From Rhodoplanes sp. (GTDB taxonomy: Bacteria > Pseudomonadota > Alphaproteobacteria > Rhizobiales > Xanthobacteraceae): a DNA stretch of 64,000 nucleotides. The position numbers were made by a program, and so were the translations under genes. The notes beneath the pieces are model-generated. The model was not told where the DNA came from and ran no database searches. It worked only from the letters and a program-made list of their open reading frames with translations. The DNA lies in the NCBI RefSeq assembly GCF_013377085.1, contig NZ_JACAAX010000037.1, forward strand, positions 1-64,000, written 5' to 3'. This document shows, piece by piece, positions 1-64,000 of the stretch (the first letter of the stretch is position 1; each line of letters begins with the position of its first letter).

Positions 1-49
1 TCGGCGTTTCCACGAACGCCCGACTTTCCTGCGGTTCGACCAGAGTGCG

Positions 50-125
50 TGGTGGGCCCGGCAGGACTCGAACCTGCAACCAAGCGGTTATGAGCCGCCG
101 GCTCTGACCATTGAGCTACGGGCCC
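50..125 (-). tRNA. tRNA-Ile2 (anticodon CAU, lysidine type)
   Basis: Read on the minus strand this is a 76-nt cloverleaf with a GGGCCCG/CGGGCCC acceptor stem, discriminator A and an encoded CCA end. The anticodon loop is CTCATAA, so the anticodon is CAU. The anticodon arm and variable region (CTCATAACCGCTTGG) resemble the minor isoleucine tRNA that TilS converts to lysidine-AU, and not elongator or initiator tRNA-Met. It would decode AUA. The identity rests on similarity to E. coli ileX; a tRNA-Met call by automatic tools would be an error. Confidence 0.88.
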
Positions 126-476
126 GCGCTGTCCCCGGGTCTTGCGGGTGCGGCCCGAGGCGGCGCGACCGTAGCAGCGGCGGCAAGCCCAGACAACGGC
201 CGCCCGCCGTGTCGGCGGGCAACACGCGTCGCCCGGCGGGAGTGCACAATTGCCGCAACCGACGAAATCGGCTCGGCGAGACACGCGCTGCGGCGTCTGC
301 CGAAAGACGAGGCGCTGCCGTTGCCGAAAAACGAGTCATGCCGCACGCCGTTCCCGCATCACGTTTGCGACCCGACCGTTTCACCGGAGTCGCCGACTCT
401 GATAGCCTGACCGAATCAATCCGCGGCCATCTCGGGCGGACGGGATGCGCCGCGGATGGCGTGAGGCGGGGCCGTC
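126..476. other. intergenic region, nothing recognised
   Basis: GC-rich stretch between the tRNA and the first protein gene. Open frames cross it on both strands but have random-looking Arg/Ala-rich translations. I see no repeat, RNA gene or clear promoter. Confidence 0.5.
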
Positions 477-1448
477 ATGCTTCCAACGTTCCGGTCGATG
501 CTGGTCGCGATCGCGGCCGTGGTGGTGGCCGCCATGGTGCTGGCGCGCGGGCTCGTGCCGGCGCCGGACGCCGTGACCCGCATCGGCGAGGTGCCGATTC
601 TCGGGCGCACGCTGGTGCGGCTCTCGCAGGTGCCGATGGATGATGCGCAGCGCCTTCTGCTGACCGCCACGGCCCTGCGCACCGCGCTCGCCGACGCGGC
701 GGACGCCTCGTCCGGCGTCACCGCTTTCGCGCCGGTGGCGGAGTCCGGGGCCCGGCCTGCGGATGGCGGCGCTGATGCGCCGACCCTGCCGCTGGTCGCC
801 GCCGACGAGCGCAGCCGGGCGGCCGGTCCACCGAAGGCTCCGTCGGCCGATCCGCTCGGCGATCTCATCCGCGCCGTCATTTCCGAGACGCCCGAGCCCG
901 CGCCGCGCGAGACGATGGTTGCCGACGAGACGCCGCCGCCCGCCGAGCACGGCCACATGCTGACCACCGCGGTTCCCGACCCGGGAGCGCCCGTTGCCGC
1001 GGCCGCCGCAGCGCCGGTCGCGCCGGCGTTGGGCTTTGCGGCAGAGCCGGCGCGCCCTCGCATCGCGCTTCCCCTCGAAACCGACCCGGCGCCAGTCTCG
1101 GCCGAGACCGGCGCCCCTGCGGCTCCCGCCGAGGTCCCGGCCGTCGCCCCGCCGTCCGGTCCCGCCGTCGCCGCCGTGACGTCCGCGGCCCCCAGCGCCG
1201 CGACGCCGCAGCCTCCGGCCGCCAAGGCCGCTCAGCCCAAGGCCAAGCGCGCCGCCAAGCCGGTGATTCGCAAGAAGCCGAGGGTGGTCCACAGCGCGCC
1301 GCGCCGCGCCGTCCTCCGCTCGGCGCCGGCCCCGGCGCCCCAGGCGAAGAGCGTCGTCTATCCGACCTATCAGACCTATTCGCCCTTCGGCGGCCCGGTT
1401 CAGGCGACCCCGACGGGTGCGGCGCCGGCCACGGGCGCTCGGCGGTAA
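477..1448 (+). CDS. hypothetical membrane-anchored Ala/Pro-rich protein
   Basis: 323 residues. One hydrophobic segment at about residues 7-27 could be an uncleaved signal anchor. It is followed by a folded-looking stretch (about 30-75, containing IGEVPILGRTLVRLSQVP) and then a long low-complexity Ala/Pro tail, with a Lys/Arg-rich patch around 250-285 and a Tyr/Pro end. I recognise no domain. The composition suggests a periplasm-facing linker protein. The minus strand carries a longer open frame over the same DNA, but its Arg/Gly-rich translation looks like an antisense shadow. It stands alone with no operon partner. Confidence 0.6.
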   Translation: MLPTFRSMLVAIAAVVVAAMVLARGLVPAPDAVTRIGEVPILGRTLVRLSQVPMDDAQRLLLTATALRTALADAADASSGVTAFAPVAESGARPADGGADAPTLPLVAADERSRAAGPPKAPSADPLGDLIRAVISETPEPAPRETMVADETPPPAEHGHMLTTAVPDPGAPVAAAAAAPVAPALGFAAEPARPRIALPLETDPAPVSAETGAPAAPAEVPAVAPPSGPAVAAVTSAAPSAATPQPPAAKAAQPKAKRAAKPVIRKKPRVVHSAPRRAVLRSAPAPAPQAKSVVYPTYQTYSPFGGPVQATPTGAAPATGARR

Positions 1449-1607
1449 CCACCGACCGTCCGAGTATCGCGATGGAAGGTGGGTGCTGCTTCGCGCAACT
1501 GCGGATTGCTCTGCCGGACGTCGCACGATATGCGACGTTATATTGGAACGATCATTGAAACCGGACGTTATCCTTTGCCTGAACCCCGAGCCTCGGAGGG
1601 CATCTCC

Positions 1608-1751
1608 ATGGCCCACCATCATCTGGTCGAGAAGGACACGCTCATCCGCGCCAACCGGACGCTCGCCCTCGGGCTGGTCTGGAGCGGCCTCATCGTCTGT
1701 GTGGGCGCAGCGGCCGTCTTCGACGTCGGTCGCTGGGTCGGCGCCTGGTGA
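1608..1751 (+). CDS. small single-span membrane protein, hypothetical
   Basis: 47 residues starting MAHHHLVEKDTLIRANRTL, with one membrane span (about residues 19-40, LGLVWSGLIVCVGAAAVFDV). The start is chosen because a GGAGGG ribosome site sits six bases upstream of this ATG; the open frame extends farther upstream to 1479 but without such a site. No family recognised. Similar tiny one-span proteins are common in alphaproteobacteria. Confidence 0.55.
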   Translation: MAHHHLVEKDTLIRANRTLALGLVWSGLIVCVGAAAVFDVGRWVGAW

Positions 1752-2483
1752 GGCGGGAGAAGCGAACACTCGTCGTCCGCAACCCAGAAACATGATCCGA
1801 AAAGCCCATACGGATCAACGAACGCTGTGTCGTCCATCAGGGTGCGCAGCCGCCCATGACGACTCGTTCCCGCGAGAGCGCGTGAGGGACCGGCGTGACG
1901 ATGCGGGTCTGGCTTGACATCGCCCCGCTGGCCGGCCCGCAAGCGCGAGCCGGCGCGAGAGCCCGAAAGGCCCGAGAGCGTGAAGGCGTGGCGCCGCCGG
2001 ATGGCGACCGCGGCCGGCCGGAAGACCTGCCGCGTATCGCAAGCTCATCGAGCAGATCAACGCCAACCTCGATGACCACGGGTTCGGCTTCACGCCGGTC
2101 CGCAGCCTGATCAAGCCCACGGCGGTGCCGATGTGGCACGCGCTCGCCGGCAACCAGATGGCGGCGCATCGCCTGCGAGCAGAGGCTGCGGCCGGACACC
2201 CGGTCGCCTCTCCCGATCGACCAGCAGAGCCCGCATGCCCGCCGGCGACGATCGGGGCCTCCAGAGACGACGCCTGCCCACACCGAGCCGGACCGGATAT
2301 CCCCGCCGCACGACCGCGAGACCTCGCAAGCCTGGATCCCCCGAGTCCGTCACGCGCTCGAAAGCGGGACGAGCGGAGAAACAACGGCTGATGGCCGGGT
2401 GCGAGCCATGCCACGGCGCGTTCCGGAACTGCGTTTCGGGCACGACAAGAGCCTTGACGGTCGCCTCGCCGTCGTGGAAATTT
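1752..2483. other. gene-poor region with degraded sequence
   Basis: About 730 bases without an intact gene. Positions 1789-1816 (AACATGATCCGAAAAGCCC and onward) resemble one end of a dispersed palindrome common in Bradyrhizobiaceae genomes. The remainder includes the possible gene remnant at 1984-2391 and GC-rich sequence with no other signal. Confidence 0.4.
1984..2391 (+). pseudogene. possible remnant of a protein gene
   Basis: An open frame without a good start. Its middle (about 2032-2180) reads AYRKLIEQINANLDDHGFGF and continues TPVRSLIKPTAVPMWHAL, with balanced protein-like composition. The downstream part turns into Pro/Arg-rich sequence typical of unconstrained GC-rich DNA. This looks like a fragment of a once-functional gene. 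I do not recognise the family. Confidence 0.3.
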
Positions 2484-2499
2484 GTAACCAAGCGGTTAC
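2484..2499. promoter_or_regulatory. TetR-type operator candidate, site 1
   Basis: GTAACCAAGCGGTTAC: perfect 6-bp arms around a 4-bp centre, 60 bases upstream of the oxidoreductase start. It shares the AACC-N4-RGTT core with sites at 6502, 17653 and 18491. The last two flank a tetR gene, so that regulator is the likely binder. Confidence 0.65.
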
Positions 2500-2559
2500 T
2501 TGGCCCAGCGACCGAGTAGTCCGTCGGTCCAGTTTTTTCACATCACGCGAGGCATGCAA

Positions 2560-3714
2560 ATGGCCACCAAGAAGCTCGGCATCATCATGCACGGCGTCAC
2601 CGGACGCATGGGGCTCAACCAGCACCTGGTCCGTTCGATCGTCGCCATCCGCAGCGCAGGGGGCGTGCCGCTCGCCAATGGCGATCGCGTGATGCCGGAA
2701 CCGATCCTGGTCGGGCGCAATGCCGAGAAGGTCGCGGCGCTCGGCCGCCAGTACGGGATCGAGCGCACCACCTCGGACCTCGATGCGGCGCTGAAGAACC
2801 CGGACGACACCGTGTTCTTCGACGCTGCCACCACGCAGGCGCGGGCCGACCTCGTCAGCCGCGCCATCGAGGCCGGTAAGCATGTCTATTGCGAGAAGCC
2901 GATCGCCGACACGCTCGACAAGGCGCTCGCCGTCGCCAAGCTCGCCAAGCAGCGCGGCATCAAGAACGGCGTCGTCCAGGACAAGCTGTTCCTGCCGGGC
3001 TTGCGCAAGATCGCCAAGCTGCGCGAGGCCGGCTTCTTTGGCCGCATGTTCTCGGTCCGGGGCGAGTTCGGCTACTGGGTGTTCGAGGGCGACTGGGGCC
3101 AGCCGGCGCAGCGGCCGAGCTGGAACTACAAGCTCGCCGAGGGTGGCGGCATCATGCTCGACATGCTGTGCCACTGGCGCTACGTGCTCGACAACCTGTT
3201 CGGCAACGTCAAGGCGGTGAGCTGCCTCGGCGCCACCCACATCCCGAGCCGGGTCGACGAGAACGGCAAGACCTATGTGGCCGATGCCGACGACGCCGCC
3301 TACGCGACCTTCGAGCTCGAAGGCGGCGTCATCGCACACATGAACTCGTCCTGGTGCGTGCGGGTGCGCCGCGACGATCTCGTCACCTTCCAGGTCGACG
3401 GCACTCACGGCTCGGCGGTCGCCGGCCTGACCAAATGCTGGACGCAGCACCGGGTCAACACGCCGCGCCCGATCTGGAATCCCGACGTCCCGCAGACCAT
3501 GAACTTCCTCGATCAGTGGGAGGAGGTTCCGGACAATTTCGACTACGACAACGGCTTCAAGATCCAGTGGGAGAACTTCATCCGCCACGTGGTCGCCGAC
3601 GGGCCGTGGAGCCACGACCTGATGGAAGGCGTCAAGGGCGTGCAGCTCGCCGAGCTCGGCCTGAAGAGCTGGGCCGAGCGGCGCTGGATCGACGTGCCGA
3701 AGCTGGAGATTTGA
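2560..3714 (+). CDS. Gfo/Idh/MocA family oxidoreductase
   Basis: 384 residues. The N-terminal Rossmann region has a glycine-rich turn (IIMHGVTGRMGLN, about residues 6-18), and a CEKPIAD motif at about 109-115 supplies the conserved Glu-Lys-Pro of this NAD(P)-dependent sugar and cyclitol dehydrogenase family. The C-terminal half has the usual substrate-binding beta-sheet domain. ATG 2560 is chosen over 2554 because the AGG of the ribosome site (2550-2552) is seven bases from it. A TetR-type operator lies just upstream, placing it in the putative regulon with the ABC transporter at 3849-6457. The substrate is unknown. Confidence 0.85.
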   Translation: MATKKLGIIMHGVTGRMGLNQHLVRSIVAIRSAGGVPLANGDRVMPEPILVGRNAEKVAALGRQYGIERTTSDLDAALKNPDDTVFFDAATTQARADLVSRAIEAGKHVYCEKPIADTLDKALAVAKLAKQRGIKNGVVQDKLFLPGLRKIAKLREAGFFGRMFSVRGEFGYWVFEGDWGQPAQRPSWNYKLAEGGGIMLDMLCHWRYVLDNLFGNVKAVSCLGATHIPSRVDENGKTYVADADDAAYATFELEGGVIAHMNSSWCVRVRRDDLVTFQVDGTHGSAVAGLTKCWTQHRVNTPRPIWNPDVPQTMNFLDQWEEVPDNFDYDNGFKIQWENFIRHVVADGPWSHDLMEGVKGVQLAELGLKSWAERRWIDVPKLEI

Positions 3715-3728
3715 GGCAGGGCGGTTTC

Positions 3729-3840
3729 GTCGTTCCGGGGCGCGGGCTGAAAGCCCGCGAACCCGGAATCCAGCCCTGCAGCGGGGCTTGCAAATGTGAC
3801 TGGATTCCGGGTTCGCCGCTGCGCGGCGCCCCGGAATGAC
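3729..3840. repeat. palindromic intergenic repeat, family A
   Basis: Two GC-rich hairpin units bounded by CGTTCCGGGGCGCGGGC and GCGGCGCCCCGGAATGAC, which pair across the element. Related copies lie at 32472-32573, 35722-35822 and, as a single hairpin, 42823-42867. It separates two convergent genes and may act as a bidirectional terminator. Confidence 0.75.
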
Positions 3841-3848
3841 AGCGTTCC

Positions 3849-4640
3849 TCAATCGAGCTGCGCGTTGAAATGCGCCCGGATGGTCGTGGTCAGCCGCACG
3901 AATTCGGGCATGCCGAGCACGTCGAGCTGGCGCGGGCGCGGTAGGTCGACCGTGTAGATCGCGGCGATCGCGCCCGGACGCTCCGACAGCACGACGATGC
4001 GGTCGGCCAGGAACACGGCCTCGGGAATCGAGTGGGTGATCAGCAGCGCGGTCTTCTTGGTCTCGCGCTGGATGCGTTGCAGCTCGGCGTTCATGCGCTC
4101 ACGCGTCATCGCGTCCAGCGCGCCGAACGGCTCGTCCATCAGAAGAATCTTCGGGTCGTGCACCAGCGCCCGGCAGATCGCGACGCGCTGCTGCATGCCG
4201 CCGGAGAGCTGCCACGGATGCTTGGTCTCGAAGCCGCCGAGGCCCGCCATCTTGAGCAGCGCTTCCGCGCGCGGCTGATAGATCTCGCGCGGCAGCCCCT
4301 TGACCTCGACCGGCATCATCACGTTGGCGAGCACGGTGCGCCATGGCAGCAGCAGTGCCGACTGGAAGACGATGCCGACGTCGCTGTGCGGGCTGGTGAC
4401 GATGCGGTCGCCGACCCGGATCTCGCCTTCGCTCGGTGGCATCAGGCCGGCGATCATGCGCAGCAGCGTGGTCTTGCCGCAACCCGATGGGCCGACCACG
4501 ACGACGAACTCGCCGTCGGCGATCGAGAGGTCGATCGGACGCAGGGACGGGATTTCTCCGTCCGTGGTCCGGTACGTCTTGGCCACGCGCGAGATTTGAA
4601 TCATCGCGCGCGCGGCCGCCGTTTCATCGATGGCGAGCAT
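3849..4640 (-). CDS. ABC transporter ATP-binding protein (SsuB/TauB-type), transporter 1
   Basis: 263 residues. Walker A GPSGCGKTT (50-58), the Q-loop in FQSALLLPW, signature LSGGMQQR and Walker B ILLMDEPFGALDA are all intact, as is the switch His in LLITHSIPEA. It belongs to the nitrate/sulfonate/taurine/pyrimidine-precursor ATPase group. Its ATG overlaps the stop of the binding-protein gene (TGATG), so translation is probably coupled. Last gene of a permease - binding protein - ATPase operon. The substrate cannot be read from the ATPase. Confidence 0.9.
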   Translation of the reverse strand: MLAIDETAAARAMIQISRVAKTYRTTDGEIPSLRPIDLSIADGEFVVVVGPSGCGKTTLLRMIAGLMPPSEGEIRVGDRIVTSPHSDVGIVFQSALLLPWRTVLANVMMPVEVKGLPREIYQPRAEALLKMAGLGGFETKHPWQLSGGMQQRVAICRALVHDPKILLMDEPFGALDAMTRERMNAELQRIQRETKKTALLITHSIPEAVFLADRIVVLSERPGAIAAIYTVDLPRPRQLDVLGMPEFVRLTTTIRAHFNAQLD

Positions 4641-5623
4641 CAGAGACCAGGCGCAGGCAGGAATTCGTTGGTGTAGAAGCTCTTCAGCTTGTCCTTCGCG
4701 GTGGCCTCGAGGCCGCCGTACTCGACCATCAGGTCGACCGAGTCCTTCATGTTGGTGTCGCTGACCCGGAACGGCTGCTTCGACTGGCCGGTCGGATCCT
4801 TGTAGAGCGGGATGGTCAGCTCGAAGCCCTCGGTCAGCGTGCCGATCTTGCCGCCCTTCGGGTTGGCGTTGAGGATCGACTGCGCGGCGGCCTTCGGATC
4901 CTTCACCGCCTCCTCGACGGACTTGATGCTGGCCCGCATGAAACGCCGCACCAGGTCGGGGTTCTCCTTGACGTACTCGGTGTTGGCGATGATGCCCGAG
5001 CTCACCAGATGGACACCGTAGTCCGAGAACTTGATCGGATAGACGTCCTTGCCGGTGGCGTCCTTGATCTTCATGCTCTGGTCCATCACGTAACCGAGCA
5101 GCAGGTCGGCCTGGTTGTTGATGACGGCGTTGAGCTTGGTGGTCGCGTCGCCCGACACGGTCTTGAAGTCGCTCTCCTTCAGGTTGGCTTTCTTGAGGAA
5201 GAGCGGCCAGATCTGCGACATCGAATCGCCCGGCGTGGTGGCGACCGTCTTGCCCTTGATGTCCTCGGGCTTGCGGATGTTCTTGTCGACGAAGCCCATC
5301 ACGGACATCGGGCTGGTCTGCAGCAGCACGCCGGTCGAGATGACGGGCGCACCCTTGATGGTGGCACGCATCATGGTCGGTACGTCGACATAGCCGAACT
5401 GGAGGCTGCGGGCGGCGACGACCTGCGTCACCGTGCCGGAGCCGCGGCCTTCCTGGATGTCGAGGTCGATCCCCTCGGCCGCGTAATAGCCCTTCTCCTT
5501 GCCGTAGTAGAACGGCGCATGCTCGCCGTAGACGTACCAGTTGATCATCAGCGTGACTTTGTCGGCCGCCAGGGCGGGGCCGGCGAGGAGCACGGCAAAA
5601 AGCGTCGTCAGAATCCGGATCAC
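4640..5623 (-). CDS. ABC transporter substrate-binding protein (NMT1/THI5-like), transporter 1
   Basis: 327 residues with a clear signal peptide (MIRILTTLFAVLLAGPALA, then ADK). I chose the GTG at 5623 because a GGAGGT ribosome site sits six bases upstream; the ATG 15 bases earlier lies over that site itself. The mature start VTLMINWYVYGEHAPFYYGK matches the NMT1/THI5 and SsuA-like family, whose members bind thiamine-pyrimidine precursors, sulfonates, riboflavin or aromatic acids. It sits between its permease and ATPase. Confidence 0.88.
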   Translation of the reverse strand: MIRILTTLFAVLLAGPALAADKVTLMINWYVYGEHAPFYYGKEKGYYAAEGIDLDIQEGRGSGTVTQVVAARSLQFGYVDVPTMMRATIKGAPVISTGVLLQTSPMSVMGFVDKNIRKPEDIKGKTVATTPGDSMSQIWPLFLKKANLKESDFKTVSGDATTKLNAVINNQADLLLGYVMDQSMKIKDATGKDVYPIKFSDYGVHLVSSGIIANTEYVKENPDLVRRFMRASIKSVEEAVKDPKAAAQSILNANPKGGKIGTLTEGFELTIPLYKDPTGQSKQPFRVSDTNMKDSVDLMVEYGGLEATAKDKLKSFYTNEFLPAPGL

Positions 5624-5653
5624 GATCTTACCTCCCATTGTTTGTTGGCTCGA

Positions 5654-6457
5654 TCACGCAGCGACGATGACGTCCTGGCGCTGGCTGGCGTGCCAAGGAA
5701 TCACAAGACGTTCGATCAGGTCGAGAATCCAGAACAAAATCACCCCGATGAGAGCGAGGATGACGAGAGCAGCGAACATCGTAGGCAACTCGAAATTTCC
5801 GATACTTCGTTGAAGTACGTAGCCGATCCCCGAATTGGACCCGACGAACTCGCCGACCACGGCGCCGACGACGGCGAGCGTGATCGACACCTTCAGGCCC
5901 GAGAAGATCGCCGGCATCGCGTAGGGCAGGCTCACCATGCGGAAAATCTGCAGCCGGCTCGCCTCCATGGCGCGGGCGAGGTCCAAGAGGTCGGGCTCGA
6001 CCGACTTGAATCCCTGCACGGCCGACACCACCACGGGGAAGAAGCCGAGCAGGAAGGCCGAGAGGACCTTCGGCGTCATGCCGAAGCCGAACCACACGAC
6101 GAACAGGGGCGCGATGGCGATCTTCGGGATCGACTGCGAGAAGACGAGCAGCGGATAGACGTAGCTCTCGATGGTGCGCGAGCCGGCGATCAGCATGGCG
6201 ATCGGGATGCCGAACACGGCCGACAGCAGGAACCCGTAGACGGTGGCGACGGTGGTCGGCACCGCCTCTGACATCAGCTTCGGCCATTCCTGCCACAGGG
6301 TGATCACCACATCGATCGGGGCCGGGACCTGGTAGGGCGGGATGTGGAAAATACGGATCGCAAAATCCCAGAGGGCGATCAGGATAACGAGGAAAATCAA
6401 GGGCCTGAGCCACGGCGCCTGAATCATCTTCTGCAGTCGTTGCATGGCCGACCTCAT
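5654..6457 (-). CDS. ABC transporter permease (SsuC/TauC-type), transporter 1
   Basis: 267 residues with about six membrane spans and a BPD_transp_1 core. The EAA-type loop is visible around residues 165-195 (AMEASRLQIFRMVSLPYAMPAIFSGL). First gene of the operon. Its upstream region, shared with the divergent enolase-superfamily gene, holds operator site 2. No substrate information. Confidence 0.88.
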   Translation of the reverse strand: MRSAMQRLQKMIQAPWLRPLIFLVILIALWDFAIRIFHIPPYQVPAPIDVVITLWQEWPKLMSEAVPTTVATVYGFLLSAVFGIPIAMLIAGSRTIESYVYPLLVFSQSIPKIAIAPLFVVWFGFGMTPKVLSAFLLGFFPVVVSAVQGFKSVEPDLLDLARAMEASRLQIFRMVSLPYAMPAIFSGLKVSITLAVVGAVVGEFVGSNSGIGYVLQRSIGNFELPTMFAALVILALIGVILFWILDLIERLVIPWHASQRQDVIVAA

Positions 6458-6501
6458 GACTCGTCCCCACTGCGGGACCTTGCGACACCATCGCCGCGGA
6501 T

Positions 6502-6517
6502 GTAACCATCCAGTTAT
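6502..6517. promoter_or_regulatory. TetR-type operator candidate, site 2
   Basis: GTAACCATCCAGTTAT, in the intergenic region between the divergent ABC operon (start 6457) and the enolase-superfamily gene. Its 12-base core AACCATCCAGTT is identical to site 3 at 17653. It could control both directions. Confidence 0.6.
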
Positions 6518-6627
6518 TAGTGATTTAAGGAGCTGGCCGTGACCGGGTCAAGTCGTCGGCGCATGTGTCGCACTCGCGCGAGGTCCGCGTCCCACGCGCA
6601 GCCGCGGCCGAACCGCCGGGGGCGGGC

Positions 6628-8055
6628 ATGACGGTGCCGCGCCTGAGCTTGGTCGAGGCGAGCTTTTTCGAGCGGCCGGTACGGCTGCGCCTGCCGTTCC
6701 GGTTCGGGGTGGTCACCCTGCGGGAGGCGCCGCAGGCGTTCATTCGGGTGCGCATCCGCCTCGCCGACGGGCGGGAGGGCGAGGGCGTCTCGGCCGAGCT
6801 CCTGGTTCCCAAATGGTTCGACAAGTCGCCGGACCTTTCCAACGAGCAGAATTTCGACCAGCTCCGCCGCGCGCTTGCGATCGCGCGGGACCACTATCTC
6901 GCGGCTGGGCCGCACACCGCCGCCGGCCTTTCGGCCGCCGTCGAACCGGCGCATCGCGCCGCCTGCGCGGCTGCGGGCCTCAACGGTCTCGTCGCGTCCT
7001 TCGGCCTCGCCGAGCTCGACCGCGCCATTCTCGACGCGCTGGCCCGGCTCGAAGGCATTCCAGCCTTCGCCCTGGTATCGCAAAACCGTGTCGGCCTGAC
7101 GGCACACGCCGCGCCCGACCTCGCCGGTTTCGATCTCGATCGCTTCCTGGCCCGACTCGCCCCGGCGCTGTCCATCTTCGTGCGCCACACGGTCGGCATG
7201 GTCGATGCGCTCACCCGCGCCGACACGGCAGGCCATCGGCTCGACGACGGCCTGCCCGAAAGCCTCGAGGAGGTGATCGAAGCCTACGGGCACCGTCACT
7301 TCAAGCTCAAAGTGTCGGGCGACGCGGACGCCGATGTCGCGCGCTTGTCCGGCATCGCCGCCGTCATCGATCGGTTGTCGGAACCCTATGTCGTCACGCT
7401 CGACGGCAACGAGCAGTACGACACTATCGAGGCCGTGGTGGAGTTGTGGCGACGCATGGGCGAGGCGCCGCGCCTGAAGCGCCTCGTCGCCTCGACCCTG
7501 CATATCGAGCAGCCGATCGGCCGCGCCCGCGCGCTGAACGAGCCCGTGCATGCGCTCGCCGGCCTGATCCCGCTCGAGGTCGACGAATCGGACTGTGATC
7601 TCGACGTTTTCCCCAAGGCGCGCGAGCTCGGCTATCGCGGCGTGTCGGCAAAATCCTGCAAGGGCATCTACCGCGCGCTGCTCAACCGCGCCCGCGTCGA
7701 CCATTGGAACGCGCAGGCGGGGGAAGCAGGGGCGGGCCGCTTCTTCATGTCCGCCGAGGATCTCACCACCCAGGCCGGCATCGCGGTGCAGCAGGATCTC
7801 GCGCTGGCGACCCTGGTCGGCGTCAAGCATGTCGAGCGCAACGGCCACCATTACGTCGACGGCATGGCCGGCGCATCGGAGGAGGAGCAGGCGCGTTTTC
7901 TCGCCGCCCATGGCGATCTCTACCGGCGCAGCAACGGCCGCGTGCGGCTGGCCATAACGGGCGGCGCGGTGGCGCTCGGCTCGATCGCGCAGGCCCCGGG
8001 CCTCGCGGTCGGAACGATGCCGGACTGGGCCTCGATGCAGCCGATGCGGCTGTGA
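6628..8055 (+). CDS. enolase-superfamily enzyme (mandelate racemase/muconate lactonizing-like)
   Basis: 475 residues from ATG 6628; a GTG at 6565 would add 21 residues. An N-terminal capping domain precedes a TIM-barrel-like domain with a K-x-K motif (HFKLKVSG, about 224-231) and successive carboxylates in LDGNEQY, HIEQPIG and EVDESDCD, as expected for Mg-dependent enolisation. It is longer than usual MR/MLE enzymes (350-400). A sugar-acid dehydratase or racemase role is plausible given the isomerase and DHDPS-like neighbours, but the substrate is unknown. It is divergent from ABC transporter 1 across operator site 2. Confidence 0.75.
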   Translation: MTVPRLSLVEASFFERPVRLRLPFRFGVVTLREAPQAFIRVRIRLADGREGEGVSAELLVPKWFDKSPDLSNEQNFDQLRRALAIARDHYLAAGPHTAAGLSAAVEPAHRAACAAAGLNGLVASFGLAELDRAILDALARLEGIPAFALVSQNRVGLTAHAAPDLAGFDLDRFLARLAPALSIFVRHTVGMVDALTRADTAGHRLDDGLPESLEEVIEAYGHRHFKLKVSGDADADVARLSGIAAVIDRLSEPYVVTLDGNEQYDTIEAVVELWRRMGEAPRLKRLVASTLHIEQPIGRARALNEPVHALAGLIPLEVDESDCDLDVFPKARELGYRGVSAKSCKGIYRALLNRARVDHWNAQAGEAGAGRFFMSAEDLTTQAGIAVQQDLALATLVGVKHVERNGHHYVDGMAGASEEEQARFLAAHGDLYRRSNGRVRLAITGGAVALGSIAQAPGLAVGTMPDWASMQPMRL

Positions 8056-8104
8056 GCACCCGGCGGAACGAGAGCACACTGACGATGCCGATCACTCTGG
8101 CCGG

Positions 8105-8941
8105 ATGACGGACATGCGGGTTTCTTTGTGCAACGAGGTGATCGCGGCGCTGCCCTTCGCGGCCCAGTGCGGGTTCGCCCGCGCGGTCGGCTATGACGGG
8201 CTCGAGCTCGCGCCCTACACGGTCTCGGATGCGCCGCATCTGATGCCGGCGGCCGAGCGCACTGCCATACGGCACGCCGCGGCAGAGGCCGGCATCGCCA
8301 TCACGGGCCTGCATTACCTGATGCGGGCGCCGGCTGGCCTGTCGATCACCTCGGCGGATGCTCCGGTGCGACAGCGCAGCATCGACGTGATGCGGCGGCT
8401 GTGCGGGCTCGCCCACGACCTCGGCGCGAGCGTGCTGGTGCACGGCTCGCCCGATCAGCGCCGGCTCGATCCCGGTGAGGAGGAGGAGGGGCGCAAGCGC
8501 GCCGCCGACGCCTTCGCGGCCGTCGCCGAAGCGGCCGCCGCGGCCGGTGTCGTCTACTGCATCGAGCCGCTGTCGCGGCGCCAGACCAACTGCATCAACA
8601 CGGTCGCGCAGGCGGCCGAGATCGTCCGCGCGGTCGGCAACCCGGCGCTCAGGACCATGATCGACTGCTCGTCGTCGGCCGTGACCGAGGCCGAGCCGAT
8701 CCCGGATCTCGTTCGGCATTGGGTTCCGGCTGGCCTGATCGGCCACGTCCACTTCAACGATCCGAATCGCCGCGGCCCGGGCGAGGGCGAGCTCGAGTTC
8801 GCGCCGATCGTCACGGCCCTGCGCGACGTCGGCTGGCGCGACGTCGTCGGCGTCGAGCCCTTCGTCTACGAGCCCGACGGACCCACCTGTGCGGCCCGCG
8901 CGATCGGTTATGTCCGCGGCCTTCTCGAAGCGATTCCCTGA
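8105..8941 (+). CDS. sugar phosphate isomerase/epimerase family protein (xylose isomerase-like TIM barrel), first copy
   Basis: 278 residues (270-290 is usual for the AP_endonuc_2 / xylose-isomerase-like fold). Acidic and His positions typical of the metal site are visible: YCIEPLSRR, TMIDCSS, GHVHFNDPN and GVEPFVYEP. Gap to the upstream gene is 49 bases, so likely one operon with it and the next gene. Such proteins act as epimerases or isomerases of sugars and inositols, or as hydroxypyruvate isomerase-like enzymes. The exact reaction is unknown. Confidence 0.78.
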   Translation: MTDMRVSLCNEVIAALPFAAQCGFARAVGYDGLELAPYTVSDAPHLMPAAERTAIRHAAAEAGIAITGLHYLMRAPAGLSITSADAPVRQRSIDVMRRLCGLAHDLGASVLVHGSPDQRRLDPGEEEEGRKRAADAFAAVAEAAAAAGVVYCIEPLSRRQTNCINTVAQAAEIVRAVGNPALRTMIDCSSSAVTEAEPIPDLVRHWVPAGLIGHVHFNDPNRRGPGEGELEFAPIVTALRDVGWRDVVGVEPFVYEPDGPTCAARAIGYVRGLLEAIP

Positions 8942-8969
8942 AAGCCGAAACAAGAAACCAGGACCAGCG

Positions 8970-9794
8970 ATGCCCAACGAAGGCCTGTCGATCAATCTCG
9001 CCACCGTGCGTCAGCAGTGGAACGTCGGGCAGGCCGTGGAAGCCTGCGCCCGCCATGGCATCCGCGCCATCGATCCGTGGCGCGATCAGGTTGCCGCGTT
9101 CGGGCTCGCCGAGTCCGCGAAGGTCATCGAGGATCACGGCATGCGGGTGACCGGCTATTGCCGCGGCGGCATGTTTCCTGCCGTCGACGCGGCGGGCCGC
9201 CAGGCCGCGATCGACGACAACCGCCGTGCCATCGACGAGGCGGCGACCATCGGGGCCGAGTGTCTGGTTCTGGTGGTCGGCGGACTGCCGAAGGGCTCGC
9301 GCGACATCGTCGCGGCGCGCGAGATGGTGGCCGAGGGCCTCGCCGCGGTCCTGCCGCACGCGCGTGCGGCAAAAGTGCCGCTCGCCATCGAGCCGCTGCA
9401 TCCGATGTATGCGGGCGACCGCGCCTGCGTGAACACGTTGGGCCAGTCGCTCGATCTCTGCGCGCGGCTGGGGCCGGACGTCGGCGTGGCCATCGACGCC
9501 TATCACGTCTGGTGGGATCCGGATCTGGCCGCCCAGATCGCCCGCGCCGGGCGCGAGAAACGGATCTTCGCCTATCACATCTGCGATTGGCTTGTGCCGA
9601 CCCGCGACATGCTGCTCGACCGCGGCATGATGGGCGACGGGGTGATCGATCTGCCGGCCATTGCCGGAATGATCGAGGACGCCGGCTACACGGGCTTCCA
9701 CGAGGTCGAAATTTTCTCCGCCGAAACCTGGTGGAAAAAGCCGGGCGACGAGGTCTTGGCCACCTGCCTGGAGCGATTCGCTTCGGCCTGCTGA
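8970..9794 (+). CDS. sugar phosphate isomerase/epimerase family protein, second copy
   Basis: 274 residues, the same TIM-barrel family as the preceding gene but not a close duplicate. Metal-ligand regions are AIEPLHPMYAG, VAIDAYHVWWDP, FAYHICDWL and HEVEIFSAE. The start ATG follows a CCAGGACC ribosome site and lies 28 bases after the previous stop. Two consecutive divergent isomerases in one operon suggest two successive steps, or two subunits, on a sugar-like compound. Confidence 0.78.
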   Translation: MPNEGLSINLATVRQQWNVGQAVEACARHGIRAIDPWRDQVAAFGLAESAKVIEDHGMRVTGYCRGGMFPAVDAAGRQAAIDDNRRAIDEAATIGAECLVLVVGGLPKGSRDIVAAREMVAEGLAAVLPHARAAKVPLAIEPLHPMYAGDRACVNTLGQSLDLCARLGPDVGVAIDAYHVWWDPDLAAQIARAGREKRIFAYHICDWLVPTRDMLLDRGMMGDGVIDLPAIAGMIEDAGYTGFHEVEIFSAETWWKKPGDEVLATCLERFASAC

Positions 9795-9937
9795 AGGCTC
9801 TCCGGCGGCGACCCCCGCGCTGCCGCAAGAAACGTCCGAACGGGCGAAACGTGGACGGCCCCGTCCGCGACGGGACTGTGCGCGCAACGCCTGCGAGACC
9901 GTGATCCATCCATCACCGTCACATCGGGAGATGCGCC

Positions 9938-11341
9938 ATGTCGTTTTTGTTCCGACCCGTCCGGCTGCTGCTGGCGTCTTCGCTGGTGTTGGCCGGTACG
10001 GCCGTCGTCAGCCCCACCACGTTCGCGGCCGGATCGGGCACCGAGCGTCAGGTGATCAAGGTCGGCGCCGTCATCGACCAGACCGGCGGCAGCACGACGC
10101 TGCTATACAAGGCGGCCGTCGAGCTCGCCGTGCGGCAGATGAATCAGGCTCTGGAGAAAGCCGGCAGCGAGGTGCGGTTCGACCTCGTGCTCGGCGACTC
10201 CAAGAGCAATCCGCCCTTCGCCCAGTCCGAGGCGTTGCGGCTGATCAACCAGGACGGCGTCAAGGCGCTGGTGACCGATTCGAGCGGCGTCACGGTCGCG
10301 GTCAACAAGCTCAACTACGATCCGGCGACCCAGGCGAAGCAGAAGGTTCCGATCACCTGCTTCCAGTGCTCGTCGAGCTTCATCAACGATCCGGCCTTCA
10401 CGGACGCCGACGCGGTGAACCAGGCGGCGCAGCGCGACGCCGACAACTGGCTGTTCCGCGTCTTCTACGTCGCCAAATACGAGGCCGCCGCGCTGGTGCA
10501 GATCGCCCTCAAGCGGACCGCCGACGGCAAGGGCAACGGCGACGGCACCTTCAAGATCGCGATTTACGCCGACAATGGCCATCGCGCGCTCGCCACCAGT
10601 ATTCCGCCGCTGGTCGCGTCCTTCTACAAGGGCAAGGCGACGACCGAGATCGTCTACCTGACGAACCCGGCCGATCTCTCCGCCGGCTGGGCCAAGGTGG
10701 TCGACGACAAGAGCGAGTCCGGGGCGACCGAAGGGGCTCCCGACGTCGTGATCGTCGCCATGCTGCCCGAGCAGGCCGCGAAGGCGATCGAGGCCTACCG
10801 GAAGGCCGGCCACACCATCCCGATCCTGTCCAACAACAGCTTCCGGCGCGACTACATCCTCAAGGATCTCGGCGCGGTCGCGAACGGGCTCGAAGGCAGC
10901 TCGGTGACGCAGGTGGACAAGAGCGCCTCCGGAAAGGCGTTTCTCAAGGCCTTCCAGGCGGCGGCCGGGCAGGCGCCCGAGATGACGGCGTCCGGCGCCT
11001 ATGATGCCACCGCCACGCTGCTGCTCGCGGCGCTCTCGGCGGCCGGCGATCCCAAGCACCCGAAGGACGTGACGCCGGCGGCTATCCGCGACGGCCTCGC
11101 CAAGATCAATGCCAGCGGCGGCAAGACCATCCGGCCGACCGTCGAGGACTACACGGCCGCCGTGAAGGCGCTCGGCCGCGGCAAGCCGATCAACTACGAA
11201 GGCGCCTATCATTCCATCGACTGGGACGCCGCCGGCGACATGTATCCGCCGCTGGTGCACTGGGTCGTGGAGAACGGCAAGTTCGTCGAGCGCGAGCTCT
11301 ATCGCTGCGACCCGCAGCATCCGCTCTGCCCGGTCAAGTGA
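9938..11341 (+). CDS. ABC transporter substrate-binding protein, Leu/Ile/Val-type (periplasmic binding protein type 1)
   Basis: 467 residues with a signal peptide (about 1-31, ending TTFAAGS). The mature protein starts IKVGAVIDQTGGSTTLLYKAAVELA, typical of LivJ/amide-binding proteins (Peripla_BP_6). Cysteines in ITCFQCSSS and near the C-terminus (YRCDPQHPLCP) could form disulfides. A GGGAG ribosome site precedes the ATG. No Liv-type permease or ATPase gene lies nearby, so it is an orphan here: it either uses a transporter encoded elsewhere or serves as a sensor. Confidence 0.82.
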   Translation: MSFLFRPVRLLLASSLVLAGTAVVSPTTFAAGSGTERQVIKVGAVIDQTGGSTTLLYKAAVELAVRQMNQALEKAGSEVRFDLVLGDSKSNPPFAQSEALRLINQDGVKALVTDSSGVTVAVNKLNYDPATQAKQKVPITCFQCSSSFINDPAFTDADAVNQAAQRDADNWLFRVFYVAKYEAAALVQIALKRTADGKGNGDGTFKIAIYADNGHRALATSIPPLVASFYKGKATTEIVYLTNPADLSAGWAKVVDDKSESGATEGAPDVVIVAMLPEQAAKAIEAYRKAGHTIPILSNNSFRRDYILKDLGAVANGLEGSSVTQVDKSASGKAFLKAFQAAAGQAPEMTASGAYDATATLLLAALSAAGDPKHPKDVTPAAIRDGLAKINASGGKTIRPTVEDYTAAVKALGRGKPINYEGAYHSIDWDAAGDMYPPLVHWVVENGKFVERELYRCDPQHPLCPVK

Positions 11342-11490
11342 CGGCGTCGGTGCCGGGCCGACTCGCTCCGGCATCCTCCCGCGTGAGGCCGTCCGTCCGG
11401 CGGCGAGACCGGACGGCGGCCAAGCAGGGTTCATAATCCTGCCCCGATCGGGTGGCATAAGACAGCATCATCCGATCTCGGAGGCGACAG

Positions 11491-11514
11491 CGGCGGCCCG
11501 CCGGAGGGCCGCCG
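11491..11514. terminator. GC-rich hairpin, possible terminator
   Basis: CGGCGGCCC / GGGCCGCCG, a perfect 9-bp stem with a 6-base loop, followed by TCGTCGTC without a true U-run. It lies 150 bases after the binding-protein gene and before the next start. Confidence 0.35.
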
Positions 11515-11588
11515 TCGTCGTCTCCGCTCTTGTCTTGCGTGCTCGCTGTGTCTCTCGACGAGGCCTGAGCCGACGTCAGAAGAGAACC

Positions 11589-12749
11589 ATGCGAAGCCAC
11601 TCGAATTCTGCCCATCGTTCGTCGATCGACCGTGTGCCGCTCCCGCTGCGGCCGTCGCCGTGGCGCTTCGGCGCGCGGCTTCGCCCCTCTGTGCGGGCCT
11701 GGCGGGCGGCGCGCGATCTCTCGCGCCGCGCCGTGCCGGATACCGCCGGGCTGCGGCGCTCGTGGCTCTTTCTCGTCTGTATCGGGATCCCGTTCGTCAC
11801 CGGCACCCTCTTGGAGCAGCCGGGCGGTGCGCTGCTCGGCGCGCTGATCGGGATGATGACGTGCTTCGGCGACGAGGATCAGCGCGGACTCGGCGCCCGC
11901 TGGCTGGTGCTGATCCAGGTCGCACTCGGCATGGTGGCAGGCGGCATGCTCGGCACGCTGCTCGACGGCTATCAGAACCCGTTCTGGTTCCTGTTCGGCG
12001 TCGCGCTGTTCGCGGCCGGATGGCTCAACAAATACGGCAAGGGTCCGCATCTCGGCACCCGCTTCGGTGCCATCGCGCTCGGGCTCACGGCCGGCATGCC
12101 GGGCTTTGCGCCCTCCGACTTCTCGTTCGTGCTGCTCGCTTTCGTGGTCGCGGGGATCGCTCGCACCATCGATCACCTGCTCTTCGGGCCGATGCCGGCA
12201 CTCCCCGGCTTCAAGCCGCCGCCGCGGCTGGAGCATCACCACGAATGGCTGCGCTTCGCCGCCGCCTATGCGGCGGTCGCGGCGCTCGGCCTGTGGATCG
12301 GCATCGAGCTCGGCATGACGCGCGCCATCTGGATCACGGTCGCGCCCCTGGTGGTGATGCTGCCGGGCGCGCAGGCGACCTATCGGCGGATCGTCGAGTT
12401 CATGTTCGGCACCACGGTCGGCGTCGTGGTCGCCTGGGTGCTGATCCATACGCTGCACGCGCCGCTCGTCTCGATCGTCGCCGTGGTGGCGATCGCGCCG
12501 CTCATCCCGCTGCAGATGCCGCGCCGGTTCTGGCTGCAGACCGCGCTGATCGCCGTGATGCTGCTGATCGCCTTCCGCCTCGCATTGCCCGATCCAAGGT
12601 CGGTCTCGGCCCTGATCGTCGAGCGGCTGGAGGACATTCTGCTCGGCTGCGGCCTGGCCCTGGTCGGCGCCGTGCTGGCCTTCGGTCGATCGCCCGATCG
12701 CGCGGCGGAGGACGCCGCCGTCGCGCGGCCGCGCCTCACCGCCCGTTGA
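11589..12749 (+). CDS. FUSC-like integral membrane protein
   Basis: 386 residues. After a basic N-terminus of about 55 residues come paired clusters of hydrophobic helices (about 58-200 and 215-365), the layout of the FUSC / aromatic acid exporter family (YccS, AaeB). The large cytoplasmic domain of full-length AaeB is missing. The ATG is preceded by AGAAG. Its end overlaps the convergent ATPase gene by 14 bases. It could export a toxic acid intermediate of the neighbouring pathway, but this is only positional inference. Confidence 0.65.
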   Translation: MRSHSNSAHRSSIDRVPLPLRPSPWRFGARLRPSVRAWRAARDLSRRAVPDTAGLRRSWLFLVCIGIPFVTGTLLEQPGGALLGALIGMMTCFGDEDQRGLGARWLVLIQVALGMVAGGMLGTLLDGYQNPFWFLFGVALFAAGWLNKYGKGPHLGTRFGAIALGLTAGMPGFAPSDFSFVLLAFVVAGIARTIDHLLFGPMPALPGFKPPPRLEHHHEWLRFAAAYAAVAALGLWIGIELGMTRAIWITVAPLVVMLPGAQATYRRIVEFMFGTTVGVVVAWVLIHTLHAPLVSIVAVVAIAPLIPLQMPRRFWLQTALIAVMLLIAFRLALPDPRSVSALIVERLEDILLGCGLALVGAVLAFGRSPDRAAEDAAVARPRLTAR

Positions 12750-13509
12750 AGAAGCCGAGCTGCTCGTAGATGCGGCGCGAATACTGCGCGAAGGCGTCGC
12801 TGGTCTTGACGTCGAAGGGTCGCGGCTGCGTCAGGTCGATCGGAAAGAACTCGGCCATGCGGGCCGGCCGCGCGGTGAGCACGGCGACATGCGTGCCGAG
12901 GAAGATCGCCTCGGCGATGTCGTGCGTCACGAACACGATGGTCTTGCGGCTCTGCAGCCAGATGCGCTGCAGCTCGAGCTGCATCTGCTCGCGCGTGATG
13001 GCGTCGAGCGCACCGAACGGCTCGTCGGCGAGGATCAGCTTGGGATCGTGGATGAGGGCGCGGGCGATGGCGCAGCGCTGCTGCATGCCGCCCGAGAGCT
13101 GCTGCGGATACTTGTCCTCGGCGCCGGCGAGCCCGACCATGGCGAGGAGATCGCGGGCGCGCTCGCGGCTCGCCTTGCGCGGCAGCCCGATGATCTCGGC
13201 CGGCAGCAGCACGTTCTCGATCACGGTGCGCCACTTCAGCAGCAGCGCCTGCTGGAAGATCATGCCGATATCGCGGCCCGGATCGAACCGCGTCGTGCTG
13301 TTGCCGATCGTCACGGTGCCGCCCTCGTGGCCGTGCAGGCCGGCGAGGATCTTCAGCACCGTCGACTTGCCGCAGCCGGACGGCCCGACCAGCGACACGA
13401 GTTCGCCCTCGGCGATCTCCATGGTCACGTCGGAGACGGCGAGATGGGCGCTCGCGCCGCTCCCGTAGACCTTGCGGACATTGTGCAGGCTGATGAACGG
13501 CTCCGTCAT
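12736..13509 (-). CDS. ABC transporter ATP-binding protein (SsuB/TauB-type), transporter 2
   Basis: 257 residues with Walker A GPSGCGKST, signature LSGGMQQR, Walker B LILADEPFGALDA and switch His in VFVTHDIAEA. Its start overlaps the stop of the DHDPS-like gene by four bases (ATGA). The probable partners, the permease at 16689-17597 and binding protein at 18696-19733, are separated by enzyme genes, but all are in the region with TetR-type operators. Last gene of the minus-strand operon 17597-12736. Confidence 0.88.
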   Translation of the reverse strand: MTEPFISLHNVRKVYGSGASAHLAVSDVTMEIAEGELVSLVGPSGCGKSTVLKILAGLHGHEGGTVTIGNSTTRFDPGRDIGMIFQQALLLKWRTVIENVLLPAEIIGLPRKASRERARDLLAMVGLAGAEDKYPQQLSGGMQQRCAIARALIHDPKLILADEPFGALDAITREQMQLELQRIWLQSRKTIVFVTHDIAEAIFLGTHVAVLTARPARMAEFFPIDLTQPRPFDVKTSDAFAQYSRRIYEQLGFFNGR

Positions 13510-14567
13510 GCGAGCCACCGCTCCAGATTGGCGCGCACGAAGGCGTCGTCCGAGAGGTCGGCGTGCTCGCGCAGCACGCGGTCGATGGCGGCGGTTTGAC
13601 CCGGTCCCAGGCCCTCGTTGCGATCGAGGCACCAGATGCCGGCCAGCAGGCCCTGCCGCCGCAGCACCTCGTGGCAGCCGGCGATACAGCCGTGAAAATC
13701 GTTGGCGACGTCGAAGAAGGCCGCGTTGCAATCGGTGACCCGGGCATCGAGCGCCAGCAGGTCGGCGTCGATCGCGGCGGCGCCGCGCACCACCTTGCAG
13801 CGATCGAACAGTTTTACCGCGCTCGCCGTCCACACCGACCAGTGGCCGAGCAGCCCGCCCTTGATCGAGGTCCGCACGGCCTTGCCGCCGATGCGCAGGT
13901 CGAAGGGCAGCACCAGATCGAGCACGATGTGGTCGTCGTTGCCGGTGTAGAGGGCGACGCGGTCGAGCGCGCCGGCCTCGGCGACGCCGCGGATCACGTC
14001 GAGGGTACGGTAGCGATTGAACGGCGCCATCTTGATCGCGACGACATTGTCGATTTGCGCAAAACGCCGCCAGAAATTCGCGCTCAACGGCAGTCCGCCG
14101 ACCGCGACCTGGAGATAGAAGCCGACCAGCGGGATCTCCGCCGCGACCGCCTCGCAATGGGCGACGATTTCGTCCTCGCTGCGGCCCTTGAGAGCCGCGA
14201 GGCTGAGGAGGCCGGCGTGATAGCCGAGCCGCACGGCGGTGCGGGCCTCGGCGACGGCCTGCGCGGTGCGGCCGGCGAGACCCGCCACCATCACGAGCGG
14301 GCGCGCGGTCCAGGCGCGCGCCGACTCGGCGGCGAGGCTCAGCACCGGCTCGTAGAGGCCGACGTCGCGGATCGCGAACTGGGTGGTGTGGACCCCGACC
14401 GCGAGCCCGCCGGCGCCGGCGTCGACATAATAGCGGGTCAGCGCCCGCTGGCGTCGCGCATCGAGGTCGCGCTCCGCCGTCAGCGCCAGCGGATGGGCCG
14501 GGATGACTGTGCCCTCCATCAGCAGGCGCAGGACGTCGGCGCTCAGCTCGCTCCGGTGCAGGCCCAT
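13506..14567 (-). CDS. dihydrodipicolinate synthase-like (DapA/NanA family) lyase
   Basis: 353 residues, longer than typical DapA (about 290-300) by a C-terminal extension. The TIM barrel has the Schiff-base lysine in NVVAIKMAPFNR (about residue 178) and the beta-strand Tyr region GFYLQVAVGG. Family members cleave or form pyruvate aldol adducts of sugar acids, sialic acid or dihydrodipicolinate. Position beside sugar-isomerase and dehydratase-like genes favours a catabolic aldolase. A 14-bp palindrome lies 45 bases upstream. Confidence 0.78.
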   Translation of the reverse strand: MGLHRSELSADVLRLLMEGTVIPAHPLALTAERDLDARRQRALTRYYVDAGAGGLAVGVHTTQFAIRDVGLYEPVLSLAAESARAWTARPLVMVAGLAGRTAQAVAEARTAVRLGYHAGLLSLAALKGRSEDEIVAHCEAVAAEIPLVGFYLQVAVGGLPLSANFWRRFAQIDNVVAIKMAPFNRYRTLDVIRGVAEAGALDRVALYTGNDDHIVLDLVLPFDLRIGGKAVRTSIKGGLLGHWSVWTASAVKLFDRCKVVRGAAAIDADLLALDARVTDCNAAFFDVANDFHGCIAGCHEVLRRQGLLAGIWCLDRNEGLGPGQTAAIDRVLREHADLSDDAFVRANLERWLA

Positions 14568-14611
14568 TCTTGCCGTCGCTCCTTAACCTCGTCCGTTTTG
14601 TGGTCGTGTCG

Positions 14612-14625
14612 TGATCACGTGATCA
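14612..14625. promoter_or_regulatory. perfect 14-bp palindrome, possible operator
   Basis: TGATCACGTGATCA, 45 bases upstream of the DHDPS-like gene start. A perfect palindrome of this size upstream of a catabolic gene is suggestive of a GntR- or LacI-type site. It does not match the TetR-type sites in the same region. Confidence 0.4.
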
Positions 14626-14641
14626 GGAGAGTTTGGTGGTC

Positions 14642-14782
14642 AAGAAAGAGCCCCCCACCCCCGACCCCTCCCCGCCATTCGCTGACGCGAATGGGGGGAG
14701 GGGAGCCGCAGCGCCTCGACTACCCTCCCCCCGCGAGCGAAGCTCGTGGCGGGGAGGGGTCGGGGGTGGGGGGTTCTTTCTT
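14642..14782. repeat. palindromic intergenic repeat, family C
   Basis: A long inverted repeat: AAGAAAGAGCCCCCCACCCC at the left pairs with its complement ending GGGTTCTTTCTT at the right, with further hairpins inside (CATTCGCTGACGCGAATG and GCGAGCGAAGCTCGTGGC). Related sequence occurs at 19760, 53259 and 62541. Confidence 0.75.
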
Positions 14783-14802
14783 CCTTCGTCCATTCATCGA
14801 GC

Positions 14803-15648
14803 TCACCCGAACTCCGGCCCTGCCGTCGCAAAGGCAATGTCGGTGTCGCCCAGCGCCGCGTAGCCCCGCACCATGCGCTGGAGCGGCCGCTCCTCGACGA
14901 ACCCGTGGTCGGCGAGGCGCGCCCGCAGGCCGGCATTGCGCGCCATCAGATCGATGATCAGGGAGTCCGGCTCGTCGGCGATGGCGCGGTCGAGCAGCGC
15001 GCAGGCGGCGTCCTCGCTCTCGGCATAGAGCGGGCCGATGTGGCGGGCGCAGCGGCCGTTTCGAACCAGGCAGACGGCGCTCGCCTGGGCGTGCAGCATC
15101 GTGCCGGGCCGCGACAGCATGTCGTCGAGCAGACTCGAGCGGTCGGCCGCCGTGGCGCGCCGGTCGAACGCGAGCAGCGCGTCGCGGTCGCCGGCCGTGG
15201 CCTCGATTGCTGTGGTCCGTTCCGGCGTATTGGGCCGCTTGCGGCGCAGCCGGACGATGTCGGCGACCGGCTTGAAGCCGAGCGGCACATAGACGGCGGC
15301 GCCAGCCGGCGTCGCATCGAGAAACGGAATCACGCCGGCCGCGTCGGCCTCGTCGATGCAGCGCTTCAGCAGCGTCTTCGCCAGCCCGTGGCGCCGCCAT
15401 GTAGCCGTCACCAGCACCATGCTGATCCAGGCGATGCCGGGTGCCGCGCCGAGCGGCGCGTAGGGCAGCAGCGCCGCGGTGGCGACCAGCCGGTCGTCCT
15501 TGCGGACCGCGAAGACGTGCCCCTGGGTCCGGAAGAACGTCCAGTCGTCCGCCGTCTGATTCCAGCGCGCCTCGTCCGAGAGCGCGAGCGCCGCCCGGGT
15601 CTCGTGCGCGCCGAGCGGCTCGGCCGCGGCGAGATCAATAGCGGCCAT
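14803..15648 (-). CDS. GNAT family N-acetyltransferase
   Basis: 281 residues. The acetyl-CoA-binding region is visible in ISMVLVTATWRRHGLAKTLL (about 76-95; R/Q-x-x-G-x-G/A type with RRHGLA) and AAVYVPLGFKPV. A C-terminal region of about 130 residues follows, as in the two-domain YitH-like acetyltransferases. The ATG at 15648 lies inside the end of the epimerase gene (14-base overlap), supporting co-translation. The acceptor is unknown. Confidence 0.72.
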   Translation of the reverse strand: MAAIDLAAAEPLGAHETRAALALSDEARWNQTADDWTFFRTQGHVFAVRKDDRLVATAALLPYAPLGAAPGIAWISMVLVTATWRRHGLAKTLLKRCIDEADAAGVIPFLDATPAGAAVYVPLGFKPVADIVRLRRKRPNTPERTTAIEATAGDRDALLAFDRRATAADRSSLLDDMLSRPGTMLHAQASAVCLVRNGRCARHIGPLYAESEDAACALLDRAIADEPDSLIIDLMARNAGLRARLADHGFVEERPLQRMVRGYAALGDTDIAFATAGPEFG

Positions 15649-16681
15649 CGCGGACCTCGAACTTGGTCGCCTTGCCCAGGCTCGGCATGGCGCGGCCGAC
15701 CCAGTCGGCCGTCCAGTCGAGCATGCGCTCGATGTCGACGACCGGCTTGCCGAACAGGCCTTGCGCCTCGCGCGTGTCGCTGAGCCAGGCGGTCGGCGCC
15801 TCGCTGCCGGTGAACGCCGGGGCACGGCCGAGCCGGCGACCGAGGCCTTCGGCGAGCGCCCGCACCGACAATGTGTCCGGTCCGCTGACATTGAGCGGGC
15901 TGGTCGGCGTCGTCGCGTGGCGCAGGCAGCGCAGCGCCTGCGCGGCGGCGTCACCCTGCCAGATCACGTTGACGTGCCCCATGGTGAGATCGATCGGCTT
16001 GCCGGCTGCGAGCTTGCCGGCGATGTCGTGCAGCACGCCGTAGCGCATGTCGATCGCGTAATTGAGGCGGAACAGCTTTCCGGGCGTGCCGTGCAACTGC
16101 GAGAAGTAGGAGAACATGCGCTCGCGGCCGACGCAGGACTGCGCATATTCGCCGGGTGGATCGAGCGCCATGTCCTCGGCCGCGCCGCCGCTGTCCACCG
16201 GTACGAACGGATAGACGCAGCCGGTCGAGAAGGCGACGATGCGGGCGCGCGAAAAGCAGCGCGCGACGAGCGCCGGGCTGAGCACGTTCATGGCCCAGGT
16301 CAAGGCCAGGTCGCCCTCGGCGCCGAATTTGCGGCCCGCCATGAAGATCACATTGGCGGCGTCCGGCAGCGTCGCGATCGCGGCCTCGTCGAGGAGATCG
16401 CAGGCGATCGTCTCGATGCCCCGCGCCTCCAGCGTCTCGCGAAGGCCCGGCTCGCTGAAGCGCGCCACGCCGATCACCCGCTTGCCGGGGGCCGCCGCCT
16501 TGGCGAGGCCGGCCACCGTCGGCCCCATCTTGCCGCCGACGCCGAGCACCAGGATGTCGCCCTCGACGGCGGCGAGATCGTCGATCAATGCCTTGGTCGG
16601 CCGGCAAAGCAACGCGTCGAGCGCGTCGAGATCGGCGATGCGATCGGGCAGATCGGCGTCGAGCGTCATGGTCGCGGTCAT
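15635..16681 (-). CDS. NAD-dependent epimerase/dehydratase family protein (extended SDR)
   Basis: 348 residues. A Rossmann glycine motif (LVLGVGGKMGPTVAGLA, about 45-61) and a downstream STGCVYPF stretch match the extended SDR family. The catalytic Tyr-x3-Lys is not obvious: the expected segment reads GEYAQSCVGRE, with Arg in place of Lys. Spacing of 7 bases to the upstream permease gene and overlap with the acetyltransferase gene make it part of one operon. A sugar or lactone substrate is plausible. Confidence 0.7.
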   Translation of the reverse strand: MTATMTLDADLPDRIADLDALDALLCRPTKALIDDLAAVEGDILVLGVGGKMGPTVAGLAKAAAPGKRVIGVARFSEPGLRETLEARGIETIACDLLDEAAIATLPDAANVIFMAGRKFGAEGDLALTWAMNVLSPALVARCFSRARIVAFSTGCVYPFVPVDSGGAAEDMALDPPGEYAQSCVGRERMFSYFSQLHGTPGKLFRLNYAIDMRYGVLHDIAGKLAAGKPIDLTMGHVNVIWQGDAAAQALRCLRHATTPTSPLNVSGPDTLSVRALAEGLGRRLGRAPAFTGSEAPTAWLSDTREAQGLFGKPVVDIERMLDWTADWVGRAMPSLGKATKFEVRDGRY

Positions 16682-16688
16682 GCGGGCC

Positions 16689-17597
16689 TCATTGGATGCG
16701 GGCGTCGCGCACGACGACCAGGCGCTCGAGCCCGAGCACCAGTCCGTACAGCGCGACGCCGAGCAGCGTGAGCAGGATGACGGCCATCAGCATGCCGGCC
16801 GTGTCGAGCCCGGCCTGCACCTGGATCATCAGGTAGCCGAGGCCGCGCTCGGAGGCGATGAACTCGCCGACCGTCGCGCCGGCGACCGCCAGAATGGCGC
16901 CGACCTTCATGCCCGAGAACAAGTAGGGCAGGGCGCCGGGAAGCTGGATTTTCTGGAAGAGTTGCCAGCGCGAGCCTTTGAGAGAACGCACCAGATCGAG
17001 GAGGTCGGGGTCGACCTCGCTCAGGCCGCGGGCCGTGGTGAGCAGGATCGGGAAGAAGCAGATCGAGAAGGCGATCAGGATGTTCGGCACGATGCCGTAG
17101 CTGAACCAGACGATGATCAGCGGACCGAGCGCGACCTTCGGCACCATGTTGAGGGTGACGAACAGCGGCAGCAGGATCGCGGCGATCAGCCGGAACCAGG
17201 AGAAGGCGACGGCGCAGACGACGCCGACGGTCACGCCGAGCAGGTAGCCGCCGAAAATCTCCAGCGCCGTCACCGAGACGTTCGGCAGCCATGCATAGTG
17301 CGGCTGCGCCAGCGTCGCCAGCGTGGCGCGCGGCGAGGGCAGCACGAAGGCGGGGATGGCGAACAGGTCGACGGCGAGTTGCCACACCAGCACGACGGCG
17401 AGATGCACGGCGACGATGGTCGCGGCGTTGGCGAGCGCGGCGCGGGTCGCAGCGGCGCGCGAGGGGTCGGGGCCGGGCTGGCCGGCGCCGATCATGTCCG
17501 GGGCGGGCGCCTCCGGCACAGACGTGCCGGGACGCGCCCCGTCGGTTCGTCCGCTCTCGTCGCTTGTGGTCACCGGGCGTCCCTCGTCCCGTTGCAT
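16689..17597 (-). CDS. ABC transporter permease (SsuC/TauC-type), transporter 2
   Basis: 302 residues with a hydrophilic N-terminus of about 55 residues, then six or so membrane spans with the EAA loop around SLKGSRWQLFQKIQLPGALP. First gene of the operon permease - epimerase - acetyltransferase, continuing after the repeat at 14642 with the DHDPS-like enzyme and ATPase. Operator site 3 lies 56 bases upstream of its start. Confidence 0.85.
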   Translation of the reverse strand: MQRDEGRPVTTSDESGRTDGARPGTSVPEAPAPDMIGAGQPGPDPSRAAATRAALANAATIVAVHLAVVLVWQLAVDLFAIPAFVLPSPRATLATLAQPHYAWLPNVSVTALEIFGGYLLGVTVGVVCAVAFSWFRLIAAILLPLFVTLNMVPKVALGPLIIVWFSYGIVPNILIAFSICFFPILLTTARGLSEVDPDLLDLVRSLKGSRWQLFQKIQLPGALPYLFSGMKVGAILAVAGATVGEFIASERGLGYLMIQVQAGLDTAGMLMAVILLTLLGVALYGLVLGLERLVVVRDARIQ

Positions 17598-17652
17598 CGG
17601 CCCGGTGCGACCGGGTGCGGAGCCTCAGGTGTACCGCGGCCGAAGGCCGGAA

Positions 17653-17668
17653 TCAACCATCCAGTTGA
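17653..17668. promoter_or_regulatory. TetR-type operator candidate, site 3
   Basis: TCAACCATCCAGTTGA, with TCAAC/GTTGA arms perfect. It lies between the end of tetR (17676) and the permease operon start (17597), where it would overlap that operon's promoter. Confidence 0.65.
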
Positions 17669-17675
17669 TAACGGC

Positions 17676-18470
17676 TCACGGCCGCAGCGCGTTCATCACC
17701 AGGTCGACCACGTGGGCGCGGCGCGCCGCGACAGCGGGTCGGCTGTCGAGTCTGCGCTTGAAGATGGTCGAGAGGGTGGCCGCGTTGGAGAAGTAGAAAT
17801 AGCCGAGCGCCGCGATCGAGACGTAGAGTTGCATCGGATCGATGCCGTGGCGGAACGCGCCGGTCTCGGCGCCCTTGTCGAGCGTCGCGGCGATCAGGGC
17901 GATCAGCGGCGAGTGCATGGTGGGCAGCTTCGGCGAGCGCCGCACATGCGCCGCGCCGTGACGGTTCTCGTCGGTCAGGAGTGCGACGAAATCGGGATGC
18001 GCCGCGAGATGGTCGAACGAGATGCCGACCAGATGGGCGATCGCCTCCTCGGGCGCCATGCCGGCGAGGTCGACCTTGCGCTCGGCGGCGCGGATCTCGT
18101 CGTAGAGCCATTCCAGAACCGCGAGATAGAGTGCGTCCTTGTCGCCGAAGTGGTGGTAGACGAGCTGCTTGTTGACCCCGGCGCGCGTCGCGATCTCGTC
18201 GACCCGGGCGCCGGCCAGCCCTTTGGCGGCGAATTCGGCGCGGGCGGCGGTGAGCAGGGCGCGCCGCGTCGCGGCGGGATCGCGGGTACGACGCTTCGGC
18301 GCCGACGCCGATTTCGGCTTCGCCGGCACGGGCTGCGCCGCCGACAGCGTCGTTGCTGCCGGCTTGGTTCGAGACGGCGCCGCCCGTCGCGCCGCGTTGC
18401 CGCCGTCGCACTGCGCGCCTCCGAGAGCCTTGCCGCCGCGTCGTGTCGCTCCGCGGGTTCCCGTCGCCAT
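17676..18470 (-). CDS. TetR/AcrR family transcriptional regulator
   Basis: 264 residues. The TetR_N DNA-binding domain spans about 62-110 (ALLTAARAEFAAKG, then VDEIATRAGVNKQLVYHHFG as the helix-turn-helix), followed by an all-helical ligand and dimer domain. An unusual basic Ala-rich extension of about 60 residues precedes the HTH; no better start is seen inside it. A matching 16-bp operator lies 21 bases upstream (18491) and another just downstream (17653), consistent with autoregulation and control of both flanking transporter operons. The ligand is unknown. Confidence 0.88.
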   Translation of the reverse strand: MATGTRGATRRGGKALGGAQCDGGNAARRAAPSRTKPAATTLSAAQPVPAKPKSASAPKRRTRDPAATRRALLTAARAEFAAKGLAGARVDEIATRAGVNKQLVYHHFGDKDALYLAVLEWLYDEIRAAERKVDLAGMAPEEAIAHLVGISFDHLAAHPDFVALLTDENRHGAAHVRRSPKLPTMHSPLIALIAATLDKGAETGAFRHGIDPMQLYVSIAALGYFYFSNAATLSTIFKRRLDSRPAVAARRAHVVDLVMNALRP

Positions 18471-18490
18471 GTCGAACCAGCCTGTTCGAA

Positions 18491-18506
18491 CCAACCAACC
18501 GGTTGA
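18491..18506. promoter_or_regulatory. TetR-type operator candidate, site 4
   Basis: CCAACCAACCGGTTGA, CAACC/GGTTG arms perfect. It lies in the divergent region between tetR (start 18470) and the binding-protein gene (start 18696). Confidence 0.65.
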
Positions 18507-18695
18507 ATGTTTGTTGACGCATCCTCGTCGCGTTGGTACCGATTTTGCGTCGCTTTCACAAGCCGTGCCGGACACGACGGCGCTCCGGTGCGGGTCGCCG
18601 CCTCCTGCCGTCGGTTTCGCGCGTCCGGGCCTGCGGGCCGTCACCAGGGTCGGCCCGGCCTCCGCGCCGCCGCCCGAGCAGCGGGAGTTTTCACG

Positions 18696-19733
18696 ATGGC
18701 GAAGCGTTTCCTGTCCGGCAGGCTTTCCGGCGTCGTCGGCGGCCTCCTGATCGCTGCGGCGGGTGTCGTGCCGGCCCAGGCCCAAACGCCGGCGCCCGAG
18801 AAGGTCACGCTGGTGCTCAACTGGGTGCCGACCGCGGATCATGCCCCCTACTATTTCGCCAAGCAGCAGGGCCTCTATGCCAAGGCCGGCATCGATCTCT
18901 CCATCGATGTCGGTCGCGGTTCGGCGCTCTCCGCCCAGAAGGTCGGATCCGGCGGCGCCGCCTTCGGCATCTCGGATCTCGCCACCTCGATGGTCGCCAA
19001 GGGCAAGGGTGCAGATCTGGTCGCCGTGATGGTGGTCTACGCCAACTCGCCGCAGGGGTTTTATTGGCTGAAGAGCTCGGGGATCACGGGCCCGAAGGAT
19101 TTTCCGGGTCGAAAGATCGGCAACCCGCCGGGCGACGCCGCGCGCATCATGTGGCCGGCCTTCGCCAAGGCGGTCGGCATCGATCCGGGCGCGGCCACCT
19201 TCGTCAACATCACGCCGCAGGCCAAGAACGCCGCGCTGAAGAGCCGCACGGTCGACATCATCAGCGACTTCTTCAACGAGCACGACACCAAGGTGATCGA
19301 GATGGGCGACGATCTCGTCCATCTCCCGTGGAAGCAGGTCGGCATCAACCTTTATGGCAATGCCGTCGTGGTCAACGGCGCCTTCCTGCAGGCCAAGCCG
19401 GCCGTGGTGGAGAGCTTCGTCAAGATCTCGCAGGCCGCTTTCGCGCAGTGCGTCGCCGATTTCGCGCCCTGCCTGAAGGCACTGACCGAGGGCGTCTCCG
19501 GTCTCGACGAGGCGACCCAGCTTCGCCAGTGGGAGCGCATCAAGTGGCTGATGACCGACAATTTCACCACCGAGAAGGGGCTCGGCTGGATCGATGCCGC
19601 CCGGTTGAAGACCGACTACGATCTGGTGCAGACCTATATCGGGCTGGAGAAGCCGTTCGACCCGGCGACCGTGTTCACCACCAAGTTCCTCGATCCCGCC
19701 GTCAAGATGGACGCCTCCAAGGTCAAGAACTGA
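18696..19733 (+). CDS. ABC transporter substrate-binding protein (NMT1/THI5-like), transporter 2
   Basis: 345 residues, signal peptide about 1-30 (ending VVPAQAQT). The mature sequence VTLVLNWVPTADHAPYYFAKQQGLYAKAGIDL is characteristic of the NMT1/THI5 family. ATG 18696 is preceded by GCGGGAG; the open frame extends upstream across the divergent promoter region but without a ribosome site. Divergent from tetR. Probably works with the permease at 16689 and ATPase at 12736. Confidence 0.87.
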   Translation: MAKRFLSGRLSGVVGGLLIAAAGVVPAQAQTPAPEKVTLVLNWVPTADHAPYYFAKQQGLYAKAGIDLSIDVGRGSALSAQKVGSGGAAFGISDLATSMVAKGKGADLVAVMVVYANSPQGFYWLKSSGITGPKDFPGRKIGNPPGDAARIMWPAFAKAVGIDPGAATFVNITPQAKNAALKSRTVDIISDFFNEHDTKVIEMGDDLVHLPWKQVGINLYGNAVVVNGAFLQAKPAVVESFVKISQAAFAQCVADFAPCLKALTEGVSGLDEATQLRQWERIKWLMTDNFTTEKGLGWIDAARLKTDYDLVQTYIGLEKPFDPATVFTTKFLDPAVKMDASKVKN

Positions 19734-19759
19734 GGGGGCAGCCGTAAGCGAGGCCGCTT

Positions 19760-19848
19760 CTTCACCTCCCCCTGGGCAGCGCGGCTTCACCCCACCCCGG
19801 TCGTCCGCGTCGCGGACGCCCGACCCTCCCCCTCCAGGGGAGGGTGAA
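19760..19848. repeat. palindromic intergenic repeat, family C
   Basis: CTTCACCTCCCCCTGGG at the left and CCTCCAGGGGAGGGTGAA at the right are imperfect complements, with an inner GTCCGCGTCGCGGAC hairpin. It separates the transporter 2 binding protein from the next gene. Confidence 0.7.
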
Positions 19849-19986
19849 TCGAGGGCGGTCGCTTCAGCAGCATTCCGGCCCGGGGCGCGGACAGCGCCGG
19901 CCGAAGGCTTGCGGGCGCCGCAGATCCGCCCCAAGTTCAGCCGAAGGTCGCGCCGTTTCCATCAGCCCTGTCGCAAGGCCCGCGCC

Positions 19987-20652
19987 ATGCTCCGATCCTT
20001 TGCTGCCGCGTTTTGCCCGCGGCCCATCGCATTGCTGTCCGTCATTGTCCTGCTGGCCGCCGTTGCGCTCGCCGGCCCGGCTGCCCGCGCCCAGGAGCGC
20101 AGCGGTGCCGATTCCGTCACTCCGGTGGAGGAGTACGCCAAGCAGGTGGAGGAGCTGAAAAAGAGCTACCCCGATCTCGGCAAGCGCATCGAGGACAGCG
20201 CCCGCTCGATCGACGAGATGAACGACGTCGACAAGGCGCGCAAGGAGATCGAGGAGCTGCGCTCGGTGGTCGCCGGGCTGCTCGGTGCCGTCTCGGACAA
20301 CGGCACCGTCTCGCAGCTCGGCGCCAAGGCGCTGGCGCACGGCCGCAGCAAGCTCAAGTCGATCGAGCAGGACGCCCGCTTCAAGCCCGAGGAGCGGGAG
20401 TTCCTGCTCGACCAGTGGCGCAAGCTGGTGGCCGAGACCGAGCGGGCGACCGAGGACCTCGAGGGCGCCCGCAAGGAGTTCGCCGATCTGCTGCGCACGC
20501 TGCAGACCCGCGAGGACTTCATCGACGAGCTGATGCAGGTGCGCCGCGCCTCCGAGGCCCTTGCGGTGATCCGCAACCTCACCCGCGAGATCCGCGACGC
20601 CTCGACCAAGCTCAAGTCGCTGATCGGGGGCCTGAAGCCGCCGGGAGTTTGA
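19987..20652 (+). CDS. hypothetical exported coiled-coil protein
   Basis: 221 residues with a signal peptide or anchor (about 1-36, ending GPAARAQ), then a highly charged helical body with heptad-like spacing (for example VEEYAKQVEELKKSYPDLGK and DKARKEIEELRSVVAG). Probably periplasmic. No known domain recognised. The lipoprotein gene follows immediately, so the two are likely co-expressed. Confidence 0.6.
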   Translation: MLRSFAAAFCPRPIALLSVIVLLAAVALAGPAARAQERSGADSVTPVEEYAKQVEELKKSYPDLGKRIEDSARSIDEMNDVDKARKEIEELRSVVAGLLGAVSDNGTVSQLGAKALAHGRSKLKSIEQDARFKPEEREFLLDQWRKLVAETERATEDLEGARKEFADLLRTLQTREDFIDELMQVRRASEALAVIRNLTREIRDASTKLKSLIGGLKPPGV

Positions 20653-20655
20653 GTG

Positions 20656-21087
20656 ATGCGCGAGCTCGGGCCGCCGGCCCGCACGCCAGGGGCGCGCCTG
20701 TCTGGACCGCGCGTCGTGCGGGCACTCGTGCCCGTGCTGGTGGTCGCGGCCGCCGTGGTCGCGATGGCCGCCTGCACGTTGGAAAAGTCGACCGGCTATG
20801 TCGAGATCCGCACCGTGCCGGCGACGCCGCCGCCCCAGATGACGCTCTATGTCGACGCCGTGAAGCTCGAGCCGCTGAAGAAGGGGGCCGTGGTGCTGCG
20901 CCAGAACGTCGGCACCCACAAGCTCGGCTTCGCCACCGCGGGCGATCCGACCACGCTGTGCGAGCTGGTGGTCAAGAAGGACCGCATCACCACCGTGACG
21001 GTATCGCTGCTCGACCGTCCGCCGCGCTGCCAGTGCCGCGCCTCGACCGGCACGGACGCCGCGTCCAACAAGTCCTGCTCGGGGTAG
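20656..21087 (+). CDS. putative lipoprotein, hypothetical
   Basis: 143 residues. An N-terminal membrane segment ends in a lipobox-like VVAMAAC (about residues 34-40), then TLEKSTGYVEIRTVPATPP and a small beta-rich domain. Several Cys near the end (LCELV, RCQCRA, KSCSG) may be oxidised in the periplasm. It starts three bases after the upstream stop; a GTG at 20653 is an alternative. Function unknown. Confidence 0.6.
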   Translation: MRELGPPARTPGARLSGPRVVRALVPVLVVAAAVVAMAACTLEKSTGYVEIRTVPATPPPQMTLYVDAVKLEPLKKGAVVLRQNVGTHKLGFATAGDPTTLCELVVKKDRITTVTVSLLDRPPRCQCRASTGTDAASNKSCSG

Positions 21088-21215
21088 AGGCCGTTTCGGT
21101 CACCAGCCTGAGGGTGGTCCGGATCAGAGGAGCGAAGCCGACCGAGCTTTCGACCGCGTTCCGGGCGGCGTGGGCAAGGCGCCGCGGCAGAACGGCGATC
21201 ATCGCCACCGCGATC

Positions 21216-21434
21216 TCAGCGCAGCTCGGCCCTGGCGATCCAGGTGTCGCCGATCTTCATGTAGACGCGTTTCACCGCCGCCCAGGCGATGCGGAACGCG
21301 GCCTCCTCCTGGCGGGGATCGGCGGCGTGGGCCGCATAGGCCGCATTGAACGCCGCCCGGAATATGTCCTGGGCGTGCGGCGGCAGGTGTGACCGCACCG
21401 AGGGCGGCAGATCGTCGTTGCTGCCATAGGGCAC
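21216..21434 (-). CDS. chaB: ChaB family protein
   Basis: 72 residues, MPYGSNDDLPPSVRSHLPPH at the N-terminus and AFRIAWAAVKRVYMKIGDTW near the end, the hallmark pattern of ChaB (LP..V...LP.HAQDI...AFN.A). ChaB is named as a regulator of the ChaA cation antiporter in E. coli, but no chaA is present here and its true role is unclear. Single-gene unit, convergent with the lipoprotein gene. Confidence 0.85.
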   Translation of the reverse strand: MPYGSNDDLPPSVRSHLPPHAQDIFRAAFNAAYAAHAADPRQEEAAFRIAWAAVKRVYMKIGDTWIARAELR

Positions 21435-21911
21435 GGCCAGGGCTCCTCACTCGCCCGCGAATTCCACCATGTGGCCCGGGATGCGGCAACCGCGGTGGCG
21501 ACCCGGCGATTCGGACTGCCGAGGCCCATCCGAGGTACCCAACTCGCGTGATCGGCGGTATCTGGCGCAGGCCGGCAACCCTGCATTAGTCATACGCCAT
21601 GCGAATGCCGGCCCTGCTTCGACGAACGTCCAGGCGCGTGCGGCGCGCTGTGCAGCTTTCGGACAGCGAAGCAAAACCCTATGCCCGTAGGGCAAGCGGG
21701 TGTGCTGCATTGCGGCAATTCCAGCCTAAGGCCTTGATCTGAGTGGTTCGGCAGACAGAACGCCTGCTCATGATTTGAGCGAGGTCAATGCCCTCCAGGC
21801 CCCGAAAGCTCATGTGACATGCTGACAAGAAACGTCGGAGGGAAGCGCTCATTGTCCTGGTTCTTCGCCGGGTGGGGTGCTTTCGGTTCAATCCTCGCAG
21901 GCGACGTGCCC
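21435..21911. other. intergenic regulatory region upstream of the redox module
   Basis: About 480 bases with no convincing gene. It contains an FNR/FixK-like box (21775-21788) and a strong GGAGGGAAG ribosome-site-like sequence at 21836-21844, six bases before an in-frame TTG (21852). Confidence 0.5.
21775..21788. promoter_or_regulatory. FNR/FixK-type binding site
   Basis: TTGAGCGAGGTCAA fits the TTGA-N6-TCAA consensus of anaerobic Crp/FNR-family activators. A class II position would put transcription start near 21823, upstream of the five-gene ferredoxin oxidoreductase module, which would then be expressed at low oxygen. Confidence 0.55.
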
Positions 21912-22790
21912 ATGCCGAGCCAACCGGACTCTCGCGGCTTCGAGATCGTCGCCCGCCAAGACTTCTCGGACGTCACCTATCTGCTCGAGGTGCGTCACCC
22001 GCTGATGGCCAAGGCCGCGCGGGCCGGCCAATTCGTGATCGTGATGCTGCACGACCACGGCGAGCGCATCCCCCTGACCATCGCCGACTTCGACCGCGAG
22101 CGTGGCACCATCACGCTGGTGATCCAGGCGGTCGGCAAGACGACGCGCGAGATGCAGCGGGCCTGCACGGTCGGCACCCATCTGTTCGCGCTCACCGGCC
22201 CGATGGGCGAGCCGAGCCATATCGGCGGCCAGCGCCGGGTGGTCTGCGTCGGCGGCGGCCTCGGGGTGGCGCCGATCTATCCGCAGGCCCGCGCCTACAA
22301 GGAGAGCGGCGCCCAGGTCACGGCCGTGGTCGGCTTCCGCAACAAGGATCTGGTGTTCTGGGAGGACAAGTTCCGCGCCTGCTGCGACGAGGTCATCGTC
22401 TGCACGGACGACGGCTCGGCCGGCATCAAGGGCAACGTCACCGAGGGCCTGCGGCAGGCCATCGCGGCGCATCCCGACATCGACGAGGTGGTGGCGATCG
22501 GCCCGCCCGTGATGATGAAGGCCTGCGCCGAGGCGACCCGGCCGCACGGCATCAAGACGATGGTCAGCCTCAATCCCATCATGGTGGACGGCACCGGCAT
22601 GTGCGGCGGTTGCCGGGTGAAGATCGGCTCGGGCATCAAGTTCGCCTGCGTCGACGGCCCGGACTTCGACGCCCATCAGGTCGACTTCGACGATCTGATG
22701 ATCCGACTGAAGCGTTTCAAGACCGCCGAGAAGGCGGCCCTGGATCGCTTCGAGGAGAGCTGCCGGATCGGCCGGACGGCGGGGCGTTGA
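21912..22790 (+). CDS. sulfide dehydrogenase/NfnA-like FAD/NAD-binding subunit
   Basis: 292 residues. A ferredoxin-reductase-like FAD domain (GQFVIVMLHDHGERIPLTI) precedes an NAD-binding domain (CVGGGLGVAPIYPQA) and a C-terminal cysteine cluster (GTGMCGGCRVKIG, then FACVDGP) that binds a 2Fe-2S centre in NfnA/SudB. Its partner, the GltD-like subunit, follows. ATG 21912 matches the usual family N-terminus; the TTG at 21852 has the better ribosome site and would add 20 residues. In known pairs this couples NADH, NADPH and ferredoxin. Confidence 0.8.
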   Translation: MPSQPDSRGFEIVARQDFSDVTYLLEVRHPLMAKAARAGQFVIVMLHDHGERIPLTIADFDRERGTITLVIQAVGKTTREMQRACTVGTHLFALTGPMGEPSHIGGQRRVVCVGGGLGVAPIYPQARAYKESGAQVTAVVGFRNKDLVFWEDKFRACCDEVIVCTDDGSAGIKGNVTEGLRQAIAAHPDIDEVVAIGPPVMMKACAEATRPHGIKTMVSLNPIMVDGTGMCGGCRVKIGSGIKFACVDGPDFDAHQVDFDDLMIRLKRFKTAEKAALDRFEESCRIGRTAGR

Positions 22791-22834
22791 CGGACTCGCG
22801 AGAGAGCGGACGCCTGCAACGAGCGCGGTGAGCG

Positions 22835-24334
22835 ATGGCGAAGAGAAAGACGATCCGGACGATTCCGCGCGAGCGGGCGCCGGTGGGAGAGCAGGATCCG
22901 CAGGCCCGCATCCGCAATTTCGGCGAGGTGACGCTCCGCTTCACGCCCGAGCAGGCGCAGCATGAGGCGAGCCGCTGCATCGAGTGCGCGAAGCCGGTGT
23001 GCACGCCGGGTTGCCCGGTCGGCGTCGACATCAAGGGGTTCATCGCCAAGATCGCGGCGAACGATCTGCGTGGCGCCTACGACATCATCACCGAGACCAA
23101 TCTGCTGCCCGCCGTGTGCGGCCGCGTCTGCCCGCAGGAGAACCAGTGCGAGGGCAGTTGCGTGATCGGCAACACGCTCGCCCCCGTCGCCATCGGCCGG
23201 CTCGAGCGGTTTGTCGGCGACACTGCCATCGCGGAGGGGTGGAGCAACATCCCGTATATCGAGCCGAACGGCTTGCGCATCGGCATCATCGGCTCCGGCC
23301 CGGCCGGCATGGCCTGCGCGGCCGACATGGCGAAGGCCGGCTGCGACGTGACGGTCTACGAGGCCTTCCACGTCCCCGGCGGCGTGCTGCGCTACGGCAT
23401 CCCGGACTTCCGCCTGCCCAATGTCGTGGTCGATGCCGAGATCGCCAATCTCGAAAAGCTCGGCGTGCGCTTCGAATGCAACACGCTGGTCGGCCGCCTG
23501 TTCACCATCGAGCAGATGGTCGGCGAGCTGGGCTTCGACGCGGTGTTCATCGGCACCGGTGCCGGCTATCCGAGCTTCCTCGGGATCCCGGGCGATTCGC
23601 TCAACGGCGTCCTCTCGGCGAACGAGCTGCTCACCCGCTGCAACATGATGCAGGCGAAGGACCGCGGCTTCGATACGCCGTTGCCGATCGGCGCCCGCGT
23701 CGCCGTGATCGGCTCCGGGAACACCGCCATGGACGCCATGCGAGTGTGCCGGCGGCTCGGTGCCGAGGAAGTCCATTGCATATATCGGCGCAGCCGCGCC
23801 GAGGCGCCCGCCCGGCTCGAAGAGGTGCATCACGCCGAGCAGGAGGGCATCGACTTTCATTGGCTCACCGCGCCGGTCGCGATTCTCGACGACGGCAAGG
23901 GCGGCGTGCGCGGCATGCGCTGCATCCGCATGGAGCTCGGCGAGCCCGATGCCTCCGGCCGGCGCCGCCCGGTCGCCGTCAAGGGCAGCGAGTACGAGTT
24001 CGCCTGCGACCTCGTGGTGGTGGCGATCGGCACCAACGCCAATCCGATCATCGGCCAGACCTCGAAGATCAAGCTCGACAAGCGCGGCTACATCGCCACC
24101 GACGAGACCCTCGCGACCTCGCTGGCCGGCGTCTATGCGGGCGGCGACATCGTGACGGGCGCCGCCACCGTGATCCAGGCGATGGGCGCCGGCCGCAAGG
24201 CGGCGAGCAGCATGATCGCCTATCTGGGCCTGCGCGACACCGACGCGGTCTACCGTGCGCCGGCGTCGGCCGAGGCCGCACTGTTCGGCCTCGATCCAGG
24301 CGAACACAATTTCGTCCGCGTGCGGACGGCATGA
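22835..24334 (+). CDS. NADPH-dependent GltD/NfnB-like flavoprotein
   Basis: 499 residues, the length of NfnB/SudA and glutamate-synthase small subunits. The N-terminal Fe-S domain has CIECAKPVCTPGCPVGVDI (about 50-68) and VCGRVCPQENQCEGSC; the FAD site is IGIIGSGPAGMACA and the NADPH site VAVIGSGNTAMDA. No GltB large subunit is nearby, and the NfnA-like gene precedes it, so an Nfn-type transhydrogenase or ferredoxin:NAD(P) role is favoured over glutamate synthase. Confidence 0.85.
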   Translation: MAKRKTIRTIPRERAPVGEQDPQARIRNFGEVTLRFTPEQAQHEASRCIECAKPVCTPGCPVGVDIKGFIAKIAANDLRGAYDIITETNLLPAVCGRVCPQENQCEGSCVIGNTLAPVAIGRLERFVGDTAIAEGWSNIPYIEPNGLRIGIIGSGPAGMACAADMAKAGCDVTVYEAFHVPGGVLRYGIPDFRLPNVVVDAEIANLEKLGVRFECNTLVGRLFTIEQMVGELGFDAVFIGTGAGYPSFLGIPGDSLNGVLSANELLTRCNMMQAKDRGFDTPLPIGARVAVIGSGNTAMDAMRVCRRLGAEEVHCIYRRSRAEAPARLEEVHHAEQEGIDFHWLTAPVAILDDGKGGVRGMRCIRMELGEPDASGRRRPVAVKGSEYEFACDLVVVAIGTNANPIIGQTSKIKLDKRGYIATDETLATSLAGVYAGGDIVTGAATVIQAMGAGRKAASSMIAYLGLRDTDAVYRAPASAEAALFGLDPGEHNFVRVRTA

Positions 24335-24386
24335 GGCCCGGGCCCGCCCGGCGGCGGGCCGAACGACAGAAGAACACGAGACGGTC

Positions 24387-26300
24387 ATGAACGAGAGGCT
24401 GAAGCCGGTGCGTGGTGACGAGGTGGACGTCGAATCGCCCCCGCGGACTCCGACCGGCAAGACGGCGGTGACCACCCTCGACGAATGCGTTGTCGAGATC
24501 GTCAGCGACTCGGGCGAGGGCGCGCAGCGCTGCGGCCAGTCGCTCGGCGCCATTGCGGCCCGCATGGGCAACGGGGTGTGGACGGTCGAGATCATCCCGG
24601 CCGAGATCCAGCCGCCGGCGCGCAGCATCGCGGGCGCCAGCGGCAACCGCGTCCGGCTCGGCTCCAACCGCATCGCCAATGGCGGCGACGGCGTCGATTT
24701 CGTGGTGGCGTTCAACGAGCAGGTGCTGCTCGGGCGCGTGCGGGCCGGCGAGCTGAAGCCGGGCTGCACGATCTTCCTCGAGAGCATGTGGCGGACCCAC
24801 AGCGACCCGCGCGTCGCAGCCGCCTATCGCGAGACCTACGAGGAGCTCCTCTCGCTCGGCTACATCGTCGTCGAGATCCCGTTCGAGCGGCTGTGCAAGC
24901 CGATCGTGCCGGATCCGCGCCGCGGCAAGAACATGTTCGTGCTCGGGCTCCTGTGCAGCCTGTTCAGCCTCGACCTCAAGCTCGGCCGCGAGCAGGTGCG
25001 GCTCGCCTTCCGCAAGAAGTCCGATGCGGTCGTGCGCTCGAACCTGGCGCTCCTCGAGGCAGGGGCCGGATGGGCCGAGGCCAATCTCGACGTCAAGTAC
25101 CGCATCCCGGCGGTGCGCGCCAAGGAGGCGCAGATCGTCGTCAACGGCAACACGGCGATCGCGCTCGGCGTGCTCGCCTCGGGCATGGAAATCTGCGCCA
25201 TGTACCCGATCACGCCGGCGACCTCGGCCTCGCATTATCTCAGCGAGGTGTTCGAGCGGGTCGGCGGGATCGTCCACCAGGCCGAGGACGAGATCGCCGC
25301 CTGCACCTTCGCGATCGGCGCGTCCTACGCCGGCAAGTGCGCCGTCACGATCACGTCGGGCCCGGGCTTCTCGCTCAAGCAGGAGGCGATCGGGCTGGCC
25401 GTGATGTGCGAGATCCCGCTGGTCGTGGTCAACGTCCAGCGCGGCGGGCCGTCCACCGGACAGCCCACCAAGGGCGAGCAGGGCGACCTGCTGACCGCGA
25501 TCTACGGCAGCCATGGCGACGCCCCCAAGGTGGTGATGGCGGCGAGCACGATCGAGGACTGCTTCTATTCGATCGTCACGGCGCGCAAGATCGCCGAGGC
25601 GTTCAACATGGTCGTGGTGGTGCTCTCCGACTCCAACCTCGCCACCTCGCAGCAGCCGTTCCGGCGGCCGAAATTCGACGAGGCGTGGCTGGCGCCGCCG
25701 ATCGATCAGAGCCCGGTGCCGTTCGGCACCAAGCCCTACGACTGGAACGCCGACACCGGCCTGTTCCGCCGCATCGTGCCCGGCCAGCCGAACGGCATGC
25801 ACACCATCACGGGTCTCGCCCACGACCGCGACGGCCACGTCGCCTACGATCCGACGATCAATCAGGAGGCGATCCGGGCCCGCAGCCTCAAGCTCGCCGC
25901 CCTGCAGAAGACCTTGAAGCCGCCGCCGGTGTTCGGCGATCCCGAAGGCGATCTCTTGATCGTCGGTTGGGGATCGACCCGCGGCGCCATCGAGGAGGCG
26001 GTGGCGCGGGCCCGCGCCGAGGGCCTGAAGGTCTCCTCGACGCACCTGCATTTCCTCCAGCCGCTGCAGCCCGGCATCAAGGAGATCATGCAGCGGTTCA
26101 AGAAGGTGCTCTGCATCGAGGCCAACTGGTGCGACCGCCCCGAGGACCTGATGATCGACGAGAACAACCGCCGCTTCTCGGCGCTCGCCATGATGCTGCG
26201 CAGCCGCTTCCTCGTCGATGTCGACTGCTGGGGCGAGGTGATGGGCCAGCCGATCAAGCCCGGCACGATCCACGAGATCATCCGCACGCGGCTCGCGTGA
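24387..26300 (+). CDS. korA: 2-oxoacid:ferredoxin oxidoreductase, fused gamma-alpha subunit
   Basis: 637 residues. The N-terminal gamma domain (about 35-215, GEGAQRCGQSLGAIAARMGN) is fused to an alpha domain with the TPP pyrimidine-binding region (AMYPITPATSASHYL, about 270-285; TSGPGFSLKQEAIGLA) and the C-terminal domain II (DLLIVGWGSTRGAIEEA). This is the KorA/VorB-type architecture. It converts a 2-oxoacid and CoA to acyl-CoA with reduced ferredoxin, together with the next gene. The 2-oxoacid (2-oxoglutarate, pyruvate or branched) cannot be read from sequence. Confidence 0.88.
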   Translation: MNERLKPVRGDEVDVESPPRTPTGKTAVTTLDECVVEIVSDSGEGAQRCGQSLGAIAARMGNGVWTVEIIPAEIQPPARSIAGASGNRVRLGSNRIANGGDGVDFVVAFNEQVLLGRVRAGELKPGCTIFLESMWRTHSDPRVAAAYRETYEELLSLGYIVVEIPFERLCKPIVPDPRRGKNMFVLGLLCSLFSLDLKLGREQVRLAFRKKSDAVVRSNLALLEAGAGWAEANLDVKYRIPAVRAKEAQIVVNGNTAIALGVLASGMEICAMYPITPATSASHYLSEVFERVGGIVHQAEDEIAACTFAIGASYAGKCAVTITSGPGFSLKQEAIGLAVMCEIPLVVVNVQRGGPSTGQPTKGEQGDLLTAIYGSHGDAPKVVMAASTIEDCFYSIVTARKIAEAFNMVVVVLSDSNLATSQQPFRRPKFDEAWLAPPIDQSPVPFGTKPYDWNADTGLFRRIVPGQPNGMHTITGLAHDRDGHVAYDPTINQEAIRARSLKLAALQKTLKPPPVFGDPEGDLLIVGWGSTRGAIEEAVARARAEGLKVSSTHLHFLQPLQPGIKEIMQRFKKVLCIEANWCDRPEDLMIDENNRRFSALAMMLRSRFLVDVDCWGEVMGQPIKPGTIHEIIRTRLA

Positions 26301-26313
26301 CGGGGAGAACGCC

Positions 26314-27306
26314 ATGTCGATGCCGATGCATGATTGCCTGATGCAGATGGTCGAGGACGAGCACGTCCTCGAGGACTACCAGAGCGGCATGCCGCGCTGG
26401 TGCAGCGGCTGCGGCGACAACGCCGTGCTGGCGGCGGTGCAGCGCCTGTGCCGCGACGAAAATCTGCGGCCCGAGAAGCTCGCCTTCGTGTCGGGCATCG
26501 GCTGTGCCAGCCGCTTTCCGCACTACATGCGCACCTACGGGTTCCACGGCATCCACGGCCGCGCGCTGCCGATCGCCGAGGGCGTCAAGATGGCGCGCCC
26601 GGACCTCCACGTCTTCGTCAACATGGGCGACGGCGACTGCTGCAGCATCGGCGCAGCGCACTGGCTGCACGCGATCCGCTACAACATGAACATGACCGTG
26701 GTGCTGCACGACAACCACGTCTACGGCCTCACCAAGATGCAGGCCTCGCCGACCTCGCCCAAGGGCCTGCGCAGCAACACGACGCCGCACGGCTCCTATC
26801 TCGATGCGCTCAACCCGCTGACCGTGACGCTCGGCGTCACCAACGTGTCGTTCGTGGCGCAGGCGGTGGACTGGATCCCGGAGGTGGTGCACGCCGTCAT
26901 CCAGGCGGCGTTCCATCACAAGGGCTTCTCCTTCGTGCGCATCATCCAGCGTTGCCCCGAGTTCCTGCCGAAGATGTGGGAGCCGTGGCTGCACGATCCG
27001 CAGAAGACGCTTCTCCTGGAGCACGAGGACGGCGTCGGCTACAGCGCCGGCCTGCAGAAGATCTACAAGAACCGCCAGGCGCACGACCCGGCCGACATCC
27101 ACAAGGCGCGCGAGATCGCCTCCAGCATCGATCCGATCCCGGTCGGCATCCTGTACCGCGACGACAGCGTGCCCTGCTACGAGGAGATCCGCGAGGCAGG
27201 CAAGCCGCGACCGGTCGAGATGGTCCGGACCGGCCTGGAGGCGGAGCTCGACAAGTTCACGGTGTGGCCGGACGCCGAAGAGCCGGACCCCCGCGCGACC
27301 GCCTGA
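26314..27306 (+). CDS. korB: 2-oxoacid:ferredoxin oxidoreductase, beta subunit
   Basis: 330 residues. N-terminal cysteine pair RWCSGCGDNAVL (about 29-40), the TPP-Mg motif NMGDGDCCSIG followed by NMNMTVVLHDNHVYGLTKMQ, as in KorB/PorB. An extra Cys in CASRF probably completes a 4Fe-4S site. The gap to korA is 13 bases. The C-terminal tail (about 260-330) carries an ferredoxin-independent extension typical of long KorB forms. Confidence 0.9.
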   Translation: MSMPMHDCLMQMVEDEHVLEDYQSGMPRWCSGCGDNAVLAAVQRLCRDENLRPEKLAFVSGIGCASRFPHYMRTYGFHGIHGRALPIAEGVKMARPDLHVFVNMGDGDCCSIGAAHWLHAIRYNMNMTVVLHDNHVYGLTKMQASPTSPKGLRSNTTPHGSYLDALNPLTVTLGVTNVSFVAQAVDWIPEVVHAVIQAAFHHKGFSFVRIIQRCPEFLPKMWEPWLHDPQKTLLLEHEDGVGYSAGLQKIYKNRQAHDPADIHKAREIASSIDPIPVGILYRDDSVPCYEEIREAGKPRPVEMVRTGLEAELDKFTVWPDAEEPDPRATA

Positions 27307-27343
27307 GACTGCTTGGAGGCCCGCCGTAAGCGGGACGTGACCC

Positions 27344-29563
27344 ATGGACGCCGACGTCAAGACCCAGCTCGCCTTCCACGTGCTCGGCCGCAATCCGGCC
27401 GGTGCGAAGCCCGCCGGCAGCGTCGGGCGGCTGCGTCCAGCCCTGCTCGCCGCCTTCCGCGATCTCGCGACGTTGCGGCACGACTATCCTTTGGTGCTGG
27501 TGCGTGACGCGGCGCCCGGCGAGGCGGTGCAGACGCTCACGAGCATCGTCAACGCCATCCTGCAGAAGGTCGCGCCGCGCGGTGCGGCGGGCGAGCGCAA
27601 GCGTCGCCAGGTGCTGCGGCTCGAGCGCGCCATCCGGGAGCGGGCGGCGCAGGGTGGTTCGCTCTCCGCCGTGTGGGACGACGCGGCGGTTACGCTCGCC
27701 GCGCAGGCCGATGCCGGCTTCGCCGAAAGCGTCGCGGCCGCCCGGGCCGCGCTCGCGGTCGACGGCGATCTCGTCGACTGCACGGCCGAGACGCCGGTGC
27801 GAATCGTCCGCCATGTCTGGCGGCTGGTGCAGGAGCAGAAGCTCGCCGGCCTGGTCGACCGCGTCGAAAAGCTCGTGCTGAAGCTCACCGACGTGCTGAT
27901 GGCCGACCATGTGCGCTCCGAGGCGGGCCGCGCGCCCGACGCCCTCGCCGCCGCCGTCGGGCCCGGCTTTTCGCAACTGTTCGATTTCGGCGCCATGTCC
28001 GAGCTGCTCGGCTCGGTCTCGGCGGCCGGCCCGGTGTCGAAGCGCCGTCGCCGGCGCATCGAGGAGGTGCTCGCCGTGCTGGAGGCGCAGCCGCTGCTCA
28101 CCGCGCTGCGCGCTCGTGACCGCGCCGCCGAGGAGCGCGCGCTCGCCGATCTCGTCTTCGGGGACTGCGCCACGGCGCTGAAGGCCTGGCGCGAGCGGCG
28201 TCCGGCCCTGGTCTCGCTCGTCAAGGCGATCGCCATCGCCGAGCTGGAGATCGAGGGCCGCTATTCGGAGGCCGAGCACGACGGCTTCTTCGCGGCGTTC
28301 AACGAGGCGTCGCTCGGCGCCTCCGACCTCGCGCTCGGGCCCGACATGCTGGTCTGCATCGAGGATGTCGGCGCGCTGCGCCGTGCCGAGGTGCTGGAGC
28401 TCTTGTCCGCCGGCGTCCCCGTGAAGGTGCTGGTGCTGACGAACGACCTGCTCGGCGATCCGGTCACCGAGCCCGGCGGCCCGACGCTGTCGGGCACGAG
28501 GCTCGCCACCATGGCGACCGGGCTCGACGACGTGTTCGTGCTGCAGTCCACCGTCGCGTCGCTCGGGCGCTGCGGGGCGCGCATTGCCCGCGGCCTCGCC
28601 TATGCCGGGCCGGCACTGGTCTCCGTCTACACCGGGGCGGCCAGCGTCGACGACGGCATGCCGACCTATCTGCGCGCCGCCGCGGCCATGCAGGCGCGCG
28701 TCTTCCCGTCCTTCACCTACGATCCGTCGGCAGGCGTCGGGCTCGCGGCGCGCTGGGACGTCGCCGACAACCCGCAGCCCGACCAGGTGTGGAGCGTGCA
28801 TCCGTTCGCCTGCGAGGATGCCGCGCACCTGCGCATCACCACGGATCTCGCCTTCACGGCGGCCGATGTCATCGTAGCCGATCCGCGCCATGCCGGCCTG
28901 TTCTCGCTGGTCGCGAGCGAACACTGGTCCGACACCATGGTGCCGGTCGACGTGTGGCTGCGCGAGCCGCCGACCGCGGCAGGCGCCGTGCCCTATGTGC
29001 CGGTGGTGGACGATGGCGACCGCCTCTATCGGGCGGTGGCGAGCGAGCCGGTGATCGCCGCGGCGCGGCGCTGCCGCGAGGCGTGGCATCGCCTGCAGGA
29101 GCTCGGCGACATCCACAATTCGTGGGCGGAACGGCGCTCCGAGGCCGAGCGGCTCGCCCGCGAGGAGGCGGCGCGCGAGGCGGCCGAGCTGGCTGCCGAA
29201 GAGGCGGGCGAGAGCGCTGCGCCGGCACCCGCGCCTGCGCCCGCCAAGGCGAAGGCTGCGGCCAAGGAAGCCGCGAAGCCGGAGGTTCCTGCGGCGGCCG
29301 AACCGGCGACGCCGAGCGGCGAGGCCTTTATCGAGACGCCGCGCTGCACGAGCTGCAACGCCTGCCTGCAGGTCAACGCCCGCCTGTTCCAGTACGATGG
29401 CAACAAGCAGGCCGTCATCGCCGATGCGTCGGCAGGCACGTACCGTCAGCTCGTCGAAGCCGCGGAAAGCTGCCCGGTCGGCATCATCCATCCGGGCGAG
29501 CCGCGCAACCCGAACGAGCCGGACCTCGACGAGTTGCGCGGCCGCGCCAAGCCGTTCCGCTGA
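27344..29563 (+). CDS. PFOR-like TPP-domain relative with C-terminal ferredoxin domain
   Basis: 739 residues, starting 37 bases after korB. Residues about 340-480 resemble the C-terminal TPP domain of pyruvate:ferredoxin oxidoreductase (LSAGVPVKVLVLTND, then SGTRLATMATGLDDVFVLQS and FPSFTYDPSAG), but the GDG TPP-Mg motif is not seen. An Ala/Glu/Lys linker (about 600-655) leads to a ferredoxin domain (CTSCNAC at about 668-674, CPVG near 709) that could hold one 4Fe-4S cluster. The N-terminal 300 residues are helical and unrecognised. Probably an electron-transfer or scaffold subunit of the KorAB complex. Confidence 0.65.
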   Translation: MDADVKTQLAFHVLGRNPAGAKPAGSVGRLRPALLAAFRDLATLRHDYPLVLVRDAAPGEAVQTLTSIVNAILQKVAPRGAAGERKRRQVLRLERAIRERAAQGGSLSAVWDDAAVTLAAQADAGFAESVAAARAALAVDGDLVDCTAETPVRIVRHVWRLVQEQKLAGLVDRVEKLVLKLTDVLMADHVRSEAGRAPDALAAAVGPGFSQLFDFGAMSELLGSVSAAGPVSKRRRRRIEEVLAVLEAQPLLTALRARDRAAEERALADLVFGDCATALKAWRERRPALVSLVKAIAIAELEIEGRYSEAEHDGFFAAFNEASLGASDLALGPDMLVCIEDVGALRRAEVLELLSAGVPVKVLVLTNDLLGDPVTEPGGPTLSGTRLATMATGLDDVFVLQSTVASLGRCGARIARGLAYAGPALVSVYTGAASVDDGMPTYLRAAAAMQARVFPSFTYDPSAGVGLAARWDVADNPQPDQVWSVHPFACEDAAHLRITTDLAFTAADVIVADPRHAGLFSLVASEHWSDTMVPVDVWLREPPTAAGAVPYVPVVDDGDRLYRAVASEPVIAAARRCREAWHRLQELGDIHNSWAERRSEAERLAREEAAREAAELAAEEAGESAAPAPAPAPAKAKAAAKEAAKPEVPAAAEPATPSGEAFIETPRCTSCNACLQVNARLFQYDGNKQAVIADASAGTYRQLVEAAESCPVGIIHPGEPRNPNEPDLDELRGRAKPFR

Positions 29564-29819
29564 GCCGCCGTCCTATTTTCCGGTCTTGTGTTTGTGCGCG
29601 GGTGCGGCGATCGGCTGCACCCGCGCGCCATGCCGTGGCACGGTCTGCGGCCCGCGCTGTTTCTTGACAGCCTGCACCGGCAATCTCACACTCGTCGTAG
29701 TTTGTATGACCAGTTGCGGCGCGGTTCTTGCATTACAATGGCGCTCGCCATTTCGTGCCGGACCGCCGATCGACGATCCTTTCCCGGCGTCGCCCGACAC
29801 GCCAAACGGAGACCTCGAC
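29564..29819. other. intergenic region before transporter 3
   Basis: TTGACA at 29664-29669 may be a -35 element, but no good -10 follows at 16-18 bases. Nothing else is recognised. Confidence 0.3.
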
Positions 29820-30818
29820 ATGCTCGGATCTCGTTCGTCACGGGCCTGCCTCGCTATGCTTGCGCTCGCCGCCTCGGCGCTTCTCGCCCCGCTTTCGTCG
29901 GCCGCCGCGGAAGACCAGCTCAATGTCCGCTTCTCGTGGAAGATGAAGGGTGAATACGCCACCTATTTTCTCGCGCAGGACAAGGGGCTGTTCAAGGCCG
30001 CGAACCTCGACGTCAAGCTCGGCGAAGGCGCCGGCGCGCAGGCCGCGCTGGGCGCGCTGATCCAGGGCCAGGAGGACATCGTCATTCTGCCCGGCGTGTT
30101 CGCGTTGAGCGCGATCCAGAAGGGCATCCCGGTCAAGATCATCGCGCTCTACCACCCGAAGACGCCCGTGGCACTGATCACCTGGCCTGACAAGGCGGCC
30201 AAGACCCCGAAGGATCTGGGCGGCATGACGGTCGCCCATTCGGTGGGCGAGACCGGCACCAGCTATCTCGACGCCTTCCTGCGGCTCAACAAGGTCGATC
30301 CCGCGTCGGTGAAGCGAACGATGATGAACGCGCAGGCCCGCGTGCCCGCCTTCATCCAGAAGCAGGTAGACGTGGTCAGCGTTTATCAGACGAACGATCT
30401 GCCGATCATCCGCGAGCAGCACAAGGGTACCGATTTCGTCGTGATTGACATGGTCGAGTTCGGCCTCTCGGTGCCCGGCATGGCGCTGGTGACCAGCGAC
30501 CAGAACATCACCAAGAAGGCCGATGCGCTGAAGCGCTTCCTGAAAGCCTCGGCGGCCGCCATACGCGACGCCAAGGCCGATCCGATGGTGGCCACCCAGG
30601 CGATCCGCAAGGCCTGGCCGTCGCCGCCGAGCGAGACCGCGGTGCTGGAGCAGGTCAAGGCGACGGTCGGCGCGATTCCGGTGCCGCAGGGCCACGAGAT
30701 CGGCTGGATCGACGAAAAGACGATCTCGGACGCGCTGGAGCTTCTGAAGTCCGCCGGCGAGATCGACGCACCGAAGCCGACCGAGACCTATTTCACCAAT
30801 GTGCTGCTGGCGCCCTGA
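29820..30818 (+). CDS. ABC transporter substrate-binding protein (NMT1/THI5-like), transporter 3
   Basis: 332 residues, signal peptide about 1-30 (ending SSAAAED). The mature protein starts LNVRFSWKMKGEYATYFLAQ and fits the NMT1/THI5/SsuA family. ATG 29820 follows a GGAG ribosome site; the frame is open farther upstream without one. First gene of a binding protein - permease - ATPase operon. Confidence 0.87.
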   Translation: MLGSRSSRACLAMLALAASALLAPLSSAAAEDQLNVRFSWKMKGEYATYFLAQDKGLFKAANLDVKLGEGAGAQAALGALIQGQEDIVILPGVFALSAIQKGIPVKIIALYHPKTPVALITWPDKAAKTPKDLGGMTVAHSVGETGTSYLDAFLRLNKVDPASVKRTMMNAQARVPAFIQKQVDVVSVYQTNDLPIIREQHKGTDFVVIDMVEFGLSVPGMALVTSDQNITKKADALKRFLKASAAAIRDAKADPMVATQAIRKAWPSPPSETAVLEQVKATVGAIPVPQGHEIGWIDEKTISDALELLKSAGEIDAPKPTETYFTNVLLAP

Positions 30819-30849
30819 GCGGGGCGTGACGGCGGCCGGGGGGCAGGGC

Positions 30850-31641
30850 GTGGACGACAAGCAAAGCAGGCGCAAGCGCAACCTCGTGCGCGCCATCACC
30901 GAGACGGCGGCGGCGCCCGTGCTGGCGCTGATCATCCTGGCCGTGTGGCAGGTGGGGGTTCCGCTCGCCGGCATCTCCGACTTCATCCTGCCGACGCCAT
31001 GGCAGATTCTGCGCCGCATCGTGGTCGACCACCGGCTGATGGCGACCCATGCGGGCGTCACCCTGCTGGAGACGTTGGCGGGTTTCGCGCTCGCCGCCGT
31101 GACGGGCGTCGGCACGGCGCTGATGATCTTCTACTCGCGGCTGTTCGAGCGGGCCATCTATCCGCTGCTGGTGGCGCTGCAGACGATCCCGAAGGTGGCG
31201 CTGGCGCCGCTCCTCGTGCTCTATCTCGGTTACGGCTTCGCCCCGAAACTGTTCCTCGCCTTCCTGCTCGCCTTCTTCCCGATCGTCATCGCCACCGTGG
31301 TCGGCCTCAACGGGCTCGACAAGGCGATGGTGAACCTGGTTCGCTCGATGGGCGCCAGCGAGTGGCAGACCTTCTTCAAGGTGCGGCTGCCCTCGGCGCT
31401 GCCGAGCCTGTTCGGGGGCCTCAAGGTCGGCATCAGCCTCGCCGTGATCGGCGCCGTGATCGGCGAGTATGTCGCAGCCGAGCGCGGTCTCGGCTACCTG
31501 CAGCTGCAGGCGAGCTCGCAATTCGACACGACGCTGAGCTTCGCCGCGATGATCGTCATCGCGGCGCTCGGTGTCGTCACCTTCTGGAGCCTCGAGGCGC
31601 TGGAGAAGCGCGCGGTGTTCGAGCGCGAGGCCGCACGATGA
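30850..31641 (+). CDS. ABC transporter permease (SsuC/TauC-type), transporter 3
   Basis: 263 residues from GTG 30850, preceded by a GGGGGGCAG sequence; a GTG at 30826 is an alternative start. Six membrane spans, EAA-type loop SMGASEWQTFFKVRLPSALP (about 172-191). It overlaps the ATPase start by four bases (ATGA). Confidence 0.85.
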   Translation: MDDKQSRRKRNLVRAITETAAAPVLALIILAVWQVGVPLAGISDFILPTPWQILRRIVVDHRLMATHAGVTLLETLAGFALAAVTGVGTALMIFYSRLFERAIYPLLVALQTIPKVALAPLLVLYLGYGFAPKLFLAFLLAFFPIVIATVVGLNGLDKAMVNLVRSMGASEWQTFFKVRLPSALPSLFGGLKVGISLAVIGAVIGEYVAAERGLGYLQLQASSQFDTTLSFAAMIVIAALGVVTFWSLEALEKRAVFEREAAR

Positions 31642-32447
31642 AGGAGCCGGCTCCGGTGACGGCGCGCCTGCACGGCGTCTCGGTCGCCATCGAGAACGTC
31701 ACCAAGACCTACGAGCTGCGCGACGGCGGCGACCTCTTGGCTCTCGACCGGGTGGACCTGACCATCGCGCCGGGCGAGTTCGTCTCCATCGTCGGTCCCA
31801 GCGGTTGCGGAAAGAGCACTCTGCTGTCGCTGGTCGCCGGCCTCGTGCCGGTGTCGACGGGTAAGATCCTGATCGACGGTGAGGAGGTGCGGCGGCCGCA
31901 CGCCAAGGTCGGCGTGGTGTTCCAGACCGACCTGTTGCTCTACTGGCGCAGCGTGATGGACAACATCATGCTGCCGATCGAGATCAAGGGCTGGCGCCGC
32001 CGGGACTATCTGCCCAGGGCCGCGCGCCTGCTCGAGCAGGTCGGTCTCGCCGGCTTCGAGAGCAAGTATCCGAGCGAGCTCTCCGGCGGCATGCGCCAGC
32101 GCACCGCGATCTGCCGCGCGCTGGTGCAGGAGCCGGGACTTCTCCTGATGGACGAGCCTTTCGGGGCACTCGACGCGCTCACCCGCGAGCAGATGATCAT
32201 CGACCTGCAGGCCATGTGGCTGTCGGTCGGCAGCACGGTGCTGTTCATCACCCATTCGATCGAGGAGGCCGTGTTCCTCGCCGACCGCGTGCTGGTGATG
32301 TCGCCGCGCCCGGGGCGCATCGACCTCGACCGCACCATCGAGATTCCTCGGCCGCGCAGTTGGCGCAGCCGCACCGACGCGAAGTTCATCGAGTACATGT
32401 CGGAGATCCGTGGCATCTTCGAAACCCGCGGCGTGCTGAAGGCGTAA
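31638..32447 (+). CDS. ABC transporter ATP-binding protein (SsuB/TauB-type), transporter 3
   Basis: 269 residues, Walker A GPSGCGKST (about 54-62), signature LSGGMRQR, Walker B LLLMDEPFGALDA and switch His in LFITHSIEEA. Closes the transporter operon. A palindromic repeat separates it from the amidohydrolase operon, whose substrate the transporter may supply. Confidence 0.9.
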   Translation: MKEPAPVTARLHGVSVAIENVTKTYELRDGGDLLALDRVDLTIAPGEFVSIVGPSGCGKSTLLSLVAGLVPVSTGKILIDGEEVRRPHAKVGVVFQTDLLLYWRSVMDNIMLPIEIKGWRRRDYLPRAARLLEQVGLAGFESKYPSELSGGMRQRTAICRALVQEPGLLLMDEPFGALDALTREQMIIDLQAMWLSVGSTVLFITHSIEEAVFLADRVLVMSPRPGRIDLDRTIEIPRPRSWRSRTDAKFIEYMSEIRGIFETRGVLKA

Positions 32448-32471
32448 GGGGATGGGGCCGCATCCAAACCG

Positions 32472-32573
32472 GTCATTCCGGGGCGCCGCGCAGCGGCGAG
32501 CCCGGAATCCATACTCACGGACAGGGATTATGGATCCCGGGCTCGCGGGCTTGCGCCCGCGCCCCGGGATGAC
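32472..32573. repeat. palindromic intergenic repeat, family A
   Basis: Begins GTCATTCCGGGGCGCCGCGC and ends CGCCCCGGGATGAC. Its centre (CCATACTCACGGACAGGG) is the reverse complement, with one mismatch, of the centre of the copy at 35722-35822. The two copies face each other around the three-gene operon 32674-35695. Confidence 0.8.
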
Positions 32574-32673
32574 GGAGCGAGGGGTCGCTGCCGACCTGCC
32601 GTGACTCCACCTTGAATCGCCGCCGCATCCGCGGCACACCGCTTCCGACCGACCCCCATCGAAAGAGCCCGCC

Positions 32674-34017
32674 ATGAAGGCCGATCTGGTCATCAAGAAC
32701 GCCCGCGTCGTCGATCACGACGGCGAGTTCGAGGGCGGCGTCGCGGTGGCGAACGGGCGCATCGCGCTCACCGGCACCAACGACGCGCTGCCCGATGCGA
32801 CCCACGTCATCGACGCGGAAGGCCGCGTGCTGATGCCCGGCGTCATCGACCCGCACTGCCATCTCGGCGTGAATTACCCTTACGACCAGGACATGCGCAC
32901 CGAGACGGCCGCCGCGGCGAGCGGTGGCGTCACCACGGTGCTCTTGTACATCCGCAACAAGAGTGGCCCGTACGTGCCGTTCTACAAGGAGCGCCGCGCC
33001 ATCGGCGAGGCCAACAGCCTGGTCGACTTCGGCTTTCATTTCGGCATCCAGCGCGAGGAGCACATCCACGAGATCCCCGACATCGTACGGGAGACCGGCG
33101 TGCGCTCCTTCAAGTGCTATTTCGGCTACGAGCCCGACAATCCGATCGGCATCGTCCCGGCGACCGACGGCTGGGTCTACGCCACCATGCGGCACCTGGT
33201 GAAGATCCCGGGCGGCGTCATCAGCGTGCATTGCGAGAACACCGGCATCGCCACCTGGCTGAAGGACGAGATGAAGGCGACGGGCCGCCAGGATCTGGGC
33301 GCCTACACCGAATCGCGCCCCGCCTTCTGCGAGGAAGAGACCATCAAGCGGATGCTCTTCCTGGCCGAGCGCACGAAGTGCCCGCTGCATCTCGTCCACA
33401 CCTCGGTGGGCCAAGGGCCGGTGCTGGCCGCCGAGGCGCGCGGCCGCGGCATCGACGTCACGGTCGAGACCTGCCCGCATTACCTCACCCGCACCTGCTA
33501 CGATCCCGACCTCGACATGAAGGCGAAGATCTCGCCGCCGCTGCGCGACCGCACCGAGCTGGAAGGGCTTTGGCGCGGCGTTTTGGACGGCTCCGTGTTC
33601 AGCCTCGGCACCGACCACGTGCCCTTCGTGCCGAAGAAGGGCGAGGATCTGTGGAAGGAGGTGCCCGGCGTCGTCAGCTTCCCGTGGGAGCTGTCGCTGC
33701 TCCTGCACTTCGGCGTGCATCAGCGCGGCCTGCCGCTGTCGCGCCTGGTGCAGCTCAACTCCTACCATCCGGCGCGCCGCTTCGGCCTGTGGCCGCGCAA
33801 GGGGTCTCTGCAGGCGGGCGCCGACGCCGACCTCGTGCTGGTCGATCTCGACCAGGAGCGCACCGTGCACCACACCGGCCACGGCCATTGCATTTACGAG
33901 GGTTGGACTCTCAAGGGCTGGCCCGTGCTCACCGTGTCGCGCGGCGATGTTCTTTACGAGAACGGGCAGGTCGCGGACGCCTATGGGCGCGGCCGCTGCG
34001 TCGTTCGCCCGGCCTGA
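32674..34017 (+). CDS. dihydroorotase/dihydropyrimidinase-family cyclic amidohydrolase
   Basis: 447 residues. The metal-site set is complete: HxH in DPHCHLG (about 59-65), a candidate carboxylated Lys in SFKCYFG (about 146), His in HCEN and HTSVGQG, and Asp in GTDHVPF (about 314). The family opens cyclic amides such as dihydropyrimidines, hydantoins, allantoin or imides. With the isochorismatase-type hydrolase two genes on, a two-step ring-opening and amide-cleavage pathway is plausible. The sequence alone does not say which ring. Confidence 0.85.
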   Translation: MKADLVIKNARVVDHDGEFEGGVAVANGRIALTGTNDALPDATHVIDAEGRVLMPGVIDPHCHLGVNYPYDQDMRTETAAAASGGVTTVLLYIRNKSGPYVPFYKERRAIGEANSLVDFGFHFGIQREEHIHEIPDIVRETGVRSFKCYFGYEPDNPIGIVPATDGWVYATMRHLVKIPGGVISVHCENTGIATWLKDEMKATGRQDLGAYTESRPAFCEEETIKRMLFLAERTKCPLHLVHTSVGQGPVLAAEARGRGIDVTVETCPHYLTRTCYDPDLDMKAKISPPLRDRTELEGLWRGVLDGSVFSLGTDHVPFVPKKGEDLWKEVPGVVSFPWELSLLLHFGVHQRGLPLSRLVQLNSYHPARRFGLWPRKGSLQAGADADLVLVDLDQERTVHHTGHGHCIYEGWTLKGWPVLTVSRGDVLYENGQVADAYGRGRCVVRPA

Positions 34018-34018
34018 G

Positions 34019-34708
34019 ATGGCGGTGCCGGCCACGATCGCGGTCGCTTATCGCGACGCCGGCTGGACGGCGGCGTCGGCGCTGCCCGAAAATCTGCTCG
34101 CGCCGGTGCGGGCTGCCGCGACTGCGGCACTGGAGAAGACACCCTGGCCGGAACTGCTGTGCGGCGTGCACAACCCGTTCGGTCGCCATGCCTGCGTGCC
34201 CGATGCCTGGGCCTTTCTCGACGTCGCAGAAAGCGGTGCCGTGCTCGATCCGCTGGAGGCCGTGCTCGGTCCCGACCTCGTGTTTTGGGACAGCGAGATC
34301 TTGCCCGACGGCGCATTGCTGTCCGCCGACGAGGCGCGCTGTTGGCCGGTCGAGCCGCTGGCCGGCACGCTGGTGGTGATCGCGCTCGGCGACGGCGCCA
34401 TGCGGCTCGTCGACATCGCGCGACTCGCCGCGCTGCGCGCGACGCTGCCGGCCGGCCCGCTCTACGTGCTTCGCTACATGCCGGCGACGTCGCGCTATCT
34501 GCGCGACGACCGCGCCGCACCAAATCTTCACGGCGCCGAGGTCCGGGTCCTGGTGAATCACGCGAAACAGCCGATCTGGCTGGTGCGCGGCGAGGACCGG
34601 GCCGGCAACGACTTCGCGACCGGATTTTCTCTGCCGGCGGCACAATGGGCCGGCATCACCTCACCGCACGCGCAGGGAACCGGGCGCGAAATTCCCGAGG
34701 AGTCTTGA
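34019..34708 (+). CDS. hypothetical protein, possibly a PhyH-like fold without the iron site
   Basis: 229 residues, starting two bases after the upstream stop and ending just before the next ATG, so firmly operonic. The middle (VFWDSEILPDGALLSADE, then CWPVEPLAGTLVVIALGDG) recalls phytanoyl-CoA dioxygenase relatives, where WHQDxxYWPLEP carries the first iron ligands. Here the His is replaced, so the protein may not be an active Fe(II)/2-oxoglutarate oxygenase. The assignment is weak; treat it as unknown. Confidence 0.4.
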   Translation: MAVPATIAVAYRDAGWTAASALPENLLAPVRAAATAALEKTPWPELLCGVHNPFGRHACVPDAWAFLDVAESGAVLDPLEAVLGPDLVFWDSEILPDGALLSADEARCWPVEPLAGTLVVIALGDGAMRLVDIARLAALRATLPAGPLYVLRYMPATSRYLRDDRAAPNLHGAEVRVLVNHAKQPIWLVRGEDRAGNDFATGFSLPAAQWAGITSPHAQGTGREIPEES

Positions 34709-35695
34709 ATGCCGCTGGATGCGATCGAGATCGAGAGTGCCGCGCTGCTGGTCATCGACATGCAGAACGGCTTTCTGCACGAGAAGGGGACGCTCGGCGT
34801 TTCCGGCGTCGATGTCGGCCGGCTGAAGACGATCGTCGAGCCGACCAAGGCGCTGGTGGAAAAATTCCAGGCCGCCGGTGTCCCGGTGATCTGGACCGTG
34901 CAGGAGCATTTCGCGGTCGATGCGAGCCGGGCGCGAAAGAAGCTCGCTGCTCATACGGCGCGGCGCAAGCAGGTGTCGTGCCTGGCCGGAAGCTGGGACG
35001 CCGAGATCGTCGACGAGCTGAAGGCGCTCGCCGCCAGGAACCCGACCTTCGTGCTGCGCAAGCATCGCTTCGGCGCCTTTCACGAGACGCGGCTGGAGAT
35101 TCTGCTCCGCCAGCTCGGCGTCACGACGCTGTTCATCATCGGCACGACGACCAATGCCTGCGTCGAGACCTCGATCCGTGAGGCGTATCTGCGCGACTAC
35201 GACGTGGTGGCGGTCACCGACTGCATCTCGGGCGTCAACGCGGCGTGGGAGGAGACGGCCCAGAAGGTGTGGGCGCAGTACTTCTGCGTGCTCGCCTCCT
35301 CGGGCGAGGTGGCGGGCTGGCTCGACGCGAAGCTGGGGCCGCGGATCGTCGAGTTTGCCCACATGCTGCTGCAGGTCGGCGACATCGAGGCGTCGAAACG
35401 CTTTTATGCGGATCTCGCCGGCTTCACGCCGCGCGTGGCAAAGCCGCTGCCGGACGGGCGCCCCTTCGTGCCGTTCATGCAAGGCCTCGCGCTCACCTCG
35501 GGCGGCGCCGGCGGGCGGCAGATCGACCACATGGCGTTCCGCGTGAAGGACGTCCGCGCGCTCGCCGCGCGGCTGGAGGCGGCCGCGGTCAAATTCTTGA
35601 CGCCGCTGCACGACGGCATCTACGGGCTGACCATCTATGTCGCCGATCCGGACGGCAACAAGGTCGAGTTCTTCGAGCCGGGCGCGACGATGTGA
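34709..35695 (+). CDS. isochorismatase-family hydrolase fused to a VOC (glyoxalase-like) domain
   Basis: 328 residues. The N-terminal domain (about 1-200) has the cysteine-hydrolase triad: Asp in LVIDMQNGF, Lys in VLRKHRFGAF and Cys in TTTNACVETSIREAYLRDYD. Relatives include N-carbamoylsarcosine amidase, RutB and maleamate amidase. The C-terminal domain (about 215-326) is a vicinal-oxygen-chelate fold (HMLLQVGDIEASKRFYADL, QIDHMAFRVKD, ADPDGNKVEFFEPG) with metal-ligand-like His and Glu. The fusion implies hydrolysis followed by, or channelled to, a metal-dependent step. Confidence 0.82.
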   Translation: MPLDAIEIESAALLVIDMQNGFLHEKGTLGVSGVDVGRLKTIVEPTKALVEKFQAAGVPVIWTVQEHFAVDASRARKKLAAHTARRKQVSCLAGSWDAEIVDELKALAARNPTFVLRKHRFGAFHETRLEILLRQLGVTTLFIIGTTTNACVETSIREAYLRDYDVVAVTDCISGVNAAWEETAQKVWAQYFCVLASSGEVAGWLDAKLGPRIVEFAHMLLQVGDIEASKRFYADLAGFTPRVAKPLPDGRPFVPFMQGLALTSGGAGGRQIDHMAFRVKDVRALAARLEAAAVKFLTPLHDGIYGLTIYVADPDGNKVEFFEPGATM

Positions 35696-35721
35696 TCGTC
35701 GATCGCGAGCGATTTTGTTCC

Positions 35722-35822
35722 GTCATTCCGGAAGCGTCGCTTAGCGACGCTGTCCGGAATCCATAATCCCTGTCTGTGAGTATGGAGTCCGGGCTCGCTG
35801 CTTCGCAGCGCCCCGGAATGAC
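35722..35822. repeat. palindromic intergenic repeat, family A
   Basis: GTCATTCCGGAAGCGTCGC at the left and CGCCCCGGAATGAC at the right. Its centre is inverted relative to the copy at 32472. It lies between convergent genes. Confidence 0.8.
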
Positions 35823-35836
35823 GGCAGAGCGGGCCT

Positions 35837-37402
35837 TCACCGCACCAGCAGCGGAAACGTCACGGCGATGGCCCAGGCGAAGGCGAGCGCGTTGGCGAGG
35901 CCGCCGACCCAGGGGTGGCCGGTGCGCGCAAAGGTCCAGCGGCTGAACAGGCCGTAGACGACGAAGAACGCCAGGATCACGGGCACGATCAAAATCAAGA
36001 AGAACAGTTTCTGCAGGTTCAACGCGACAGCGGCAGCGAGCGAGAGCAGGAACAGGAGCTTGGTCGCCGCATAGGCGCCGCGGGCGGCGCCGGGTCCGCG
36101 CGCGACCCATTCGTCGGCGAGAAAGTAGGGCAGGGTGCCGGCGAACAGCGCCAGCACCAGGGGCCAGCGCGTCGCGACCGGCACGAAGGATGTGACGAAC
36201 CAGTCGATGGCGCCCCCCAGTACAGCGATGCTGTAGAGCGCGACCGCAGTCGCGGCGAGCGCCAGGGCGACGATCTGTCGTGACTGCAACCGATCTGGTT
36301 GTTCATTCCGCGCCCGCCGTTCCGCGCCGTCCCGGATTGACCATCTCTTGACGAGAACCAGCATGAACGCCGTCAGAAGACCGTAGACGGCGAAATGCGC
36401 CGCCAGATAGTCGCCGACCAGCACGGGCAGGAACTCGGTCGGCGCCTTCCACAGGATCAGCGGGGTGAGCACAGCAGGCGCGACCGCGACCGGCCACAGC
36501 ACGCGCCACGGCAAGCCGGCACCGCGTGGAAATTCACTCACCCGTGGCAGCAGGCCGGCGAGCGGCTTCGCCAGCAGCACGATGCCGGCGATCAGCAGCG
36601 CGATCCATGAGCCGCGGTCGTCGACATAGCCGGAGCCGTGGCGCTCGAAGACGGCGTCGAGCCAGGTCAGCGCCTCGCGGCTGCTCGCCGCGCTGTACAG
36701 CACGGCGATGTGCTCGACGTTCGGCGAGAAGGCGGCGCGGCGCGCCGTGCCGTCCTCGAAGCGGCCGTAGGTGACGCCCGGCTCGACCGGCCCGCCGACC
36801 GACAGGCCGACAGCCTTCAGCGCCTCCTCCTTCAGGCGGCGCTCCCAGTCGCCGACCACCACCAGCAGATTTCTTGGCGTCTCGCCCGTCACGGCCGGCG
36901 AGAACATCGAGAGGGCGACGGTGGCGGCTACGGCGGGATCGGACTGCGCGTAGCGGACCACGATGTCGGAGGCCATCGAGTGGCCCAGCATGGCGAGGCG
37001 ACCGTCGGTGCCGGGCAGCGTCTTGGCGAAGGCGGCGACGCGGGCCACCTCGTCGACCAGGAACGTCGTCGTGCCCTGCACCCGGGTGATGTCGCCGCCG
37101 AGCTTTTCGCCGTTGCGGCCATGGCCGAGGAAGTCGAACGTCACGGCGACATAGCCGTTGCGGGCGAGCGTCACGGCGAAGGGCTGCATGAGCTGCTGCG
37201 AGCCGGCGAAGCCGTGCGCGATGATGACCACGGGCGCCGGTGCGCCGCCGGCCGGGCGATACACCGTCACGGGCGTCGGGCCGACATGGGTCCGCTCGAT
37301 GTCGAGCCCGGCCGTCGTCGCGGTGAGCTGCCACAGCGAGATCGCGACGGCGGTGGCGGCCACGAGGCCGAGGACGAGATCGAGAAGGCGGGAGCGGGTC
37401 AC
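35837..37402 (-). CDS. alpha/beta-hydrolase with C-terminal membrane domain
   Basis: 521 residues from GTG 37402; the frame is open far upstream through the repeat at 37509, but that part is antisense to the TPP enzyme region and not protein-like. One N-terminal membrane span (about 8-28), then a hydrolase domain with oxyanion HGFAG and nucleophile LGHSMAS (about 140), then some seven hydrophobic helices (about 265-520). The topology suggests a membrane enzyme acting at the inner membrane. The substrate is unknown. Confidence 0.7.
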   Translation of the reverse strand: MTRSRLLDLVLGLVAATAVAISLWQLTATTAGLDIERTHVGPTPVTVYRPAGGAPAPVVIIAHGFAGSQQLMQPFAVTLARNGYVAVTFDFLGHGRNGEKLGGDITRVQGTTTFLVDEVARVAAFAKTLPGTDGRLAMLGHSMASDIVVRYAQSDPAVAATVALSMFSPAVTGETPRNLLVVVGDWERRLKEEALKAVGLSVGGPVEPGVTYGRFEDGTARRAAFSPNVEHIAVLYSAASSREALTWLDAVFERHGSGYVDDRGSWIALLIAGIVLLAKPLAGLLPRVSEFPRGAGLPWRVLWPVAVAPAVLTPLILWKAPTEFLPVLVGDYLAAHFAVYGLLTAFMLVLVKRWSIRDGAERRARNEQPDRLQSRQIVALALAATAVALYSIAVLGGAIDWFVTSFVPVATRWPLVLALFAGTLPYFLADEWVARGPGAARGAYAATKLLFLLSLAAAVALNLQKLFFLILIVPVILAFFVVYGLFSRWTFARTGHPWVGGLANALAFAWAIAVTFPLLVR

Positions 37403-37508
37403 GGAGCCTCGCGGATACGACAATGCCTCGTGATATCGCCCGCGCCGAGACGCCCGCGCAAGCGGCCGCATGTCGCGGGCCGGGTGGTCAGCCCTGACAC
37501 TCCGACTC

Positions 37509-37595
37509 GTCATGCCCGGCCTTGTGCCGGGCATCCACGTCTCGAGGCGTTTCGACAGAAAGATCGTGGATGGCCGGGACGAGCCCGGCCATGAC
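37509..37595. repeat. palindromic intergenic repeat, family B
   Basis: GTCATGCCCGGCCTTGTGCC at the left and GAGCCCGGCCATGAC at the right; inner arms GGCATCCACG and CGTGGATGGC pair. Same family as 40621 and 56884. Confidence 0.8.
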
Positions 37596-37614
37596 GGACT
37601 CTTTGGTGTTTGGC

Positions 37615-39369
37615 CTACAGCGCCGCGTCGAGCATCAGCTCGATCAGGAAGGGGGCGTCGTCGGCGAGCGCACGGTCGAGCGCCGGGGCGATATCGTCGG
37701 GGCGCTCGACCCGCACGGCCGGCACGCCGAAGCCCTGGGCGAGAAGATCGAAGCGCAGGTTCTGGGCCGCGAGGTCGAAGCTGTCGGGGAACGGCTGGTC
37801 GTCGCGCTGGCCGAGGTCGCGCCAATAGGCCTGCAGATTGTATTTGAGGATGCGGTAGCTGCGATTGTTGAGGACGACGAACTTGGCGCCGATCCGGTAG
37901 CGCGCCGCCGTCGCCAGCGCCTGGATGGTGCTCACGCCGCCGCCGTCGCCGGCGAAGCCGAACACCACGCGGTCGGGCCGCGCGATCTTCAGCCCCACGG
38001 CGCCGGGCAGGCCGGTGCCCAGCATGCCGCAGCGGGTCTGGAACCAGGTGCCGGGTGTGTCCGGCGGCAGGTAGCGCAGCAGGTCGGGCGCGTTGGTGAG
38101 TGCCTCGTCGAAGATCAGCGCCGGCTCCGGCAGCGCCTTCAGGCGGATCGCCAGCTCCGCCATGAAGCGCGACGCGCGCATCGGCACGGCGTCGCGAAGC
38201 TTGGCGTCGGCCGCCAGCGCCGTGCGCAGCGTCGCCCCCTTGGCGGCGGCCTGGCGCCCGCGACGCGCCTGAGCCGCGGCGCGTTCCTGGTCCGTCATGG
38301 TCGCATAGAGGACGTCGGCGAGGCGGCCGAGCGCCAGCTTGGGGTCGGCGAGCGCGCCGATGTCGACGCTCTCGTTCTTGCCGATCTCGGAAACGCCGAG
38401 ATCGAATTGCACGAGCCGGGCGCCCGGCGCGAACACCCCGTCGAGCGCCGGGAACACTTCGGGCAGCACAGTCGTGCCGACGATCAGCACCACGTCGGCC
38501 GCCGCCGTCACGGGCCGGCTCGCCGCACCGAACATGTGGCCGAGAAAGCCGCCGAACAGCGGATGCGAGGCCGGCATGTCGACCTCGGAGCAGTTCGCGC
38601 CCCACACGGTGGCGCCGAGCAGATCGGCGACCGCGGTCAGCTCGGCCTGGGCGTCCGACGCCGCGATGCCGTCGCCCATCAGGATCAGCGGACGCTCACC
38701 GCCGCGCAGAAGCGCGGCTGCCGCCTTGATGGTCTCGTCGCTCGGCGCGACGCGGGTGTCGACCAGCCGGGTCGGCTCCGCGGTCTCGAGGCAGGGCTGG
38801 TCGAGCACGTCCATCGGCAAGGCGAGGAACACCGGCCCCATCGGCGGTGTCGCGGCCGTCTTGATGGCGCGTCGCGTGAGCCGCAGCAGCGAACCCGGAT
38901 CGACCACCCGCCAGGCGCAGGGGCCGTTGTGGTCGGACTTCACGAAGGGCCGCGCGATCGACGGCAGATCGGCGGCCATCTGGCCGTCCAGCGCCTCGTA
39001 GCGCAGCCCCGCCTCGCCGGCGAACACCACCATGGGGGTGTAGCCGCGGCGCGCGTAGTACATCATGCCGAGGCCGTTCGCGAGGCCCGCATAGGAGTGG
39101 AGCTGGACGATGGCCGGCCGTCGCCAGGGCCGCGCGTCGCCGTCGCGCTGCACGGCCGGTGCGGCACGCCCGTAAGCGTCGGCGATCGCCACCGCCGGCC
39201 CCTCGTGCAGCGCCAGATAATAACGCAGCCCTGAAAACTCCGGGCTGCTCAGCGCGTCGAGGAGATTCTCCTCCGAGCTGCCCGGATTGCCGAAAATACA
39301 GGGGATGCCGTCGGCGACGAGCTGGCGCAGGAAGGCGAAGCGGCCCGTGCCTGTGATCGAGGTCGCCAT
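37615..39369 (-). CDS. thiamine pyrophosphate-dependent enzyme (benzoylformate decarboxylase-like)
   Basis: 584 residues. Three-domain TPP fold: N-terminal PYR domain with the activating Glu in LHEGPAVAIADAYG (about 54), a central domain, and a C-terminal PP domain with GDGGGV and NNRSY (about 472-500) as the TPP-Mg motif. An extra stretch VQRDGDARPWRRP in the PYR domain is unusual. Start ATG 39369 follows a strong GGAGGG site. It may decarboxylate or carboligate a 2-oxoacid. Divergent from fixR but not obviously part of the nif system. Confidence 0.8.
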   Translation of the reverse strand: MATSITGTGRFAFLRQLVADGIPCIFGNPGSSEENLLDALSSPEFSGLRYYLALHEGPAVAIADAYGRAAPAVQRDGDARPWRRPAIVQLHSYAGLANGLGMMYYARRGYTPMVVFAGEAGLRYEALDGQMAADLPSIARPFVKSDHNGPCAWRVVDPGSLLRLTRRAIKTAATPPMGPVFLALPMDVLDQPCLETAEPTRLVDTRVAPSDETIKAAAALLRGGERPLILMGDGIAASDAQAELTAVADLLGATVWGANCSEVDMPASHPLFGGFLGHMFGAASRPVTAAADVVLIVGTTVLPEVFPALDGVFAPGARLVQFDLGVSEIGKNESVDIGALADPKLALGRLADVLYATMTDQERAAAQARRGRQAAAKGATLRTALAADAKLRDAVPMRASRFMAELAIRLKALPEPALIFDEALTNAPDLLRYLPPDTPGTWFQTRCGMLGTGLPGAVGLKIARPDRVVFGFAGDGGGVSTIQALATAARYRIGAKFVVLNNRSYRILKYNLQAYWRDLGQRDDQPFPDSFDLAAQNLRFDLLAQGFGVPAVRVERPDDIAPALDRALADDAPFLIELMLDAAL

Positions 39370-39473
39370 CCATCCCTCCAGATAATTCAGGGCGAACCAC
39401 TCTGGACGGCGGCTGCGGGGCGCCGTCGGCCATATACACGTTAAGATTGCTATTATGATCAATAAACTTAAAG

Positions 39474-39496
39474 GTAGCAACGGCCGGGATTGCTAC
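39474..39496. promoter_or_regulatory. inverted repeat, possible operator of the TPP enzyme gene
   Basis: GTAGCAA-N9-TTGCTAC, perfect 7-bp arms, in an AT-rich part of the divergent region between the TPP enzyme and fixR. A further partial half-site (ATTGCTATT) lies about 30 bases to its left. Confidence 0.4.
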
Positions 39497-39509
39497 AGGC
39501 GCGTGTTTT

Positions 39510-39525
39510 TGTCGTCTTTCCGACA
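39510..39525. promoter_or_regulatory. NifA upstream activator sequence before fixR
   Basis: TGTCGTCTTTCCGACA matches TGT-N10-ACA exactly, and its CG flanks repeat those of the nifB sites (TGTCG...CGACA). It is about 105 bases upstream of the sigma-54-like promoter at 39632, a usual distance. Confidence 0.7.
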
Positions 39526-39631
39526 ATTTCAAAACTGCCATCAAGCGCAAATTCCGACAGTGTTGCCGCTGATAACCACGAAAACCTGCACAATTCCGAG
39601 CCGAAATCCGCGGTTGCCCTGACGGCGGCCG

Positions 39632-39647
39632 TGGCGCGATTCCTGCT
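39632..39647 (+). promoter_or_regulatory. sigma-54-type -24/-12 promoter of fixR
   Basis: TGGCGCGATTCCTGCT: GG and GC are ten bases apart as required. Two departures from TGGCAC-N5-TTGCW. The expected start near 39659 leaves about 29 bases to the fixR ATG. Confidence 0.6.
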
Positions 39648-39687
39648 AACCTCAAAGTTGCGGATGTTGCGGTGTAAGGGGCCAGCC

Positions 39688-40581
39688 ATGAGCGAGAGCA
39701 CGATCGCGAGCGACGGGGAGGTGGCCGAGTTGGCCGCAGACGTTGTCGCCGAGCCGACCCCGGCCGGTGCGTCGGCTGAGGCGCGCTGCCCGTTCCACGG
39801 CGCCGGCCCGGTCGCGGCCCCGATCCCGACGCCGGACGTCGCAGCCGGGCCCAAGACCATGGTGCTCACCGGCGCCTCGCGCGGCATCGGCCATGCCACC
39901 GTGCGGCTGTTCGCCGAGTCGGGCTGGCGGATCATCACCTGCTCGCGCCAGCCCTTCAACCGCGACCGCTGTCCGTGGGAGGAGGGGCCGGACGACCACG
40001 TCCAGGTCGACCTGAACGATCACCGCGCGCTGGCGCTGGCGATCCACGACATCAAGGCGCGTCTCGCCGGCCGTCCGCTGAATGCGCTGATCAACAATGC
40101 GGGCATCTCGCCCAAGTCCGACGACGGCGGCCGGCTGTCGTCGCTGACGACCCCGGTCGCGACCTGGATGGAGGTCTACAACGTCAACTTCCTGGCGCCG
40201 GTGTTGCTGGCGCGTGGGCTGTTCGACGAGCTGAAGGCCGGCCAGGGCACCGTCGTCAACGTCACGTCGATCGTCGGCTCTCGGGTGCACCCCTTCGCCG
40301 GCACCGCCTATGCCACCTCGAAGGCGGCGCTCGCCTGCCTGACCCGCGAGATGGCGCACGATCTCGCCCCACACGGCATCCGCGTCAACGCCATCGCGCC
40401 GGGTGAGATCAAGACCGACATTCTGTCGCCCGAGACCGAAGAGCGGCTCGCCCCGCTCATTCCGATGCGGCGGGTCGGCTCGCCCATGGAGGTCGCGAAG
40501 GTGTTGTTCTTCCTCTGCTCCGACTCGGCGAGCTATGTCACGGGCGAGGAGATTCATATCAACGGCGGCCAGACTCTCTGA
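39688..40581 (+). CDS. fixR: FixR-type short-chain dehydrogenase/reductase
   Basis: 297 residues. After an N-terminal extension of about 55 residues (with a CPFHGAGP motif) comes an SDR domain with TGASRGIG (61-68), INNAG and catalytic YATSK (about 208-212). In Bradyrhizobium the SDR gene fixR precedes nifA in one operon under dual NifA/sigma-54 and RegR control; position and promoter here match, so the name is given by context. The physiological substrate of FixR is not known. TAAGGGG precedes the start. Confidence 0.78.
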   Translation: MSESTIASDGEVAELAADVVAEPTPAGASAEARCPFHGAGPVAAPIPTPDVAAGPKTMVLTGASRGIGHATVRLFAESGWRIITCSRQPFNRDRCPWEEGPDDHVQVDLNDHRALALAIHDIKARLAGRPLNALINNAGISPKSDDGGRLSSLTTPVATWMEVYNVNFLAPVLLARGLFDELKAGQGTVVNVTSIVGSRVHPFAGTAYATSKAALACLTREMAHDLAPHGIRVNAIAPGEIKTDILSPETEERLAPLIPMRRVGSPMEVAKVLFFLCSDSASYVTGEEIHINGGQTL

Positions 40582-40993
40582 GATGACTCATAACAGTCTT
40601 CGTTGGCTTCGACCTTCACCGTCATTGCCGGGCTTGACCCGGCAATCCATCGACCTTCGAAAAAGCTCTTTTTTGAGCGATGGATGCGCGGGTCGAGCCC
40701 GCGCATGACGGGTCGGAGTTCGTAAAGACTGTATCAGGTATGACTCGGTCGGCACTCGGTCGGTTCTTGTTTGTTGCGGAAAATTGAATGACGACCTGCG
40801 TGTTGTTGCTCGCGGTTCCGAATTCTCCAGCGATTCCGGGGAATGGACGTCGGCCGCGGCGAGATTCGATTTTTGGCCGAGCCGCCGAGCGGAGGTAAAA
40901 TTTACGCAATGATTCCGATTTTTGAGCATGTCGTGGCGACAAATATAGGCGCGACAGAGTCCCGATTCACACGCATAGTTATGATCGAGAACG
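40582..40993. other. fixR-nifA spacer
   Basis: 412 bases holding repeat B2 (40621-40709) and an AT-richer part before nifA. Near 40930-40965 lies TGTCGTGGCGACA followed by AATATAGGCGCGACA, a cluster of CGACA half-sites without the N10 spacing of a NifA site. It could be a separate nifA promoter. No gene is seen. Confidence 0.45.
40621..40709. repeat. palindromic intergenic repeat, family B
   Basis: GTCATTGCCGGGCTTGACCC at the left and GTCGAGCCCGCGCATGAC at the right, with an inner CGAAAAAGCTC-TTTTTTGAGCG hairpin. It separates fixR and nifA. Confidence 0.8.
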
Positions 40994-42808
40994 ATGACTG
41001 TGGGACGGAGCAACGAGGACGATGGAGCGTGCGGAATGCTTCATACAGATCCTGAACGCCCGCCACGAGCGGCGGTAACCGCGAGCCCTTCGGCCGCGCG
41101 CAGCGACATCGCCCTGACCGGCGTCTACGAGATCTCGAAGATTCTGACCTCGGCGAGCCGGCTCGAGACGATGCTGTCGAACGTGGTGAATCTGCTGGCC
41201 TCGTTCATGCAGATGCGCCATGGCGTCATCGCGCTGCTCGACGACGACGGCATCCCGGACATCGCGGTCGGCGCCGGCTGGTCCGAAGGCTCGGCCGATC
41301 GGTTCCACGCCAACCTGCCCCAGAAGGCGGTCGGCCAGGTGATCGCCACCAGCATGCCGCTGGTGGTGCCGAACATCGCCAGCCATCCGCTGTTCGAGCC
41401 GGACGACGTGGCGCGGCTGGCGGACGGCTCCGACGACACCGTGTCGTTCATCGGCGTGCCGATCCGCATCGGCCCGAAGGTGGTCGGCACCCTGACGATC
41501 GACCGCGCCAACGACGCGCAGTCGCTGGTGCGGCTGGACTTCGACGTCCGCTTCCTGGTGATGATCGCCAACCTGATCGGCCAGACCGTGCAGCTTCATC
41601 GCGTGCTGCTGCGCGATCGCGAGCGGCTGATCACCGAAAGCCATCGCCTGCAAAAAGAGCTCGACGGCTACAAGCCGCGCGCTACCAAGGCGGCGGTGGC
41701 CGGCATCGTCGGCAACAGTCCGGCCATCCGCACGCTGCTCGACAAGGTCGCCGTGGTGGCGCGCTCGCGCTCGCCGGTGCTGCTGCGCGGCGAATCCGGC
41801 ACCGGCAAGGAGCTGTTTGCACGCGCGATTCATGATCTGTCGCCCTGCGCCGGCGGGCCGTTCATCAAGGTCAACTGTGCGGCATTGCCCGAGTCGGTGC
41901 TCGAGTCCGAGCTGTTTGGCCACGAGAAAGGCGCCTTTACGGGCGCCATCCAGTCGCGCAAGGGGCGCTTCGAGCTCGCCCATGGCGGCACGCTGTTTCT
42001 CGACGAGATCGGCGAGATGTCGCCGGTGTTCCAGGCCAAGCTGCTGCGCGTTCTGCAGGAGAGCGAGTTCGAGCGGGTCGGCGGCACCAAGACCGTCAAG
42101 GTCTCGGTGCGGCTCGTCACCGCCACCAACCGCAATCTCGAGGAGGCGGTGTCAAAGGGCGAGTTCCGCGCCGATCTCTACTATCGCATCAATGTCGTGC
42201 CCGTGATCCTGCCGCCGCTGCGCGATCGCAAGAGCGACATCCCACTGCTGAGCCGCGAGTTCCTCGCCCGCTTCAACACCGAGAACGGGCGCATGCTCGA
42301 GCTGGGCGAAGGCGCCGTCGAGGTGCTGTCGGCCTGTTGCTTCCCGGGCAATGTGCGCGAGCTGGAGAACTGCGTCCGCCACGCCGCGACGCTGGCCGAA
42401 GGCCCGACCATCGCGGCCGGCGACTTCGCTTGCCACAACGACCAGTGCGTCTCGGCGATTCTCTGGAAGGGCCGCAATCCGCAGGCCGTCGGGTCGCCGC
42501 CGGTCAGCCTGCACGTGCCGCTGGCTCCGCCGGCGACATCGATGCCGGCGACGCAGCCGAGCCCGCACATGCCCGCGGCATTGCCGCCGATTCACCCCGC
42601 CGGCGAGCCGCTCGGCGCCGCTTTCGATCCCCGGCCGGAGGTCGACGCGGTGATGCGCGGCGGTCGCGCCTCCGAGCGCGAGCGCCTGATCGAGGCGATG
42701 GAGCGGGCCGGGTGGGTGCAGGCCAAGGCGGCGCGCCTGCTCGGCCTCACACCACGCCAGATCGGCTACGCCCTCAAGAAGCACGGCGTCGAGCTGAAGC
42801 GGTTCTGA
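40994..42808 (+). CDS. nifA: NifA, sigma-54-dependent activator of nitrogen fixation genes
   Basis: 604 residues. GAF domain (about 40-200), AAA+ domain with Walker A GESGTGKE (about 268), the sigma-54 contact GAFTGA (about 316), Walker [10 protein letters not shown], an interdomain Cys motif (ACCFPGN, then LENC and CHNDQC, a C-x4-C pair) and a C-terminal Fis-type HTH ([20 protein letters not shown]). The Cys motif is the mark of oxygen-sensitive alphaproteobacterial NifA that works without NifL, and no nifL is present. ATG 41036 is an alternative start, 14 residues in. Confidence 0.95.
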
Positions 42809-42822
42809 CGGGTGCGAGCTTC

Positions 42823-42867
42823 CGTCGTTTCGGGGCGCGGGCTGTAAGCCTGCGAGCCCGGAACGAC
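42823..42867. repeat. single hairpin related to family A repeats
   Basis: CGTCGTTTCGGGGCGCGGGC pairs with GAGCCCGGAACGAC. Located just after nifA; a plausible terminator. Confidence 0.6.
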
Positions 42868-42913
42868 TGTCATAATTCTCCCAGAGCGACACCAGAACAG
42901 CGTCCGACATCCC

Positions 42914-42929
42914 TGTCGGGGATGCGACA
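42914..42929. promoter_or_regulatory. NifA upstream activator sequence 1 before nifB
   Basis: TGTCGGGGATGCGACA, exact TGT-N10-ACA, about 96 bases upstream of the nifB -24/-12 element. Confidence 0.75.
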
Positions 42930-42954
42930 CGGGGGGATCGTGTTGTCGTCACCT

Positions 42955-42970
42955 TGTCGCACGCGCGACA
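42955..42970. promoter_or_regulatory. NifA upstream activator sequence 2 before nifB
   Basis: TGTCGCACGCGCGACA, exact TGT-N10-ACA with extended TGTCG/CGACA symmetry. Its centre is 41 bases, about four helical turns, from that of site 1, so both would face the same side of the DNA. Confidence 0.75.
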
Positions 42971-43024
42971 GGGCCGACGCCGGAGGGATGGCAGAAAGCC
43001 TTGCAAAACCGGCATTTCCTCGCA

Positions 43025-43040
43025 TGGCACGGGGCTTGAA
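43025..43040 (+). promoter_or_regulatory. sigma-54 promoter of nifB
   Basis: TGGCACGGGGCTTGAA: perfect -24 box and correct spacing, with GA in place of GC at -12. Start of transcription would be near 43051, close to the nifB ATG. Confidence 0.65.
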
Positions 43041-43078
43041 TAAGGAGAGCCCGTCACTACGCCTCGCGAGGACCCCCG

Positions 43079-44560
43079 ATGGCAAGCTTCGTGTCGCTCG
43101 ACAGCCTCTCCGAACCGACCTCGGCCGACGCCATGCGCCAGGCCCTGAGCTCCTCGGGTTGCAAGTCCTCCGCCTGCGGGGCGAGCGGCAGCGCGACCGA
43201 CATGCCGACCGAGCTGTGGAACCGGATCAAGGACCATCCGTGCTACTCGGAGGAAGCGCACCACTATTTCGCGCGCATGCATGTCGCCGTGGCGCCGGCC
43301 TGCAACATCCAGTGCAACTACTGCAATCGGAAGTACGACTGCGCCAACGAGAGCCGGCCCGGCGTCGTCTCCGAGAAGCTGACGCCCGACCAGGCCTTCC
43401 GCAAGGTCGTGACGGTCGCCAACGAGGTGCCGCAGCTCTCGGTGCTCGGCATCGCCGGCCCGGGCGACGCCTGCTTCGACTGGAAGAAGACCAAGGCGAC
43501 GTTCGCGCTGGTGGCGCGCGAAATTCCCGACATCAAGCTGTGCATCTCGACCAACGGGCTGGCGCTGCCCGACCATGTCGACGAGCTGGCCGACATGAAC
43601 GTCGACCACGTCACCATCACGATCAACATGGTCGATCCGCTGATCGGAACGAAGATCTATCCGTGGATCTATTTCGAGCACAAACGCTGGACGGGCCTCG
43701 TCGCCTCGCAGATCCTGCACGAGCGGCAGATGCTCGGCCTCGAGATGCTGGCCGAGCGCGGCATTCTGGTGAAGGTCAACTCGGTGCTGATCCCCGGCAT
43801 CAACGACGAGCATCTCGCCGCCGTCAACGCCGCCGTGAAGGCGCGCGGCGCCTTCCTGCACAACATCATGCCGCTGATCTCCGATCCGGCGCACGGCACG
43901 CATTTCGGCCTCACCGGCCAACGCGGCCCGAGCCACGCCGAGCTCACCGCCGTGCAGGACGCCTGCTCGGGCGGCGTCAACCTGATGCGGCATTGCCGCC
44001 AGTGCCGCGCCGACGCCGTCGGTCTTCTCGGCGAGGACCGCGGCCAGGAGTTCATGCTCGATCATATTCCGGAGGACGTCGCCTACGATCCGGCTGCGCG
44101 GGAGGCCTATCGCGAGGTGGTGGCGCGCGAGCGCGACGACCACGTCGCCGCCAAGCAGGAGGCGACGCTGACGCTCGACGCGACCGACAGCGCGGCTCGC
44201 ATCCTGATCGCGGTGGCGACCCGCGGCGGCGGTCGCGTCAACCAGCACTTTGGCCACGCCAAGGAGTTTCAGGTCTACGAGGCCTCGGCCGCCGGTGTGC
44301 GTTTCATCGGCCACCGTAAGGTCGAGGACGCCTATTGCCACGGCGGCTTCGGCGAGGATGCGACGCTCGACAGCGTGCTGCGCACGCTCGACGGCATCGA
44401 CACGGTGCTGTGCGCCAAGATCGGGGACTGCCCGCAGGAGCAGTTGAAGCGCGCCGGCATCGTGGCGAGCGACGCCTTCGCGTTCGACTATATCGAGACG
44501 GCCATCTCGGCCTATTACGCCACCCGCTACGGCCGACCCATGCAGGCGATGATCGCCTGA
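43079..44560 (+). CDS. nifB: NifB, radical SAM FeMo-cofactor precursor synthase
   Basis: 493 residues. Radical-SAM cysteines CNIQCNYC (about 75-82), further cluster-binding Cys near the N-terminus (SGCKSSACG) and CRQC (about 307), and a C-terminal NifX/NifY-like domain (about 380-480, GGGRVNQHFGHAKEFQVYE). NifB fuses two 4Fe-4S units with carbide insertion to give NifB-co. Preceded by two NifA sites and a sigma-54 promoter. First gene of a likely operon nifB-fdx-LRV-nifZ-nifT-SIR2-like. Confidence 0.97.
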   Translation: MASFVSLDSLSEPTSADAMRQALSSSGCKSSACGASGSATDMPTELWNRIKDHPCYSEEAHHYFARMHVAVAPACNIQCNYCNRKYDCANESRPGVVSEKLTPDQAFRKVVTVANEVPQLSVLGIAGPGDACFDWKKTKATFALVAREIPDIKLCISTNGLALPDHVDELADMNVDHVTITINMVDPLIGTKIYPWIYFEHKRWTGLVASQILHERQMLGLEMLAERGILVKVNSVLIPGINDEHLAAVNAAVKARGAFLHNIMPLISDPAHGTHFGLTGQRGPSHAELTAVQDACSGGVNLMRHCRQCRADAVGLLGEDRGQEFMLDHIPEDVAYDPAAREAYREVVARERDDHVAAKQEATLTLDATDSAARILIAVATRGGGRVNQHFGHAKEFQVYEASAAGVRFIGHRKVEDAYCHGGFGEDATLDSVLRTLDGIDTVLCAKIGDCPQEQLKRAGIVASDAFAFDYIETAISAYYATRYGRPMQAMIA

Positions 44561-44596
44561 CGGAGCCGACCCGGCCCGACATGAAGGAGACCAATC

Positions 44597-44785
44597 ATGG
44601 CTTTGAAGATCGTGGCATCGCAGTGCACCGTGTGCGGCGCATGCGAGTTCGAATGCCCGAACGCCGCCATCAAGATGAAGCGCGACGTCTACATCATCGA
44701 CCCGGCCAAATGCACAGAATGCGACGGCGACGATCCGAAATGCGCTGCGGTGTGCCCGGTGCCGAACACCTGCATCGCCGCCTGA
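44597..44785 (+). CDS. fdxN: 2[4Fe-4S] ferredoxin, FdxN-type
   Basis: 62 residues with [13 protein letters not shown] and [16 protein letters not shown], an eight-to-nine Cys bacterial ferredoxin with a longer second-cluster loop, as in FdxN of phototrophs and rhizobia. It is encoded next to nifB and can donate electrons to nitrogenase or to NifB. AAGGAG lies upstream of the ATG. Confidence 0.9.
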
Positions 44786-44795
44786 GCGACGCGCC

Positions 44796-45599
44796 ATGAC
44801 GAGCGCGGGCAGTGCCGCCGCCCTGCCGGAGCCGACCGATTGGCTCGGCCGGCCGGTGTCGTGCGCGGACTGCCCGCACGAGGGCATCCGGGCGAAAGGG
44901 CGATGCGACCGCGGCCGCATCTGCGTGCGCGATCGCCGAGCGCGCCGCATCGACCGCTTCTTCGCCGAAAACCCCGGCGAAGCCGAGCAATATCTGGCGC
45001 ATCCCTATTTCGAGATCCGTGTGCTGGCGGCCCGGCGCGCCAGCGTGTTCCTTCTGCCGCCGCTCATCGACGATCCTGAGCCAGACGTGCGGGCCGTGGT
45101 GGCGCAACGCCTGCCGCTCGCGCGCATCGCGCGGCTGCGCGACGATCCCGACCGAAAGGTCCGCATGGTGATGGCGCAACGCCTGGAGGGTGCCGCGCTC
45201 GTGCCCATGCTGGCGGATCCGGACTATGCGGTGCGGCTCGTCGCCGTTCGCCACGTGCCCCCCGACATTCTGCCGGGCGCCATGCAGGATCCCGATCCGC
45301 AGGTGCGCTGCGAGGTCGCCCGCCGGGTCAAGCCGGACGTGCTGCCGGCGATGCTCTACGACGTCGATCCGCTGGTGCGCATGGTGGCGGCGGAGCGCCT
45401 CGATTCGGCCCAGCTCGTCGCGCTGACCGGCGATCCCGATCTGCGCGTCCGCTGGATTGTCGCTGACCGCGGCGCCCCGGCGGCACTGATGCAGCTTCAC
45501 GACGATCCCGATCCAGAGGTGCGCGGTCGCGCCCGCGATCGCCTCGACGCCCTGCACGGGAAGACCACGGAGGAGGGCGGCCATGGGCCTCGGGCGTGA
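44796..45599 (+). CDS. LRV (leucine-rich repeat variant) Fe-S protein
   Basis: 267 residues. The N-terminal CADCPHEG...GRCDRGRICVRD segment (about 23-47) supplies Cys ligands for a 4Fe-4S cluster; then about eight 24-residue helical repeats (DPEPDVRAVVAQRLPLARIA, DPDRKVRMVMAQRLEGAAL and onward). The structure of the Azotobacter homologue, encoded near nif genes, showed this LRV superhelix with an N-terminal cluster. Function is unknown. The last 17 bases overlap nifZ. Confidence 0.85.
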   Translation: MTSAGSAAALPEPTDWLGRPVSCADCPHEGIRAKGRCDRGRICVRDRRARRIDRFFAENPGEAEQYLAHPYFEIRVLAARRASVFLLPPLIDDPEPDVRAVVAQRLPLARIARLRDDPDRKVRMVMAQRLEGAALVPMLADPDYAVRLVAVRHVPPDILPGAMQDPDPQVRCEVARRVKPDVLPAMLYDVDPLVRMVAAERLDSAQLVALTGDPDLRVRWIVADRGAPAALMQLHDDPDPEVRGRARDRLDALHGKTTEEGGHGPRA

Positions 45600-45900
45600 G
45601 CAGGAGGTCGAGATCCACGACACGCCCCGCTTCATGCCGGGCGAGAAGGTGCAGTCGACCAAGTACGTCAAGAACGACGGCACCTATCCGCGCCGTGAGA
45701 TCGGCGACATTTTGGTCCGCAAGGGCGACGTCGGCTATGTGCGCGACGTCGGCACCTTCCTGCAGCAGTTCTACGTCTATGCCGTGGAGTTCGTCGACAG
45801 CGCCGTCATCGTCGGTATGCGCGGCCGTGAGCTCGTCAGCCTCGATCGCGTCGCCGAGTCGGCGGCGCCCACCTCTCAGCCCGGGGACTTTTCGCCGTGA
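45583..45900 (+). CDS. nifZ: NifZ, nitrogenase maturation protein
   Basis: 105 residues; the conserved core FMPGEKVQSTKYVKNDGTYP and GYVRDVGTFLQQFYVYAVEF is the NifZ signature. NifZ assists formation of the second P-cluster in NifDK. Overlaps the genes on both sides (17 bases with the LRV gene, 4 with nifT). Confidence 0.92.
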   Translation: MGLGREQEVEIHDTPRFMPGEKVQSTKYVKNDGTYPRREIGDILVRKGDVGYVRDVGTFLQQFYVYAVEFVDSAVIVGMRGRELVSLDRVAESAAPTSQPGDFSP

Positions 45901-46109
45901 AGATCATGATCCGCCGCACCGACAAGGGCCTGTCCGCCTATGTGCCGAAGAAGGATCTCGAGCAGCCCATCGTCGAGCTCGAGAAGGACGCGCTGTGGGG
46001 CGGCTGGGTGAAGCTGAAGAACGGCTGGGTGCTGGCGCTGCCTGATCTGCCGCCGGAGACCCGGCTCCCCATCACGGTCGAAGCCAAGCGGCTCGGCGAG
46101 GACGCATGA
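45897..46109 (+). CDS. nifT: NifT/FixU family protein
   Basis: 70 residues from GTG 45897, whose TG is shared with the nifZ stop. MKIMIRRTDKGLSAYVPKKD and LWGGWVKLKNGWVLALPDLP match NifT/FixU. Role undefined; mutants in other species have little phenotype. Confidence 0.9.
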   Translation: MKIMIRRTDKGLSAYVPKKDLEQPIVELEKDALWGGWVKLKNGWVLALPDLPPETRLPITVEAKRLGEDA

Positions 46110-46996
46110 CGAGCCCGCAGGCGATCACGCAGACGGCTGTGCCCACGGCCGAGACCGAGGAGCTTGCGCCGCCGGCCGGGCGGGAACGCCTCGCCGGGCT
46201 CGCCGCCGATCTGCGGGCCGGCAAGCTGGTGCCCTATCTCGGCCCCGACCTCCTGCCGGACACGACGAGCGTGCCGCGCACGCCCGAGGCGCTGGCGCTC
46301 GCGCTCCACGCTCGCGTCGCGGTGTCGAGCCGCATCCGCGGCAATCTGTGGACGACGGCGCAGTCGATCGAAAGCCGGCGGCACCGAACGACCCTGACGG
46401 CCCTGATGGCCGAGATCTTTCGTGCGGCCGTCCCGCCGACGGCGCTGCATCGCGCCCTCGCCGCGCTGCCGCTGCCTCTGATCGTCGACACCTGGTACGA
46501 CGGCGCGATGCGCGCGGCCCTGGTCGAGAGCGGCCGCACCGACTGGGGCGAGATCCAGGGCATCACCCGTGCCCACCAGACCGACGGCAACTGGAGCCGC
46601 ACCTACGATGCAACCGGCGCCGAGGTCGACCCGGCGGTGGCCGCGGGGTGGACCACGGTGCTCTACAAGCCGCATGGCGGGGTCGTTCCGGCGCAGAATT
46701 TCCTGGTGTCGGATTCCGACTATGTCGAGGTCCTCACCGAGATCGACATCCAGACGCCGATCCCGCCGGCCGTGAAGGAGCGCCGGAGCGGCCGGGGCTT
46801 CCTGTTTGTCGGCACCCGCTTCCATGACCAGATGCTGCGCATCTTCGCCGGCCAGATCGCCAAACGTTCCGGTAGCGGCCATGCCGCGCTGGTCGATTCC
46901 GTCATGCTCACCCGCAACGAGGCGCGCTTTCTCACCACCCTCGGCGCCGATCCTGTCGCGGCCACGGCCGACGAATTCGCAGCGCTGCTGGGCTGA
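46106..46996 (+). CDS. SIR2-like protein of the nif operon
   Basis: 296 residues, overlapping nifT by four bases (ATGA). The region GKLVPYLGPDLLPD (about 39-52) and the end motif GFLFVGTRFHDQMLRIFA (about 230-247) recall SIR2-like Rossmann proteins, but the canonical GAGxS/NAD motif and catalytic His are not clear. Similar genes lie in nif clusters of other alphaproteobacteria and Azotobacter. An NAD-related role in protecting or modifying nitrogenase is possible but untested. Confidence 0.6.
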   Translation: MTSPQAITQTAVPTAETEELAPPAGRERLAGLAADLRAGKLVPYLGPDLLPDTTSVPRTPEALALALHARVAVSSRIRGNLWTTAQSIESRRHRTTLTALMAEIFRAAVPPTALHRALAALPLPLIVDTWYDGAMRAALVESGRTDWGEIQGITRAHQTDGNWSRTYDATGAEVDPAVAAGWTTVLYKPHGGVVPAQNFLVSDSDYVEVLTEIDIQTPIPPAVKERRSGRGFLFVGTRFHDQMLRIFAGQIAKRSGSGHAALVDSVMLTRNEARFLTTLGADPVAATADEFAALLG

Positions 46997-48418
<1,422 letters not shown>

Positions 48419-48442
48419 GCCGGCCACCCATGCGCGAGAGCA

Positions 48443-48465
48443 GGCGGCGGGTCCGGCCCGCCGCC
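48443..48465. promoter_or_regulatory. nifH-nifD intergenic hairpin
   Basis: GGCGGCGGG-TCCGG-CCCGCCGCC, a perfect 9-bp stem with 5-base loop, 25 bases after the nifH stop. Likely stabilises nifH mRNA or attenuates read-through, favouring excess Fe protein. Confidence 0.6.
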
Positions 48466-48494
48466 GCCAAAAGATCACGAACGAGGAACGAGCC

Positions 48495-50009
48495 ATGAGC
48501 CTCGATTACGAGAATGACGGCGCCCTCCACGAGAAAGTCATCGAGGAGGTGTTGTCGGCCTATCCGGACAAGTTCGCCAAGCGGCGCAAGAAGCACCTCA
48601 GCGTCGCCAAGGGCGCCGAGGAAGGCGCCACCGGAGCCGAGGGCGAGGATGGCCAGGTCCTCTCCGAATGCGACGTCAAGTCGAACATCAAGTCGATCCC
48701 TGGCGTGATGACCGTCCGGGGCTGCGCCTATGCCGGCTCCAAAGGCGTGGTGTGGGGTCCGATCAAGGACATGGTCCATATCAGCCACGGCCCGGTCGGC
48801 TGCGGGCAGTACTCCTGGTCGCAGCGCCGCAACTACTATGTCGGCACGACCGGCATCGACACCTTCGTCACCATGCAGGTCACCTCCGACTTCCAGGAGC
48901 GTGACATCGTGTTCGGCGGCGACAAGAAGCTCACCAAGGTGATCGACGAGCTGGAGCAGATGTTCCCGCTCAGCCACGGCATCACGATCCAGTCGGAATG
49001 TCCGATCGGCCTGATCGGCGACGACATCGAGGCGGTTGCGAAGAAGAAGACCAAGGAGATCGACAAGACCATCGTGCCGGTCCGCTGCGAGGGCTTCCGC
49101 GGCGTGTCGCAGTCGCTCGGCCACCACATCGCCAACGACACGATCCGCGACTGGGTGCTCGACAAGAAGGACAATGCCTTCGAGGCCGGCCCCTACGACG
49201 TCAACGTCATCGGCGACTACAACATCGGCGGCGACGCATGGGCCTCGCGCATCCTGCTCGAGGAGATCGGCCTCCGCGTGGTCGGCAACTGGTCCGGCGA
49301 TGCGACGCTCGGCGAGATCGAGCGTTCGCCCAAGGCGAAGCTCAACCTCATCCACTGCTACCGGTCGATGAACTACATTTGCCGGCACATGGAGGAGAAG
49401 TACGGCATCGCCTGGATGGAGTACAACTTCTTCGGTCCCTCGCAGATCGCCGTGAGCTTGCGCAAGATCGCCAAGCATTTCGGCCCCGAGATCGAGGCCA
49501 AAGCCGAGGCCGTGATCGAGAAGTACAAGCCGTTGGTCGATGCCGTGATCGCGAAGTACCGGCCGCGGCTCGAGGGCAAGAGCGTCATGCTCTACGTCGG
49601 CGGTCTGCGCCCGCGCCACGTGATCACGGCCTACGAAGATCTGGGCATGGAGATCGCCGGGACCGGCTACGAGTTCGCCCACAGCGACGACTATCAGCGG
49701 ACCGGCCACTATGTCCGCAAGGGCACGCTGATCTACGACGACGTGACCGGCTACGAGCTCGAGAAGTTCATCGAGCGCATCCGGCCCGACCTGGTCGGCT
49801 CCGGCATCAAGGAGAAGTACCCGGTCCAGAAGATGGGCATCCCGTTCCGGCAGATGCATTCGTGGGACTATTCGGGCCCGTATCACGGCTACGACGGTTT
49901 CGCGATCTTCGCCCGCGACATGGATCTCGCCATCAACAATCCGGTGTGGGGCCTGTTCGACCCGCCCTGGAAGAAGGACGAGGCGCCTCTTCTGCAAGCC
50001 GCCGAATAG
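48495..50009 (+). CDS. nifD: NifD, nitrogenase MoFe protein alpha subunit
   Basis: 504 residues. P-cluster ligands in RGCAYAG (about 77), VGCGQYS (about 103) and SECPIG (about 168); FeMo-co ligands Cys in LIHCYRS (about 287) and His in QMHSWDYSG (about 455). The FeMo-co pocket loop GGLRPRH is intact. This is the molybdenum, not vanadium or iron-only, type: no vnfG/anfG gene follows. A nifD insertion of about 20 residues near 40-60 ([13 protein letters not shown]) is typical of group I/II alpha sequences. Confidence 0.98.
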
Positions 50010-50047
50010 ACGCTCCGCGCGGGTTCCCGGCACTCGCGCCGGGGAAA

Positions 50048-50079
50048 CCGCGGCGGGTGGGCTCGCCTTCCCGCCGCGG
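50048..50079. promoter_or_regulatory. nifD-nifK intergenic hairpin 1
   Basis: CCGCGGCGGG and CCCGCCGCGG, perfect 10-bp arms with a 12-base loop. Confidence 0.6.
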
Positions 50080-50137
50080 ACTCCCCGAGCCGGTTCGGGC
50101 CTCGCGGATCGTCCACTGACTGGATCTCTCGGCGTCG

Positions 50138-50183
50138 GAGCGCGTTCGGACGCACCTTCGGGATCTGATTTCTGAACGCGCTC
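50138..50183. promoter_or_regulatory. nifD-nifK intergenic hairpin 2
   Basis: GAGCGCGTTC and GAACGCGCTC, perfect 10-bp arms separated by 26 bases. With hairpin 1 it explains the unusual 226-base gap between two subunit genes normally a few dozen bases apart. Confidence 0.55.
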
Positions 50184-50235
50184 TCAGTCGTGTGCCGCCG
50201 TATGGCGCGGCCGCGCGAGATGACAGGAGCTCACG

Positions 50236-51774
50236 ATGCCTCAGTCGGCCGAAAAGGTTCTAGACCACGCGAAACTGTTCCACGAGCCGGAATACCAGGA
50301 GATGCTGGCGCGCAAGCGCGATACCTTCGAGTGTCCCGCGTCGGCCGAGGCGGTCGAGGCTCAGCGCGAGTACACCAAGACCTGGGGCTATCGCGAGAAG
50401 AACCTCGCCCGCGAGGCGGCGGTGATCAACCCCGCCAAGGCGTGCCAGCCGCTCGGCGCCGTGTTTGCCGCAGCCGGCTTCGAGAAGACGATGTCGTTCG
50501 TGCACGGCTCGCAGGGCTGCGTCGCCTACTACCGCTCGCATCTGTCGCGCCACTTCAAGGAGCCGGCGTCGGCGGTCTCCTCCTCGATGACCGAGGATGC
50601 GGCGGTGTTCGGCGGCCTCAACAACATGATCGACGGGCTCGCCAACACCTACTCGCTCTACGAGCCCAAGATGATCGCCGTCTCGACGACCTGCATGGCC
50701 GAGGTCATCGGCGACGACTTGAAGTCGTTCATCCAGAACGCCAAGAAAAAAGGTTCGGTGCCGGAGGAATACGACGTTCCCTTCGCGCACACGCCCGCCT
50801 TCGTCGGCAGCCATGTCGACGGCTACGACAACATGATCAAGGGCGTGCTGGATCACTTCTGGGCCGGCAAGGAGCGCAAGGCCGGCGACACCATCAACAT
50901 CATTCCGGGCTTCGACGGCTTCTGCGTCGGCAACAACCGCGAGTACAAGCGCATCCTCGATCTGATGGGCGTGAAGTACACGCTGATCCAGGACGCCTCC
51001 GATCAGTTCGACACGCCTTCCGACGGCCACTTCCGGATGTATTCGGGCGGCACCACGCTGGCCGACACCGAGGCCGCGCTGAACGCCAAGGCGACCGTGT
51101 CGCTGCAGGCCTGGTGCACGCGCAAGACGCTCGACTATATCGGCGAGACCGGTCAGGAGACGGCGAGCTTCCACTATCCGCTCGGGGTCGCCGCGACCGA
51201 CGAGCTGCTGATGAAGATCTCGGCGCTCGCCGGGGTCGCGATCCCGGAGCAGCTCACGCTCGAGCGCGGCCGCCTGATCGACGCCATGGCCGACAGCCAG
51301 GCCTATCTGCACGGCAAGAAGTACGCGATCTTCGGCGATCCGGACTTCGTCCAGGCGATGGCGCGCTTCGTCATGGAGACGGGTGGCGAGCCGACGCATT
51401 GCCTCGCCACCAACGGTACCAAAGCGTGGGAGGAGGAGATGCGGACGCTGCTCGCCTCCTCGCCGTTCGGCGGCGACGCCAAGGTGTGGGGCGGCAAGGA
51501 TCTGTGGGCGCTGCGTTCGCTGATGCTCACCGAACCTGTCGATTTCCTGATCGGCAGCTCCTACGGGAAGTATCTCGAGCGCGACACCGGCACGCCGCTG
51601 ATCCGCCTCACCTTCCCGATCTTCGACCGGCACCATCACCACCGCTTCCCGCTGGTCGGCTATCAGGGCGGGCTGCGGCTGCTGACCACCATCCTCGACA
51701 AGGTGTTCGACAAGCTCGACCGCGACTCCGAGGTGCCGGCCAAGACCGACATCTCTTTCGACCTGACGCGCTGA
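50236..51774 (+). CDS. nifK: NifK, nitrogenase MoFe protein beta subunit
   Basis: 512 residues. P-cluster ligands in AKACQPLG (about 70), [10 protein letters not shown] (about 95) and [12 protein letters not shown] (about 153), plus the Ser region [13 protein letters not shown]. Pairs with NifD as the alpha2-beta2 MoFe protein. CAGGAG precedes the ATG. Because the gap from nifD is long, translation must initiate independently. Confidence 0.98.
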
Positions 51775-51791
51775 GGCGCGTGTACGGACGA

Positions 51792-51816
51792 CCGCCGCGG
51801 CGCGGTGCCGCGGCGG
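51792..51816. promoter_or_regulatory. nifK-nifE intergenic hairpin
   Basis: CCGCCGCGGC-GCGGT-GCCGCGGCGG, perfect 10-bp stem with 5-base loop between the structural and cofactor genes. It may act as a partial terminator or processing stop, lowering nifEN output. Confidence 0.6.
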
Positions 51817-51838
51817 AAGCCTCCGGGAGGCGAGCCGC

Positions 51839-53449
51839 ATGTTGAAGGACAAGGTCAAGGCGCTGTTCGACGAGCCGGCTTGCGGCGTCAACCAGGCCAA
51901 GTCCGAGAAGGACCGCAAGGCCGGCTGCTCGAAGCCGCTGACGCCCGGGGCGGCCGCCGGGGGGTGCGCCTTCGACGGCGCCAAGATCGCCCTGCAGCCG
52001 GTCACCGATGCGGCGCATCTCATCCACGGCCCGCTCGCCTGCGAAGGCAACTCCTGGGACAATCGCGGGTCCGGCTCGTCCGGCTCGGATCTCTGGCGGC
52101 GCAGCTTCACCACCGACCTCACCGAGCTCGATATCGTCACCGGCCAGGGCGAAAAGAAGCTCTACCGGGGGATCCGCGAGATCGCCCAGCGCTTCGCCCC
52201 GGCCGCCGTGTTCGTCTATTCCACCTGCGTCACCGCGCTGATCGGCGACGACATCGACGCGGTGTGCAAGCATGCCAGCGCCAAATACGGCCTGCCGGTC
52301 ATCCCGGTGAACGGCGCCGGCTTCGTCGGCTCGAAGAATCTCGGCAACAAGATCGCCGGCCAGGCGCTGCTCGACCACGTCATCGGCACGGTCGAGCCGG
52401 ACGACGTGGGGCCGACCGACATCGTCATCCTCGGCGAATTCAATCTCGCCGGCGAATTCTGGCAGGTGAAGCCGCTGTTCGACCGGCTCGGCATCCGCGT
52501 GCGCGCCTGCGTCCCCGGCGATGCCCGCTATGCCGAGATCGCCGGCGCCCACACGGCGCGCGCCACCATGGTGGTGTGCTCGACCGCGCTCGTCGGCCTT
52601 GCCCGGCAGATGACGGAGCGTTGGGGCATTCCGTATTTTGAGGGCTCGTTCTACGGCGTGCTCGACACTTCGGAGTCGCTGCGCCAGGTCGCGCGCCTTC
52701 TGGTCGCGCGCGGGGCCCCCGATGATCTGATCGCCCGCACCGAGGCACTGGTGACGGAGGAGGAATCCCGCGTCGCCGCCCGGCTCGATCCCTATCGCGA
52801 AAAGCTCGCCGGCAAGCGCGTGCTGCTCAACACCGGCGGCGTCAAGTCGTGGTCGGTGGTCGCCGCCCTGATGGAGATCGGGATGGAGATCGTCGGCACC
52901 TCGGTGAAGAAGTCCACGCCCGAGGACCGCGAGCGCATCAAGATCCTGATGCGGGAAGACCCGCACATGTTCGAATCGATGGCGCCGCGCGACCTCTACA
53001 AGATGCTGGCCGACGGCGAGGCCGACATCATGCTGTCGGGCGGCCGCACCCAGTTCATCGCCCTCAAGGCCAAGACGCCCTGGCTCGACATCAACCAGGA
53101 GCGCGTCCACCCCTATGCCGGCTACGATGGCATGGTCGAGCTGGTGAAGCAGATCGATCTCGCCCTCCACAATCCGATGTGGGCACAGGTGCGCGCGCCG
53201 GCGCCGTGGGACGAGGACGGAAACCTGATCGAGACGGTGGTGGCGCTTGCCGCAGCCACTTCACCCTCCCCCCTCCAGGGGGAGGTGAAGGAGAGTGCTG
53301 TGGAGGCGGCCCAGCCCGACGATTCCTTCGCGGCTCGGCATCGAAAAAAGTTCTCCGAGAGCCGGGTGGAAAACTCCGATCCGGAGTATCTGGCGCGGCA
53401 TCGGAAAAAATTCGCCAAGACCGATGCCGACGACATGGGCGAGTGCTGA
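51839..53449 (+). CDS. nifE: NifE, FeMo-cofactor scaffold alpha subunit
   Basis: 536 residues. Cluster ligand regions GPLACEGNSWDNRGS and VYSTCVTALIGDD, homologous to NifD, without the FeMo-co His. The conserved core ends near residue 470. The tail is odd: residues 474-484 (SPSPLQGEVKE) are encoded by a family C palindromic repeat, and the segment ARHRKKF occurs twice (about 499 and 520). The frame is intact to the stop, two bases before nifN, so the protein is probably functional. NifEN converts NifB-co to FeMo-co. Confidence 0.95.
   Translation: MLKDKVKALFDEPACGVNQAKSEKDRKAGCSKPLTPGAAAGGCAFDGAKIALQPVTDAAHLIHGPLACEGNSWDNRGSGSSGSDLWRRSFTTDLTELDIVTGQGEKKLYRGIREIAQRFAPAAVFVYSTCVTALIGDDIDAVCKHASAKYGLPVIPVNGAGFVGSKNLGNKIAGQALLDHVIGTVEPDDVGPTDIVILGEFNLAGEFWQVKPLFDRLGIRVRACVPGDARYAEIAGAHTARATMVVCSTALVGLARQMTERWGIPYFEGSFYGVLDTSESLRQVARLLVARGAPDDLIARTEALVTEEESRVAARLDPYREKLAGKRVLLNTGGVKSWSVVAALMEIGMEIVGTSVKKSTPEDRERIKILMREDPHMFESMAPRDLYKMLADGEADIMLSGGRTQFIALKAKTPWLDINQERVHPYAGYDGMVELVKQIDLALHNPMWAQVRAPAPWDEDGNLIETVVALAAATSPSPLQGEVKESAVEAAQPDDSFAARHRKKFSESRVENSDPEYLARHRKKFAKTDADDMGEC
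53259..53290. repeat. family C palindrome inside nifE
   Basis: CTTCACCCTCCCCCCT pairs with CCAGGGGGAGGTGAAG, the same ends as the intergenic copy at 62541. It is in frame and 32 bases long, with no stop on the coding strand. Confidence 0.8.
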
Positions 53450-53450
53450 C

Positions 53451-54839
53451 ATGGCCGCGATCGTCACCACCCAGAAGGCCGCTGCCGTCAACCCGCTGAA
53501 GTCGTCGCAGCCGCTCGGCGCCGCGCTGGCGTTTCTCGGCGTCGCCGAGGCGATGCCGCTGTTCCACGGCAGCCAGGGCTGCACGTCCTTCGCGCTGGTT
53601 CTGTTCGTGCGGCATTTCAAGGAGGCGATCCCGCTGCAGACCACTGCCATGGACGAGGTTGCGACCATCCTGGGCGGCGCGGATCATCTCGAGGAGGCGC
53701 TGCTCAACCTCAAGAACCGCACCAAGCCGAAGCTGATCGGCGTGTGCACGACGGCACTGGTCGAGACCCGTGGCGAGGACTTCTTGGGTGACATCACGCT
53801 GATCAAGCGCAAGCGCGAGGCGGAGCTCGCCGGCACCGACGTTCTCCTGGTCCATACGCCCGACTTCGAGGGCGCCATCGAGGAGGGCTATTCCAAGGCC
53901 GTCTTGGCGCTGATCGAGGGGCTGGTCCAGCCGGTCGAGCCGCGCCGGGTCGACCCTGGCAAGGTCGCCATCCTGCCCGGCTGGCACCTGACGGTCGCCG
54001 ACCTCGACCTGCTGCGCGACACCGTCGAGAGCTTCGGGCTCGAGCCCGTCATCGTGCCGGACATCTCCGGCTCGCTCGACGGCACCGTGCCGGGCCGCTG
54101 GATCCCGACCACCTATGGCGGCACGCCGGTCGAGGCGATCCGGGCGCTGGGCGACGCCGCGCATTGCATCGCCATCGGCGAGCACGTCCGCCGGCCGGCC
54201 GAAATGCTCCACGCGATCGCCGGCGTGCCCTGCACGGTGCTCGAGACGCTCGGCTCGCTGGAGGCGGCCGATCGGTTCATCACTCTGTTGTCTCGGCTTT
54301 CCGGGCGGCCGGTGCCGTCGAAGTTGCGGCGGGCGCGCAGCCGGCTGCAGGACGCCATGCTGGACGGGCACTTCCATTTCGGCGGCAAGCGCGTCGCCAT
54401 CGCGGCCGAGCCCGACCATCTCTACGCGCTCGCCGCCTTCTTCACCGGCATGGGGGCCGAGGTCGTCACCGCGGTCACCACCACGGGCCATTCGGCCATT
54501 CTCGACAAGGTCCCGGCGGCCGAGGTGGCGGTCGGCGATCTCGACGACTTCGAGACTCGCGCGGGGGAGGCGGGGTGCGATCTTCTGGTCACCCACAGCC
54601 ACGGCCGCCAGGCCTCGGAGCGGCTCGGCGTTCCGCTGTTGCGGGTCGGCTTCCCGATCTTCGACCGACTCGGCAGCCAGCACCGGCGCACCATTCTTTA
54701 TGACGGCGTCCGCGACCAGATCATCGAGGCCGCGAACATGTTCCAGGCGCAACAGCGCATACACACTCCGGACAGTCTCGACCCGTTCCGGGATCGTGGA
54801 GAGACCCATGACGGCCATTCGCAAGCTTCGCATCATTGA
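53451..54839 (+). CDS. nifN: NifN, FeMo-cofactor scaffold beta subunit
   Basis: 462 residues. KSSQPLGAALAFLGVAEAMPLFHGSQGCTSF is the NifK-like N-terminus with the cluster Cys; VCTTALVETRGED is at the third ligand position, where Cys is kept. Starts one base after the nifE stop. Its end overlaps nifX by 32 bases. Confidence 0.95.
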   Translation: MAAIVTTQKAAAVNPLKSSQPLGAALAFLGVAEAMPLFHGSQGCTSFALVLFVRHFKEAIPLQTTAMDEVATILGGADHLEEALLNLKNRTKPKLIGVCTTALVETRGEDFLGDITLIKRKREAELAGTDVLLVHTPDFEGAIEEGYSKAVLALIEGLVQPVEPRRVDPGKVAILPGWHLTVADLDLLRDTVESFGLEPVIVPDISGSLDGTVPGRWIPTTYGGTPVEAIRALGDAAHCIAIGEHVRRPAEMLHAIAGVPCTVLETLGSLEAADRFITLLSRLSGRPVPSKLRRARSRLQDAMLDGHFHFGGKRVAIAAEPDHLYALAAFFTGMGAEVVTAVTTTGHSAILDKVPAAEVAVGDLDDFETRAGEAGCDLLVTHSHGRQASERLGVPLLRVGFPIFDRLGSQHRRTILYDGVRDQIIEAANMFQAQQRIHTPDSLDPFRDRGETHDGHSQASHH

Positions 54840-55296
54840 TCCAGACGAATCCATGCCGGCGGAGCCGACCGCCGCCGTGCGGATCGCCATTGCCACGCAG
54901 GATCGCAAGAGCCTGAACGCCCATTTCGGCTCGGCGCGCTGCTTCACGGTCTACGACGTGACGGCCGAAGGCTGGACCCATGTCGAGACGATCACGTGCG
55001 ACACCGTGTCGGACGAGCAGGGCAAGCACGCGGCCGATGGCGAGGATCGCATCGGACCGAAGGTCGATGCGCTGAAGGGCTGCCATCTGCTGTTCTGCGT
55101 CGCCATCGGCGGGCCGTCGGCAGCCAAGGTGGTGGCGGCGAAGATCCATCCGATCAAGATGCCGCAGCAGCCGGTCGAGGCGGTGCTCGAGCGCACCCGC
55201 GTGATGCTGAACGGTGCGCCGCCGCCGTGGCTCCGCAAGGTGCTGGCCGGCACCGGCGCCGTGCCCGAGAAACCCTCCTTCGTCGACGACGAGTGA
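54808..55296 (+). CDS. nifX: NifX, FeMo-cofactor carrier protein
   Basis: 162 residues from ATG 54808 with GGAGAG upstream, inside the 3' end of nif[30 protein letters not shown] is the NifX/NafY fold start, also seen at the end of NifB. It carries NifB-co or the VK-cluster between NifB and NifEN. Confidence 0.92.
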
Positions 55297-55310
55297 GCCT
55301 GGAGCCCCCG

Positions 55311-55799
55311 ATGACCGACACCACCGTGAAGACCACTCGCGACCCGGCGGTCGCCGACCTCGAGGCGCTGGCGACGCCCTTCCTGCAGTGCCTGGTCCGG
55401 GTGATCCGGGCGCAGGACAGCTACGGCAACTGGGAGAACAAGACCGACGCGCAGATTCTGTCGGACTATGTCGTCACCAAGGAGCAGCGCCGTGCGCTGC
55501 CCATCATGGGCGATCCCGATCCCGACATCCTGTGGCGGGTCGAGCAGTTCTACGGCGCCATCGGGCTGGCCATCGAGCAGGACACCCAATTGGTCGCCAG
55601 CCCGATGATGAAGATGCATCACGAGGGCTTCGGCCGCATCATTCTCACCACGGGCCGCCTGGTGGTGCTCACCAAGCATCTGCGCGACGTGCACCGGTTC
55701 GGCTACGACAGCCTCGCTGCGCTCGCCGCCGAAGGCACCAAGCAGGTCGCCGCCTGTATCGCCATCATCGAGAAGTATCCCGAGGTCGCGCGCGCCTGA
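55311..55799 (+). CDS. NifX-associated nitrogen fixation protein (DUF269)
   Basis: 162 residues. [21 protein letters not shown] and [15 protein letters not shown]-type segments match the NifX-associated family that always follows nifX in alphaproteobacteria and Azotobacter. Helical, cytoplasmic, function unknown. Gap of 14 bases from nifX. Confidence 0.9.
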
Positions 55800-55840
55800 G
55801 CGTGACGACGGTGCGGCCCATGGCCGCCAGGAGGTCAAGA

Positions 55841-56149
55841 ATGTTCACGACCCGCGACGGCACGCCCTGGGAGCCCGCCTATATCACGGCGATCGACGGC
55901 AACAAGTGCATCGGCTGCGGCCGCTGCTACAAGGTCTGCGCTCGTGACGTCATGCACCTGATGGGCGTCAACGAGGACGACGAGCTGGTCGCCTGCGCGG
56001 CCGACGAGGACGACGACGACGAGGAGTTCGTCCGCAAGGTGATGGTGCTGCACCAGGCCGGCAACTGCATCGGCTGCGGCGCCTGCGCGCGGGTCTGCCC
56101 GAAGAATTGCCAGACCCACGTTCCGGCGACTGCGCTCGCAGCGGTGTGA
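55841..56149 (+). CDS. fdxB: nif-specific ferredoxin III, 2[4Fe-4S]
   Basis: 102 residues. First cluster CIGCGRCYKVCARD (about 24-37), an acidic insert DEDDDDEEF, then CIGCGACARVCPKN (about 76-89). Strong AGGAGG site. The family sits next to nifX/DUF269 and is thought to serve cofactor assembly or electron supply. Confidence 0.92.
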   Translation: MFTTRDGTPWEPAYITAIDGNKCIGCGRCYKVCARDVMHLMGVNEDDELVACAADEDDDDEEFVRKVMVLHQAGNCIGCGACARVCPKNCQTHVPATALAAV

Positions 56150-56153
56150 CGCC

Positions 56154-56858
56154 ATGTTGCCCGCCGGCCCCGCCGATATGCCGAGCCTGTCGAGGCCGGT
56201 GCCCGGCCTGTGCGGCGATCGGTGCTGCGCGTCTCGCAGCGCCGCCGCGATCTATCGCGGCCTCACCGGCTGGTGGCCGGCCGAGGCCGGCATCGACGAC
56301 GACGATGACTTCGACACCCATGTGTTCGCCTCGTTGATCGCGGTCGCGGCCGCCGAGGGAGGGCCGGTGCACATACGGCTGGGGCTCGGCGCCGCCGAGC
56401 TGCGCCGGCTGATCGCGCGCCGCTTCCCCGGCGCTGTCCTGCTGCTGCGTGCCGAAGAGGGAGAGGGGGCGCCCTGCGACGACGACGAGGTCGTGATGCT
56501 GCGCGATCTCCTGCTGGCCTCCCGCACCGACGAGAGCGACGACAGCAGCTTGCTCGCCGCCATGGTGGCGCGCCGCGCCCTCGAGCCGAACCATCTGTGG
56601 GAGGATCTCGGCCTGCGCGACCGCTCCGAGCTGACCCGGTTGCTGATGCGCCACTTCGGTCCGCTCGCCCGGCGCAATGTCCGCAACATGCGCTGGAAGC
56701 GCTTCTTCTATCGCACTCTGTGCGAATCCGACGGGTTCGTCATGTGCGCGACTCCGGTGTGCTCGGCCTGCGCCGACTTCGACGCCTGTTTCGGCGAGGA
56801 GACCGGCGAGAGCCGCCTCGCGCGCGCCCGTCGCGACTCCCTCTTGCCGCTGTCGTAA
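56154..56858 (+). CDS. nifQ: NifQ, molybdenum donor for FeMo-cofactor synthesis
   Basis: 234 residues. The C-terminal CATPVCSACADFDAC (C-x4-C-x2-C-x5-C, about 203-217) is the NifQ signature that binds an Fe-S-Mo cluster. The segment FFYRTLCESDGFVMC is well conserved. It begins four bases after fdxB. Last gene of the nifHDKENX operon before a repeat. Confidence 0.92.
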   Translation: MLPAGPADMPSLSRPVPGLCGDRCCASRSAAAIYRGLTGWWPAEAGIDDDDDFDTHVFASLIAVAAAEGGPVHIRLGLGAAELRRLIARRFPGAVLLLRAEEGEGAPCDDDEVVMLRDLLLASRTDESDDSSLLAAMVARRALEPNHLWEDLGLRDRSELTRLLMRHFGPLARRNVRNMRWKRFFYRTLCESDGFVMCATPVCSACADFDACFGEETGESRLARARRDSLLPLS

Positions 56859-56883
56859 TTTCCGAGCTCGAACACCAGTCTCC

Positions 56884-56971
56884 GTCATGCCCGCGCTCGT
56901 CGCGGGCATCCACGTTTTCTGGGTCCTGCCGTGGCCAAGACGTGGATGGCCGGGACGAGCCCGGCCATGAC
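56884..56971. repeat. palindromic intergenic repeat, family B
   Basis: GTCATGCCCGCGCTCGTCGC at the left and GAGCCCGGCCATGAC at the right; inner arms GCATCCACGT and ACGTGGATG pair. Confidence 0.8.
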
Positions 56972-56995
56972 GAGGAACAGCATCTCCCTTGCGAT

Positions 56996-57034
56996 AAACC
57001 CGACATGCCGCGACACGCGGCGCGTGTCGGGTTT
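56996..57034. terminator. inverted repeat, possible terminator or activator site
   Basis: AAACCCGACA and TGTCGGGTTT are perfect 10-base complements around a 19-base GC-rich loop. It could end the nifQ transcript; its right arm also forms half of the NifA-like site at 57025. Confidence 0.45.
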
Positions 57035-57040
57035 GCGACG
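57025..57040. promoter_or_regulatory. imperfect NifA upstream activator sequence
   Basis: TGTCGGGTTTGCGACG: TGT-N10-ACG, one base off the consensus, with the TGTCG...GCGAC flanks of the nifB sites. It lies 74 bases upstream of the -24 box at 57114. Confidence 0.45.
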
Positions 57041-57113
57041 GGGGGTGCGCGACACGCCGCCGACAATTGCGAAAACCCTCGATCCATCGGCACATCCGAA
57101 GCGCGGCGGCGGC

Positions 57114-57129
57114 TGGCACGCCAGTTGCT
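57114..57129 (+). promoter_or_regulatory. sigma-54 promoter of the Fe-S assembly / nifSVW-fixABC operon
   Basis: TGGCACGCCAGTTGCT, a perfect consensus match, about 36 bases upstream of the iscA-type ATG. Confidence 0.88.
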
Positions 57130-57164
57130 CAGCAGTCACGACGCCATCGGAATGGAGCCCCTCG

Positions 57165-57485
57165 ATGATCACGCTGTCGACCGAAGCCGCCGAAGCTGTT
57201 CGCACCGCGATGTCGCGGGCCGGCAAGCCCGACGCCGGCCTCAGAGTGATGATCGAGACCGGCGGCTGCTCCGGCAACAAGTACATGATCGGCCTTGCCG
57301 CCGAGCCGGGACCCGACGACGCCGTGATCGAGTCGGGCGGCGTCAAGGTGTTCGTCGATCCGCAGTCGCAGCCGCTGGTCGCCGGCCTCACCATCGGCTT
57401 CACCGAGACGCTGGCCGGCAAGGGCTTCACCTTCGACAACCCGAACGCCGGCGAGACCTGCTCGTGCGGCAAGTCGTTCGGCTGA
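57165..57485 (+). CDS. IscA/HesB-type Fe-S carrier of the nif cluster
   Basis: 106 residues. ETGGCSGNKYMIGL (first Cys, about 35) and ETCSCGKSFG at the end (C-x-C-G) give the three conserved Cys of A-type carriers. nif-linked copies are called nifIscA, iscN or hesB. ATG 57165 is chosen since the upstream ATG at 57152 is in another frame. Confidence 0.88.
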   Translation: MITLSTEAAEAVRTAMSRAGKPDAGLRVMIETGGCSGNKYMIGLAAEPGPDDAVIESGGVKVFVDPQSQPLVAGLTIGFTETLAGKGFTFDNPNAGETCSCGKSFG

Positions 57486-57498
57486 GAGGAGGGGATCA

Positions 57499-57786
57499 AT
57501 GCACGGCACCCTTCCGGCTCCCGAAGCCACCGCCTCCGCGCTCAGCCCGGCCGACGCGACGGCGTTGCGCGAAAAGCTGATCACCGAGGCGGTCGCGGAG
57601 CTGCGCCCGAATCTGCAGAAGCACGGCGGCGACTGCGAGCTGGTCTGCATCGAGGGCTCGACCGTTCACGTGAAGCTCACCGGCGCCTGCGTCGGCTGCG
57701 TTCTCGCCTCGGTGACGATCCAGGGCGTGCAGGGGCGGCTGATGAACAAGCTCGGCTTCCCCATCCGGGTCGTTCCGGCGACTTGA
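57499..57786 (+). CDS. nifU: NifU C-terminal domain protein
   Basis: 95 residues: LRPNLQKHGGDCELVCIEGS and the cluster-binding LTGACVGCVLAS (C-x2-C, about 64-67). Only the Nfu-type C-terminal domain is present; the IscU-like and 2Fe-2S domains of full NifU are absent, as in several rhizobia. It would receive and deliver 4Fe-4S clusters with the preceding carrier. Confidence 0.88.
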   Translation: MHGTLPAPEATASALSPADATALREKLITEAVAELRPNLQKHGGDCELVCIEGSTVHVKLTGACVGCVLASVTIQGVQGRLMNKLGFPIRVVPAT

Positions 57787-57800
57787 GGAGCAAAGCGGAC

Positions 57801-58964
57801 ATGCCCCCCGTCTATCTCGACAACAACGCCACCACGCGGGTCGATCCCCGCGTGGTCGAGGCGATGTTGCCGATGTTTTCGGAACTCTTCGGCAATCCGT
57901 CCTCGGGCCATGCCTTCGGCGTCGCCGCCAAGCTGGCTGTCGCTCGCGCCCGCGAAAACATTCAGGCGCTGGTCGGCGCCGCCCATCCGGACGAGATCGT
58001 GTTCACGTCGGGCGGCACCGAGAGCGACAATCTGGCGATTCTGGCCGCATTGGCGGCCCGGCCGGGCCGCAGCGAGATCGTCGTCAGTGCGGTCGAGCAT
58101 CCGGCCGTGAAGACGCTCTGCACGGCGCTGGCGGCTGCGCGTGGCCTCACGGTTCACACGATTCCGGTCGACAACGCCGGCCGGCTCGACCGCGAGGCCT
58201 ATGCGGCAGCGCTGTCCGAGCGCGTCGCGCTCGTGTCGGTCATGTGGGCCAACAACGAGACCGGCATGGTATTTCCGATCGCCGATCTCGCCGCGCAGGC
58301 CAAGGCGGTCGGCGCGCTGTTTCACAGCGACGCCGTGCAGGCGGTCGGCCGGCTGCCGCTCGCAGTCGCCGCAACGGCCATCGACCTTCTCTCGCTGTCC
58401 GGCCACAAGCTGCATGCGCCGAAGGGCGTCGGTGCGCTTTTCGTACGCCGGGGCTTGAAGCTGGCGGCCCAGACGGTCGGCGGGTCGCAGGAGCGCGGAC
58501 GCCGCGCCGGCACCGAGAACGTGCCCGGCATCGTGGCGCTCGGCGCCGCCTGCGAGATCGCGTCCGCCGGGCTCGTGTCCGACACGGCTCGGATCGCAGC
58601 ATTGCGTGACAGGCTCGAGGCCGGCCTGCTGGCCCGCATCGCCGAGGTCCGGGTGCTCGGAGACCGCGACAACCGCGTCGCCAACACGGCGGGCCTCGCC
58701 TTCGCGGGCGTCGAGAGCGAGGCGGTGATCCGCCTGCTCGACCGGCGCGGGATCGCCGTATCGTCCGGCTCGGCCTGCGCATCGGGCGCCGTCGAGCCCT
58801 CGCATGTGGTGCGGGCCATGGGGGTTCCGCAGACGCATGCCCGCGGCGTCGTGCGGTTCTCGCTGTCGCGCGAAACGACTGCGGTCGAGATCGACCATGT
58901 CGTCGACATCGTTCCGGCCGTGATCGGCGAGTTGCGCCGCGATGCGCTGGCGCCGGCCGCCTGA
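57801..58964 (+). CDS. nifS: NifS, cysteine desulfurase
   Basis: 387 residues. PLP-dependent fold: YLDNNATTR at the start, SGGTESDNLA, the Schiff-base Lys in LSLSGHKLHAPKG (about 200), and the sulfur-carrying Cys in SSGSACASGAVEPSHV (about 325). Supplies sulfur for nitrogenase clusters. GAGGAG upstream. Confidence 0.95.
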   Translation: MPPVYLDNNATTRVDPRVVEAMLPMFSELFGNPSSGHAFGVAAKLAVARARENIQALVGAAHPDEIVFTSGGTESDNLAILAALAARPGRSEIVVSAVEHPAVKTLCTALAAARGLTVHTIPVDNAGRLDREAYAAALSERVALVSVMWANNETGMVFPIADLAAQAKAVGALFHSDAVQAVGRLPLAVAATAIDLLSLSGHKLHAPKGVGALFVRRGLKLAAQTVGGSQERGRRAGTENVPGIVALGAACEIASAGLVSDTARIAALRDRLEAGLLARIAEVRVLGDRDNRVANTAGLAFAGVESEAVIRLLDRRGIAVSSGSACASGAVEPSHVVRAMGVPQTHARGVVRFSLSRETTAVEIDHVVDIVPAVIGELRRDALAPAA

Positions 58965-58973
58965 GGAGAGAGC

Positions 58974-60164
58974 ATGATGCTGCCGTTCGACGGGCCGACT
59001 GCGCGCGAAGTTCCGGCGCCCCGCGTCGTCCTCAACGACACGACGCTGCGCGACGGCGAGCAGGCGCCCGGCGTCGCCTTCACGGCCGCCGAGAAGGTCG
59101 CGATCGCTCGTGCGCTCGCCGTGGCCGGCGTCACCGAGGTCGAGGCCGGCACGCCCGCCATGGGCGAGCAGGAGATCGCCGCGATCCGCGCCGTCGTCGA
59201 GGCCGAGCTGCCGCTCACCGCCATCGCTTGGTGCCGGATGCGCCGCGAGGACGTCGACGCCGCGCTGGCCGCCGGCGTGTCGATGGTCAACGTGTCGCTG
59301 CCGGTCTCCGACGTGCAGATCGCCGCCAAGATCAAGGGCGGCCGCGCCGCCGGTCTGGCGATGCTGGCCGACGTCGTCGGCTATGCGCGCAGCCGCGGGC
59401 TGGAAGTCGCGGTCGGCGGCGAGGATTCGTCACGCGCCGACGTGTCGTTCCTGGCCGAGGTGGTGGCCGCCGCCAAGGCCGCCGGGGCGCGGCGCTTCCG
59501 CATCGCCGATACGCTGAGCGTGCTCGATCCGTTCACGACTTATGCGCTCGTCGCCGCCGTGCGGAAGACCACCGACCTTGAGATCGAGTTCCACGGCCAC
59601 GACGATCTCGGGCTCGCCACCGCCAACACGCTGGCCGCCGTGCAGGCCGGCGCAACCCACGCCTCCGTCACCGTGATGGGGCTCGGCGAGCGCGCCGGCA
59701 ATGCGCCGCTCGAGGAGGTGGCCGTCGCGCTGAAGCAGCTCCATGGCCGCGAGACCGGCGTCGCCTTCGAAAAGCTCGGCGAGGTCGCCGCCGTAGTCGC
59801 GGCGGCCGCGTCGCGGCCGATCCCGGTCGGCAAGGCGATCGTCGGCGATCACATCTTTACGCACGAGTCCGGCATCCATGTCGACGGGCTCCTGAAGGAC
59901 CACCGCACCTACCAGGCGCTCGACCCGGGCCTGCTCGGTCGTGCGCATAAGATCACCATCGGCAAGCATTCGGGCCTCGCCGCCATTGCCATGTCGCTCG
60001 CAGCGCTGCGCCTGCCGGCCGAGGAGCACGAGCTGCCGGCCATCCTGGCGCGGGTGCGCGAGCGCGCCGTCACCATCAAGGGGCCGGTCGAGGAGGACGC
60101 GCTGCGCGCCATCTGGCGCGAGGTGCGCGATCCGATCCGCCGCATCGAGGAGGGACTTCAATGA
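58974..60164 (+). CDS. nifV: NifV, homocitrate synthase
   Basis: 396 residues. The LeuA-like DRE-TIM barrel: [17 protein letters not shown] at the start, metal-binding [12 protein letters not shown] (about 205-216) and [12 protein letters not shown]. Makes homocitrate, the organic ligand of FeMo-co. The end overlaps nifW by four bases. Confidence 0.95.
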
Positions 60165-60514
60165 GCATGTGCGGCAATCACGATCCCGTCGTCGCACCGG
60201 GCGCGCTGGCGCGCCTGAAGGCGGCGGACTCGGCCGAGGAGTTCTTCGAGATCCTGCTCGTCCCCTACGACCAGGCGGTGCTGAACATCGCCCGCCTGCA
60301 CATCCTCAAGCGCATGGGCGAGTACCTGGCCGGCGACGATCTCGACGGCATTCCCGAGCCGATCGCGGTGGCACGTTGCAAGAGCGTGCTGGCCCGCGCC
60401 TACGAGGAGCTCGCGGCCTCCTCGCCGCTGGAGCAGCGCGTCTTCAAGGTGCTCAAGGAGGCGGTCGAGCCGAAGGCGCCGAAGAACTTCGTCCCGCTCG
60501 ACGAGCTGAAGTGA
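60161..60514 (+). CDS. nifW: NifW, nitrogenase-stabilising protein
   Basis: 117 residues: [20 protein letters not shown] and [16 protein letters not shown] are the conserved NifW segments. Thought to protect the MoFe protein from oxygen or help its assembly. Coupled to nifV by ATGA. Confidence 0.92.
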
Positions 60515-60525
60515 CCGGGTGAGCC

Positions 60526-61371
60526 ATGCACATCGTCGTCTGCATCAAGCAGGTTCCGGACTCGGCGCAGATCCGCGTCCATCCGGTCACCAACACCATC
60601 ATGCGGCAGGGTGTGCCGACCATCATCAACCCTTACGATCTGTTCGCCGTCGAGGAGGCGCTGCGCCTGCGCGACCAGCATGGCGGCGCCGTGACGATCC
60701 TCACCATGGGCCCGCCCATGGCCGAGGAGAGCCTGCGCAAGGCGATGACCTTCGGGGCGGACCGCGCCGTGCTGCTGACCGACCGCTTCTTCGCCGGCTC
60801 CGACACGCTGGCGACCAGCTACGCGCTCGCGTCCGCCATCGCCAAGATCGGTGAGACCTTCGAGCCCGTCGATATCGTCTTCACGGGCAAGCAGACCATC
60901 GACGGCGACACGGCCCAGGTCGGGCCGGGCATCGCCAAGCGGCTCGGCCTCGCCCAGCTCACCTATGTGTCGCGCGTCGCGGCCCTCGATCTCGCGGGCG
61001 GCACCATCGAGGTGGATCGCCGCGCCGAGGGTGGCGTGCAGGCGCTGCGCACGAAGCTTCCTTGCCTGATCACCATGCTGGAAGGCACCAACGACATTCG
61101 CCGCGGCTCGCTGCCGGACGCGCTGCGTGCCGCGCGGGCCGAGATCGTCGTGTGGAGCGCCGAGGACGCCGGCATCCCGGACGTCGCCAAGTGCGGCCTG
61201 CGCGGCTCGCCGACCGTGGTCAAGCGCGTGTTCGCGCCGAGCGCCCGCGCCGAGAAGGCCGCCATGGTCGAGCCGGACGGCGCCGCCACGGCGGACGCCC
61301 TGATCGATGCGATGTTCACCCAGCGGCCACGTCTCGAGGCCGACCTCGCCACGCTCGTGCGCGGCTTCTGA
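60526..61371 (+). CDS. fixA: FixA, electron-transfer flavoprotein beta-like subunit
   Basis: 281 residues. MHIVVCIKQVPDSAQIRVHP at the N-terminus and PYDLFAVEEALRLRDQHGG match FixA/EtfB. With FixBCX it bifurcates electrons from NADH to quinone and to ferredoxin or flavodoxin for nitrogenase. Eleven bases after nifW. Confidence 0.95.
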   Translation: MHIVVCIKQVPDSAQIRVHPVTNTIMRQGVPTIINPYDLFAVEEALRLRDQHGGAVTILTMGPPMAEESLRKAMTFGADRAVLLTDRFFAGSDTLATSYALASAIAKIGETFEPVDIVFTGKQTIDGDTAQVGPGIAKRLGLAQLTYVSRVAALDLAGGTIEVDRRAEGGVQALRTKLPCLITMLEGTNDIRRGSLPDALRAARAEIVVWSAEDAGIPDVAKCGLRGSPTVVKRVFAPSARAEKAAMVEPDGAATADALIDAMFTQRPRLEADLATLVRGF

Positions 61372-61389
61372 TCGGAACGGGAGACAGCC

Positions 61390-62496
61390 ATGGCTCAACC
61401 GGCAAAGCCTGCCGCGCCCGGCGCGGGACGTGCAGCGATCAAGAAGGAGCTGCCCGAGCGGTTCAAGAATCACAAGCACGTCTGGGTGTTCATCGAGCAG
61501 GAGCGCGGCCACGTCCATCCCGTCTCGTGGGAGTTGATGGGCGAGGGGCGCAAGCTGGCCGACAAGCTCGGCGTCGAACTCGCCGGCGTGGTGATCGGCG
61601 TGCCCGGCGCAGCGACCCAGGCGGCCGCCCAGGAGGCGGCCTGCTATGGCGCCGACCTCGTCTACACGGTGACCAACGACATCCTCGCCGACTACCGCAA
61701 CGAGCCTTACGCCAAGGCGCTCACCGATCTGGTCGAGACCCACAAGCCGGAAGTGCTGCTGCTCGGCGCGACGACGCTCGGTCGCGATCTCGCCGGCGCC
61801 GTGGCGACGACGTTGCTCACCGGGCTGACGGCCGACTGCACGGCGCTCGATGTCGATGCCGACGGCTCGCTCGCCGCGACCCGGCCGACCTTCGGCGGCT
61901 CGCTCCTGTGCACCATCTACACGCTCAACTTCCGGCCCCAGATGGCGACCGTGCGGCCGCGCGTGATGGCCATGCCGGACCGCGTCGAGAGGCCGCTCGG
62001 ACGGCTGGTCGAGCATCCGCTCGCCATGGTCGAGGAGGACGTCGTCACCAAGGTCCTCAAATATATCCCGGACCGTGATTCGACGAAGTCGAGCCTCGCC
62101 TATGCGGACGTGGTGGTGGCGGGCGGCCTCGGCCTCGGCTCGCCGGAGAACTTCCAGCTCGTCCAGCAGCTCGCCTCGGTGCTCGGCGCCGAGTTCGGCT
62201 GCTCGCGGCCGCTGGTCCAGAAGGGCTGGCTGCCGGCCGACCGCCAGATCGGCCAGACCGGCAAGACCATCCGGCCGAAGCTCTACATCGCGGCCGGCAT
62301 CTCGGGCGCCATCCAGCATCGTGTCGGCGTCGAGGGTGCCGACCTGATCGTCGCCATCAACACCGACAAGAACGCCCCGATCTTCGACTTCGCTCATGTC
62401 GGCATCGTCACCGACGCGCTGCATCTGTTGCCGCATCTGACCGAGGCGTTCCGCCGGCGGCTGTCGCCGCACATCCGCGACCGCATCGCGAGCTGA
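61390..62496 (+). CDS. fixB: FixB, electron-transfer flavoprotein alpha-like subunit
   Basis: 368 residues. [20 protein letters not shown] at the N-terminal part and the FAD-binding C-terminus [29 protein letters not shown]-type segment (about 292-320) identify EtfA/FixB. Gap of 18 bases after fixA. Confidence 0.95.
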
Positions 62497-62505
62497 GAGG
62501 AGACG

Positions 62506-62748
62506 ATGAACGTTTCGGTGATCACAGAGGGCCGCACGTCCTTCACCTCCCCCTGGAGGGGGGAGGTCGATCGGCCGCAGGCCGGTCGGGAGGGGGTGAA
62601 CGGCATCTCCGGAGTATGGGGCTTCACCCCACCCCGCACGCCTTCGGCGTGCGACCCTCCCCCTCCAGGGGAGGGTAAAAGACCGGCGGCGGCATGCGGA
62701 CCGATGGATCTGAATCGCTCGGCGCGGTTCCCCGGGAGGACCCGATGA
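62506..62748 (+). other. short ORF through a repeat, possible coupling leader for fixC
   Basis: 80 codons starting at an ATG with a GAGGAG site (62498-62503) right after fixB. It reads through the family C repeat (SPWRGEVDRPQAG, then FTPPRTPSACDPP) and ends in ATGA overlapping the fixC start. The peptide is repeat-encoded and unlikely to have a function, but its translation could deliver ribosomes to fixC. Confidence 0.45.
62541..62680. repeat. palindromic repeat, family C, between fixB and fixC
   Basis: CTTCACCTCCCCCTGGAGGG at the left, with an inner GCACGCCTTCGGCGTGC hairpin, and CCTCCCCCTCCAGGGGAGGG at the right. The copy is unusual because fixB and fixC are normally tightly linked. Confidence 0.8.
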
Positions 62749-64000
62749 CGGAAAAGTTCGATGCGATCGTGGTGGGCGCCGGCATGGCCGGCAATGCCGC
62801 CGCTCTCACCATGGCGAAGCGCGGCCTGAAGGTGCTGCAGCTCGAGCGTGGCGAGTATCCGGGCTCGAAGAACGTGCAGGGCGCGATCCTCTACGCCAAT
62901 GCGGTCGAGAAGCTGATCCCCGAGTTCCGCGAGGACGCGCCGCTCGAGCGACATCTGGTCGAGCAGCGGTTCTGGATGATGGACGACGCCTCGCACACCG
63001 GGCTGCACTACCGCTCGGAGGACTTCAACGAGGAGCGACCGAACCGCTACACCATCATCCGCTCGCAGTTCGACCGCTGGTTCTCGCGCCACGTCCAGGA
63101 GGCGGGCGCTCTCGTGCTGTGCGAGACGACCGTGCTCGAGCTGCTGAAGGACACCAAGGGCCGGGTGATCGGCGTGCGGACCGACCGGCGCGACGGCGAC
63201 GTGTTCGCCGACGTGGTGGTGCTGGCGGAAGGTGTCAACGGTCTGCTCGGCACGCGCGCGGGGCTGCGCGAGCGCCCGGCGCGCGAAAACGTCGCGCTCG
63301 CCGTCAAGGAGATGCACTTCCTGCCGCGCGAGACCATCGAGGCGCGCTTCAACCTGAAGGGTGACGAGGGCGCCGTGATCGAGGCCGCCGGCACCATCTC
63401 GCGCGGCATGGCCGGGATGGGCTTCATCTACACCAACCGCGAGAGCATCTCGATCGGGATAGGGTGCATCGTCTCCGATCTCGCCAAGACCGGGCATGCG
63501 CCCTACGAGCTGCTCGAGGCGTTCAAGCGCCATCCCTCCGTGGCGCCGCTGATCGAGGGATCCGAGGTCAAGGAATACGCTGCGCATCTGATCCCCGAGG
63601 GCGGCTACAAGGCGATCCCGCAGCTCTTCGGCGACGGGTGGCTGGTGGCAGGAGATGCGGCGCAGCTCAACAACGCGATCCATCGCGAGGGCTCGAACCT
63701 CGCGCTCGCCTCCGGCCAGATGGCCGGCGAGGCCGTGGCGGAGCTGAAGGGGCGGGGCCTCGAGCCGACCGCCAAGAACCTCGAGATCTACAAGACCCGC
63801 TTGGTCGACTCCTACGTCATGCAGGATCTGAAGAAGTACAAGGACATGCCGGCGCTGCTCCACGCCAGCTCGCAGAACTTCTTCCTGACCTATCCGCAGC
63901 TCGTGTCGAAGGCCATGCAGAACTTCCTGCGGGTCGATGGCACCCCGAAGGTCGAGAAGGAGAAACGAACCTTGAGGTCGGTGTTCGCGGCGCGCTCGAT
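62745..64000 (+). CDS. fixC: FixC, flavoprotein-ubiquinone oxidoreductase-like subunit (partial)
   Basis: 418 codons to the window edge; FixC is usually about 435, so only a short end is missing. [20 protein letters not shown] is the dinucleotide-binding start, [12 protein letters not shown] follows, and [30 protein letters not shown] is the FAD-binding C-terminal motif. GGGAGG precedes the ATG. Resembles ETF:ubiquinone oxidoreductase without its 4Fe-4S domain, which FixX would supply downstream. Confidence 0.93.

Follow-up and report, generated by a model that had tools for sequence, protein, structure and literature searches.

The 64,000-nucleotide stretch of Rhodoplanes sp. DNA that we analyzed (the window) contains two neighboring groups of genes, module B (2484 to 9794) and module A (12742 to 19733), with four palindromic sites, placed without strand. 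Module B starts with a putative operator of the GT class, GTAACCAAGCGGTTAC (2484 to 2499; GT matrix score of 24.3 and TC matrix score of 4.9), probably a site of the regulator TetR2, 60 bp upstream of the ATG of a Gfo/Idh/MocA oxidoreductase (2560 to 3714, plus strand; Pfam), which is 91 to 93% identical in three congeners. Near-identical operator sequences occupy the same position, adjoining tetR2, in the congener loci L106, L107, and L108. There follow, on the minus strand, the genes of an NMT1-type importer, namely, the ABC transporter ATPase (3849 to 4640; Pfam), the NMT1/THI5-type substrate-binding protein (4640 to 5638; Pfam), and the ABC permease (5654 to 6457; Pfam and comparison with relatives' module B operons); the first two have orthologues of 65 to 71% and 71 to 80% identity, respectively, in the module B operons of L199, L200, L201, and L207. 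The second putative GT-class operator, GTAACCATCCAGTTAT (6502 to 6517; GT 20.4 and TC 8.4), likewise a probable TetR2 site, lies 44 bp upstream of the permease and 110 bp upstream of the gene for an enolase-superfamily enzyme of 475 amino acids (6628 to 8055, plus strand; Pfam MR_MLE_C), with the orthologous sites GTAACCATCCGGTTAT at position 10921 of L108 and ATAACCAACTGGTTAC at position 8837 of L107. Two xylose-isomerase-like TIM-barrel enzymes complete the module on the plus strand (8105 to 8941 and 8970 to 9794; both by Pfam), the first with IolO as its best NCBIfam match (91.0 bits, cutoff of 300).

In module A, the minus strand carries the ABC ATPase of a second importer (12742 to 13509), with orthologues of 64 to 77% identity in relatives' loci that directly follow the DHDPS-like gene in most of the searched loci having the ATPase, a DHDPS-superfamily lyase/dehydratase (13506 to 14567; Pfam), a two-domain GNAT acetyltransferase (14803 to 15648; Pfam), an NAD-dependent epimerase/oxidoreductase-type enzyme (15635 to 16681), and an ABC permease (16689 to 17597; Pfam). 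The epimerase/oxidoreductase-type enzyme had no Pfam match at 1e-3 and is assigned from its position in relatives' clusters, where the annotation of L211 and of L215 gives this slot as an NAD(P)-dependent oxidoreductase. A putative TC-class operator, TCAACCATCCAGTTGA (17653 to 17668; TC 24.6 and GT 8.7), lies before the operon as a candidate TetR1 site, 55 bp upstream of the permease and 7 bp past the stop of tetR1 (17676 to 18470, minus strand; Pfam and tree), the sole close TetR gene within the window. Its product is a TetR family member (TetR_N, 55.7 bits against a cutoff of 24; TetR_C_29, 136.4 bits against 26.2), whose recognition helix, NKQLVYHHF, contains Q102. Another putative TC-class operator, CCAACCAACCGGTTGA (18491 to 18506; TC 22.4 and GT 4.8), is found 20 bp upstream of tetR1 and 189 bp upstream of an NMT1/THI5-type substrate-binding protein gene, nmt1B (18696 to 19733, plus strand; Pfam), which is divergent from tetR in relatives; CCAACCAACCAGTTGA stands at the matching place in the congener locus L109. 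The first-pass annotation had described these four sites by their shared AACC-N4-RGTT core and had placed two of them around a tetR gene, and the sequence agrees: all four 16-mers occur at these places, with 4 to 6 of 8 positions palindrome-paired, and 17653 and 18491 lie on either side of tetR1.

Among 80 gene clusters of relatives, the core site was present in 66 of the 68 with tetR versus 3 of the 12 without it, so that the motif does track the tetR orthologue, the pattern that the first-pass annotation had proposed to look for. Furthermore, of 57 regions from relatives (the window's own being counted), 46 carry the dyad TCAAC-N6-GTTGA upstream of the module A operon. In the nmt1B-tetR intergenic regions the signal was weaker than hoped, with the dyad CAAC-N6-GTTG in 23 of 53 regions, a count that may miss sites close to tetR starts, since these regions ended at the alignment ends; an unrelated dyad, GCGAC-N7, occurs in 16 of the same 53. 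Neither the frequency of the motif at random places nor its conservation upstream of orthologues contradicted the reading of the four sites as conserved, TetR-linked putative operators, which these comparisons support.

The sites belong to two classes. With operator matrices from whose training the window was excluded, they divide two and two, i.e., the TC type, TCAACC-N4-GGTTGA (17653 and 18491), which pairs with the window's TetR1, and the GT type, GTAACC-N4-GGTTAC (2484 and 6502), which pairs with its paralogue TetR2. In this genome, tetR2 is located on another contig (C19), with no core site adjoining it, and its product is 86 to 89% identical to the TetR2 proteins of congeners. In three of these (G053, G117, and G079), tetR2 adjoins the oxidoreductase gene and its GT operator, and comparison with congeners places a homology breakpoint at about 2392 to 2444, between tetR2 and the operator. 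In a tree of 60 TetR proteins, the 8 labeled with GT sites fall on one side, together with the C19 TetR2 and 3 unlabeled rows, and the 42 with TC sites and 5 with mixed sites fall on the opposite side. A further paralogue, on contig C10 (L096), was considered as the owner of the GT sites and rejected: it lies outside the GT clade, has Q as the helix residue, and its own region holds two other similar sites.

The recognition-helix Q/R difference, represented by Q102 in TetR1, goes with the operator class. In the first set, residue and class agreed throughout (Q in 48 of 48 and R in 10 of 10, with 2 of the 60 rows excluded). In the second set, which comprised 58 TetR loci, all 11 with Q had TC sites and 34 of the 45 with R had GT sites, and no crossed case was found (R type with TC, 0; Q type with GT, 0); of the remaining R-type loci, 10 had no core site and 1 had just an unrelated one. 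No core or GTAAC-N6-GTTAC site was detected at the module B operons of L199, L200, L201, and L207, which come from one related genus pair with an R-type TetR. The association follows the clades and may reflect a single event.

Taken together, we think it probable that the locus is a composite, in which two modules of one catabolic pathway are each controlled by their own member of a TetR_C_29 pair. From the sequence comparisons, we infer that TetR1 would bind the two TC-class operators and repress module A (the NMT1 importer, the DHDPS-like enzyme, the GNAT protein, the NAD oxidoreductase, and tetR1 itself), that TetR2 would repress module B (the Gfo/Idh oxidoreductase, the second NMT1 importer, the enolase-superfamily enzyme, and the two TIM isomerases) through the two GT-class operators, and that a pathway metabolite would act as inducer and release both repressors. 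A rearrangement would have cut between tetR2 and its operator, leaving tetR2 on contig C19.

The two regulons could also overlap, with TetR1 and TetR2 both binding both classes at differing affinities and cross talk coupling the modules. Cross-binding is possible given the common AACC-N4-RGTT core and the mixed half-sites in the TetR1 clade (GTAACCAAACAGTTGA in L075, and those in L050 and L082), and in other lineages a single TetR stands over genes of both modules (L081 and L163). However, the classes are cleanly separated in two sets, which suggests selection against cross-binding, and we consider such an overlap possible but on the unlikely side.

That the enzymes share a pathway, as the first-pass annotation had proposed, is made likely by relatives in which they co-occur in single TetR-linked clusters (L081, L155, L158, L159, and L163). 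Moreover, the enolase-like gene is present in 51 of the 397 genomes of the order, and the TetR is found in 48 of those 51 versus 72 of the 346 others. The enzyme set occurs in many Alpha- and Betaproteobacteria, and the neighborhoods of some bacteria are without the GNAT or the enolase-like gene. It may be argued instead that A and B serve unrelated catabolic pathways, use sister regulators, and are neighbors here by chance, as the two are unlinked in many genomes, e.g., G122, and G079 has module B with no DHDPS-like gene found at an E value of ≤1e-20. Against this stand the clusters of several lineages that bring A and B together under a single TetR and the module A operons that include the enolase-like gene (L063, L068, L070, L076, L078, and L079), and we regard unrelated pathways as rather improbable. 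The position of the enolase-like gene after a TC-controlled operon in L063 and similar loci also indicates that the borders of the modules are not fixed.

As for the chemistry of the single pathway that we favor, the enolase-superfamily enzyme has the invariant residues K226-x-K228, D259, E294, D319, K342, and K345 in 18 sequences, and its predicted model (pLDDT of 89) shows the superfamily fold, with a best E value of 3.5e-15 and 12 to 19% identity among the matches listed (the best 50); fold and metal and acid-base residues thus place it in the superfamily. In the DHDPS-like enzyme, Y151 and K179, which we take, by position, to be the catalytic pair of DHDPS, do not vary among 25 sequences, and the model of this enzyme (pLDDT of 91.7) is predicted to have the DHDPS fold (target TM score of 0.84 to 3si9), so that TIM barrel, Schiff-base lysine, and catalytic tyrosine agree with this superfamily. 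The fold searches confirmed superfamilies only, and no NCBIfam family model reached its cutoff for the enzymes tried. The solved chain nearest to the Gfo/Idh/MocA oxidoreductase is 3oqb (E value of 1.4e-183), titled just "Oxidoreductase."

Gci is a member of the enolase superfamily and KdgD of the DHDPS superfamily. The Agrobacterium oxidative uronate pathway consists of Udh-Gci-KdgD (PMC6353982). The locus has the same three enzyme types, namely, an NAD-dependent dehydrogenase, an enolase-superfamily enzyme, and a DHDPS-superfamily dehydratase. The locus differs in having in addition the Gfo/Idh enzyme, the TIM isomerases, GNAT, DUF993, and TetR control, and its DHDPS-like enzyme falls outside the KdgD family (19.4 bits against the 5-dehydro-4-deoxyglucarate dehydratase cutoff of 278). 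The levoglucosan and C-glycoside (DgpA-type) 3-keto-sugar pathways combine a Gfo/Idh oxidoreductase with xylose-isomerase-like TIM enzymes, as does the locus, which differs from them in its enolase- and DHDPS-type enzymes. Among solved chains, DgpA (7xr9) was a distant match in the Gfo/Idh comparison (E value of 2.7e-8), and the levoglucosan dehydrogenase equivalog scored 69.8 bits against a cutoff of 650. By analogy, the pathway probably takes a sugar or a sugar acid and proceeds in the manner of Udh-Gci-KdgD, so that the enzymes would oxidize, isomerize, dehydrate, and lastly cleave the substrate, as that pathway does for uronates.

On the regulatory side, RutR is the best NCBIfam match of tetR1, which lies outside this equivalog (60.7 bits against a cutoff of 368). 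RutR-type repressors of pyrimidine utilization share with tetR1 the TetR_N fold and local palindromic operators but differ in their target genes and operator, TTGACCA-N-GGTCAA. In comparative genomics of Proteobacteria, TetR regulons have likewise been deduced from conserved palindromes, and those compared here (FabR, FadP, LiuQ, PsrA, and RutR) control other pathways (PMC5343134). Our literature searches found no description of this regulon, and both pathway and regulon are apparently undescribed.

It is possible to hypothesize, tentatively and with slightly less than even confidence, how the composite locus arose: in a widespread proteobacterial catabolic pathway under a dedicated TetR lineage, the regulator would have been duplicated and its operator respecified by the helix Q/R change, coupled to the second base of each half-site (C to T), turning one regulon into two insulated halves. 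Here, both operator sets would stand side by side, with the second regulator relocated, and a newly inserted transporter operon would also be fronted by the GT operator that precedes the enolase-like gene. The locus would offer a natural, testable case of duplicated repressors becoming insulated, in which there are two sister TetRs and two operator classes that diverge in the outer bases of the half-sites, and a single helix residue tracks the class. In addition, an enzyme set marked as one pathway, with its control points, can guide joint gene deletions and promoter reporters in the search for the substrate.

The first-pass annotation had read the locus as one regulon, with TetR1 binding all four sites. 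This could draw on the core common to the sites, on their lying inside 16 kb with no other close TetR in the window, and on the mixed half-sites that the TetR1 clade tolerates. It was not borne out: 2484 and 6502 do not belong to the class of sites that goes with the TetR1 clade, scoring 4.9 and 8.4 with the TC matrix as compared with 22.4 at 18491 and 24.6 at 17653, and the second set contains no GT-class site with a Q-type TetR. Nor are the sites confined to genomes with TetR1, as the congeners G079 and G117 keep both GT operators at matching positions, with only TetR2 detected and no TetR1 found at an E value of ≤1e-50. A single TetR owning all four sites thus seems quite improbable, and we retain the assignment of each module to its own regulator.

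At the level of the core itself, AACC-N4-RGTT has 9 strand matches in the 64-kb window versus 0.67 expected, a number reached by none of 100 shuffles, and the excess is weaker for YAACCAWSCRGTTR with up to two mismatches (6 matches versus 1.81 expected, with 3 of 100 shuffles reaching 6). In the 6.48-Mb genome, AACCAWSCRGTT occurs 8 times, compared to 3 for the reversed-pattern control, with 5 places in the window (1 of them in a tRNA) and 3 outside (1 in a TPP riboswitch and 2 inside called reading frames). For YAACCNNNNRGTTR, the genome scan gave 25 strand matches versus 12 for the control, corresponding to 17 distinct places, 4 of them inside the 16 kb (P of ~2e-4 for any such cluster by random placement). 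Although the core also occurs elsewhere in the genome, once within a tRNA gene, and the two-mismatch scan is weakly above chance, the keeping of the sites at matching positions in relatives already contradicts chance palindromes, a reading to which we give practically no credence. Two further matches in the window are not part of the regulon, namely, that at 77 to 90, within a tRNA-Met gene, and the lone one at 39648.

The four 16-mers at 2484, 6502, 17653 and 18491, which the first-pass annotation had joined into a single TetR regulon, were all confirmed as written. Their core, AACC-N4-RGTT, is strongly over-represented in the window (9 strand matches versus 0.67, with 0 of 100 shuffles as high), and the longer pattern with two mismatches shows a weak excess, 3 of 100 shuffles reaching the observed count. 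Genome-wide, the 12-mer AACCAWSCRGTT occurs 8 times, versus 3 for the reversed pattern; four of these occurrences are the window sites, and the others fall in a tRNA-Met gene, a TPP riboswitch and two called reading frames. An operator-core match at 77-90 of the window was discarded as a coincidence inside the tRNA-Met gene. It had also been proposed to check whether the motif tracks the tetR orthologue in relatives, and it does: among 80 named loci collected via the DHDPS-like protein (the best 80 of 586 matches), a relative of tetR1, the regulator gene of module A (12742-19733), is present in 68, and a core site occurs in the cluster in 66 of these 68 versus 3 of the 12 without tetR. The usual gene order is NMT1, tetR, permease, oxidoreductase, GNAT, DHDPS and ATPase. 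Furthermore, 140 core matches occur across 1.51 Mb, of which 130 fall inside cluster spans, and the dyad TCAAC-N6-GTTGA is present in 46 of the 57 regions that separate tetR from the following operon gene (the window's own counted); in ten shuffles, any 5-base dyad was found in at most 2 regions.

The assignment of all four sites to one TetR could not be maintained. Some relatives' loci carry GTAACC-N4-GGTTAC (GT class) in place of the TC-type site (TCAACC-N4-GGTTGA), and the window contains two sites of each class. In particular, matrices built from 42 TC and 19 GT sites outside the window (4 of the 19 GT sites assigned by sequence alone), which classified 59 of 61 sites correctly in leave-one-out, place the predicted operators at 2484 (GT/TC score, 24.3/4.9) and 6502 (20.4/8.4) in the GT class and those at 17653 (8.7/24.6) and 18491 (4.8/22.4) in the TC class.

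The genome encodes two close paralogues of tetR1, on contigs C19 (48%) and C10 (45%). In three congeners, a GT operator separates the oxidoreductase from an adjacent TetR, and the C19 protein is the orthologue of this regulator, TetR2 (86-89% identity; 44% to tetR1). The operators of the window and their orthologues in the congeners align base by base. The other GT operator, which precedes the enolase-like gene, is also kept in G117 and G079, where a TetR search at E <= 1e-50 returned TetR2 only. The DHDPS-like gene was not found in G079 at E <= 1e-20; G117 carries one at 61% elsewhere in its genome, as does the genome studied here (C14:63852-64913), which also has a second Gfo/Idh copy (48%, C34:163676-164815). 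In a tree of 60 TetRs, one branch (support, 94/85) has on one side 11 rows, 8 of them GT only and 3 without sites, and on the other 42 TC-only rows and 5 with mixed half-sites; the C19 protein and the congeners' TetR2 form a group with support of 100/100. Because the mixed rows fall in the TetR1 clade, its proteins may accept one T half-site.

The two clades also differ in the recognition helix (NKQLVYHHF in tetR1), where, over 58 rows (two of the 60 left out), tetR1 position 102 is Q in 48/48 TetR1-clade rows and the matching position is R in 10/10 TetR2-clade rows. In a second set of 58 loci, obtained by genome searches with TetR queries independently of the DHDPS gene (species overlap with the first set being possible), TC sites occur in 11/11 Q-type loci and GT sites in 34/45 R-type loci, two of these with one further stray match; 10/45 R-type loci lack a core site and one has an unrelated match only, and the single A-type and single S-type loci have no core site. 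No crossed case of residue and class was found (Fisher 1e-10, ignoring descent), and the Q group may derive from one change. Counting against a universal residue/operator rule, the complete module B operons of L199, L200, L201 and L207 (R-type tetR, permease, NMT1, ATPase, enolase-like, oxidoreductase, DUF993 and TIM enzyme) contain neither a core nor a GTAAC-N6-GTTAC site. In L139 and L166, the TetR relative, whose helix residue is A or S, adjoins DHDPS-like, oxidoreductase and enolase-like genes; an AACC-type site is absent there, and further operator types may exist.

Homology between the window and the congeners begins at 2392-2444, just ahead of the operator, and that of C19 stops at the tetR2 stop codon; hence tetR2 and its operator have become separated in this genome. 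A 2.7-kb NMT1 importer operon (3849-6457) separates the oxidoreductase gene from the enolase-like gene; it is absent in the congener loci L107 and L108, which instead have TctC-, TctB-size and TctA-type genes 3' of the enolase-like gene. Relative to L107 and L108, the importer operon is an insertion and amounts to a transporter exchange under the same operator. Its genes share 65-80% identity with the importer genes of L199, L200, L201 and L207. A DUF993 protein is regularly encoded between Gfo/Idh and TIM enzyme 2 (L081:7921-9081; L199, L200, L201, L207); the window and L107/L108 lack it.

The proposal that the joined enzymes form one pathway is supported, as they are found together in single clusters of relatives. 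In L081, a row comprises the epimerase-type oxidoreductase, a GNAT match, tetR, a GT site, DHDPS-like, Gfo/Idh, DUF993 and TIM enzyme 2, and opposite this row stand the enolase-like gene and TIM enzyme 1; Gfo/Idh, DHDPS-like, GNAT, oxidoreductase and tetR cluster in L155, L158, L159 and L163. Moreover, in six loci, Comamonadaceae-type or unplaced (L063, L068, L070, L076, L078, L079), the enolase-like gene comes after the TC-controlled operon. In a sample of 397 genomes of the order, the enolase-like gene was found in 51, and a TetR (E <= 1e-45) is present in 48 of these 51 versus 72 of the 346 others (Fisher 4e-25, ignoring descent).

The enolase-like protein has the enolase-superfamily fold and retains KxK, three acidic metal ligands and a second lysine pair, and the DHDPS-like protein has the DHDPS fold and retains Lys and Tyr at the positions they occupy in DHDPS. 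Gci belongs to the enolase superfamily and KdgD to the DHDPS superfamily. The uronate pathway Udh-Gci-KdgD, described in PMC6353982, comprises the same trio of enzyme types as the epimerase-type NAD oxidoreductase, enolase-like and DHDPS-like enzymes here. Since the family models tried on the enzymes were all below their cut-offs, we infer that these enzymes work like Udh-Gci-KdgD and claim no identity with that pathway. Consistent with a sugar-type substrate, the DHDPS-like gene on Paenibacillus and Streptomyces plasmids adjoins carbohydrate ABC transporters and NAD oxidoreductases. At 54-73% identity, the DHDPS-like family extends to Gram-positive bacteria (plasmids L211-L215), with sugar ABC transporters and LacI, ROK or AraC regulators as neighbors.

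RutR-type TetRs repress, with release by a pathway compound. Repression lifted by a pathway compound would be the simplest mode of control here; activation in its place is conceivable from the sequence. TetR regulons as such are a known kind, and in the open-access library searched, outside which most subscription papers and regulon databases fall, we found no description of the pathway, the two operator classes or the Q/R association.

The region of the third paralogue, on C10 (L096), has two similar sites, TTAATTATCTAGTTGG and TTAACTATCTGGTTGG, at 8012 and 15134, the first between a TctC-type and a CoA-transferase-like gene; it is possibly a third sister regulon. The window also encodes, at 9938-11341, a lone Leu/Ile/Val-type periplasmic binding protein (Peripla_BP_6), with no adjoining permease among the called genes.
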